Below are positions 1 through 43,095 of a stretch of 43,095 bases of DNA, piece by piece. The translations under genes and the position numbers were made by a program. Positions within the stretch are counted from its first letter, which is position 1. Every line of letters begins with the position of its first letter. Source of the DNA: Streptosporangiaceae bacterium (lineage in GTDB: Bacteria; Actinomycetota; Actinomycetes; Streptosporangiales; Streptosporangiaceae); assembly GCA_019239975.1 (NCBI GenBank), contig JAFAZE010000050.1, positions 1 through 43,095 on the forward strand, in the 5' to 3' direction. The notes beneath the pieces are model-generated. The model did no database searches, was not told where the DNA came from, and saw nothing but the letters and a program-made list of their open reading frames with translations.

Positions 1-210
1 CGGCACCGCCCGCCCCGCCCCGCACCGCCCGCCCCGCACCGCCCGCCCCGCACCGCCGTCGCACCGCACCGCTTCGCCGCACGCGCCCCCGCCCCACCCG
101 ATCCGGCGGCACCGCTCGCCCCACCCGATTCCGCCGCCCGCGCCCGCCGCACCGCCGCCCGCGCCCACCGCACCGCCGCCCGCGCCTGCCGCACCGCCGC
201 GAGCACCGGC
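1..210. repeat. GC-rich simple and tandem repeats upstream of lepA
   Basis: The first 60 bases repeat a 14-nt unit of the form GCACCGCCCGCCCC about three times. Bases 130-200 repeat an 18-19-nt unit, CCGCACCGCCGCCCGCGCC, about three times with small changes. No reading frame here resembles a protein. It looks like intergenic slippage-prone sequence, and the left edge of the window may cut through a longer array. Confidence 0.75.
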
Positions 211-411
211 CGCGGCGTGGCCGGACGGCGCCCGCGACGGACGCCATCGCGCCAGGAAGCCTCCGCTGCGCCTGCGTGCCCAGAACGGCGCGCCCGACCC
301 GCCTGGCATGGGCACCTCCCGATCATGGGACGATGGAAAACCAGGCTGTTGGACGTCCCGTCCTGGGTTACCCTTACGCGTCGTTACGTAATGGAAGCGT
401 GGTCTGCAAAG

Positions 412-2303
<1,892 letters not shown>

Positions 2304-2307
<4 letters not shown>

Positions 2308-3098
2308 CCCTGTAACGGGCCGCCGTCGAAGGGCTTCCTTCCCGGGCCGACCTGGATGCCATGCGCATGCACGGTCATCGACGCCGCAACGATCAGCCCG
2401 GCGACGATGGCCGCGAACAGCCCGATCGCGGCCCAGCCGAGGAGCAGCCCGGCCAGCGCCATGCCGTCACCGCGCTGCCTGGTCTGCCGTAGCTGCCGCC
2501 GTGCCACGTGCCCGAATATGACCGCGGGAACCGCGGTCAGGCCCATGGTGAAGAACTCGCCGATGCCGCAGACCAGCGCCGCCACCGCCATGGAGTTCGT
2601 GGTCTGCGGCGGCTGTGGCGCCGGGTACCACCCGCCCTGGTAGTGCGCGGGGCCGCCGAGCGGCCCGGCGGGCAGGTCGGCGACGAGCGCGCCGAGCTCG
2701 CCGTAGGTACGGGCGGCGTAGACCCGGGTCATCCGGTCGTTGTACTCGGCCTGGGTGAGCCTGCCCTCGGCGAAGCCCGCCTTCAGCACGTCGATCGCAC
2801 GCTCCCTGTCCGCGGTCGCGGCCAGCATCCCGGGCGGCCCGGCGACGCCGCGGCCCATCGCCGGAGGCCCCGCCATGGCGGGCCCGGGAACCGCCGCGGG
2901 CCCGGGGACACCCGGCCCGGCGATCCTGGCCTGGCCATCGCCGTACCCGGCGACCCAGCCCTGACCCTGGCCGGCGCCATAGCCGTTTGCTGAGCCCGGA
3001 CCCCAGCCGGGGGCGGGCAGCTTGCCCTCGTCCCCCCACGTCGCGCCGTTCCCGTCGGCCGGGCCGAACGTGGAATCAGATGCCGGATCGACTGCCAC
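2304..3098 (-). CDS. DUF1707 and DUF4190 domain membrane protein
   Basis: About 264 residues. The N-terminal ~100 residues are Gly/Pro/Ala-rich. A DUF1707 module follows ([19 protein letters not shown], then LTQAEYNDR). Next is a DUF4190-type pair of membrane segments ([14 protein letters not shown] and [17 protein letters not shown] onward). The arrangement suggests a small membrane protein with a cytoplasmic DUF1707 domain; its function is unknown. An in-frame TTG lies at 3113, but the GTG at 3098 sits 5 nt after GGGAGG (3109-3104) and is the better start. An in-frame TTA (2315-2313) lies three codons before the TAG stop; without those last codons there would be no overlap with lepA. Confidence 0.85.
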
Positions 3099-3204
3099 CA
3101 GCGCCTCCCGCAATCAGTGCCCACTACCCAGATTAGACGCCCGCGGGCACCACATAGTGCCCGCACCGCCCGCCGGAGCGCAGGCGTAAGACACGCGTAG
3201 CACA

Positions 3205-3210
3205 TATGCT
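3205..3210 (+). promoter_or_regulatory. -10 element TATGCT for leaderless hemW
   Basis: TATGCT fits the actinobacterial -10 pattern TANNNT and ends 6 nt before the GTG at 3217, so transcription would begin at or next to the start codon. No Shine-Dalgarno sequence precedes the GTG. Confidence 0.6.
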
Positions 3211-3216
3211 CGCAAC

Positions 3217-4545
3217 GTGCCCGGGATAATGCCAGACGGCGAGCCGGTTCCCGCCGACGGGTCGCTTCCGGCCTCCGCCACGGAAGGATTCGGCCGGCGC
3301 CCGTTCGGCATCTATGTGCACGTGCCGTTCTGCCGGACGCGATGCGGCTACTGCGACTTCAACACCTACACGGCCAGCGAGCTCGGCGGCGTCTCCCGCG
3401 AGGGCTACCCGGAGCTGGCCATGGCGGAGATCACCCTGGCGAGCAAGGTCCTCGGGGCGGTCAAACCGCCCGTGCGCACCGTCTTCTTCGGCGGCGGCAC
3501 CCCGACGCTCCTGCCGCCGAAGGCGATCGGCGGCGTTCTGCGGGCGATCGACGCGGAGTTCGGCCTCGCGCCGGGCGCCGAGGTGACCGTGGAGGCGAAC
3601 CCGGAGACCGTCGGCCAGCGCGAGCTGAACGAGCTTCGCGCGCAGGGGGCGACGCGCCTTTCGTTCGGCATGCAAAGCGCGGTACCGCACGTCCTCGCGG
3701 TACTCGATCGCGTACACGAGCCCGGCCGCCCGGCTGAGTGTGCGCGGTGGGCACGGCAGGCCGGTTTCGACCACGTCAGCCTGGACCTGATCTACGGCAC
3801 GCCGGGGGAGAGCGACGACGACTGGCGGCGCTCGCTGGACGCGGCGCTCACCGCCGGGCCCGATCACGTCTCGGCCTACGCGCTGGTCGTCGAGGACGGC
3901 ACGCGGCTGGCGGCGAGGGTCCGGCGGGGCGAGGTCGAGCCGCCCGACGACGACGTGCTCGCCGACCGTTACCTGATAGCCGACGAGATGCTGACGGCCG
4001 CGGGTCTGGCCTGGTACGAGATATCCAACTGGGCCGCGAGCGCCGGCGCGCGGTGCGCCCACAACCTGCTCTACTGGACGGGCGGCGACTGGTGGGGGAT
4101 CGGCCCCGGCGCGCACAGCCACGTCGGCGGCATCCGCTGGTGGAACGTGCGGCACCCCGCCGCGTACGCCGCGCGGCTCGCCGCCGGCCGCAGCCCCGGC
4201 GCCAGCCGTGAGGTCCTCGGCCCCCGCGAGCGGTCGATGGAAAAGATCATGCTCGCGACCAGGCTGGCCGCCGGCTGCCCGCTGACCGTCCTGCCCCCCG
4301 AAGGTCTTCGGTCAGCCGAACGGTACGTGGCCACCGCCCTCCTCGACCCCTCCGCCTTCGCCGCCGGCCGAATCGTCCTCACCCGCCACGGCCGCCTCCT
4401 GGCGGACACCGTCGTCCGCGACCTGGTCGTGTTAGCCGGCCGCCCCGGTCCCCCGAACCTGGCCGGTCAGGGCCGCCAGGGCAGCCTCCATCGACCGTTG
4501 TTCGCGTGTTCGCGTGTTCGCGCTAGTGAACCATCGGGGAATTGA
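3217..4545 (+). CDS. hemW: HemW-type radical SAM protein (heme chaperone, formerly HemN-like)
   Basis: Radical SAM enzyme with the cluster motif CRTRCGYC near residue 43, followed by FFGGGTPTLLPP and the HemW core. The family was long annotated as coproporphyrinogen III dehydrogenase but is better supported as a heme chaperone. The frame codes for 442 residues, yet the family-like C-terminus is GRLLADTVVRDLVV at about residue 405. The next codon is TTA (4432-4434), and the remaining ~37 residues are Pro/Gly/Arg-rich and overlap the convergent DUF4870 gene. The GTG start follows the -10 hexamer by 6 nt, so the mRNA is probably leaderless. An internal ATG at 3229 is an alternative start. Confidence 0.92.
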   Translation: MPGIMPDGEPVPADGSLPASATEGFGRRPFGIYVHVPFCRTRCGYCDFNTYTASELGGVSREGYPELAMAEITLASKVLGAVKPPVRTVFFGGGTPTLLPPKAIGGVLRAIDAEFGLAPGAEVTVEANPETVGQRELNELRAQGATRLSFGMQSAVPHVLAVLDRVHEPGRPAECARWARQAGFDHVSLDLIYGTPGESDDDWRRSLDAALTAGPDHVSAYALVVEDGTRLAARVRRGEVEPPDDDVLADRYLIADEMLTAAGLAWYEISNWAASAGARCAHNLLYWTGGDWWGIGPGAHSHVGGIRWWNVRHPAAYAARLAAGRSPGASREVLGPRERSMEKIMLATRLAAGCPLTVLPPEGLRSAERYVATALLDPSAFAAGRIVLTRHGRLLADTVVRDLVVLAGRPGPPNLAGQGRQGSLHRPLFACSRVRASEPSGN

Positions 4546-5266
4546 TCCAGCGGGGGATCTCCCGGAACTCGCCGCGGTTGGCGGCTATCGCGCCGCGGAT
4601 CAGGTATCTCAGCATGATCAGCCAGCCGATCGTGGCGACGGGCAGCATCACGATCAGCGCGGCGCTCGGGCCGGCCAGCGCCAGCATCCCCCCGATGATG
4701 AGCCCGGACAGCGCGTACAGCACGCAGGTCAGCGTCACGTTCAGGGCCTGCGCCGCGTGCGCGCGGACGAACGGCGACCGGCCCCGCCTGGCCGTGAAGA
4801 TCACCAGCGGGGCGAACGGCCCGAGGAAGATCGCGCCCAGGTAGCTGAGCATGGACCACAGCTCTTCGGTTTCACCGAACGCCGGATTCGGCCTCGGGTA
4901 GGCGGGCGCGCCGCCGGGGCTGGTCATCCCGGCAGGGTCGGCCCCGGCCCCCTGGCCGGGCTTCGCGCCCGGGCGGGGCTTCCCGGCCGGCCCGGCCTTA
5001 CCGCCAGGTCCAGGCTTCCCTCCCGGGCCCGGGCCGCGTCCTGGGCCTGGGCCCCCTCCCGGGCCTGGGCCCCCTCCCGGGCCTGGGGCACCTCCCGGGC
5101 CCGGGCCGCCGGGAGGACCCGGGTTTCCGCCGAGGACGGGGTTGCCGCCGGTCCCGGGGACCGGCTTTCCCCCCGTCCCGGGGCCGCCCGCCGGGCGCGG
5201 GCCCTGGTGCGGCCCGGCCCTCTGGGGCCCGGTCGCCGGGCGTCCCGGCATCGCCTTGCCGGCCAC
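4523..5266 (-). CDS. DUF4870 family membrane protein with Gly/Pro repeat N-terminus
   Basis: 247 residues. The first ~130 residues are a low-complexity series of GPGG, GPGK and GKPGPGG repeats. The C-terminal ~110 residues form a DUF4870 domain (ETEELWSMLSYLGAIFLGPF, RRGRSPFVRAHAAQALN) with about three hydrophobic segments. The family has no established biochemical function. The GTG start shares one base with the TAG stop of the DUF3097 gene (ATAGTG), and GGAGGG lies 6 nt upstream, so the two genes should be translationally coupled. The 3' end overlaps the extended hemW frame by 23 bp. Confidence 0.85.
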   Translation of the reverse strand: MAGKAMPGRPATGPQRAGPHQGPRPAGGPGTGGKPVPGTGGNPVLGGNPGPPGGPGPGGAPGPGGGPGPGGGPGPGRGPGPGGKPGPGGKAGPAGKPRPGAKPGQGAGADPAGMTSPGGAPAYPRPNPAFGETEELWSMLSYLGAIFLGPFAPLVIFTARRGRSPFVRAHAAQALNVTLTCVLYALSGLIIGGMLALAGPSAALIVMLPVATIGWLIMLRYLIRGAIAANRGEFREIPRWINSPMVH

Positions 5267-6096
5267 TATTCGCCCTCCGGTACGGTCACGAAGTCGATCA
5301 GTTCCTCAACCCTGCCCAGAAGCTCGGGCTCCAGGTCGGTAAAGGTTGTCACGGAACGCAGGATGCGCCGCCACGCCGCCGCGGTGTCCTGCGGCCAGCC
5401 CAGGGCGCGCAGCACGCCTTCCTTCCACGGCTGTCCCGGCGGAACCCGCGGCCAGGCCGGGATACCGAGCGCGGCGGGCCGCACGGCGGCCCAGATGTCG
5501 ACGTAGGGATGGCCGGCGACCAGCACGTGCGGGGAGCGCGCCGCGGCGGCGATGCGGCTCTCCTTCGACCCGTCGACCAGGTGGTCCACGAGCACGCCGA
5601 GCCTGCGGCCCGGGCCGGGGGAGAAGTCGGCCACGATCGCGGGCAGGTCGTCGACGCCTTCCAGGTACTCGACCACGACCCCCACGTCGCGCAGGTCGTC
5701 GCCCCAGATCTTCTCGACGAGCTCGGCGTCATGGCGGCCCTCGACATAGATCCGGCTCGCCCGGGCGACCTTGGCCGGCCCTTTCGGCGCCGCGACGGAT
5801 CCGGAGGCGGTCCGGCCCGGCGCCGTCGCCGGATTGTGGCCTGCTCGCCGCACAAGCGTGACCGGTTTGCCGTCGAGCAGGAAACCGCGCGGCTGCAGCG
5901 GGAAGACCCGGCGGTTCCCCTTGCGGTCCTCCAGCGTGACCGCATCCTTCTCGCACTGGACGATCGCGCCGCAAAAGCGCCCGGCGGAGTCCTCCACGAC
6001 CAGCCCGGGCTCGGCTTCGACCTGAGGTACCGGCCGCTGGCCGGGGCGCCGGCGTTCTCCGGCGAGTACGTCCGGCCCGTACTGCCTGCTTCGCAC
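5266..6096 (-). CDS. DUF3097 domain-containing protein
   Basis: About 276 residues. It matches the actinobacterial DUF3097 family: [10 protein letters not shown] at the start, [33 protein letters not shown], then [20 protein letters not shown] and the [14 protein letters not shown] region. The block [14 protein letters not shown] is reminiscent of TOPRIM-like folds; that is my inference and no activity is known. The frame is open to 6186, and ATG 6111 or GTG 6096 are the realistic starts. GGGAGG lies 5 nt before 6096, so I prefer it. The gene is divergent from hrcA and forms an operon with the DUF4870 gene. Confidence 0.85.
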
Positions 6097-6174
6097 CCGC
6101 ACCTCCCTCATCCCGTCAACGAAGCGTAGCTGAACGCGTGCCCTTCTTGCTGTCGCGCGACTCTCGTGGCGCAA

Positions 6175-6180
6175 TAGACT
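6175..6180 (+). promoter_or_regulatory. Putative -10 element TAGACT of the hrcA promoter
   Basis: TAGACT (TANNNT pattern) directly abuts the CIRCE operator, so transcription would start inside the operator, as expected for HrcA repression. No good -35 hexamer is seen at 16-18 nt spacing. Confidence 0.4.
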
Positions 6181-6206
6181 TAGCACTCGGGGATTGTGAG
6201 TGCCAG
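6180..6206 (+). promoter_or_regulatory. CIRCE operator (HrcA binding site)
   Basis: The left arm TTAGCACTC is a perfect match to the CIRCE consensus. The spacer is exactly 9 nt. The right arm GAGTGCCAG matches GAGTGCTAA at 7 of 9 positions. It lies 12 nt before the hrcA start, which predicts autoregulation of hrcA-dnaJ by HrcA. Confidence 0.88.
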
Positions 6207-6218
6207 GGAGGTGAGCAC

Positions 6219-7223
6219 GTGCTTGACGAGCGGAAGCTCGCGGTGCTGCGCGCCATAGTCGAGGACTACGTGTCCACCACCGAACCGGTGGGCTCGAAGT
6301 CGCTCGTCGACCGGCACGGCCTTGACGTGTCTCCGGCGACGATCCGCAACGACATGGCGGTTCTCGAGGAACAGGGGTTCATCGCCCAGCCGCACACCAG
6401 CGCCGGGCGGATACCGACGGACAAGGGCTACCGGCTGTTCGTGGACCGGCTGTCCAGCATCAAGCCGATGTCCGCGGCCGAGCGCCGCGCCATCGAGACC
6501 TTCCTGGCCGGCGCGTACAGCCTCGACGACATCGTGACGCGGACGGTCAGGCTGCTCGCCCAGCTCACCCGCCAGGTGGCGGTGGTGCAGTACCCGTCGC
6601 TCACCCGGTCGGCGATCCGGCACATCGAGCTGGTCTCGCTCGCCCCGCAGCGGGTGCTGCTCGTGCTGATCACCGACACCGGGCGCGTCGAGCAGCGCAC
6701 GATCGAACTGCCCGACGCCGCCGACGACGAGTCGATCGCGCACCTGCGCGCGGTGCTCAACGCGTGCCTGGACGGCCGGAGACTGTCCGACGCCGCCCGC
6801 AGGGTCCACGGCCTCACGGACCGCATCCCGGACGCGGAGCGGGCGAACGCGAACGCGGTTTTTTCCGCGCTGCTTGACAACCTCGTCGAGCGGAACGAGG
6901 AGCGCGTGGTGTTCGGCGGAGCGAAGAACCTCGCGGCCCCCGATTTCGGCAAGGGATTGCGCGACGTGCTCGAGGCGTTGGAAGAACAAGTAGTGCTGAT
7001 GAGGCTCCTTGGAGAATCGTCCGACTCGCCGGCCATCACCGTGCGGATCGGCGCCGAAACGGGGCTGCTCGGCACGTCTGTCGTGTCCGCCGTGTACGGC
7101 GCCGCGGGCAACCCGATGGCGAAGCTCGGCGTGCTCGGCCCGACCAGGATGGATTATCCGGGAACCATGGGAGCGGTACGCGCGGTGGCGCGATATGTCG
7201 GCCAGATCCTGCAGGAGGCGTAG
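6219..7223 (+). CDS. hrcA: Heat-inducible transcription repressor HrcA
   Basis: 334 residues. HrcA binds CIRCE and represses heat-shock genes; its folding depends on chaperonin. The N-terminal winged helix is clear ([53 protein letters not shown]). The GAF-like C-terminal domain follows ([20 protein letters not shown]). I chose the GTG at 6219, which follows the AGGGAGG at about 6205-6211. The longer frame from 6138 would translate the operator. The TAG stop shares one base with the GTG of dnaJ (TAGTG), showing coupling. Confidence 0.95.
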
Positions 7224-8530
7224 TGGCGGTGACCGACTATTACTCGCTGCTGGGCGTGCGGCGCGACGCCGGGCCGGACGAGATCAAGCGGGCTTACCGC
7301 AGGCTGGCCAGGGAACTGCACCCGGACGTGAACCCGGACCCGGAGACCCAGGACCGGTTCAAGGAGATCACCCAGGCGTACGAGGTGCTGTCCGACCCGG
7401 ACAAGCGGCAGATGTACGACCTCGGCGCGGACCCGTTCGCGCCCGCCGGGGCCGGCGCGGGAGCGGGCGGCTTCGGCCCCGGGTTCCCGTTCAGCGACAT
7501 CATGGACGCGTTCTTCGGCGCCACGAGCGGCGCCAGCCGCGGCCCGCGCAGCCGCGCGCGGCGCGGCCGGAACGCCACCATCCGGATCGAGCTGGACCTG
7601 GCCGAGTGCGCGTTCGGCGCGACCCGCGAGCTCACCGTGGATACCGCGGTGGTCTGCCCAACCTGCTCCGGTGAGGGCACCGCGCCCGGCACCCACCCGG
7701 TGACCTGCGAGGTCTGCGGCGGCCGCGGCGAGATCAGCCAGGTGCGGCGCTCCTTCCTCGGCCAGGTGATGACCACCCAGCCGTGCCCGGCGTGCGGCGG
7801 GTACGGGACCGTGCTGCCGCGGCCGTGCCCGGAGTGCGACGGCGACGGGCGGGTGCGCACCAGGCGCACGATCAAGGTCCGGATCCCGGCCGGAGTCGAG
7901 GACGGTACCCACATCCAGCTGGCCGGCGAGGGCGAGGTCGGCCCGGGCGGCGGCCCGCCCGGTGACCTGTTCCTGGAGGTCGCGCAGCGGCCGCACGCGA
8001 TATTCGAGCGGCAGGGCGACGACCTGCACTGCACGCTGACGATCCCGATGGTGGCCGCCGCGCTCGGCGCGACCGTCTCCGTGGAGTCCCTGGACGGCCC
8101 CAGCGAGGTCGACATCCGCCCCGGCACCCAGTCCGGCCAGGTGATCCCGCTGTACGGCCAGGGCGTCAAGCACCTGAACGGCAACGGCCGCGGCGACCTG
8201 ATCATCCACGTCACCGTCGAGACACCGGCAAAGCTGGACCCCGAACAGGAGAAGCTGCTGCGTGAGCTGGCCAAGCTGCGCGGCGAGGAGTCGCCGCCCG
8301 GCAAGTTCCAGCCCGGCCAGCACGGTTTCTTCTCCCGCCTGCGCGACGCCTTTAACGGACGGTTATCCCCGGGGGGGTCGCCCAGAGGGCGACCCCCCCG
8401 GACCCCCCCGACCCGCGTGCGGTGCTCGCCGTATCATCACGCGTCCGGGGAGGCCCAGGGGCCTCCCGCGGGCCGCGTGATCGCGGAATGTGAGCCGCGA
8501 TCGCGGCTCACTCCGCGCCGCGCGCCGTAG
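7223..8530 (+). CDS. dnaJ: Molecular chaperone DnaJ (DnaJ2 type)
   Basis: Co-chaperone that stimulates DnaK ATPase. The J domain carries the HPD motif (ARELHPDVNPD). A short Gly/Phe linker follows, then four zinc-finger repeats (CPTCSGEG, CEVCGGRG, CPACGGYG, CPECDGDG) and the substrate-binding C-terminal domains. The family-like protein ends at FFSRLRDAFNGR, about residue 380. The next codon is TTA (8363-8365), and the frame runs on for ~54 Pro/Arg-rich residues through a hairpin and a palindrome. AGGAGG (7213-7218) precedes GTG 7223; GTG 7229 is an equally good start. It is coupled to hrcA by a one-base overlap. Confidence 0.94.
   Translation: MAVTDYYSLLGVRRDAGPDEIKRAYRRLARELHPDVNPDPETQDRFKEITQAYEVLSDPDKRQMYDLGADPFAPAGAGAGAGGFGPGFPFSDIMDAFFGATSGASRGPRSRARRGRNATIRIELDLAECAFGATRELTVDTAVVCPTCSGEGTAPGTHPVTCEVCGGRGEISQVRRSFLGQVMTTQPCPACGGYGTVLPRPCPECDGDGRVRTRRTIKVRIPAGVEDGTHIQLAGEGEVGPGGGPPGDLFLEVAQRPHAIFERQGDDLHCTLTIPMVAAALGATVSVESLDGPSEVDIRPGTQSGQVIPLYGQGVKHLNGNGRGDLIIHVTVETPAKLDPEQEKLLRELAKLRGEESPPGKFQPGQHGFFSRLRDAFNGRLSPGGSPRGRPPRTPPTRVRCSPYHHASGEAQGPPAGRVIAECEPRSRLTPRRAP
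8369..8401 (+). terminator. Strong GC hairpin just after the family-like end of dnaJ
   Basis: The arms 8369-8383 and 8387-8401 pair perfectly over 15 bp around a 3-nt AGA loop. The hairpin begins 4 nt after the TTA codon at 8363. It lacks a U-tract, as many actinobacterial terminators do. Its position suggests that the dnaJ coding region originally ended before it. Confidence 0.6.
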
Positions 8531-8579
8531 CCTGCTTCCAGTACCTGTAGCATCGCGGCTCACTCCGCGCCGCGCGCCG
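8490..8579. repeat. 22-bp perfect palindrome and 28-bp direct repeat
   Basis: Bases 8490-8511 form a perfect 22-bp palindrome without a loop; its left half is GTGAGCCGCGA. A 28-bp sequence beginning ATCGCGGCTCACTCCGCGCC occurs at 8500-8527 and again, identical, at 8552-8579. The first copy contains the right half of the palindrome. The block lies between the dnaJ hairpin and the rsmE promoter. Confidence 0.85.
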
Positions 8580-8614
8580 CCGTGTTACGGATCCGTCCGT
8601 GGCATCGCGCCCCA

Positions 8615-8620
8615 TAGCAT
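8615..8620 (+). promoter_or_regulatory. -10 element TAGCAT for leaderless rsmE
   Basis: TAGCAT ends 6 nt before the ATG at 8627 and no Shine-Dalgarno sequence is present. An own promoter for rsmE fits the terminator-like hairpin downstream of dnaJ. Confidence 0.55.
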
Positions 8621-8626
8621 CGTCTT

Positions 8627-9835
8627 ATGCAGCCGCCCGTCTTCCTCACGTCCCGTGGTGAGCTGGAGACGGGTGCCGTCGTTCTGTCCGGGGCGGAGGG
8701 CAGGCACGCGGCGGCGGCGCGCCGGCTGCGCCCGGGGGAGCGGGCCGACCTGGCGGACGGGGCCGGCGCGCTCGCGCAGTGCGTCGTCACCGCGGTCACC
8801 CCGGATTCTGTCTCGCTCGCCGTGCAGACCCTGCGTGTGCTGCCGCGTCCCGAGCCGCGGGTCACCGTCGTGCAGGCGCTGCCCAAGGGGGACCGGGGAG
8901 AGCTTGCCATCGAGATGATGACCGAGGTCGGCGTCGACACGGTCATCCCGTGGGCGGCCGCGCGCTGCGTTGCCCGGTGGCAGGGCGACCGTGGCACACG
9001 GGCGCTCGGCAGGTGGCGGTCGGCGGCGCGGGAGGCGGCGAAGCAGGCCCGCCGGGCCTGGCTGCCCGAGGTCACCGAGCCGCAGTCGCTGGCCGGGGTG
9101 GCGGCGCGGGTTTCCGCCGCGGCGTGCGCCGTCGTCCTCGAGCCGGACGCGCAGGCGCCGCTCAGCGGGGTCACGCCCCCGGAGGCCGGCGAGATCGTCC
9201 TGGTGGTGGGGCCCGAGGGTGGCATCAGCCCGGAAGAGCGCGCCGCGCTCGCCGCCGCGGGTGCCGCCGAGCGCCAGCTCGGCCCGACCGTGCTCCGCAC
9301 GTCGACCGCCGGGGCGGTGGCCGCCGGGATCCTGCTGAGCCGGTCCGGCCGCTGGTTAGGTACGCGTTTCCCCCGTCGGCGCGCATCCGTCCGGCGCGGG
9401 CCTTACGAGGACGAAGACGCGGGATGCTGGCTCTGGCTGCCGTTTACCGGCGTCTGGCTGCCCGACGCCGGGCTCTGGCTGCCGGACGCCGGGCTCTGGC
9501 TGCCGTTTACCGGCGTCGCGGTGCTGCTCGGGCTGGTCTCGCTCGGGGTCGGCGTCGGTGACGGTGTGGCCGTCTGGGTCGGCGTCGGCGAAGGGGTCGG
9601 GCTGACGGAGGGCGTCGGCGGCTGGCTCGGCGCAGCCGCCGTCGGCTGTGCGGTCGCGGTCGCCGACGAGCCCGGGCTCGGGCAGCTCACCATCCCGGCG
9701 CTTCTGGTCTTGCCGGTTCCCTGGGTGCCCGCGGCGACCTTGGCGACCTTGGCGCCCGGGGCCAGGCCGACCGTCCTGATGACGGCGGTGGCCGAGGAGG
9801 AGCGCGACGTCACGCCGGTTCGGCCCGGGCCGTAG
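8627..9835 (+). CDS. rsmE: 16S rRNA m3U1498 methyltransferase RsmE, frame extended at the C-terminus
   Basis: SPOUT-family enzyme that methylates N3 of U1498 in 16S rRNA. The N-terminal PUA-like part (VFLTSRGELETGAVVLSGAE) and the SPOUT knot (VVGPEGGISPEERAALAAAG, LGPTVLRTSTAGAVAAGILL) are clear. The enzyme should end at SRSGRW, residue 243, as is typical for the family. The next codon is TTA (9356-9358). The frame then runs 159 more codons as low-complexity sequence, antisense to the 3' end of the sigma-linked membrane protein gene. I regard 8627-9358 as the functional part and the rest as probably not part of the working enzyme. The ATG is 6 nt after TAGCAT. Confidence 0.88.
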   Translation: MQPPVFLTSRGELETGAVVLSGAEGRHAAAARRLRPGERADLADGAGALAQCVVTAVTPDSVSLAVQTLRVLPRPEPRVTVVQALPKGDRGELAIEMMTEVGVDTVIPWAAARCVARWQGDRGTRALGRWRSAAREAAKQARRAWLPEVTEPQSLAGVAARVSAAACAVVLEPDAQAPLSGVTPPEAGEIVLVVGPEGGISPEERAALAAAGAAERQLGPTVLRTSTAGAVAAGILLSRSGRWLGTRFPRRRASVRRGPYEDEDAGCWLWLPFTGVWLPDAGLWLPDAGLWLPFTGVAVLLGLVSLGVGVGDGVAVWVGVGEGVGLTEGVGGWLGAAAVGCAVAVADEPGLGQLTIPALLVLPVPWVPAATLATLAPGARPTVLMTAVAEEERDVTPVRPGP

Positions 9836-10896
9836 GTGCTGCCCGGGGCGCCCGGGAAGCCCGGCACCACGCTTGGCTGGGTGCTCGGCACCGGGCTCGC
9901 GGCGGTGCTCGGCGGGGACGGCAGGCACCGCGGTCGCTGCGAGGTGGTGTCCGCGCGCGCGGTCCTCAGGCTTGCCGTTCCGCGCGGTGCCGCGCCGTGG
10001 CCTCCGCCGGCGATCGCGCCGCCGGTGCTCGTCGTGGTCCCGCTGGCCACGCCGGACGGTGAGTGGCTCGTCGACAGCACCGTGGAGCCGAGCTGTACGA
10101 GTGCTCCGCGCAGCGGCGGCACGGTCAGCGTGAGGCCGACCGCGAACGCCAGGACGCCGAGAACCAGCACCGGGCGGAGCCAGCCGACGTCGTTTCGCGG
10201 CCCGCCGCCCGCCGCGTGCCGCGGCTCGCCCCCGCCACCACCGCCACCGTCGCGTCGCCGGAAGCGCCCGGCCGCCGCGGCGGCCCGGCGCCCGGTGACC
10301 GTGCCCCGGCGGAACAGCGCCACCAGGGCGCCGGCGGCGCCTTCGTAGCAGGTCCTGGCGAGGCTGCCGAAGGAATCCCGGTATTCGGCCCACCGCGGGC
10401 TTCGCGGCCGCCCGCCGGCGGCCGCCGGCGGGCGTCTCCAGCGCCCGCTCGATCTGGCGACGGCCGCTGACCATGCCCGGGCATGCTGCCCGCCCAGCTG
10501 GGTGGCTGCCGCCAGCCGCGCGCGCGTCCACCCCTCAGACCGGCGCACCGCCGGCATCAGCGATGCCTGAGCCCACTGCCCGGCCTGCCGTACGGCCGCG
10601 GCCCAGCTCTGGCTCAGGCGCTGAGGCAACGCCAGATCCGCCGCCCACTGGTCGGCCCGCTGCACGGCGGCCGGTTTCGGCCACCCCTCAGGCCAGTGAA
10701 AGAGCGCCCGCCATCTCCAGTACTGCGGCCAGCCGAATATCGTGTGCAGGACCCCGTACAGCCAGGTGCGTGCCGTCCTGACCCTGGTCCGGGCGCGAAT
10801 CCGCTCAAGGGCGTCGGCGGGCTCGACCTGTTCAGCCGCTGCCGACAGCGCTCGCCGCAGGGCCTCATCAAGTCCGTTGTCGTCGGGTGCGGTCAT
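9403..10896 (-). CDS. Single-pass membrane protein with Ser/Thr/Pro-rich tail, partner of the ECF sigma gene
   Basis: 497 residues. The N-terminus (MTAPDDNGLDEALRRALSAA) is acidic and helical. A long Trp/Arg/Ala-rich cytoplasmic region follows, then one membrane segment near residues 240-265 (LRPVLVLGVLAFAVGLTLTV). The outside part ends in PTPSPTPTQT-type repeats and NGSQSPASGSQ repeats. The gene lies 25 bp downstream of the sigma factor gene in the same direction. The layout fits an anti-sigma or envelope-sensing partner, but I see no HxxxCxxC zinc anti-sigma motif, so this is inference. The last ~430 bp lie antisense to the extended rsmE frame. Confidence 0.7.
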   Translation of the reverse strand: MTAPDDNGLDEALRRALSAAAEQVEPADALERIRARTRVRTARTWLYGVLHTIFGWPQYWRWRALFHWPEGWPKPAAVQRADQWAADLALPQRLSQSWAAAVRQAGQWAQASLMPAVRRSEGWTRARLAAATQLGGQHARAWSAAVARSSGRWRRPPAAAGGRPRSPRWAEYRDSFGSLARTCYEGAAGALVALFRRGTVTGRRAAAAAGRFRRRDGGGGGGGEPRHAAGGGPRNDVGWLRPVLVLGVLAFAVGLTLTVPPLRGALVQLGSTVLSTSHSPSGVASGTTTSTGGAIAGGGHGAAPRGTASLRTARADTTSQRPRCLPSPPSTAASPVPSTQPSVVPGFPGAPGSTYGPGRTGVTSRSSSATAVIRTVGLAPGAKVAKVAAGTQGTGKTRSAGMVSCPSPGSSATATAQPTAAAPSQPPTPSVSPTPSPTPTQTATPSPTPTPSETSPSSTATPVNGSQSPASGSQSPASGSQTPVNGSQSQHPASSSS

Positions 10897-10921
10897 ACCG
10901 CCAGCCCGCCCGCCCGAAGGG

Positions 10922-11524
10922 TCACGATGTCTCCTGCTCCAAGACCGTACGGAGCGCCGACATCCCCCGCGCGGTATGGCTCTTCACCGCGCCCCTGCTG
11001 ATCCCCATCGCGGCGGCTATCTGAGCCTCGGAAAGGTCAGCATAATAACGCAGCACGATCGCCTCCCGCTGCCGGTCCGGCAGCCCGCGCAGCGCCGCGA
11101 CCACCGCGGAGCGCTCCAGCAGTGCGATCGCCCCCTGCTCCGCGCTCGGCTCGTCGGGCGCCGGCTTGGGCGCGTTCTTGTCGATCACCGTGCGGTGCCG
11201 CAGGACCGACCGTGACTTGTTGACCACCGCCTGCCGCAGGTAGGACAGCGCCTTTTCGGTGTCCCGCAGCCGCCGCCAGCCGGTGTGCATGGCGACGAAC
11301 GCGTCCTGGACGACCTCCTCGGCGGTCTGCACGTCGTGGACCAGCAGCACGGCGAGCCGCACCAGAGACCGGTACTCGCAGGTATACAGCTCGGTCACCA
11401 GACGGTCCGCATCCCACACCGCTGTCCGTGCCTGCGCCACGGGGGCCTCCGCGTGTACACCTGGTACCAGCGCGTCAGCCACGAGGGTTTCGGTCACGCT
11501 GGTAGGACGCGCTGCGGCGTCCAT
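10922..11524 (-). CDS. SigE-family ECF RNA polymerase sigma factor
   Basis: 200 residues from the ATG at 11524; the frame is open to a GTG at 11560. Sigma region 2 is visible as LYTCEYRSLVRLAVLLVHD, then QTAEEVVQDAFVAMHTGW. Region 4 is LRGLPDRQREAIVLRYYADL, then SEAQIAAAMGISRGAVKSHT. This matches the actinobacterial SigE-family ECF sigma factors. It is followed after 25 bp by the membrane protein above, which suggests signal-controlled release of the sigma factor. The start at 11524 is supported by a weak GGTGA 5 nt upstream. The promoter specificity cannot be read from the sequence. Confidence 0.88.
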   Translation of the reverse strand: MDAAARPTSVTETLVADALVPGVHAEAPVAQARTAVWDADRLVTELYTCEYRSLVRLAVLLVHDVQTAEEVVQDAFVAMHTGWRRLRDTEKALSYLRQAVVNKSRSVLRHRTVIDKNAPKPAPDEPSAEQGAIALLERSAVVAALRGLPDRQREAIVLRYYADLSEAQIAAAMGISRGAVKSHTARGMSALRTVLEQETS

Positions 11525-12225
11525 GGGTTCACCCACGACCGTGCAGTTTCTGTGCCGCACGCCCGCGGTGCACCCGTTCCGGTGCCGCAGGCCTGCTAGG
11601 TGCCCCCGTTATCAGCCGACCCTTTTCGTCCAACTCGCCCACCCCACTTGCCCGCCGTCGCGTTGGATCCTTGAGCAGTCTCTCCGCAGGAGACCCTGGT
11701 TTGGCGCAGCGGGCAGCCGCGAGTGCCAGACGGTGCCCAACCCACATGTCGGTAACCCCACCCCAGATACCGCCGGAGGATTGCAGAAAGACAAGAATAA
11801 CCGCCCCGGATGGGTGACAACAGGCCTTGTCGGGATCAACCCTGTAACACGTGCCCGTCGCGCACCTTGGGCTCGCCTTGCGATAGCCCGTATATCACTT
11901 AGAAATAAGAGTTTCCGTAATTGTTACCTTGCGATAGCGAGGAGTTGACAAAGCTGCTGCGAGTGCTGCATGAGTTACGAAAAGTGACGGCCGGTGATAC
12001 TTACTTTCCGTCACATTGGCATCACTCGGCTCATCCAGAGGTGATCACGGAAAGTTTGGTGCCGTATACGATCCGGCGCTTCCCCAACGGCTTTGCGGCG
12101 AACGTCGTGGCGGAAATTAATGTGGTACATGCGCGGCGCGTGCCATTCGGCGTTTCGGCGATCATCGCTTCGCGGCCGCCGTACCGGCCATGCCTCCAGC
12201 GGCCCGCGAGCCGGGGGCGGCGCAC
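11525..12225. other. Divergent intergenic region, AT-rich in part, no gene seen
   Basis: About 700 bp separate the sigma gene and the HIT gene. A 12-nt direct repeat CCTTGCGATAGC occurs at 11876-11887 and 11927-11938. A TTGACA hexamer lies at 11945-11950 without a convincing -10 at the right distance. GTGACGG and CCGTCAC near 11982-12013 form a 7-bp inverted repeat. The GGAAA...TTCC repeat (copy A) occupies 12049-12144. The frame open to 11921 upstream of HIT shows no homology before the HIT domain. Confidence 0.6.
12049..12144 (+). repeat. Dispersed GGAAA...TTCC repeat, copy A (two units)
   Basis: The first unit (12049-12083) is 35 bp from GGAAA to TTCC with the core GGTGCCGTATACGATCC. A diverged second unit begins with GGAAA at 12112, exactly 63 bp after the first, the same spacing as in copy B at 23131. 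GTGATCAC directly precedes the first unit; a related GCGATCA flanks copy D. Confidence 0.8.
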
Positions 12226-12231
12226 TATGAT
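12226..12231 (+). promoter_or_regulatory. -10 element TATGAT for the leaderless HIT gene
   Basis: TATGAT is close to the TATAAT consensus and ends 7 nt before the GTG at 12239. It overlaps an in-frame ATG at 12227, which argues that the GTG is the real start. Confidence 0.65.
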
Positions 12232-12238
12232 CGCTCAT

Positions 12239-12583
12239 GTGTCGGACTGTTTGTTCTGCGGAATCGTGGCCGGTGACATCCCCGCCACGCACGTCCTCGA
12301 GAGCGCCCGCACCCTGGCTTTCCGTGACGTCAACCCGCAGGCACCCACCCATGTCCTGGTCATCCCCAAGGAGCACCACCCCGACGTGGCGTCGCTCGCG
12401 AGCGCCGGCGGCGGACTCCTCGACGAGATCATCGCCCAGGCGCACCAGGTCGCGGCCAGCGAGGGTGTCGACAAGACCGGCTACCGTGTCGTCTTCAACA
12501 CGGGGCGGGAGGCCGGCCAGACCGTCTGGCACGTGCACGCGCACGTACTGGGCGGCCGCCCGATGACGTGGCCGCCCGGGTGA
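12239..12583 (+). CDS. HIT family nucleotide-binding protein
   Basis: 114 residues. Histidine-triad proteins hydrolyse purine nucleotide phosphoramidates such as AMP-lysine or AMP-NH2. The N-terminus MSDCLFCGIVAGDIPATHVL and the triad HVHAHVLGG near the C-terminus are diagnostic, with the middle motif THVLVIPKEHHPDV. I chose the GTG at 12239 because a good -10 hexamer ends 7 nt before it and family members begin with MSDCLFC; ATG 12227 would add four residues. HIT next to phoH and ybeY is seen in related actinobacteria. Confidence 0.92.
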   Translation: MSDCLFCGIVAGDIPATHVLESARTLAFRDVNPQAPTHVLVIPKEHHPDVASLASAGGGLLDEIIAQAHQVAASEGVDKTGYRVVFNTGREAGQTVWHVHAHVLGGRPMTWPPG

Positions 12584-12629
12584 CGCTCGCGTCTGCGCGC
12601 GCCCGCGGGGCCGTCTTCAGGAGCATCAC

Positions 12630-12658
12630 CTGGCACACCTCTCCGCAGCGGATACGAT
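12630..12658 (+). promoter_or_regulatory. Putative phoH promoter, CTGGCA-17-TACGAT
   Basis: A -35-like CTGGCA (12630-12635) and a -10-like TACGAT (12653-12658) are separated by 17 nt. A start near 12665 would give phoH an untranslated leader of about 175 nt, in which I see no other gene. Confidence 0.35.
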
Positions 12659-12838
12659 GGTTAGCGGGGCACGGCCGGGCGAACGCGGCTGTCCCGGATG
12701 CGGCCGGGGACCGGACGGAGAGACCAGGTGCCGGCCGGCGGCCAGCGGTCAGCCACAGCGCGGGCTGGCCGGTCAGGGCGCGGGCATTCCGGATGAAATC
12801 GCCCTCGGGGTACTCCCGGGGCCATCGAGAGCGGCCAG

Positions 12839-13996
12839 TTGACAGATATACAAGACGATGTTCCGCAGGGATCCCAGGTCCGGATCGTCATACCCGCCGG
12901 GCATTCCATGGTGAGCCTGCTGGGCTCCCGTGACGAGTTGCTGCACGTCATCGAGCGTGAGTTCGCCGCCGACATCCACGTACGGGGCAACGAGATCACC
13001 GTAACCGGCGCCGCCGCCGAGACCGCTCTGGTCGCCGCGCTGTTCGGGGAGCTCGTCGAGCTGCTCAGCAAGGGCGCCGAACTGTCGGCGGACGCGGTCG
13101 AGCGCGCCGCCGCGATGCTGCGCGCCGAGCACGGCATCCGCCCCGCCGAGGTGCTCACGCAGGGCATCCTGTCGGCGCGCGGCCGGACGATCCGGCCGAA
13201 GACCCTCCACCAGAAGCACTACGTGGACGCGATCGACAAGCACACGATCGTGTTCGCGATCGGTCCCGCCGGGACCGGCAAGACGTACCTCGCCATGGCC
13301 AAGGCGGTGAAGGCGCTTCAGGCCAAGGAGGTCAATCGGATCATTCTGACCAGGCCCGCCGTCGAGGCCGGCGAGCGCCTCGGTTTTCTGCCGGGCACTC
13401 TGTACGAGAAGATCGACCCTTACCTGCGGCCGCTGTACGACGCGCTGCACGACATGCTGGACCCGGACTCGATCCCGAAGCTCACCGCCGCCGGGACGAT
13501 CGAAATAGCCCCTCTGGCGTACATGCGGGGCAGGACGCTCAACGACTCGTTCATCATCCTGGACGAGGCGCAGAACACCTCGCGGGAGCAGATGAAGATG
13601 TTCCTGACCCGGCTGGGGTTCGGGTCGCGGGTGGTCGTCACCGGCGACGTCACGCAGATCGATCTGCCGGCGGGCCAGGTCAGCGGCCTGCGCATCGTGC
13701 AGGATATTCTCGACGGCATCCCGGACATCCATTTCGCCAAGCTGACAAGTCAGGACGTGGTCCGGCACAAGCTCGTGGGAAAGATCGTCGACGCATACGA
13801 CCGCTATGAAGCACAGGAGCGGGACGGAACGGACGGCCGCGACGGCCGCGACGGCCGCGAGCGACGGGGTGGGCGCGACGGACGGGGCGCGGCGGATGGC
13901 GCGAGGGGCGGCGACGCGCGCGGTCACGGGGCGCGCCCCCGCCGTCCCGCCGCGCGGCACGGGTCGCGGGACAGCAGGGATGACGCCAGCCACTGA
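12839..13996 (+). CDS. phoH: PhoH family ATPase with Arg/Gly/Asp-rich C-terminal tail
   Basis: 385 residues. PhoH-like proteins are ATPases with predicted RNA helicase or RNase roles and usually sit beside ybeY, as here. Walker A is [11 protein letters not shown] and Walker B is IILDEAQNT; the [13 protein letters not shown] block is also typical. An N-terminal KH-like region precedes the ATPase. The last ~60 residues (from about [13 protein letters not shown]) are built of DGR and RGG-like repeats, encoded by tandem GACGGCCGC units; this resembles an RNA-binding disordered tail. The start is TTG at 12839 with only a weak GAGAGCGG upstream. ybeY follows after 21 bp. Confidence 0.93.
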
Positions 13997-14017
13997 GCGC
14001 CTGAACGGGGATGCCGG

Positions 14018-14542
14018 GTGAGCATCGATATCGCCAACGAGGCCGGAGTCGCGGTCGACGAGGTAGCCCTCGCGGCCGTGGCGAGGTACGTGCTGGACCA
14101 GCTCCGGATCCATCCGCTAGCCGAGCTGTCCGTACTCGCCGTCGACGAGCGGGCCATGACCGAGCTGCATGAGCGCTGGATGGGCGAGCCAGGGCCGACG
14201 GACGTGCTCTCGTTCCCGATGGACGAGTTGCGCCCGCCGCCGTTCGGCGGTGCGCACACCGGCCGGGGCGCTGCGGAGGAGCCGGGCCCGGCGCCCGGGC
14301 TGCTCGGCGACGTGGTGCTGTGCCCTCAGGTCGCGGCGGTCCAGGCGCGCGAGGCGGGCCACTCGGCACAGGAGGAGCTCGAGCTTCTGGTCGTCCACGG
14401 AATCTTGCACCTCCTTGGGTACGATCACGCTGATCCGGAGGAGCAGGCGACCATGTTCGGGCTGCAGGACCGGCTGCTGAAGTCCTGGCGCGCCGCGAGC
14501 GCCGCCGACGGGGGGCTGGAAGGACGGGAAGGGCCTGGCTGA
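14018..14542 (+). CDS. ybeY: Endoribonuclease YbeY (rRNA maturation factor)
   Basis: 174 residues. YbeY is a zinc-dependent single-strand RNase used in 16S rRNA 3' end maturation and ribosome quality control. The zinc motif [20 protein letters not shown] is complete. [11 protein letters not shown] is the usual upstream motif. A Gly/Ala/Pro-rich insert of ~20 residues ([15 protein letters not shown]) separates them. The start is GTG at 14018 with GGGG 7 nt upstream. The TGA stop shares one base with the ATG of the corC-like gene (TGATG). Confidence 0.94.
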
Positions 14543-15819
14543 TGTCACCCCAGGGGTGGCTGCTGGCTGCCGCGTTCGTGCTCATCCTCGTGGCTGGATG
14601 GTGCGCGCGTGCGCAGGCCGCCCTGGCGCGGGTGTCCACGATCGATCCCGGCCCGCCGCGCGGTGCCACCGGGCGCCGCGCGCGCAGCCTCCAGGCGGTG
14701 CTGTCAGACCTGTCGCCCCCCCTCAGCCTGCTGACGCTGATCCGGGTGAGCTGCGAGGTGTGCGCGGCGGTTCTGATCACCGAGACGTTCGTGCACTGGC
14801 TCGGCGGCGGCTGGCAGGCCTTCCTGCCCGCGGCCGGTGTCATCCTGGTGGCCCGGTACGCGCTCATCGGCGTCGCGCCGCAGATCATGAGCAGGAAGCG
14901 AGCCGAACGGACCGCGGCAACCGCGGCCACCCTGCTCTACCCGCTGCGCCGTGCGCTGGGCCCGCTGCCGAGGCTGCTCGCCGCGGCAGCGAACGCGATG
15001 CCCCTGGGCAGGCGGAACCCCGACGGCGACCTGGCCACCAGGCCGGATCTGCGCGGGCTTGTCGACCTCATCGAGGGTCGCCCGGTTATCGAGCCGGGGG
15101 AGCGCGAGATGGTCCGCTCGGTCTTCGAGCTGGGCGACACGATCGTCCGCGAGGTCATGGTGCCGAGAACCGACATGGTGTTCATCGAGAAGGACAAGAC
15201 GCTCGGCCAGGCGCTGTCCCTCGCCCTGCGCAGCGGCTTCTCGCGCATCCCGGTGGCCGGCGAGAACGAGGACGACGTGGTCGGCATCGCTTACCTCAAG
15301 GACATCGTGGCCTGGGAACGCGAGCACCCCGGATCGGAAACCACGCAGCCGGTCAGCCAGGTCATGCGCCCCGCCACCTACGTGCCGGAGAGCAAGCCGG
15401 TCGATGAGCTGCTCCGGCAGATGCAGAGCCGGCGGATACACGTGGCGATCGTCATCGACGAATACGGCGGCACGGCCGGCCTGGTGACGATCGAGGACAT
15501 CCTGGAGGAGATCGTCGGCGAGATCGCGGACGAATACGACACCGAGCGCGCCCCGGTGGAGTGGCTCGGCCCGGGAACCGCGCGGGTCACGGCGAGACTT
15601 CCGGTCACGGAGCTCGAGGAGCTGTTCGGCGTCGCCGTCGACGCGGAAGACGTGGAGACCGTCGGTGGCCTGCTGGCGCACGAGCTCGGCCGGGTGCCCA
15701 TCGCGGGCTCGACGGCGACCGTGCAGGGCCTGCGGCTGACCGCGGAGAACCTCGCGGGCCGCCGCAACAGGCTCGGCACCGTCCTCATCGAGCGCCTCAC
15801 CCCCGCCAGCGCGAGCTGA
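14542..15819 (+). CDS. CNNM/CorC-HlyC family membrane protein with CBS domains
   Basis: 425 residues. The order is a DUF21/CNNM membrane domain (residues 1-~150, about three to four segments), two CBS domains (MVPRTDMVFIEKDKTLGQAL; VMRPATYVPESKPVDELLRQ; IVIDEYGGTAGLVTIEDILE) and a C-terminal CorC/HlyC domain. Members are linked to magnesium or cobalt export and bind adenylate ligands through CBS. It is translationally coupled to ybeY, the usual actinobacterial ybeY-hlyC pair. Transport specificity cannot be told from the sequence. Confidence 0.92.
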   Translation: MSPQGWLLAAAFVLILVAGWCARAQAALARVSTIDPGPPRGATGRRARSLQAVLSDLSPPLSLLTLIRVSCEVCAAVLITETFVHWLGGGWQAFLPAAGVILVARYALIGVAPQIMSRKRAERTAATAATLLYPLRRALGPLPRLLAAAANAMPLGRRNPDGDLATRPDLRGLVDLIEGRPVIEPGEREMVRSVFELGDTIVREVMVPRTDMVFIEKDKTLGQALSLALRSGFSRIPVAGENEDDVVGIAYLKDIVAWEREHPGSETTQPVSQVMRPATYVPESKPVDELLRQMQSRRIHVAIVIDEYGGTAGLVTIEDILEEIVGEIADEYDTERAPVEWLGPGTARVTARLPVTELEELFGVAVDAEDVETVGGLLAHELGRVPIAGSTATVQGLRLTAENLAGRRNRLGTVLIERLTPASAS

Positions 15820-15821
15820 CC

Positions 15822-15960
15822 CCCTCCCGCCGTCCCACCCCCCTCCCGCCGTCCCACCCCCCTCCTGCCGTCCCACCCCCTCCCAGCGGCGCCACCCCCC
15901 TCCCAGCGCGCCACCCTCGTCCCAGCGGCCCCTCCACCCCCTCCTTTCGCCACCCGCCAC
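15822..15960. repeat. C-rich tandem repeats downstream of the corC-like gene
   Basis: Repeats of about 19 nt of the form CCCCCTCCCGCCGTCCCA occur three times in a row, followed by diverged copies with CCCAGCGGCGCCAC. No gene is visible. Confidence 0.75.
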
Positions 15961-15991
15961 CCCACCTCGTGGCCCCGCCACCCCCAACCGC

Positions 15992-16044
15992 GGGCCGTTG
16001 GCGCATATGGCCCCGTCCAGTGGGGCCAGTTACGCCAACGGCCC
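15992..16044. repeat. GGGGCC/TTGGCGCA palindromic repeat, copy E
   Basis: The left arm 15992-16014 (GGGCCGTTGGCG, CATATGGCCCC) and the right arm 16022-16044 (GGGGCCAGTTA, CGCCAACGGCCC) are inverted copies with only a few mismatches around a 7-nt loop. Related copies are at 21438-21493 and 33732-33786. Confidence 0.8.
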
Positions 16045-16060
16045 CGCCACATCTGCAGGC

Positions 16061-16470
16061 TTAGGCGCAGTAAGCAGCGGTAGCCGATGCGGCGATGGCG
16101 GAGTTGTGGCCCAGGCCGCCAGGCCGCCAGGCCGCCCGGTCCGCCCGGTCCGCCCGGTCCGCCCGGGCCCGTGGCCGTTGCCATGGCCGGGTGAACCCGG
16201 CCCCTGGATCTCCGGCAGGGTCCCGGACACGGGATAGCTCCCGAGCGTGACCCACTGGCCGGCGCCGGCGGCCTGGCTGACGGGTATCGTGCCGATGCTC
16301 ACGGAGGTCGCCGGGTCCCCGGCGTACACCGCGTGGTCGCTGACGCCGAGGGCGTTCTGCGCTGGCACGAACACCGCCAGGCTGCCGTGCGCTACCCCAG
16401 CTCGCGGCCTGAAGAACCAGTCAGTGTCGACGGGGTGTCCTGGTTCCCGTTTGGGGTCCATGGTCCAGAC
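16061..16470 (-). pseudogene. Frameshifted relic of a secreted protein (golvesin-like domain)
   Basis: On the minus strand one frame reads SLAVFVPAQNALGVSDHAVY, then IGTIPVSQAAGAGQWVTLGS, and the typical end of such a domain, HNSAIAASATAAYC followed by a TAA at 16063-16061, lies in another frame. Between them a 9-bp CCGGTCCGC repeat (16130-16166) marks the shift. The pattern GQWV-LG-Y followed by AIAASA-C resembles golvesin C-terminal-like modules of extracellular actinobacterial proteins. No start codon or signal peptide remains. The family assignment is from memory of the pattern. Confidence 0.45.
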
Positions 16471-16603
16471 GGCGCTGCCGCCAGAGCATGCGCCTGGCAC
16501 CGAGCCGGATGAACGTACGCCCTGGCTCGCCCGCAACGGCCGCGCCCGCAACGGCCGCGGCCAGCCCAGTGCCCGCGCCGTCCTCCAGCCCAGCGCCAGC
16601 CCC

Positions 16604-16609
16604 TACACT
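16604..16609 (+). promoter_or_regulatory. -10 element TACACT for the leaderless deaminase-like gene
   Basis: TACACT ends 7 nt before the GTG at 16617 and there is no Shine-Dalgarno sequence. Confidence 0.55.
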
Positions 16610-16616
16610 CGTCCGC

Positions 16617-17012
16617 GTGAGCGAAGCGACACCCGGCACCCCGGAACAAGCCGCAGGTGAAGACACTCCCAGTGGCGCGAGCGGGCCGGGTCCGGAGGAT
16701 CTCAAGATCATCACGCTGGCGCGGGCGACGCGGGCCCGGGTGGCCGCTGCCGAAGGCGCGGCCGTCCGGGACGAGACAGGCAGGACCTACACCGCCGCGG
16801 CCGTGGCGCTGCCATCGCTGAAGCTGTCCGCGCTGCGCCTGGCCGTCGCGATGGCGGCGTCGAGCGGCGCCGAGCGGCTGGAGGCGGCGGCGCTGGTCAG
16901 CGACGCCGAGCCGGGTCCGGCCGACCTGGCGGCGGTACGGGACCTCGGCCCGGACGCCACGGTGTTTCACGCCGGACCCGACGGAACCCTGCGAGCGACG
17001 CTAACCCCGTGA
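16617..17012 (+). CDS. Cytidine deaminase-like protein without visible zinc motifs
   Basis: 131 residues. It corresponds to the small protein usually annotated as cytidine deaminase between the corC-like gene and era in actinobacteria (LKIITLARATRARVAAAEGA, then AVRDETGRTYTAAAVALPSL). A catalytic deaminase needs a C/H-A-E motif and a PCxxC motif; I find no Cys at all, so catalysis of the standard kind is unlikely. It may be a structural or regulatory relative. The frame is open to 16488, but homology and the -10 at 7 nt support GTG 16617. era starts 110 bp downstream from its own -10-like site. Confidence 0.8.
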   Translation: MSEATPGTPEQAAGEDTPSGASGPGPEDLKIITLARATRARVAAAEGAAVRDETGRTYTAAAVALPSLKLSALRLAVAMAASSGAERLEAAALVSDAEPGPADLAAVRDLGPDATVFHAGPDGTLRATLTP

Positions 17013-17110
17013 CCTAACCCTGTGACCGAAACCGGTGACCGGTGACCGCACGGCTCGTCGGTAAAGCGGACTGCCGCGGGGCGCACGTCCGCCGTGGCGC
17101 CCGGATGCGG

Positions 17111-17116
17111 GAGAAT
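17111..17116 (+). promoter_or_regulatory. -10-like GAGAAT for era
   Basis: GAGAAT ends 6 nt before the ATG at 17123; recO has a similar GACAAT at the same distance. The bases between are all C or G with no Shine-Dalgarno core. Confidence 0.4.
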
Positions 17117-17122
17117 CGGGGG

Positions 17123-18175
17123 ATGAGCCCGCCCCGCGCGACCCCGAAACCAGCAGGCAAGACTGGCGCGCCCGCCCGAGCCGGGGACGCCGCGCCCGCG
17201 CGAGCCAGGAGCGCCGCGCCCGCGCGAGCCGGGGACGCCGCGCCCGCCCGGGGCGAAGCTTCGCCGGGTACCGGTGAGACCACCTTCCGTTCCGGATTCG
17301 CGTGTTTCGCCGGGCGGCCGAACGTCGGGAAATCCACGCTGACCAACGCGCTGGTCGGCGCGAAGGTCGCGATCACGAGTGACCGGCCGCAGACCACGCG
17401 CCGGGTGATTCGCGGTATCGTGCACCGCCCGGACGCGCAGCTGATCCTGGTGGACACGCCCGGCCTGCACCGGCCGCGCACGCTGCTCGGCGAGCGGCTC
17501 GACAGCCTGGTGCGGTCGACGCTCACCGAGGTCGACGTGATCGGCTTCTGCGTCCCCGCCCCTGATCCGGTCGGCCCCGGTGACCGGTACCTGGCCCGCG
17601 AGCTCGCCGGGATAAAGGACACACCGGTCGTCGCGATCGTGACCAAGACCGACCAGGTGCCGGCCGAACGCGTCGCGGAGCAGCTTGTCACGGTCAGCGC
17701 GCTGGGGGACTGGGCGGACGTGGTTCCGGTGTCGGCCGTCACCGGCTTCCAGCTCGACGTGCTCGCCAACGTGCTCGTCTCGCACCTGCCCGAAGGGCCG
17801 CCGCTGTACCCGGACGGTGAGCTGACCGACGAGCCGGAGCAGATCATGGCCGCGGAGCTGATCAGGGAGGCGGCGCTCGACGGGGTGCGCGACGAGCTGC
17901 CGCACTCGATCGCGGTCGTGGTCGAGGAGATGGGGCCGCGGCCGGGCCAGCCCGGCCTGACCGACGTGCACGCCGAGCTGTACGTGGAGCGCCCGAGCCA
18001 GAAGGCCATCGTGATCGGCCGCGACGGCTCCCGGCTGAAGGACGTGGGCACCAGGGCCCGCCGCCAGATCGAGGCGCTGCTCGGCACGAAGGTCTACCTG
18101 GATCTGCGCGTCAAGGTCGCGAAGGACTGGCAGCGCAACCCGAAACAGCTCCGCCGCCTGGGTTTTTATGATTGA
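17123..18175 (+). CDS. era: GTPase Era (ribosome assembly)
   Basis: 350 residues. Era binds 16S rRNA near its 3' end and helps 30S maturation. G1 is GRPNVGKST, G2 includes TTRRV, G3 is DTPGL and G4 is TKTD. The C-terminal KH domain is visible at ELYVERPSQKAIVIGRDGSR. The first ~50 residues are an Ala/Pro/Arg-rich extension made of repeats like PARAGDAAPAR, absent from most Era proteins. ATG 17123 was chosen over the upstream open frame (from 17042) because of the -10-like GAGAAT. The gene is convergent with the GNAT gene; only 4 bp separate the stops. Confidence 0.95.
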   Translation: MSPPRATPKPAGKTGAPARAGDAAPARARSAAPARAGDAAPARGEASPGTGETTFRSGFACFAGRPNVGKSTLTNALVGAKVAITSDRPQTTRRVIRGIVHRPDAQLILVDTPGLHRPRTLLGERLDSLVRSTLTEVDVIGFCVPAPDPVGPGDRYLARELAGIKDTPVVAIVTKTDQVPAERVAEQLVTVSALGDWADVVPVSAVTGFQLDVLANVLVSHLPEGPPLYPDGELTDEPEQIMAAELIREAALDGVRDELPHSIAVVVEEMGPRPGQPGLTDVHAELYVERPSQKAIVIGRDGSRLKDVGTRARRQIEALLGTKVYLDLRVKVAKDWQRNPKQLRRLGFYD

Positions 18176-18179
18176 TTTT

Positions 18180-19193
18180 TTACTGAACGGACGGTGCTTC
18201 GACCCTCAGCTCCCACGACGTCGTGGCGGGCCCGAGCAGCTCGAAGCCGAGCGTCTCGTTGATCGCGATCATGTGCTTGTTGGTCGCGCTGTTGCCTGTC
18301 ACGATGCGCTGCATCTGCGGCTCGGCCGTGGCGAGCCACTCGAGCATCGCTGCCTTGGTCAGCAGGCCGAGCCGGTGCCCGCGGTGCGTCCGGACCACGG
18401 CCGTTATCGCCTGGTAGCCCCAGTCGGGCCCCGCTGGGTCCACCACCATCTGGGTGAGCGCCGCGAGCGTGCCCGTGGCGTCGTGCCGCGCCGCGATCGA
18501 GTACACCTCCGTCGCGAAGATGGGGTAGAGGTCGTTGATGCGCTCGCGCACCCGCTGGGCGTCCCATATCTCCGGCTGCACGCCCTCTTCGTGCGGCGCG
18601 TCCTGGAACGCGTTGAGCACGCCCGCCACCTGGCCGAGGAACTCGCCGGGTACCAGCCCGGTCCAGGAGACCAGCGAATATCCAGCCGCTGCCCGCTCGG
18701 CCTCGCCGCGGAGCTGGCCGATCCGGCCCTCCGGGATCTTGCCGAGGTCGAGCACGCGCCGCTCCTCGGTCAGGCCCCGTATCGCGCCCGCCGCCCTGGC
18801 GAAGGCCTCGCCGGATGTGCCGTCCAGCGCGCCCCCATCCATCACCGAACGCCCATGCTCCGCCGCGCGGCCCATCGCGTGCCGCAGCAGCGCGCGCCCG
18901 AGGCCATGGCGGCGCCGGTCCGGCCGCACCACGAGCACCAGCCCCGCACGGTCTTGGTTTTCAAGGTCCGGAAACACCAGCCGGTACCAGGCGCTGGCCG
19001 TGCCCTCCGTCTCGCCGGGGACGAACCAGACTTCCCTCGGATCACCGCCCCAGCCGGCCGCCAGCCAGCCGCGGAAGGCCTTCGCCATCATCGGCGGCGC
19101 CTCCGGGTCGTCGGCCCGCCCCGCCGCGAGGAACACCTCGTGACAGGCCTGCCAGCCATCCCCGTCCGGCGGATCCCATCGCAGGATACGCAT
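18180..19193 (-). CDS. GNAT family N-acetyltransferase, tandem domain
   Basis: About 337 residues. Two GNAT folds appear: the first has VLVVRPDRRRHGLGRALLRH (acetyl-CoA motif R-x-x-G-x-G), and the second has AVVRTHRGHRLGLLTKAAML followed by IVTGNSATNKHMIAINETLG. The second set (NxxxNxxM) is typical of tandem GNAT proteins of actinobacteria; the substrate is unknown. It resembles mycothiol synthase only in layout. ATG 19193 (MRILRWDPPD) is preferred; GTG 19211 is possible. The gene is divergent from leuA and is separated from it by a repeat-rich spacer. Confidence 0.85.
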   Translation of the reverse strand: MRILRWDPPDGDGWQACHEVFLAAGRADDPEAPPMMAKAFRGWLAAGWGGDPREVWFVPGETEGTASAWYRLVFPDLENQDRAGLVLVVRPDRRRHGLGRALLRHAMGRAAEHGRSVMDGGALDGTSGEAFARAAGAIRGLTEERRVLDLGKIPEGRIGQLRGEAERAAAGYSLVSWTGLVPGEFLGQVAGVLNAFQDAPHEEGVQPEIWDAQRVRERINDLYPIFATEVYSIAARHDATGTLAALTQMVVDPAGPDWGYQAITAVVRTHRGHRLGLLTKAAMLEWLATAEPQMQRIVTGNSATNKHMIAINETLGFELLGPATTSWELRVEAPSVQ

Positions 19194-19249
19194 ACCCGTA
19201 GCAAACACCACACGCCCGGAAATCGCGAGTGATTATCCCCCGCGCCGTC

Positions 19250-19372
19250 ATCCGGCCCCCGCTCCGCCTCGCGTCCCCGTTCCGCCTCGCGCTCCCGCGC
19301 CCGTTCCGCCTCGCGCCCCCGCTCCGCCTCGCGCTCCCGCGCCCATTCCGCCTCGCGCCCCCGCTCCGCCCC
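19250..19372. repeat. Tandem repeats between the GNAT gene and leuA
   Basis: Units of about 18-24 nt of the form TTCCGCCTCGCGCTCCCGC alternate with CGCTCCGCCTCGCGCCCC, five to six times. The reverse strand would read as an Arg/Glu repeat, but it has no start context and overlaps the GNAT 5' region, so I treat it as noncoding. Confidence 0.75.
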
Positions 19373-19397
19373 AGCCCCCCGGCTTCCGTTTGGCTGA

Positions 19398-21323
<1,926 letters not shown>

Positions 21324-21437
21324 CGGCGCCCAGCCCCAGCGATCCGGCCCAGCCGATCCGGGCGTCCCGCGCCCGGATCGCCGGCCGGTGTCCCGGCACC
21401 GGCCCCTGCTCCCAGTCCCGCCTCGCTCAGACAGCGC

Positions 21438-21493
21438 GGGGCCATTGGCGCACATGCCCCCGCGGGACGGGGCCGGGCCGCGCCAACGACCCC
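21438..21493. repeat. GGGGCC/TTGGCGCA palindromic repeat, copy F
   Basis: The left arm 21438-21460 (GGGGCCATTGGCG, CACATGCCCC) pairs imperfectly with the right arm 21469-21493 (GGGGCCGGGCCG, CGCCAACGACCCC). It lies between leuA and recO and could end the leuA transcript. Confidence 0.7.
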
Positions 21494-21540
21494 GATACTT
21501 TCCGCTGCGGCGCATCCGCCAGCTACCCCAGGCCGTGCGG

Positions 21541-21546
21541 GACAAT
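21541..21546 (+). promoter_or_regulatory. -10-like GACAAT for recO
   Basis: GACAAT ends 6 nt before the GTG at 21553. The intervening GGAGGG is too close to the start to be an ideal Shine-Dalgarno site, so a leaderless start is plausible. Confidence 0.45.
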
Positions 21547-21552
21547 GGAGGG

Positions 21553-22293
21553 GTGCATCAGTACCGGGACGACGGGGTCGTGCTGCGGACGCAGAAGCTC
21601 GGCGAGGCGGACCGCATCGTGACGGTGCTGTGCCGGACCACCGGGCGCGTTCGCGCGGTGGCCAAGGGGGTGCGCCGTACCAAGTCGCGGTTCGGGGGGC
21701 GGCTCGAGCCGTTCACGCACGTGGATCTGATGTTCCACAGCGGGCGCTCGCTCGACATCATCACCCAGGCGGAGGTGATCCGGCCGTACGGGGCGCCGCT
21801 CGGCGGCGACTACCCGCGTTACACGGCGGGTGTCGCGATGCTCGAGACGGCCGAGCGGCTCACCCCTGTCGACAAGGAGCCGGCGCTGCGCCAGTTCCTC
21901 CTGCTCATCGGCGGGCTGCGCGCGCTGGGCGAGGAGGAGCGCGAGCCGCGCCTGGTGCTCGACGCCTACCTGCTGCGCTCGCTCGCCGTGGCCGGGTACG
22001 CCCCCGCGCTGGAGGAGTGCGCCCGGTGCGGCGCCAAGTCCAACGGCGCGCGGCTGCCCGCGTTCGCGATAGCCGCGGGCGGCATGGTCTGCGCGTCCTG
22101 CCGGCCGCCCGGCGCGGCCTCGCCCAGCCCGCAGACGGTCGCCCTGATGCTCGCCCTGCTCCAGGGCGACTGGGAAGCCGCCGGGCGGAGCGAGCGCAGG
22201 CACCGGGTAGAGTGCAGTGGCCTGGTCGCCGCGTACCTGCAGTGGCACCTGGAGCATTCGATCCGGTCGTTGCGTCATGTGGAGCGTGCTTGA
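21553..22293 (+). CDS. recO: DNA repair protein RecO
   Basis: 246 residues. RecO helps RecR load RecA on SSB-coated single-stranded DNA. The N-terminal OB fold is visible ([20 protein letters not shown], then [20 protein letters not shown]). The zinc-binding part has two Cys pairs, CARCGAKS and [11 protein letters not shown] 21553 is preferred; the frame is open upstream but without homology. The TGA stop overlaps the TTG start of uppS (TTGA), giving a recO-uppS operon as in related actinobacteria. Confidence 0.95.
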
Positions 22294-23114
22294 GCAGGAT
22301 CACCCGGGCGGTCCGGCCCCCGGACCCGCACCCCAGCGGTGTGCGGCCGCCCGGTATCCCGCGTGACCTGGTTCCCCGTCACGTGGCCCTGGTGATGGAC
22401 GGCGACGGCCGCTGGGCGAAGAAGCGGGGCCTGCCGCGCACCGAAGGTCACAAGGAGGGCGAGTCGTCGCTGCTCGACGTGATCATGGGCGCGATCGAGC
22501 TCGGCATCCCCTACCTTTCGGCCTACGCGTTCTCGACGGAGAACTGGCGCCGCTCCCCGGATGAGGTCCGGTTCCTGATGGGCTTCAACCGGGACGTGAT
22601 TCACCGCCGCCGCGACCTGCTGAACGAGATGGGCGTCCGCATCCGCTGGGCGGGCCGCCGCCCCCGGCTGTGGCGCAGCGTCATCCGGGAGCTCGAGTAC
22701 GCCGAGCAGTTGTCGGCGGGCAACACCGTGCTGACCCTGCAGTTCTGCGTCAACTACGGGGGACGTGCCGAGATCGTCGACGCGGCCGCGGCGATCGCGG
22801 CGGACGTGGCAGCCGGAAGGCTCCGCGCGGAAAAGATCGATGAACGGGTCTTCGCCCGGTATCTCGACGAGCCCGGTATCCCGGAGGTTGACCTGTTCGT
22901 CCGGTCATCGGGGGAACAGCGCCTGTCGAACTTCCTGCTCTGGCAGTCCGCGTACGCGGAACTCGTCTTCCTCGACACGCTATGGCCTGATTTCGACCGC
23001 AGGGACCTGTGGCGGGCATGCGAGATGTACGCGACCCGGGACCGCAGGTACGGCGGTGCGATCCCCAACCCGGTAAGCGAAAAATCCGGGCCCGCCGCTT
23101 CCGCAGCGCAATAG
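22290..23114 (+). CDS. uppS: Isoprenyl (undecaprenyl/decaprenyl) diphosphate synthase, UppS family
   Basis: 274 residues. A cis-prenyltransferase that makes the lipid carrier for cell-wall synthesis. Motifs are [33 protein letters not shown], and [20 protein letters not shown]. The catalytic loop, normally MDGNGRW, here reads MDGDGRW (Asn to Asp at residue 39, codon GAC), which is unusual. The start is TTG at 22290, overlapping the recO stop, with GGAG (22281-22284) 5 nt upstream. Chain length cannot be told from sequence. Confidence 0.94.
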
Positions 23115-23130
23115 CCGCGACCCCGGTAGT

Positions 23131-23228
23131 GGAAACCAGGGTGTCGTATACGACCCTAAATTTCCAGAACGCGCCCGCCGCGACCATTGTGGTGGAAACT
23201 TTGGTGCCACGTACGCACCATATGCCCC
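23131..23228 (+). repeat. Dispersed GGAAA...TTCC repeat, copy B (two units)
   Basis: Unit 1 (23131-23165) is 35 bp with the perfect 12-bp palindrome GTCGTATACGAC in its centre. A diverged second unit begins with GGAAA at 23194, again 63 bp after the first. The element starts 16 bp after the uppS stop and reaches the stop side of the DUF6703 gene. Confidence 0.85.
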
Positions 23229-23230
23229 GT

Positions 23231-23602
23231 CTATTCCGCGAACGCGGAAAGTCCCCGCCGGGGCGCGGGCTGAGTGCCTAACCTCGCCGCCTGGAGGACG
23301 GCGAGGGCGGCGAGAACCGCGAGCGCCGCGGCGCGCAGCAGCCTGCCGCGCGCGTCCAGCGACGGCCACGAAAGGTAGCCGATCCAGCCGAGGAAAACGG
23401 CCAGGACAAGCAGTGCGGCGGCGCCTCCGGCGCCACGCACCGCGATACCCGTGATGAGCAGCAGGGCGCCCAGCACCGGTACCACGGCGGCGGGCATCTG
23501 GCGCAGGAAGAGCAGCGGCGCGGCGCTGCGCCTTTCTATGGCGCGCCGTGAGCGCGCCGCGCCCGGGGTGCCGCCCGGCGTGGCAGGGGAACGTGACCGC
23601 AT
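23231..23602 (-). CDS. Small DUF6703-like membrane protein
   Basis: 123 residues with an Arg-rich N-terminus and about three hydrophobic segments (MPAAVVPVLGALLLITGIAV, ALLVLAVFLGWIGYLSW, LLRAAALAVLAALAVLQAA). It resembles the small actinobacterial DUF6703 family; function unknown. ATG 23602 is 7 nt after TAAGAT (23615-23610), so the mRNA is probably leaderless. The protein should end with the last membrane segment at LQAAR. The next codon is the in-frame TTA (23281-23279), followed by 15 polar residues to the stop. Confidence 0.78.
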   Translation of the reverse strand: MRSRSPATPGGTPGAARSRRAIERRSAAPLLFLRQMPAAVVPVLGALLLITGIAVRGAGGAAALLVLAVFLGWIGYLSWPSLDARGRLLRAAALAVLAALAVLQAARLGTQPAPRRGLSAFAE

Positions 23603-23609
23603 GCCCGGT

Positions 23610-23615
23610 ATCTTA
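23610..23615 (-). promoter_or_regulatory. -10 element TAAGAT for the DUF6703-like gene
   Basis: TAAGAT, read on the minus strand, ends 7 nt before the ATG at 23602 with no Shine-Dalgarno sequence between. Confidence 0.6.
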
Positions 23616-24210
23616 CCGGCCTGGCGCGTAGGCCCCGGAATTCGGGGAACATCGTGACCGGGGATGTGCTGGGATCTTCCGTGCTCGCCTATTAGGGTCT
23701 GCAGCGCGCTCAGTGCGGATAAACGAAGAAGCAAACGACGCTATCGCAAAATTCGGAGTGTAGATGCGTCGCGGGCGGCGGCCGGAATGGGCTGGCCACT
23801 GATGCCGGCCTATGTGGGGCCGCAGGCGTCCTGCGTGTCCGGGGTGTACTCCAGCGGCGGCTCCGGCGTACGCGACCTGCGGTCGGCGGCCACGGGCAGA
23901 GCACGCGGCCACGGTCACCCACCGGTCCAAGCAGCACGCGGGCGGTCACCGGGAGCCCGTCGGCGGCGTCAGCCTCGACATCGACTCCGGCCTGGTCGGC
24001 GGCGCCGTGGCGCGCGGACCGCGCCGCGAAACCAGGCAGGGAATTTGACCCCGGCGATTCGCATTCGCATTCGCAGGCGCTGCCTCCTAAGCTGTTTTCC
24101 TCCGGAAGCGGCGCGCCAGCCCGTCGGCACTGGGCATCCTCATCGCGCCGGATCCGTAACCGGGGACCGCGCCCGACGCGCCCGCCGACCGCCAGCCGGA
24201 TGGAGAGCTC
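23616..24210. other. Intergenic region before glyS, no gene supported
   Basis: About 600 bp. A relatively AT-rich stretch lies at 23715-23765. The hexamer GCATTC recurs at 24060-24070 in GATTCGCATTCGCATTCGCAG. TAAGCT (24088-24093) could be a -10 for glyS with a TTCGCA 18 nt upstream. Short open frames on both strands have no recognisable domain. Confidence 0.5.
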
Positions 24211-25599
24211 ATGGCACTACGCAGTGATCGCCTAGATGCAATCGTCAACCTCAGCAAACGGCGGGGCTTTGTCTACCCCTCCAGCGAGATCTACGGTGGC
24301 CTGCGCGCCGCGTGGGACTACGGGCCGCTCGGTGTCGAGCTGAAGAACAACATCAAGCGCCTGTGGTGGCGGTCGATGGTGCAGGAGCGCGACGACATAG
24401 TCGGCATCGACTCGTCCGTGATCCTCGCCCGCGAGGTGTGGGCGGCCAGCGGGCACGTCAAGGAGTTCACCGAACCGCTCACCGAGTGCCGCGTCTGTCA
24501 CAACCGGTACCGCGCGGACCATCTCATCGAGGGGTACGAAGGCAAGCACGGCCACGTGCCGCCCGGCGGCCTGGACGACATCGCGTGCCCGAACTGCGGG
24601 ACGAGGGGCGCGTTCACCGAGCCGCGCATGTTCAACGGCCTGCTGCGCACGTACCTCGGCCCGGTCGAGGACGAGTCGGGCCTGGCCTATCTGCGGCCGG
24701 AGACCGCGCAGGGCATCTTCATCAATTTCCGCAACGTGCTGCAGACCTCACGGCGCAAGGTCCCGTTCGGCATCGGGCAGATCGGAAAGTCGTTCCGCAA
24801 CGAGATAACGCCGGGAAACTTCATCTTCCGGACGCGTGAGTTCGAGCAGATGGAGATGGAGTTCTTCGTCCGTCCGGGGACCGACGAGGGATGGCACCAG
24901 CGCTGGATCGACGAGCGGTTCGCCTGGTACACCGGCCTCGGCATCCGCGCGGAGAACCTGCGGCGGTACGAGCACCCCAAGGAAAAGCTGTCGCACTACT
25001 CCAAGCGCACCGTGGACATCGAATACCGGTTTGATTTCCAGGGCAGCGAGTGGGGCGAGCTCGAGGGCATCGCTAACCGGACCGACTTCGACCTCACCAC
25101 GCACCAGCGGGAGTCCGGGCAGGACATGTCCTACCTGGACGCGGAGACCGGCGACCGGTTCATCCCGTACGTGATCGAGCCCGCGGTCGGCGTGGACCGG
25201 TGCGCGCTCGTGCTGCTGCTCGACGCCTACACGGAGGACCAGGCGCCGGACGCCAAGGGGAGGATGGAACGCCGGACGGTGCTGCGGCTCGACCCGCGGG
25301 TCGCGCCGGTCAAGGTGGCCGTCCTTCCGCTGTCCCGCAACGCCGACCTGTCGCCGAAGGCCCGCGACATCGCCGCGACGGTGCGCAGGCGCTGGAACAC
25401 CGAGTTCGACGACGCCAGCGCGATCGGCCGGCGGTACCGTCGCCAGGACGAGATCGGCACCCCGTACTGCGTGACCGTCGACTTCGAGTCCCTGGAAGAC
25501 CAGGGGGTCACCGTGCGCGAGCGCGATTCCATGCGCCAGGACCGCATCGGAATCGACGCCCTCGTCCCCTACCTCACCGAGCGCCTCGGCGACTGCTAG
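24211..25599 (+). CDS. glyS: Glycyl-tRNA synthetase, dimeric eukaryal/archaeal type
   Basis: 462 residues. Class II synthetase charging tRNA-Gly. Class II motifs are visible: motif 1 region [20 protein letters not shown], motif 2 at [20 protein letters not shown], motif 3 at [21 protein letters not shown] zinc knuckle is inserted (CRVCHNRY ... CPNCGTRG). The C-terminal anticodon-binding domain starts near [15 protein letters not shown] 24211 has GGAGAG close upstream. The stop shares CTAG with the convergent 6PGDH-like gene. Confidence 0.97.
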
Positions 25600-26390
25600 C
25601 CCGGCGGGCGGCGAAAGATCTCCGCCGCCGCCTCGTGGAACCCGGTCGGCAGCCCGGCGGCGGACATGCTGGCGGCGATCTCCCGCATCTCCGCCACCCA
25701 CCGCCAGCCCTTCGACGCCGCCGACCCCGCGGCCCGCTCCGACCGCTGCTCCAGTGCGGGCTGGGACATGGCCCACTCGGCGAGCAGGGCCTGTTCCACG
25801 CCTTCGGCGCGGGCGAGCGCCCGGACGGCCAGTATCAGCGCCGCCGTGCCCTTCGTCCACGCGGCGTAGGCGATCTTCAGCGCGGACGCCGCGAACTCCT
25901 GGCCTTCGGCGAGACGCGCGTCAACCGCCGTCCCGGCGAAAAGGTCGCGCACGCACCCGGCGCCCGCGCCCGACAGGTAGAGGCGGGTATGCCCCGGCGC
26001 CTCCGGCGGCGGCCCGATGATCCCCCCGTCGACGTAGATGGCCCCGCCCTCCCTGACGAGCCCGGCCACCCGCCGGGCCGTGGCGGGGGAGATCGCGTTC
26101 GCGTCGGTGAAGATCCCGGTGAAGCCGTGGTCCGCGACGCCGCGCGCGACGTCGAGGGCTGCATGCGGCGGGCACACCGACAAGATGACGTCGCTGCGCC
26201 GAACAAGCGCGGTCAATCGGTCGCCCGGCGGTAGGGCGGCGGCCGCCGTCAGCCCAGCCGAAGCGGCGCGCGAAGCGGTCGCGGTGCCGCGACCGGCGGG
26301 ATCCCACAGCACCGTGTGCCCGGCGCCCACCAGGCAGCGCCCGATCGCCGCGCCCATCTCTCCCGGATGCAGCAGCCCGATGACCGTCAT
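25596..26390 (-). CDS. NAD(P)-binding 6-phosphogluconate dehydrogenase-like protein (DUF1932 type)
   Basis: 264 residues. The N-terminal Rossmann fold has [20 protein letters not shown], then [20 protein letters not shown]. The second domain ([20 protein letters not shown]) fits the DUF1932 family of beta-hydroxyacid dehydrogenase relatives, with Lys in ALKIAYA at the expected catalytic place. Substrate unknown. ATG 26390 has AAGGAG 7 nt upstream. The gene is convergent with glyS and abuts a pseudogene on the same strand. Confidence 0.85.
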
Positions 26391-26394
26391 GCGC

Positions 26395-26879
26395 GCTCCT
26401 TCCCGCGGCCCCGCACACCAGTGTGCACAGCACCTTCGTCCCGTCCGGCGTGATCCGCAGCATCCCGGTCGGGCTGCAGCTCAGTGGGCGCCCAGGCCCG
26501 GGTCCGCCAGTGACCGGAACAGAAAAGACCGGCCGGCTGTCCGCGAACAGGTCGTTTCCGGGGGCTGCGGTATCGAGCACCCGAATGGTCTGTACGCCGA
26601 TACTGAGCGCCAGCGAGTGCCCTCCGTTCAGCCACGTCAGGGTGTTAGTGGCATCCAGGCTGCGGGAACGGCTGGGTGTCAACGACGAACGTCCGGTCAT
26701 CGGCGGCGCCGGTGGTGCCCACGAACACGCTGTGCGCGGGCGGGCTCCAGACGCAGCGGAGGCAGCTCATCCACCGCGTCGCCGAGGGCGCGGGCCGCCG
26801 CCCGCACCCGGTTTTCAACAGCGCCGATACCGCCCGGCGGCCCGAGCATCACCTGCGGCTGCGGCGCGTTGGTGTCCAT
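26395..26879 (-). pseudogene. Internally deleted relic of a WD40-like membrane protein
   Basis: Three pieces of one gene family appear in order on the minus strand. The N-terminus begins at the ATG 26879-26877 (AVENRVRAAARALGDAVDEL, then PPLRL). A middle piece in another frame reads VFVGTTGAADDRTFVVDTQP. A C-terminal piece reads TLTWLNGGHSLALSIGVQTI, then RVLDTAAPG and ITPDGTKVLC. In actinobacteria these belong to a membrane-anchored propeller-like protein of ~350-400 residues. Here the membrane segment and most of the propeller are missing, and no proper stop is kept. It is a decaying remnant. Confidence 0.6.
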
Positions 26880-26956
26880 GTATGAGAGACGCCGGCGCCG
26901 GGCCGTAGTTGCCTGGCATGCCGGCATCAGCCTGCCGCGATCCGCCCGCGGCCGAC

Positions 26957-26987
26957 TTGCCGGTAACCGTGCCCGGGCCGGTAGAGT
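26957..26987 (+). promoter_or_regulatory. Putative ppdK promoter TTGCCG-19-TAGAGT
   Basis: A -35-like TTGCCG (26957-26962) and a -10-like TAGAGT (26982-26987) precede ppdK, giving a leader of about 35 nt that holds the Shine-Dalgarno site. Confidence 0.35.
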
Positions 26988-27028
26988 CCCGAACATCCGG
27001 ACTATCAAGCGGCGGCGAGGAGTATTCA

Positions 27029-29710
27029 GTGCCGAAGCTCGTTTACGACTTCACAGAAGGCAACAGGGACCTCAAGGACCTTCTGGGCGGCAAGGGCGCC
27101 AACCTGGCGGAGATGACCAATATCGGCCTTCCCGTCCCCCCAGGTTTCACGATAACCACGGACGCCTGCCGGTATTACCTGAAAAACGGCACCACGCCCG
27201 AGGGTCTCGGCGAGGAGGTCGGCGCCCATCTCGAAGACCTGGAACGGGCGATGGGCAGGAAGCTCGGCGATCCCGCCGACCCGCTGCTGGTCAGCGTGAG
27301 GTCCGGGGCGAAGTTCTCCATGCCCGGCATGATGGAGACGGTGCTGAACATCGGCCTGTCCGACGAGTCCGTGCACGGCCTGGCCAAGCAGGCCGGCAAC
27401 GAGCGGTTCGCGTGGGACTCCTACCGCCGCCTCATCCAGATGTTCGGCAAGACCGTGCTGGGCATCGACGGCGAGCACTTCGAGCACGCCATCGAGCAGG
27501 CCAAACAGGCCAAGGGCGTCGCCAACGACGTCGACCTGGACGCCCGCGACCTGCAGAACCTCACGCAGACCTTCAAGGACATCGTCAAGGCGCAGGCCGA
27601 CAGGGAGTTCCCGCAGGACCCGCGGGAGCAGATGGACCTGGCGATCAACGCCGTGTTCAACTCGTGGAACGCCGACCGCGCGATCCTCTACCGGCGCCAG
27701 GAGCGCATCCCCGCCGACCTCGGCACCGCGGTGAACGTCGTGGCGATGGTCTTCGGCAACCTGGGCGCGGACTCCGGCACCGGGGTCGCGTTCACCCGCG
27801 ACCCGGCCTCCGGAGCGCAGGGCGTCTACGGCGACTACCTGCAGAACGCGCAGGGCGAGGACGTCGTGGCCGGGATCAGGAACACGGTGCCGCTGCAGGA
27901 TCTCGAGCGCATCGACAAGGCGTCCTACGACCAGCTCATGGACATCATGGCCACGCTGGAGAACCACTACAAGGACCTGTGCGACATCGAGTTCACGATC
28001 GAGCGCGGCAAGCTGTGGATGCTGCAGACCCGGGTCGGCAAGCGCACCGCCGCCGCGGCGTTCCGCATCGCGATCCAGCTCGTCGACCAGGGCCTGATCG
28101 ACATGGACGAGGCGCTGCAGCGGGTCACCGGCGATGAGCTGGCCCGGCTGATGTTCCCCAGGTTCGACACGGGCGGCGAGACCACGAAGATCACCACGGG
28201 CGTGAGCGCGTCGCCCGGTGCCGCCGTCGGCAAGGCCGTCTTCGACTCGGCGAAGGCCGTCGAGCTCGCCGGCAAGGGTGAGCAGGTGATCCTGGTGCGG
28301 CGCGAGACCAACCCGGACGACCTGCACGGCATGATCGCGTCGCGCGGCATCCTCACCAGCCGCGGCGGCAAGACCAGCCACGCGGCGGTGGTTGCCCGCG
28401 GCATGGGTAAGACGTGCGTCTGCGGCGCCGACGAGCTCAACGTCGACACGAAGGCGGGCAGGTTCACCGGCCCCGGCGGCGTCACCGTCAGCGCGGGCGA
28501 CGTGATCTCGATCGACGGCACGTCCGGTGCGGTCTACCTGGGCGAGGTGCCCGTCGTGCCGTCCAGCGTCGTCCGCTACTTCGAGGGCGAGCTGGCGCCC
28601 GACTCCGACGAGCTGGTCTCCGCCGTGCACAAGATCCTCACGCACGCCGACGAAAGGCGCAGGCTCGGCGTGTACGCCAACGCCGACACCGGCCCGGACT
28701 GCGCGCGGGCGCGCCGGTTCGGCGCCGGCGGCGTCGGCCTGGTCCGCACCGAGCACATGTTCCTCGGCGAGCGCCGCCAGCTCGTCGAGCGGCTGATCCT
28801 CGCGGAGGACGACGCGGAGCGCCAGGCGGCGCTCGACGCCCTGGAGCCGCTGCAGCGCGGCGACTTCGCGGAAATCCTGGACGCGATGGACGGGCTGCCG
28901 GTGACGATCCGGCTGATCGACCCGCCGCTGCACGAGTTCCTGCCCGACCTTACGGACCTGTCGGTGAAGGTGGCGCTGGCCGGCGACAACGCCACCGAGA
29001 AGGACAGGAAGCTGCTCGACGCCGTGCGCCGGCTGCACGAGCAGAACCCGATGCTCGGCCTGCGCGGCGTCCGCCTCGGGCTGGTGATCCCCGGCCTGTT
29101 CGACATGCAGGTCCGCGCGATCGCGCACGCCGCCGCGCAGCTCAAGCGGGCGGGCAAGAACCCGCGGCCTGAGGTCATGATCCCGCTCACCGCGACCGTG
29201 CAGGAGATGGAGATCACCCGCGAGGAGACCGCGAAGGTCCTCCGGGAGGTCGAGGAGGAGACCGGCACCCACGTGCACACCCTGATCGGCACGATGATCG
29301 AGGTGCCGCGGGCCGCGATGACCGCCGGCGAGATCGCGAAGTACGCCGAGTTCTTCTCGTTCGGCACGAACGACCTGACCCAGATGGGCTGGGGGTTCTC
29401 CCGCGACGACGTGGAGGGCGCGTTCTTCAGCAGGTACATCGACCTGGGCATCTTCGGCGTCTCGCCGTTCGAGACGATCGACCGCGACGGCGTGGGCCGG
29501 ATGGTGGACATCGCCGTCCGCGAGGGCCGCGCCGCACGGCCCGAGCTGGAGCTCGGCGTCTGCGGCGAGCACGGCGGCGACCCGGACTCGGTGCACTTCT
29601 TCCACGAGGTGGGCCTGGACTACGTGTCCTGCTCGCCGTTCCGCGTGCCGGTGGCCCGGCTGGAGGCGGGCCGCGCCGCGGCGGTCACGGCAGGGAGCGA
29701 CACGAGGTGA
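27029..29710 (+). CDS. ppdK: Pyruvate, phosphate dikinase
   Basis: 893 residues, the usual length. PPDK interconverts pyruvate, ATP and phosphate with PEP, AMP and pyrophosphate. The ATP-grasp domain starts at [20 protein letters not shown]. The swivelling phosphohistidine domain has [20 protein letters not shown], with His as the phosphate carrier. The C-terminal PEP barrel has FGTNDLTQM and the catalytic-Cys loop [10 protein letters not shown]. The start is GTG 27029 with GAGGAG (27017-27022) 6 nt upstream; the frame is open to 26909. The TGA is followed after 1 nt by the dgt start. Confidence 0.97.
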
Positions 29711-29711
29711 G

Positions 29712-31037
29712 GTGACCGAGGGCTACGACGGCCACGACACGGAGCGCTGGGCGGCCGAGCCGCCCAAGCGCCCCGGCCGCACACATTTCCAGCGGGACCG
29801 CGCCCGCGTGCTGCACAGTTCCGCGCTGCGCAGGCTCGCCGCGAAGACGCAGGTCGTCCAGGTCGGTGCCAGCGACTTCCCGCGCACCAGGCTGACGCAC
29901 TCGCTGGAGTGCGCGCAGATCGGCCGTGAGCTGGGCGCGGCGCTGGGCTGCGACGCCGACCTCGTCGACGCGGCGTGCCTGGCGCACGACATCGGCCACC
30001 CTCCGTTCGGCCACAACGGGGAGTCCGCTCTCGCCGACCTGGCCGCCGCGGGCGGCGGGCTGGCGTGCGGCGGGTTCGAGGGCAACGCGCAGTCGCTGCG
30101 GCTGCTCACCCGGCTGGAGCCGAAGGTCCCCGGCGCCGGCCTGAACCTGGCCAGGGCGACGCTCGACGCGGCGCTCAAGTACCCGTGGATCGGCGAGGGG
30201 GCGGGCAAGTACGGCGCCTACGCCGACGACGCGGAGGTCTTCTCCTGGATCCGCTCCGGTGCCCCGGCAGGGCGCCCGTGCCTGGAGGCTCAGGTGATGG
30301 ACTGGGCCGACGACGTGGCGTATTCGGTGCACGACGTCGAGGACGGCCTGCACGCCGGACTCATAACGCTCAAAAATCTTAAGGATTCTTCCGAACGGGC
30401 GGTGGTGGCAGCGACGACGCTCGCCACCTACTGCCGGCCGGGCTGGGCGGCCAGCGTGGCGGAACTCGCCGAGGTGTTCGGCGAGTTCATGGCGCTGGGG
30501 TTCTGGCAGTTCAGCTTCGACGGCGGCCCGGCGTCCCTCGCGGCGGTGAAGAACCTCACCAGCGAGCTCGTCGGCCGCTTCTGCCGCGCCGCCGAGGACG
30601 CCACGCTGGGCCGCGTGTCAGAGCCCCCCAGCCCTCCAAATCCTTCAAGCCACTCAAGCCCCAGAGACCCTGTTGCCCCCGTAAGTCACTCGAACCACAA
30701 CAACCCCGCCGCGCCGCGCCGTCCGCTCACCCGGTACGCCGCGTCCCTGGTCGTGCCGCGGCGCCAGCTTCTCGAGTGCGCTCTGCTCAAGGGCGTCGCG
30801 GCCCAGTACGTGATGAGCCGTGAGGGCGCGGCGGCGCAGCAGGCGCGCGAGCGCGAGCTGATAGCCGAGCTCGCGTTCGCCGTGCAGCGCGGCGCGCCTC
30901 GGACACTCGACCCGGTGCTGCGGCCCGCCTGGGCGGCGGCCGGGACGGACGAGGCGCGCCGGCGTGTCGTGATCGACCAGATCGCCTCGCTCACCGACAC
31001 GTCCGCTATCGTCTGGCATCGTCGCCTCTGCCAGTAG
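29712..31037 (+). CDS. dgt: Deoxyguanosinetriphosphate triphosphohydrolase-like protein
   Basis: 441 residues. HD-superfamily dNTPase that splits dNTPs into nucleoside and tripolyphosphate. The HD residues are seen in [18 protein letters not shown], then [18 protein letters not shown] and the later [18 protein letters not shown]. An insert of ~35 residues rich in Ser, Pro and Asn ([24 protein letters not shown]), with lower GC than the rest, lies near residue 310. The gene follows ppdK by 1 nt. In Mycobacterium dgt is next to dnaG; here about 5.4 kb lie between them. Confidence 0.93.
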
Positions 31038-31118
31038 GTCTGGGGTCGAACGTTCCGCCGGAGGCAAGCGTCGCAGTAGCGTCTGTATCAGCGGTCCCAG
31101 CCATCCCGGGAGGTTCGC

Positions 31119-32333
31119 ATGCCAGTGTTCGTGATCGCCGGTGCCGGGCTGGCCGGTGCCAAGGCCGCGGAGACGCTGCGTTCGGAGGGGTTCGGCGGTG
31201 ACGTCGTGCTGCTCGGCTCGGAGCCGGAGCGGCCCTACGAGCGACCGCCGCTGTCCAAGGGTTACCTCCTCGGCAACGAGGAGCTGTCGTCGGCCTACGT
31301 GCATCCCGAGAAGTGGTACTCCGAGCACGATGTGGACCTGCGCACCGGCGTAACGGCCGACGCGGTCGACCCCGCCGCGCACTCGGTGACCTTCGGCGGC
31401 GGTACGCTCCGCTACGACAAGCTGCTGCTCGCCACCGGCGCGTCACCGCGCCGGCTCGACGTTCCGGGCGCCGGACTGGACGGCGTGCTCTACCTGCGCA
31501 CGATGCCGGATTCCGAGCGGCTGCGCGCCGCGTTCCGCGGCGCCCCGAGGGTGGTCATCGTCGGCGCCGGCTGGATCGGCCTGGAGACCGCCGCGGCCGC
31601 GCGCCAGGCGGGCTGCGAGGTCACGGTCGTCGAGCCGCAGCCGGGCGCGCTGCACGCCCACCTCGGCCCCGAGCTCGGCGGCGTGTTCGCGGACCTGCAC
31701 CGTTCCCACGGTGTCCAGTTCCTGTTCGGCCAGTCGGTGGCGTCGATCCGCGGCGACGGCGGCCGGGTCGCCGGTGTCGCGCTGCCCGGCGGCGACGAGC
31801 TTCCGGCCGGCCTGGTGATCGTCGCCATCGGCGTGCTGCCCAACGCCGGGCTGGCCGCACGGGCCGGGCTCGAGGTCTCCAACGGCGTGCTCACCGACGC
31901 GGCGCTGCGCACGTCGCACCCGGACATCTTCGCCGCCGGCGACGTCGCCAACTCGCTCAACCCGCTGCTCGGCAGGCGGGTCCGCGTCGAGCACTGGGCG
32001 AACGCCCTGAACGGCGGCCCGGCCGCCGCCCGCTCGATGCTCGGGCAGGACGTCAGCTACGACCGCGTCCCGTACTTCTACACCGACCAGTACGACCTCG
32101 GCATGGAGTGCGCCGGCCTGCCCGATCCCGGCACCTACGACCAGGTCGTCTACCGCGGCGACCGGGACGCCCTGGAGTTCGTCGCGTTCTGGCTGTCCGC
32201 CGGCCGCGTGACAGCGGGCATGAACGTCAACGTCTGGGACGTCAACAACGACATCCAGTCCCTGATCCGCTCCGGCCGCGCGGTCGACACCGCCCGCCTG
32301 TCCGACCCCAGCATCCCCCTAACCGAGGTCTAG
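31119..32333 (+). CDS. FAD-dependent ferredoxin/rubredoxin reductase-type oxidoreductase
   Basis: 404 residues. It has two dinucleotide-binding motifs, FAD at IAGAGLAGAKAAETL and NAD(P) at VIVGAGWIGLETA. The ATGASPRRLDVPG and HPDIFAAGDVA blocks and the reductase C-terminal domain (YFYTDQYDLGMECAGLP) place it with reductases that feed P450s or dioxygenases through ferredoxin. No ferredoxin or oxygenase gene is nearby, so its partner is unknown. GGGAGG lies 5 nt before the ATG. It stands alone between dgt and a repeat-rich convergent spacer. Confidence 0.92.
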   Translation: MPVFVIAGAGLAGAKAAETLRSEGFGGDVVLLGSEPERPYERPPLSKGYLLGNEELSSAYVHPEKWYSEHDVDLRTGVTADAVDPAAHSVTFGGGTLRYDKLLLATGASPRRLDVPGAGLDGVLYLRTMPDSERLRAAFRGAPRVVIVGAGWIGLETAAAARQAGCEVTVVEPQPGALHAHLGPELGGVFADLHRSHGVQFLFGQSVASIRGDGGRVAGVALPGGDELPAGLVIVAIGVLPNAGLAARAGLEVSNGVLTDAALRTSHPDIFAAGDVANSLNPLLGRRVRVEHWANALNGGPAAARSMLGQDVSYDRVPYFYTDQYDLGMECAGLPDPGTYDQVVYRGDRDALEFVAFWLSAGRVTAGMNVNVWDVNNDIQSLIRSGRAVDTARLSDPSIPLTEV

Positions 32334-32344
32334 CCTCCCCGCGC

Positions 32345-32463
32345 GCCCGCTTCGCGTCCCGAGCGCCTCCCCGCGCGCCTGCTTTGCGTCCCGAGCGTCC
32401 GCTTTGCGTCCCGAGCGTCCGCTTCGCGTCCCGAGCGTCCGCTTCGCGTCCCGAGCGCCTCCC
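32345..32463. repeat. 20-bp tandem repeats
   Basis: The unit GTCCGCTTCGCGTCCCGAGC is repeated about five to six times, with CTTTGCG variants and GCCTCCCC edges. It follows the oxidoreductase stop directly. No gene is seen. Confidence 0.8.
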
Positions 32464-32518
32464 CGAACGTCCACCGCCCCTCGCCCGCCAGTACAAATCG
32501 GACAGCCATCATGATCAG

Positions 32519-32553
32519 GGAAACGCCGGGTCGTATGTGACACCCTCGTTTCC
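32519..32553 (-). repeat. Dispersed GGAAA...TTCC repeat, copy D (reverse orientation)
   Basis: 35 bp from GGAAA to TTTCC. Read on the minus strand, its core GGTGTCACATACGACCC matches copies B and C. It is flanked by TGATCA on one side and GCGATCA on the other, which extends the dyad. It lies between the convergent oxidoreductase and HAD genes. Confidence 0.82.
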
Positions 32554-32633
32554 GCGATCAAGGGGTGCGGTGCTGGTGTGGCGGATGTGACTGGCGCGGG
32601 CCGCTTCGGGTGGGGCTGACGTTGTGGTTGCGG

Positions 32634-33446
32634 CTAACGTTGCTGACGTGGCCGGGACGGCCCGCAGGCAGCCGACGGCCGAACGCCACTAATGACGCAA
32701 ACGGGTAATTGTCCGCCGTCGTGCACGGCGCTGAGGAGGAGGCAGGTGTCGGTCAGGTCGGGGAGGACGGCGTGGGCGCCGGCCGCGGCCAGGTCGGCCG
32801 CCGGGTACGCCCCCGTGGCCACGGCGACCGCGCGGGCGCCGGCCGTGAGCGCCGCCGCGACGTCCAGCGGCGTATCGCCGACGAGCACCGTCGCCGCGCC
32901 GTCAAACGCACTCCCGTACGCCGCCCGGGCGCGTTGCCTGGCCAGACCGACGAGCTCCGCCCGTACCTCATGGGCGTCGCCGTACGCGCCGGCGTCCAGG
33001 TCGAGGTGAGCGAGCAGTCCGGCCGCGCCGAGCTTGGCCTCGGCGAGCGGCCGGATGTTCCCGGTAAGCACCGACTGCCGGACCCCGCCGGGACGGGCCG
33101 TCGCGTCCAGGGCTGCGCGGGCACTCAGTGCCGCGAGCGCGTTTGCAGCGCCGGGCAGGGCCCTGGCGCGCGCCCGGGCGACGTCGCCGGACGCGGCCGC
33201 GTGCTTGCCAAGCAGGGCTATGAACGCGTCGACGTGCTCCTCCGGCCGCGGCACCGATGCCCGTGCCAGGGTCGCCAGGATGATCGCCCGGTCGGTACGC
33301 CCGGCCATCGGCGCCAGCTCCGGCAGCGGCCGGCCGAACATCTGGCTGAAGACGACCTGGTACAGGTCAGCACCCAGCCCCCCGGAATTGACCAGGGTGT
33401 AGTCGATGTCCCACAGGACCAGCAGCTCACCGCCGGTGCCGGTCAT
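32634..33446 (-). CDS. HAD superfamily hydrolase
   Basis: 270 residues. Haloacid-dehalogenase-type phosphatase: motif I is LVLWDIDYTLVNSGG (nucleophile Asp), motif II is SVLTGNIRPLAEAKL, and motif IV is ATVLVGDTPLDVAAAL. A helical cap lies between I and II. Substrate unknown; it resembles phosphoglycolate phosphatase-like members. The ATG at 33446 overlaps the TGA of a truncated DUF1089 gene (ATGA). The family-like part ends near AVHDGGQ. The next codon is the in-frame TTA (32708-32706), followed by ~23 Pro/Arg/Ala residues. Confidence 0.87.
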   Translation of the reverse strand: MTGTGGELLVLWDIDYTLVNSGGLGADLYQVVFSQMFGRPLPELAPMAGRTDRAIILATLARASVPRPEEHVDAFIALLGKHAAASGDVARARARALPGAANALAALSARAALDATARPGGVRQSVLTGNIRPLAEAKLGAAGLLAHLDLDAGAYGDAHEVRAELVGLARQRARAAYGSAFDGAATVLVGDTPLDVAAALTAGARAVAVATGAYPAADLAAAGAHAVLPDLTDTCLLLSAVHDGGQLPVCVISGVRPSAACGPSRPRQQR

Positions 33447-33631
33447 GAGAGCGACACGCAGGAGGCCAGCCCCGGGCAGTCGATGACGAGGCCGGGCACG
33501 CTGACCCAGGCGAGGTGGTACGGCAGCGGCTCCCCGCCGACCGCGATGCCGGAGGCGCGCAGGCCGCCGTCGCCGATGTCCACGGCCGTGAATTCGGCTC
33601 CGGCGGGCTTGGCCCAGGTGATCGCCGTCAC
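33443..33631 (-). pseudogene. Truncated DUF1089 (putative glycolipid-binding) gene
   Basis: Only 62 codons remain. TAITWAKPAGAEFTAVDIGD and GIAVGGEPLPYHLAW fit the start of the DUF1089 glycolipid-binding family, which is normally about 190 residues. After PYHLAW the sequence diverges and stops. The GTG start is 7 nt after TACGCT (33644-33639), so the promoter is intact. The stop overlaps the HAD start, so the stub may now serve mainly as the translated leader of the HAD gene. The family assignment rests on a short match. Confidence 0.5.
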
Positions 33632-33638
33632 GGCAGCA

Positions 33639-33644
33639 AGCGTA
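33639..33644 (-). promoter_or_regulatory. -10 element TACGCT for the DUF1089 stub and HAD operon
   Basis: TACGCT, read on the minus strand, ends 7 nt before the GTG at 33631. Confidence 0.5.
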
Positions 33645-33731
33645 CGGCGCGCCAACCGCCGCAGGCGACGGCCAGCCAGGCCCTCCATTCCCACAGGTAA
33701 CACCCCCGCTGCCGGCCGCCGGCCACTGCGC

Positions 33732-33786
33732 GGGGCCAAATGCGCCAGCGGCCCCACTGGGCGGGGCCAAATGCGCCAGCGGCCCC
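33732..33786. repeat. GGGGCC/TTGGCGCA repeat, copy G (two direct half-units)
   Basis: A 24-bp sequence GGGGCCAAATGCGCCAGC plus GGCCCC occurs at 33732-33755 and 33763-33786, period 31 bp. Its reverse complement closely matches the left arm of copy E. Each half-unit has its own GGGGCC/GGCCCC ends. Confidence 0.8.
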
Positions 33787-33910
33787 ACCGCTATCGTCAG
33801 CCTGGCCGCGACCACCCAGAGACACATGCCAGAGTGCTGAACATCCCCTGACCGTAAGCCAGCGGCGAGGCGGCAGGTCCGGGCCATCGAGTAGCCGCGG
33901 GGTTCCGGCG

Positions 33911-33952
33911 GCCGATGCCGCCCGGGCGGGAGCCGATGCCGCCCGGGCGGGA
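33911..33952. repeat. 21-bp tandem duplication with CCGCCCGGGCGG palindrome
   Basis: Two identical 21-bp copies (33911-33931, 33932-33952), each containing the 12-bp perfect palindrome CCGCCCGGGCGG, lie 50 bp upstream of the penicillin-acylase gene. Confidence 0.8.
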
Positions 33953-33988
33953 ACAGCGGTCACATGGGTGAAACCACGTCCCGTTCGG

Positions 33989-33994
33989 CATAAT
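33989..33994 (+). promoter_or_regulatory. -10 element CATAAT for the penicillin-acylase gene
   Basis: CATAAT ends 7 nt before the ATG at 34002; no Shine-Dalgarno sequence is present. Confidence 0.5.
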
Positions 33995-34001
33995 TGTTCG
34001 T

Positions 34002-36371
34002 ATGCATGACCGCCTCAGCCTTGGTGCCGGGGCGGCCGGCGTCGGTGCCGTCACCATCGACCGTGACGCCTACGGCGTTCCGCACGTGCGCGCCGAAACG
34101 GCGGCCGGCGCGTGGTTCGGCATGGGCTACGCATGCGCACGCGACCGGATGTTCCAGATGGACTACGACCGGCGGCGGGCCACCGGGCGGTGGGCCGAGA
34201 TCGCCGGTGACGCCGCGCTCGGAGCGGACATCCTGGCCCGGCGGATGAGCCTCGCCGACGCGGCCAGGCGCGACGTCGCCGCCATGTCGCCGCAACTGCG
34301 CGAGGCCTTCGGCGCGTACGCCCGCGGCGTCAACCAGGCGATCGAGGCGGACGGCGCGCTGCCGTCCGAGGCCGCGCAGGCGGGATACGGCATCGAGCCG
34401 TGGGAGGCCTGGCACTCGGTCGCCGCGTTCAAGATCCGGCACGTCCTGATGGGCCAGTGGCAGCACAAGCTTGTCCAGGCCGTGCTGCTCGCCAGGATCG
34501 GGCCGGACGCCTTCGGCCGCCTGGAGACCAGGCCGCCGGCCGGCTCGCCGCTCGCGGTCCCGCCCGGCGCGCGGCTGGGCCGCCTCCTCGGCGACGCGCT
34601 GGACGACGTCACACGGTGCGGGCCGCACCTGGGGTTCCTGGCCGAGGCGGAGCCCGGCTCCAACGCCTGGGCGCTCGGCGCGGCGCGGACCGCGCACGGC
34701 GCGGCGGTGCTGTGCAACGACTCGCACCGCGCCCTCGACGTCCCGAACGTCTACTGGCAGTGCCGGGTCACCTGCCCGGATTTCGACGTCTCCGGCGCGA
34801 CGTTCCCCGGCCTGCCCGGGTTCCCGCACTTCGGGTACAACGGGCACGTTGCCTGGGCTATCACCCACGCCGACGCCGACACGCAGGACCTGTACCTGGA
34901 ACGGTTCGACGGCACCAGGTACCTGGCACCGGACGGCTGGCGGCAGGCGGCGGTGCGGACGGAGCGCATCGCGGTCCGCGGCGGCGGCCACACCGAGACC
35001 GAGGTGTTCCAGACCCGGCACGGCCCGGTCGTGCACGGTGACCCGCGGCGCGGCATCGCGATCGCGCTGAAGTACACGGCGGCCTACCGGCCGGACCGCG
35101 GCTTCGAGTGCCTGCTGCCCATGCTCACCGCGCGCGACGTCACCGCGCTCGCCGACGCGCAGAACGGCTGGGTCGACCCGGTCAACAACCTGGTCGCCGC
35201 GGACAACGGCGGCCGCATCGCCTATCAGTGCCGCGGGGAGCTGCCGGTCCGCTCGTCGGCGGCGCACCGAAGGCTCCCCGTGCCCGGGTGGGACGGGGAG
35301 TGCGAATGGGTGGGGACGGTCCCGTTCGGTGAGCTGCCGAGGGTGATCGACCCCGGCGCGGGGTTCGTGATGACCGCGAACAACGTCATCACCGACGGCG
35401 ACCAGCCGTACATCTCGTACACATTCTCCCAGCCGTTCCGCGCCGAGCGGATCCGCGAGCGCCTGGCCGCGCCGGGGCCGCGCACCGCGGGGGAGCTGGC
35501 CGCCATGCAGGCCGACACGGTGTCCTGGGCCGCGCGCGCGTGGGGGCGCCTGCTCGGCGGCCTGGCGCCCGTCGGGCCGCCCGGCGACCTCGCGGAGACG
35601 GCGCGCCGGATGCTGGCGGGCTGGGACGGCGACCTCGCCGCCGGCTCGGCACGGGCCCTGCTGTACGGGTGCTTCCAGCGGGCGCTCGCGGCGGAGCTGT
35701 ACCGGCCGCTGACCGGCGACGCGGTGTGGGAGTGGATCACCTCCGGAAACCCGGCGTCCATGATCTCCATGGTCCGCCGCTGGCTCGGCAACGACACCTG
35801 GGAACTCCTCGGCGCCCCGGCCCCCGCCGCTCCAGACGATGCGGCCCCAGACGATGCCGCCCCAGACGATGCGGTGCCAGACGGTGCCGCCCCAGACCGC
35901 GCCGCCCCAGACCGCGCCCCCTCCGCCGCCGGCGCCCCGGTCCCCGCTCCCAGCACCGGTGCCCGTGGCGAACGGGTCCTCGCCGCGCTCCCGGCCGCGC
36001 TGGCCGCCGCCTGGGCCGCGGCCACCGCCCTCGCGGGCCCCGACCCGGCCCGGTGGCGCTGGGGCGACGTCCACCGCGCCGTGCGCACGCACCCGCTGGC
36101 CGGCCTGCTGGATCCCGGCCCGCTCCCGCCGGTGCCGATGGGCGGCGACGCCGACACCATCCAGGCCGCCGGGTACGGCTGGCGCGAGGGCACCTCCTTC
36201 GGCGTGACCAGCCTGTCCGTCTACCGCCAGGTGGTCGATCTCGCCGGTCCCGCGGTCGCCAGCTGGGTCATACCCGGCGGCAGCTCGGGCGATCCCCGTA
36301 GCCCGCACTTCGCCGATCAGCTTGCCGAATGGGCCGCGCACCGGCGCATCCCGATGCGCCCCGCCCAGTGA
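34002..36371 (+). CDS. Penicillin acylase family Ntn hydrolase
   Basis: 789 residues. Members split amide bonds in penicillins, acyl-homoserine lactones or other N-acyl compounds after self-cleavage. The start of the mature beta chain is expected at Ser220 in EPGSNAWALG. The alpha-chain block YGVPHVRAETAAGAWFGMGY and the beta-chain parts FPHFGYNGHVAWAITHADAD and RHGPVVHGD are typical. No signal peptide is seen, although many homologues are secreted. An Ala/Asp/Pro insert of 15-bp tandem repeats (PDDAA) covers about residues 605-650. The ATG is 7 nt after CATAAT. Substrate unknown. Confidence 0.9.
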   Translation: MHDRLSLGAGAAGVGAVTIDRDAYGVPHVRAETAAGAWFGMGYACARDRMFQMDYDRRRATGRWAEIAGDAALGADILARRMSLADAARRDVAAMSPQLREAFGAYARGVNQAIEADGALPSEAAQAGYGIEPWEAWHSVAAFKIRHVLMGQWQHKLVQAVLLARIGPDAFGRLETRPPAGSPLAVPPGARLGRLLGDALDDVTRCGPHLGFLAEAEPGSNAWALGAARTAHGAAVLCNDSHRALDVPNVYWQCRVTCPDFDVSGATFPGLPGFPHFGYNGHVAWAITHADADTQDLYLERFDGTRYLAPDGWRQAAVRTERIAVRGGGHTETEVFQTRHGPVVHGDPRRGIAIALKYTAAYRPDRGFECLLPMLTARDVTALADAQNGWVDPVNNLVAADNGGRIAYQCRGELPVRSSAAHRRLPVPGWDGECEWVGTVPFGELPRVIDPGAGFVMTANNVITDGDQPYISYTFSQPFRAERIRERLAAPGPRTAGELAAMQADTVSWAARAWGRLLGGLAPVGPPGDLAETARRMLAGWDGDLAAGSARALLYGCFQRALAAELYRPLTGDAVWEWITSGNPASMISMVRRWLGNDTWELLGAPAPAAPDDAAPDDAAPDDAVPDGAAPDRAAPDRAPSAAGAPVPAPSTGARGERVLAALPAALAAAWAAATALAGPDPARWRWGDVHRAVRTHPLAGLLDPGPLPPVPMGGDADTIQAAGYGWREGTSFGVTSLSVYRQVVDLAGPAVASWVIPGGSSGDPRSPHFADQLAEWAAHRRIPMRPAQ

Positions 36372-36415
36372 GCGCGCCACGGGAACATTAACCGTGCATA
36401 CGGGACGCCGCGCAC

Positions 36416-36421
36416 TAGACT
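36416..36421 (+). promoter_or_regulatory. -10 element TAGACT for leaderless dnaG
   Basis: TAGACT ends 7 nt before the ATG at 36429, without a Shine-Dalgarno site. Confidence 0.6.
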
Positions 36422-36428
36422 CGGCCCC

Positions 36429-38369
36429 ATGCCAGGCCGCATCCGCCAGGAGGACATCGCAGCGGTTCGCGAGCGTTCGCCCATCGCCGACGTGATCGGG
36501 GAGTACCTGCAGCTGAAAAGCGCGGGCGGCGGCTCGCTGAAGGGCCTGTGCCCGTTCCACGACGAGAAAACCCCGTCGTTCAACGTGACGCCGGGCAAAG
36601 AACTGTACTACTGCTTTTCGTGTGGTGCTGGTGGCGACGTCCTCAAGTTCGTCCAGACGATCGAGAACCTGTCGTTCGTGGAGGCCGTCGAGCGGCTCGC
36701 CGCCCGGGCCGGCGTCGAGCTGCGCTACGAGCAGGGCGGCTACGTGCCGGGCCAGGAGCAGAGCCAGCGCCGTAGGCTGCTTGACGCGCATCGTGCTGCT
36801 GCCGAATTTTATGCCGAACGGTTGGTGGCATCTCCCGACAGCGCTGCGCGGGCGTTCCTTTCCGAACGCGGGTTTGAACTGGCGGACGCGGAGCGGTTCG
36901 GCGTCGGCTACGCGCCCGCGGCGTGGGAGGACCTCACCCGGCACCTGCGCGGCCGCGGCTTCACCGACGCCGAGCTGACCGCGGCCGGGCTCGCCCGGCA
37001 GGGCAGGCGCGGCGGCCTCATCGACATGTTCCGCGGCCGGCTGATGTGGCCGATCAGGGACCTGACGGGGGAGACGATCGCGTTCGGCGCGCGCAAGCTC
37101 GACCCCGACGATGACGGCCCGAAGTACCTGAACACGCCGGAGACCTCGCTGTTCCGCAAGGGCGCCGTGCTGTACGGCGCGGACCTGGCCAAGCGGGAGA
37201 TCGCGCACCGGCGGCAGGCGGTGATCGTCGAGGGCTACACCGACGTGATGGCCTGCCACCTGGCGGGTGTGCCCACCGCGGTCGCGACCTGCGGCACGTC
37301 GTTCGGCGAGGATCACATCAAGGTCCTGCGGCGGCTGATCATGGACACCGACGGGTCCGACGGCGAGGTGATCTTCACCTTCGACGGCGACGCGGCCGGC
37401 CAGCGGGCGGCGCTGCGCGCGTTCGGCATGGAGGAGAAGTTCGTCACGCAGACGTTCGTGACCGTGCAGCCGGACGGTCTCGACCCGTGTGACCTGCGGC
37501 TGAAGCACGGCGACGCCGCCGTGCGTGACCTCATCGCACGCCGGGTGCCGCTGTTCGAGTTCGCGATCAAATCCGTGCTGGCCAAGCACGACCTGGACAC
37601 GACCGAGGGCCAGCTCGCCGCCCTGGACGAGGCCGCTCCGATCGTCGCGCGGATCAAGGACACCGGCCGGCGCGCCAGGTACGCGGTCAACCTGGATCGC
37701 TGGCTGGGTCTCATGGACGAGCGCTTCGTGCTCTCCCGGGTCCGCCAGCACGCGGGCGACGGGGGCTGGGGCGGGGCCGGGAGGCCGCGAAACCCCCGTT
37801 CCGCGCGCGCCGCGCCGCCGGCGCCTCCCGCCCCGGCGGCGGTACGGGCCGGACGGCGCCAGCCCTTCGATACGGGTGCGGAGGAACCCTACGACAGGGG
37901 CGATCCCATCGTGGTCACCGAGCGCGAGGTGCTGAAGCTGGCCCTGCAGTGGCCGGCGCTGTGCGGGCCCGAATTCGACGTGCTCGGCGCCGAAGCTTTC
38001 ACGGTGCCCGCGCACGCGAGCGTGTTCAGCCTGATCGCCGGGTGCGGCGGCGTCGTCAGCGCGGGCAGGATCAGGGACTGGGTCGCCCGGGTGATCGACG
38101 CCGCGCCGAACGACCGCGCCCGGGCGTTCATCACCGAGCTGGCCGTCGAGCCGCTCAAGCTCGCCGGTGAGCCCGACGCGAGGTACGTCGACGTCCAGCT
38201 CGCCGAGGTCGGCGCGCGGGCCCTGGGACGCCAGATCGCCGCGGTCAAGGCCCGGCTGCAGCGGATGAACCCGGTGGAGGAGCAGGCCGGGCACTACCGC
38301 CTGTTCGGCGATCTGATGATGCTGGAGCAGCGCAGGAAAACCCTGCTGGAGCGCGCTACCGGGACCTGA
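36429..38369 (+). CDS. dnaG: DNA primase
   Basis: 646 residues. Makes RNA primers at the replication fork. The CHC2 zinc finger is [20 protein letters not shown] plus [14 protein letters not shown]. The TOPRIM domain has [18 protein letters not shown] and the metal-binding [10 protein letters not shown]. The helicase-binding C-terminal domain follows a ~50-residue Pro/Ala/Arg-rich linker (near residues 450-490). The gene is followed after 76 bp by a SigA-like gene, the macromolecular-synthesis pairing dnaG-rpoD. The ATG lies 7 nt after TAGACT. Confidence 0.96.
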
Positions 38370-38407
38370 TCTGGTTCAAACGTTCCTGCAAGGTGAGAAA
38401 ATTGGGT

Positions 38408-38429
38408 CCCCCGTAACCGGGGGTTCTTG
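38408..38429 (+). terminator. Possible weak terminator between dnaG and the sigma gene
   Basis: CCCCC (38408-38412) and GGGGG (38419-38423) form a 5-bp stem around GTAACC, followed by TTCTTGT. It is short, so partial termination is the most it would give. Confidence 0.35.
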
Positions 38430-38445
38430 TCGCACACTGGTCTTC

Positions 38446-39606
38446 GTGAGCCTCACCGTACTAACGAGCGGACCATCGCTGGCAGATCAGATGACGGACC
38501 TCGTGGCGCTCGGGCGAGCGCGGGGGGCCGTGACGATGGGGGATATCACCTCGGCCATGGACCGGGCCGAGCTGTCCGCCGACGCACTCGACGGGGTGGT
38601 GCGGCTGCTGGCGGACGAGGGCATCGAGGTGCTGGAGGCGTCGCCGGACGAAGAACCGGACGTCCGGCTGCCCGAGGAGTCCGAGGGCGGCCGGCGGGCG
38701 GCCACCAGCGACCTGGTGCGGATCTACCTGCGGGAGATCGGCCGGGTTCCGCTGCTGACCGCCGAGGACGAGGTGGAGCTGGCCAAGTCGATCGAGGCCG
38801 GGCTGTTCGCCGAGGAGAAGCTGAACGGCGGGTACCCGCTGCTCGGCGCCGAGCGCGCCGACCTGGAGCTGCTTGTCGCGGACGGGGTGCGCTGCAAGCA
38901 GCGGCTGATCGAGGCGAACCTCCGGCTCGTCGTGTCGATAGCCAAGCGCTACATCGGCCGCGGGCTCGTGTTCCTCGACCTGATCCAGGAGGGCAACCTC
39001 GGCCTGATCCGCGCGGTCGAGAAATTCGACTACACCAGGGGCTACAAGTTCTCCACCTACGCGACGTGGTGGATCAGGCAGGCCATCACCCGGGCGATCG
39101 CCGACCAGGCCCGCACCATCCGTGTCCCGGTGCACATGGTGGAGACCATCAACAAGCTGGCCCGGATCCAGCGCCAGCTCCACCAGGAACTCGGCCGTGA
39201 GGCGACCACCGAGGAGATAGCCGCCGAGCTGGGCATCGAAGTCGAGCGGGTCGCCGAGATCCAGCGGATCGCCCAGGAGCCGGTATCCCTGCAGTCGCCG
39301 ATCGGCGAGGAAGAATCCGATCTCGGCGACTTCATCGAGGACGCGGACGCCGTGGTGCCGATCGAGGCCGCGGCGTTCATCATGCTGCAGGACCAGCTGG
39401 AGCGCGTGCTCGACGAGCTGTCGGAGCGGGAGCAGCGGATCATCCAGCTCCGCTTCGGCCTCACCGACGGGCATCCGCGGACGCTGGAGGAGGTCGGCAG
39501 GGAGTTCGGCGTCACCCGCGAGCGGATCCGGCAGATCGAATCCAAGACCCTCGCCAAGCTCCGTCACCCCAGCCGCGCACTCCTCCTCCGCGAATACCTC
39601 GACTGA
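38446..39606 (+). CDS. RNA polymerase sigma-70 factor, SigA/RpoD-like (group 1 or 2)
   Basis: 386 residues. Region 1.2 is [20 protein letters not shown]. Region 2 contains [20 protein letters not shown] and [20 protein letters not shown], with a -10-recognition helix like that of housekeeping sigma. Region 3 is [13 protein letters not shown] onward. Region 4.2 is [20 protein letters not shown]. The N-terminus is shorter than in the ~500-residue HrdB type, so this could be the principal sigma or a close paralogue. GTG 38446 is 7 nt after CACACT, a weak -10-like match. Its location after dnaG favours a principal-type role. Confidence 0.88.
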
Positions 39607-39639
39607 CCCAGGTTCCGCTGTCCGCCGGCAGTCGCAGTA

Positions 39640-39960
39640 CGGCGCCTGGACCCCGAGCGCGCCCCGTGCGCCGCGATCGGTCCGGTGCACCCGTGCATCC
39701 CCTGGGCCGCCGTGGCCCCGATGCGTCCTGTGCGTCCCCTGGACCGATGTGGGCCCGTGCGCCCCTCCGTTCGACGGGCCCGGTGCGCCCGCTGCGTCCC
39801 GATGGTCCAGTGTGTGCCGCAGGAGCCAACAGACCCGTGCGCCATTTGAGCCGGTGCGCCGCGATGGGCCTGTTGTGCCGTTCTGGGCCCTGGGTGACCG
39901 CGCGCTCCTGCGTCGGTGGGCGTGGTGTGCGCCGTATTGACCCGCCGTTTCCACCACGCG
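39640..39960. repeat. Degenerate GTGCGCC-type repeat region
   Basis: More than ten loosely repeated units of about 18-22 nt around GTGCGCCGCGATGGGCC or GTGCGTCCCCTGGACC fill the region after the sigma gene. Frames through it read as Gly/His/Thr/Arg-rich repeats without a domain. I treat it as noncoding. Confidence 0.65.
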
Positions 39961-39980
39961 TCAGCCGCCTGCGGCATGAT

Positions 39981-40015
39981 GGAAAGTTCGGTGTCATATA
40001 CGACCCTTAACTTCC
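39981..40015 (+). repeat. Dispersed GGAAA...TTCC repeat, copy C
   Basis: 35 bp from GGAAA to TTCC with the core GGTGTCATATACGACCC, nearly identical to copy B. It lies upstream of the NAD(P)-binding gene. No second unit is found at 63 bp. Confidence 0.85.
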
Positions 40016-40136
40016 ACGAAGCGCGAACATTGAACTCCTTCGTTCCCCGCAGCCCCTGCCATACCGCAACCAACTGATCTTCCACGAGTTCCATATAGTA
40101 TGAATCTCGTATCATATCGTGCGAAGAGGATGACGC

Positions 40137-40772
40137 ATGAAGCTCACCGTGTTCGGGGCGACCGGCGGGACCGGCGCCGAGCTGATCCGCCAGGCGATCG
40201 AGGCCCAGCACGACGTGCTCGCCGTCGTCCGCGATCCTGCGCGGCTGCGGGCCGCAGCGAGCCCACACCTGCACGTGATGACGGCCGACGTGATGCAGCC
40301 CGCCGCGATCCAGGATGCCGTAGCCGGGCGCGACGCGGTCATCTCGGCGCTCGGCTCGCGCAACCCCCGCGCGAAGACCACCGTCTGCGCCGACAGCGCC
40401 CGCAGCATCGTCACGGCGATGCGGGCGGCGGGCTCGCGGCGGCTGCTGGTCGTGAGCGGCAGCGGCGCGGTGGACGCCGGGGACAGCGCCCTGCTCCGCT
40501 ATGTCGGCAAGCCGGCCGCGAAGCTCTTTCTCAAGCATCAGTTCGCCGATTTCCGCGCGATGGAGGACATCGTGCGCGGCAGCGGCCTGAACTGGACGAT
40601 CGTCCGGCCGCCGCGGCTGAACAACCGGCCGTTCACGGCCAGATACCAGGTCAGGCGCGATATGAACGTGCGCGGAAGCTACGTCATCTCCCGGGCCGAC
40701 CTGGCCGCCGCGCTCCTCGCTTTCGCAGCGGACACCGGCAGCTACCATGCCGCGTTCGGCGTGGCCAGGTAG
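40137..40772 (+). CDS. NAD(P)-binding oxidoreductase of the NmrA/atypical SDR type
   Basis: 211 residues. The Rossmann motif is MKLTVFGATGGTGAELIRQA. Typical later blocks are DAVISALGSRNPR, RLLVVSGSGAV and LNWTIVRPPRLNNRP. It belongs to the NAD(P)H-binding family that includes flavin/biliverdin reductase-like proteins and NmrA-type sensors. Substrate unknown. AGAGGA lies 7 nt before the ATG. The upstream stretch 40085-40120 is AT-rich with TATAGT and TATCAT hexamers and partial GTATNA repeats, so it may hold a regulated promoter. Confidence 0.87.
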   Translation: MKLTVFGATGGTGAELIRQAIEAQHDVLAVVRDPARLRAAASPHLHVMTADVMQPAAIQDAVAGRDAVISALGSRNPRAKTTVCADSARSIVTAMRAAGSRRLLVVSGSGAVDAGDSALLRYVGKPAAKLFLKHQFADFRAMEDIVRGSGLNWTIVRPPRLNNRPFTARYQVRRDMNVRGSYVISRADLAAALLAFAADTGSYHAAFGVAR

Positions 40773-40804
40773 CATCGCCCCCGTGGCCAGCTAGCCTCAG
40801 CAGG

Positions 40805-41128
40805 TCAGTTCGGCATGTTGCCGTCCGTGTAGCGCGCGCCGTTGACCGCGGCGCCGTCGTCGTTCCTGGCACCCCGCCCGGGGAAGTGGTCGAAGCGGCC
40901 GCCCGCCTTGTTCTTCGCGGACTCGACGAGCCTCGGGACCTGGGACGCCGCCGTCTTGGTGATTTCCGTGGTCTTGGTGGTTACGGTCCGCGTGGCCTGC
41001 TGCACAGCAGGGCTCTGCGCCGCCTGGCGGCCGTACTTCATCAACTGCTCATAACGTTCCCGGCCAGCCCGCGCGCCGACGACGAAGCCGACGGCGAACC
41101 CGGCGATGAACGTGGCCCGGTATCGCAT
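40805..41128 (-). CDS. YtxH-like small membrane-associated protein
   Basis: 107 residues. The N-terminus RATFIAGFAVGFVVGARAGR is a hydrophobic glycine-rich segment like the YtxH domain. Then come a polar helical part (YEQLMKYGRQAAQ, TRTVTTKTTEITKTAASQ) and a disordered tail. Probably a membrane-tethered stress or envelope protein; the role is not established. ATG 41128 has GGAAGGGG close upstream. The gene is convergent with the NAD(P)-binding gene. Confidence 0.8.
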   Translation of the reverse strand: MRYRATFIAGFAVGFVVGARAGRERYEQLMKYGRQAAQSPAVQQATRTVTTKTTEITKTAASQVPRLVESAKNKAGGRFDHFPGRGARNDDGAAVNGARYTDGNMPN

Positions 41129-41278
41129 CTGGCACCCCTTCCATGCATGACGTGTGCGCATGACCTTCCCGTTACGGGGGAGACTACTCATCCACGGTGC
41201 CACCTGCGCGCAGGCACCCCATCAGGTGCGCTAACCTTGTCCGCAGCACGAATGAGCCAGCGGCTCCAGTGCTGGCAG

Positions 41279-41351
41279 TCCCGCGTAGCTCAATCGGCAG
41301 AGCGTCCGGCTGTTAACCGGCAGGTTATAGGTTCGAGTCCTATCGCGGGAG
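41279..41351 (+). tRNA. tRNA-Asn (anticodon GTT)
   Basis: 73 nt. The acceptor arms TCCCGCG and CGCGGGA pair fully. The anticodon loop is CTGTTAA with GTT at 41312-41314, the D arm contains AGCTCAATCGGCAGAGC, and the T arm contains GGTTCGAGTCC. CCA is not encoded. Mobile-element debris follows directly, so this gene may be an integration site. Confidence 0.95.
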
Positions 41352-41629
41352 CCGAAAAGTGTCGTCTGACCTGCGGTTTCTGTTCCCGCAGGATTATCCC
41401 GGGGCCTCACCGGACGCGCGCAGGTTGTGTTAGCTTACGTTGATCATGGCGGTCTGTGGGTTCGCGAGCACCAGGATGAGGCAGCGGGCCGGGTTGCGGC
41501 CAAGTCGCCTGCGGTTGTGCCATAACCTGCCGGACCGTAACCGGCCTGTCATTTGAGTCGGCCGTGGCCAAACGATTTTCCATAGCGGGGGTTACCGGGC
41601 CTGGTCATCCTGCGGCTGGTGAGTTATGC
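41352..41629. other. Spacer between tRNA-Asn and the transposase relic
   Basis: About 280 bp without a recognisable gene. I looked for a second copy of the tRNA 3' end as an attachment site and saw none in the window. Confidence 0.5.
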
Positions 41630-41996
41630 CGGAGGTATGAGGTATCCGATGGCGGCGGGCTGGACGCGGCGGAGCGGGCCCGCCGGAAGCAGGCCCGGCT
41701 GGCTGCAGCGGACCTGATCGAGGCGGGGGTCAGTGAGGAGGAGATCGCCCGGCGGTTCCGGGTGTCGCTCATGTCGGTGAGCCGGTGGCGGCGTGCCCTG
41801 GCGGCCGGGCGGCCGGGCGGCGCTGGCCTCGAAGGAGGCTGGCGGTGCCCGGTGCAAGCTCGCCCCGGCCCAGGTGGCCGAGCTGGAGGCGGTGCTGGAT
41901 GCCGGGCCGGCCTCCTGGGGCTGGGTGGACCAGTGCTGGACGCTGACCCGGATCGCGGAGCTGATCCGGCGTGAAGCGCCTGGTCAGCGCTGTTAG
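41630..41996 (+). mobile_element. IS630-family transposase relic, frameshifted and truncated
   Basis: The frame reads [20 protein letters not shown], then [20 protein letters not shown] and [12 protein letters not shown], the helix-turn-helix start of IS630-type transposases. Near 41805-41820, in a GGCCGGGC duplication, it shifts frame and continues as [20 protein letters not shown], then [20 protein letters not shown]. It stops at 41996, before any DDE catalytic residue. Only the N-terminal third remains, so it cannot be active. Confidence 0.75.
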
Positions 41997-42450
41997 TATC
42001 GCCTGCAGCCGCTGGCCCGGGGGAGTGCGGGACGCTGACGCGGGGTGGTGCTGGTCCCGCCGTGGATGAGCTGCCGGGCGTCAACCGGTTTGTCGTCCCG
42101 GGCTTGTCCCGTTCTTATTAGTGGTTTCACCTGGAGCTATAACTGCGAGGCAAAGGGAGTAGGCCTGGGCGGGCGATCACGGGGAAACGGCGGCGACACC
42201 TGGCGCTGTTCAGGGGGCCGTGCAGCAGCGCCAGTCTGTTGCCGGGCGCCATCGCCTACCTGGCCGCAGGCATGTTGCTGCTGTGGCGAACGCCTTTGCA
42301 GAGCCTGGTACGGCTGAGGCCGCGCGGGTGCCGAATGCTTGCCGGGTGAGTGTGATGATCATGCGGGACGTCGGCAGCCGACAGAGCGGTGCCTGGCCGT
42401 GACAGGGATCCAGGCTCACAAGTCGTGCCGTGGAGAACGTTCACCACGTA
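41997..42450. other. Decayed mobile-element region without an intact gene
   Basis: Base composition is lower in GC than around it. No frame keeps a domain. Short frames on both strands are interrupted. It is bounded by the transposase relic and the inverted repeat at 42451. Confidence 0.45.
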
Positions 42451-42520
42451 GAAAGTGCTCCTCGAACCCTGACAACAAGGACTTCAGACACCCTCACTGT
42501 CCCAGCTCAGGAGCACTTTC
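42451..42520. repeat. 12-bp inverted repeat, possible MITE or IS end
   Basis: GAAAGTGCTCCT (42451-42462) and AGGAGCACTTTC (42509-42520) are perfect inverted copies 46 nt apart. The size and the flanking debris suggest a miniature element or an IS terminal structure. Confidence 0.6.
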
Positions 42521-42610
42521 TTCATTCAGGCGCGCCGTACAGAGCCAGACCCGGATGAAAAGACAGGGCGAACCGTAAGGAGCCTGATCGCCAGTGCCAA
42601 TAGTCGAGTG

Positions 42611-42717
42611 ACCTGCGAGTAAAGCGTATCTTCGCAGGTGCCGACCCGTTGAGATTCGTTGTCGGCCGCGAATATGCCCCAACATAACAAACGCGAATAT
42701 GGCCCCCAACAAACAAA
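42611..42717. repeat. Inverted repeat and direct repeats upstream of the ABC gene
   Basis: ACCTGCGA (42611-42618) and TCGCAGGT (42632-42639) are a perfect 8-bp inverted repeat with a 13-nt spacer. Two direct copies of about 24 nt starting GCGAATATG and containing CCCCAACA and AACAAA lie at 42668-42690 and 42693-42717. They could be regulator sites for the gene at 42785. Confidence 0.6.
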
Positions 42718-42784
42718 GCGGTCAGGCCTCAGACCGCTGTAATCTGGGTCTCCAGCCCCGGCCAGCCCCAAGGAGGCGGGTTCC

Positions 42785-43095
42785 ATGCTGGACAACTTCC
42801 GGCAGCGTACGGCATCGAGTAGCACGGCCACCGCCCCCGTGGCGCGCGGAGACGGGCGGATCGAGGCGAGGGAGCTCTACAAGTGGTTCCCCGGTGGCAT
42901 CGTCCTTGAGGATGTCAGCCTGACCGTCGGCTCCGGCGAGTTCGTGTGCATCGTAGGTCCGTCCGGATGCGGTAAGACCACGCTGCTGCGGCTCATGGCG
43001 GGGCTGGCCGAGATCGACCATGGCAGCGTGTCGGTGGGTGGCATCCCCGTCACCGGGTCCAGTCCCTCAGTGGCGGTGGTGTTCCAGCACTTCGG
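42785..43095 (+). CDS. ABC transporter ATP-binding protein, nitrate/sulfonate/taurine type (partial)
   Basis: The first 103 codons are present; the gene runs off the window. Walker A is GPSGCGKTTLLRLMAGL and the Q-loop is VVFQHFG. The start IEARELYKWFPGGIVLEDVS and the spacing resemble the SsuB/TauB/NrtD group that imports sulfonates, nitrate or similar solutes with a periplasmic-type binding protein. Substrate cannot be set without the rest of the operon. AAGGAGG (42770-42776) lies 8 nt before the ATG. TAATCT at 42740 is a possible -10. Confidence 0.9.
   Translation, partial: MLDNFRQRTASSSTATAPVARGDGRIEARELYKWFPGGIVLEDVSLTVGSGEFVCIVGPSGCGKTTLLRLMAGLAEIDHGSVSVGGIPVTGSSPSVAVVFQHF

Follow-up and report, generated by a model that had tools for sequence, protein, structure and literature searches.

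UUA as a probable fourth stop codon in a Streptosporangiaceae bacterium with an unusual release factor RF2

The window analysed here is a stretch of 43,095 nucleotides from a Streptosporangiaceae bacterium, whose genome (G000) is a draft assembly of 6.4 Mb that is 92.9% complete. Within it there are six genes with an in-frame TTA codon at the end of the protein, as had been claimed from the sequence, and all six are present and in frame. The codons begin at positions 4432, 8363 and 9356 of the forward strand, and at 2315, 23281 and 32708 of the reverse strand. Taken in the order 2315, 4432, 8363, 9356, 23281 and 32708, the frames run for 2, 36, 54, 158, 15 and 23 codons from the TTA to their end. 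Our own gene caller, using the standard code, places the same six TTA codons and no other within the genes of the window.

The dnaJ gene (7223-8365, + strand) has 380 codons, with TTA at 8363-8365. The DnaJ model NF010871 is complete (378/378) at residue 380, immediately before the TTA. A hairpin with a perfect 9-bp stem and a loop of three bases, terminator-like by sequence, lies at 8375-8395 on the same strand. It begins nine bases past the TTA, just after the gene if translation ends there, in agreement with the original prediction. The rsmE gene (8627-9358, +; 243 codons; TTA at 9356-9358) is closely similar in this respect, with model NF008693 reaching 245/246 at residue 243, again immediately before the TTA. 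In hemW (3217-4434, +; 405 codons; TTA at 4432-4434) the match to TIGR00539 ends at residue 360 of 405, and in the gene for a HAD hydrolase (32706-33446, -; 246 codons; TTA at 32708-32706, codon 247) the Pfam matches cover residues 10-199 (HAD) and 173-233 (Hydrolase_like). By alignment, 28 of the HemW orthologues in 29 other genomes extend to residue 403-405 and that of G013 to residue 400, and the lengths of six orthologue frames (404-407 amino acids) are compatible with an end at the position of the TTA. The two remaining genes encode a membrane protein (2313-3113, -; TTA at 2315-2313) and a small protein of uncertain start (23279-23497, -; TTA at 23281-23279). Neither has an NCBIfam family, and the labels DUF1707 and DUF6703, respectively, come from the original prediction. 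The tails of hemW (36 codons, -0.68 per codon) and the hydrolase (-1.09 per codon) score as noncoding, but the 158 codons past the rsmE TTA score as weakly coding at 0.31 per codon, although no such tail is found in relatives.

Comparison of orthologues shows what occupies the position of the TTA in other species. In dnaJ, 15 of 21 relatives have TGA or TAG at the very same codon, with three more if unaligned residues are counted; two of the others stop one codon earlier and one stops two codons later. In rsmE, G013, which belongs to another genus, also has TTA at the same codon followed by an unrelated tail; of the 20 other relatives, 15 carry an ordinary stop at this position and 5 carry it one codon further on. 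The end codon of serS is TTA in both G000 and G012 and TAG in G013, at the same position and with unrelated tails. From one orthologue to another, the terminal TTA is exchanged for TGA, TAG or TAA.

We examined the behavior of TTA across 1.18 Mb of G000 using the coding score of the sequence downstream of a codon, where a value below zero indicates noncoding sequence. Of 34 TTA codons placed after coding sequence, 31 are followed by noncoding sequence. By the same measure the ordinary stops give 91% (TGA), 86% (TAA) and 66% (TAG), and the highest value for a sense codon is 28%. For comparison, CTA is followed by noncoding sequence at 25 of 96 sites (Fisher p = 2e-11 for TTA against CTA), and the pattern of TTA lies well outside chance. 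In 400 kb held out from the training of the codon score the result is 8/8 for TTA. TTG and UCA behave as sense codons.

Calling TTA as a stop raises the gene-model score of G000 by 3757 bits, and each of the six other codons tried as a stop (CTA, AGA, TCA, ATA, CAA and CGA) lowers it. With TTA called in this way it ends 61 of 906 genes, located on 22 of the 29 sampled contigs and including serS, dnaJ and an ABC-F-like gene. We scanned the read-through proteins of 30 of the 61, and in 29 the best stretch of every listed family ends before the TTA. The tails are as long as those that follow real stops; a surplus of back-up stops after TTA was sought and not found. In genes called with the standard code there are 49 TTA codons in 882 genes, nearly all at gene ends. 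Four are second TTA codons inside tails. Four others are not plainly terminal (L036:6804-7382, L056:1286-1633, L298:16032-16340 and L311:9745-12012), two of them in frames that are both short and weak, the other two close to starts that were assumed. There is one clear internal exception, at codon 368 of an AfsR-like gene (L308:4202-6895, -), between the NB-ARC and TPR domains. The GC3 of this gene is 0.75, at the 1st percentile, and it may be a recent arrival, acquired laterally.

We read all 41 tRNA matches in the G000 assembly and found none with anticodon UAA; the leucine anticodons are CAA, CAG, GAG and TAG. On its own this is weak evidence: completeness is 92.9%, and no Tyr or Gly-UCC tRNA was seen either. 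G010, G012 and Trebonia kvetii, relatives with the SKY form of RF2 described below, and G019 (SQY) retain a short tRNA-like gene that carries C33 and, at the anticodon position, UAA. G016 and G018 have a short tRNA gene with anticodon AAA as read by ARAGORN. The short UAA tRNA has no BLAST match in G000, G013 or G015.

Of the checks proposed in the original prediction, those on the tRNA and the release factors proved informative, and the unusual release factor is RF2, not RF1. In place of the codon-reading tripeptide SPF of RF2 in the PDB, the G000 protein has SKY. It is full-length, with the GGQ motif and the first domain, aligns to PDB RF2 over residues 10-363, and is the only RF2 found in the genome. 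Ten SKY sequences form a single clade in the RF2 tree (support 99/98). All ten have lysine at residue 207, which is found in none of 21 SPF or SPY sequences, and the serine of the tripeptide is retained in every SKY, SQY and SAY sequence read. RF1 has a normal-looking PVT motif, which we take to be the usual one, and was therefore rejected as a reader of UUA. A third gene matching PF00472, in L003, was rejected likewise; its product is, we presume, an ArfB-like rescue protein without a codon domain.

The named strain Trebonia kvetii, which has the SKY RF2, also has genes ending in TTA, including ispE and a TetR gene. In this strain TTA ends 10 of 324 called genes, some of them a duplicated transposase-like fragment, and stop-like sites number 1 of 3 in 301 kb and 3 of 5 in 393 kb. 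These are few, and we rejected Trebonia as a heavy user of TTA stops. Across five SKY genomes the protein families end before the TTA in all 10 proteins scanned, of 25 listed, and those of ispE and the TetR gene of Trebonia kvetii belong to these 10. In G013 calling CTA as a stop also raises the gene-model score, by 442 bits. G015, with SAY in its RF2, has no TTA site in 124 kb; 1 of its 110 called genes ends in TTA, with a gain of 309 bits. In G019, which has SQY, the gene-model score falls by 103 bits when TTA is treated as a stop. Relatives with SPF have TTA within conserved domains (a Microbispora sigma factor and an AraC-like regulator of G008) and, in G011, inside a coding stretch. Among the SPF relatives the caller also placed a TTA end on 6 of 182 genes; in the two of these that were looked at, the TTA lies inside a domain.

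Could these sites arise in another way? UUA might be unassigned, with stalled ribosomes released by rescue rather than by RF2. G000 has tmRNA in L060 in addition to the putative ArfB-like hydrolase, and the failure to find a UAA tRNA is in keeping with this. Yet the ends of so many genes, among them serS, dnaJ and the ABC-F-like gene, would be hard to sustain by rescue, the codon-reading tripeptide of RF2 is changed throughout the clade, and the tails resemble those past ordinary stops. We regard this explanation as unlikely. It is less probable still that TTA is leucine and that the sites are base-calling errors or recently lost stops of long-tailed proteins. G000 and most of the relatives used are draft assemblies, and the frames do continue to ordinary stops, but separate assemblies share the terminal TTA while their tails are unrelated (for rsmE, G000 and G013, of different genera; for serS, G000 and G012), it recurs in Trebonia kvetii, and no other sense codon behaves in this manner. 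Nor do these observations support a random mutation of stops to TTA.

The original prediction also raised stalling of the kind that rare TTA causes under bldA control. Regulation at a rare leucine codon, known from Streptomyces, would suit a GC-rich actinobacterium in which TTA is rare, but it is contradicted by the position of TTA in the genes. The sites lie at gene ends, in housekeeping genes too, and no UAA tRNA was found to read them, whereas in 75 control loci, mostly from Streptomyces, TTA is followed by coding sequence at 15 of 17 sites and by noncoding sequence at 2. We give this reading almost no weight, and the same is true of a +1 frameshift at a hungry UUA codon into a stop (TTAG or TTAA). 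Three of the six sites in the window are TTAG, but a +1 shift reaches TAG or TAA only where the TTA is followed by G or A, as it is in 24 of the 61 genes. The following base is C in 20, G in 18, T in 17 and A in 6; being unrestricted, it contradicts frameshifting as a general mechanism.

We conclude that UUA is likely to be a fourth stop codon in G000, since TTA sits at gene ends where other species have ordinary stops, and place the probability of this reading, in which the SKY RF2 is the predicted reader, at about 0.83. That TTA works as a stop, one of the possibilities first proposed, has support from the whole genome, from more than one genus and from a named strain. Judged from its sequence, the SKY RF2 is probably the factor that recognizes UUA.

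It is also rather probable, though less so, that this free-living clade, which includes Trebonia kvetii, converted a sense codon to a fourth stop through the change of proline to lysine in the RF2 tripeptide, and that its members display the steps of a codon capture. The SPF relatives would read TTA as an amino acid, SQY and SKY relatives with a worn tRNA(UAA) would have few TTA stops, and the SKY genomes G000 and G013, where the tRNA was not found, would represent the last step, in which about 6% of genes end in TTA. On the main reading, UUA would have become very rare in a GC-rich ancestor, and the tRNA reading it would have been lost or have degenerated. In RF2 the central residue of the tripeptide would have changed from proline to lysine, together with two residues in another stretch, and the factor might so accept U additionally at the second codon position. 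Stop codons would afterwards have been free to mutate to TTA.

As far as searchable open-access papers show, a change of UUA to stop has been described only in organelles. According to PMC12574857, UUA is a stop in labyrinthulean mitochondria, and UUA and UCA are stops in peDinoflagellate plastids. As in G000, a leucine codon became a stop and an RF2-type factor is changed in its codon-reading loop, and the plastid RF1 looks normal; unlike both, G000 is a 6.4 Mb bacterial genome in which UCA remains a sense codon. The UUA-reading RF2s described there substitute the serine of the tripeptide (Ser204), whereas the SKY RF2 keeps it and changes proline to lysine and phenylalanine to tyrosine. In the mitochondria of Marsupiomonadales algae UUA is again a stop, but together with UUG (UUR stops) and with a changed mtRF1a, and one of the scenarios given is the removal of codons by GC-favouring mutation (PMC12574857). 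In G000 TTG behaves as sense and the PVT motif of RF1 is intact in appearance. Streptomyces under bldA control shares the rarity of TTA in GC-rich actinobacteria, but there the codon is leucine with a dedicated tRNA (as outlined in PMC4255298), and in G000 it ends genes. The release factor PrfH (RFH) has the tripeptide SXY (PMC1586002), a pattern shared by SKY, but domain 1 of the class I factors is missing from it, and the SKY RF2 is full-length. In the review exchange published with that paper, a reviewer notes that tyrosine never arose in selections and the authors that the third residue of RF2 is always phenylalanine.

Few changes from sense to stop are known, and section 16 of PMC12574857 calls the plastid case the first outside mitochondria. 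The introduction to the Codetta screen gives the bacterial code changes known earlier as UGA stop to sense (PMC8629427); the changes screened there are, like the one proposed here, codon reassignments in bacteria. The method as described does not model stops, for which '?' is expected, and a sense-to-stop change would therefore probably escape it. With table 11, gene finders would append a false tail to roughly one protein in 15 of G000. If the reading is correct, the SKY protein would offer biochemistry and engineering of the code a naturally occurring RF2 whose codon specificity is new, and a bacterial case that includes a named strain would allow a direct test of the order in which the codon was lost, the tRNA was lost and the release factor changed.

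The standard-code genes of the window, as called with our codon-score gene caller, contain exactly six TTA codons, and with TTA added as a stop all six turn into gene ends. These are the codons ending the genes for a DUF1707 protein, HemW, DnaJ, RsmE, a DUF6703 protein and a HAD hydrolase that the original prediction singled out; their positions and reading frames are confirmed in the sequence. The dnaJ and rsmE comparison covered 22 of 30 DnaJ loci. The dnaJ codon that is TTA in the genome of the window (G000) is TGA or TAG in 15 of 21 relatives, and three more have a stop at the same codon after counting unaligned end residues; the stop falls one codon earlier in two and two codons later in one. 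For rsmE, G013, which belongs to another genus and is a separate assembly, shares the terminal TTA, and the 205-codon tail is unrelated. An ordinary stop lies at this codon in 15 of 20 others (14 directly, one counting unaligned residues) and one codon later in five. The serS comparison covered 7 of 30 loci. The same terminal codon is TTA in G000 and in G012 and TAG in G013 (77% identical), and the four other loci, only ~41% alike, end within three codons of it. The 16-codon tail of G012 is unrelated to that of G000. The long tails shared by relatives that the original prediction named as counter-evidence are not found at rsmE of G013 or serS of G012. The SerRS of L311:6598-7857 (-), L371 and L372 is a divergent form common to G000, G012 and G013 (77-78%); it is only ~36-47% like other SerRS matches among relatives, and is the sole SerRS match in G000.

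Family matches also tend to end before TTA. Of the 61 TTA-ended G000 proteins, 30 were extended past TTA as far as the next ordinary stop; in 29 of them the best stretch of every listed Pfam family stops before the TTA. In DnaJ, RsmE, SerRS, DAHP synthase and serine ammonia-lyase the NCBIfam model stops 0-6 residues short of TTA; the gap is 14 residues in ClpP and 45 in HemW. A DUF3117 match ends at residue 52 of 55. The exception is an AfsR-like BTAD/NB-ARC/TPR regulator, L308:4202-6895 (-), whose codon 368 is TTA. Its GC3 of 0.75, about the first percentile among 882 genes, suggests that it arrived recently by lateral transfer. With TTA as a stop, this gene would be truncated after the NB-ARC domain.

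The original prediction called for a genome-wide count of TTA. We sampled 1.18 Mb of G000, comprising the window and 40 loci (782 kb) and then 20 further loci (400 kb), and asked for each codon preceded by 40 coding codons whether the coding score persists over the next 40. Within the initial 782 kb, on which the codon score was itself trained, 88.5% of 26 TTA sites have noncoding sequence downstream. The values there for real stops are 91.3% (TGA), 82.1% (TAA) and 67.7% (TAG), and the highest sense codon, AGA, reaches 34.2%. In the 400 kb kept out of training the result for TTA was 8/8, so that 31 of 34 sites in the pooled samples precede noncoding sequence. Around RF2 genes in 75 control loci (1.39 Mb, chiefly from Streptomyces, the rest from one Microbispora and a small number of other actinobacteria) the same test gave 2/17, on sequence that the G000-trained score fits less well (top sense codon ATT, 50.5%). 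By Fisher's test TTA in G000 differs from the control with p 3e-8, and from CTA within G000 with p 2e-11.

Genes were also re-called with one codon added to the stop set, for seven codons in G000. TTA gains 3757 bits, and every other codon loses: CTA -1059, AGA -1577, CGA -2365, CAA -2650, TCA -5153 and ATA -10430. Adding TTA lowers the score by 354 bits in 36 of the control loci (L110-L145, mostly Streptomyces). With TTA as a stop, 906 G000 genes end in TGA (563), TAG (170), TAA (112) and TTA (61), the last spread over 22 of 29 contigs. The 882 standard-code genes hold 49 TTAs in total, with 40 at gene ends, one internal (L308), four that are second TTAs within tails, and four not assigned to ends (L036, L056, L298 and L311, at codons 105, 67, 17 and 6).

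TTA-ended genes were counted by the caller in other genomes, with the change in total score on adding TTA. G013 has 11/177, one counted twice (L365 and L268), for +531 bits (+553 in the codon-by-codon test above), and Trebonia kvetii 10/324 from loci that partly overlap, for +198 (+154 in that test); two of the Trebonia ten, both on L197, are duplicates of a transposase-like fragment. The remaining counts are G010 2/64 (+19), G012 1/46 (+13), G016 1/30 (0), G018 1/13 (+8), G019 2/65 (-103) and G015 1/110 (+309). In G013 (L217-L222, L361-L366) CTA as an extra stop likewise gains 442 bits. We scanned 10 of the 25 cases from G010, G012, G013, G016 and Trebonia, and in all ten the best family stretches stop before TTA. 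They include a G010 NAD-glutamate dehydrogenase, a G013 sigma factor and enoyl-CoA hydratase, a Trebonia TetR regulator and Trebonia ispE, where position 306 of the 310-position model is reached at residue 302 and TTA is codon 306. In the downstream test one of three Trebonia TTA sites was stop-like, and three of five with more loci. Relatives whose RF2 keeps the usual SPF tripeptide gave 6/182 (-37), and in a smaller set of their loci TTA cost 15 bits. Two of these six calls were examined and both lie within conserved domains: codon 138 of a Microbispora sigma factor, inside Sigma70_r4 (121-169), and codon 268 of a G008 regulator, inside HTH_18 (230-308). The G000 genome and most of the relatives used are drafts. 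The G000 assembly, in which the window is contig C121, has 176 contigs with a total of 6,414,775 bases, a completeness of 92.87% and a contamination of 1.44%. The Trebonia record is of a named strain without a metagenome-assembly label. If, as we take it, this is a cultured isolate, the TTA ends do not stem from draft metagenome assembly.

A search for tRNA-Leu with anticodon TAA, also proposed originally, found none among the 41 Rfam tRNA matches of the 92.87% complete G000 assembly, where Tyr and Gly-UCC are missing too. All 41 were read by ARAGORN, with Leu anticodons CAA, CAG, GAG and TAG. A long-arm tRNA-Leu(UAA) is present in Streptomyces scabiei, G023, G026 and G029. The Streptosporangiales genomes read have instead a short tRNA of ~75 bases that lacks the long variable arm and shows UAA at the anticodon position. 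Its gene is conserved (L400-L409, L360, L186, L245), often with C33; the loop region CCTAAAA puts C at position 33 in G005-G007, G009, G010, G012, G016-G019 and Trebonia, and ARAGORN reads the G016 and G018 copies as AAA. Among 19 family genomes searched by BLAST only G000, G013 and G015 gave no match, so that this trio includes the two genomes in which TTA stops are most numerous. L347 (Trebonia contig C3:78400-80800, on a 185-kb contig) carries a dense run of 22 tRNA genes by ARAGORN, and window 4890-4983 a 94-base tRNA-Thr(GGU) by ARAGORN that is absent from the Rfam list.

A look for changes in RF1 and RF2 was likewise suggested. G000 has three PF00472 genes, read as RF1, RF2 and one ArfB-like protein. 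The usual motifs are PVT in RF1 and SPF in RF2. RF1 retains PVT, and the RF2 tripeptide is changed to SKY, with RISKYDNQGRRQTS at the place where PDB RF2s show RISPFDSSGRRHTS. A passage of PMC8131318 bears out the names SPF and PXT. SKY occurs in G000, G010, G012, G013, G016, G018 and the named loci L104 (Trebonia) to L108, L106 being from a genome whose coordinates match those of G013. The survey, which leaves out G026, found SQY in G019, SAY in G015, and SPY in G029 and three Streptomyces; G001 and G030 gave only an RF1 match and no RF2 match, though the completeness given for each is 98% or more. The best 120 of 7997 database matches, with P0001 and the RF1 P0002, make a set of 122 proteins comprising 117 SKY, two SAY, one SRY and two without a motif match, one of these being RF1. 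In a tree of 36 RF2 rows picked from available loci the 10 SKY rows form one clade (99/98), which SQY adjoins (84/96). Comparing these with 21 SPF/SPY rows, ends excluded, three residues separate without overlap: 140 (Ala vs Val/Ile/Ser), 148 (Asn/Gly vs Met and others) and 207 (Lys vs Pro). Residues 140 and 148 fall within the stretch aligned to GAGGTESQDWGSM, which presumably contacts the first stop-codon base as in RF1. They adjoin the Gly and Glu corresponding to those described in PMC3974865 as contacting that base in RF1.

Judged from these sequences Lys is the diagnostic RF2 change, and the SPY outgroups suggest that Tyr by itself would be insufficient. In the exchanges published with PMC1586002 a reviewer says that third-position Tyr never emerged from RF2 selections, and the authors give SXY for PrfH. 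The link between RF2 and TTA stops is correlative and spans one clade. Tail length after TTA matches that after TGA, TAG and TAA (Mann-Whitney p 0.18, 0.46 and 0.88), and the same comparison shows no surplus of near back-up stops, as expected if UUA termination is efficient. A sense codon made into a stop would resemble a rare, unassigned codon, and in this way the UUA stop would have escaped notice; a passage of PMC8629427 describes a method that leaves stops unmodelled and expects '?' there, and one in PMC4255298 regards actinobacterial TTA as a rare leucine codon. Passages of PMC12574857 tie the UUA stops of labyrinthulean mitochondria and peDinoflagellate plastids to changes of RF2 Ser204, and call the plastid case the first sense-to-stop change outside mitochondria. 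By analogy with these organelles, peptide release at UUA by RF2 is likely. The RF2 of the G000 clade retains the Ser, unlike the organelle RF2s described there, and its solution therefore differs from theirs.
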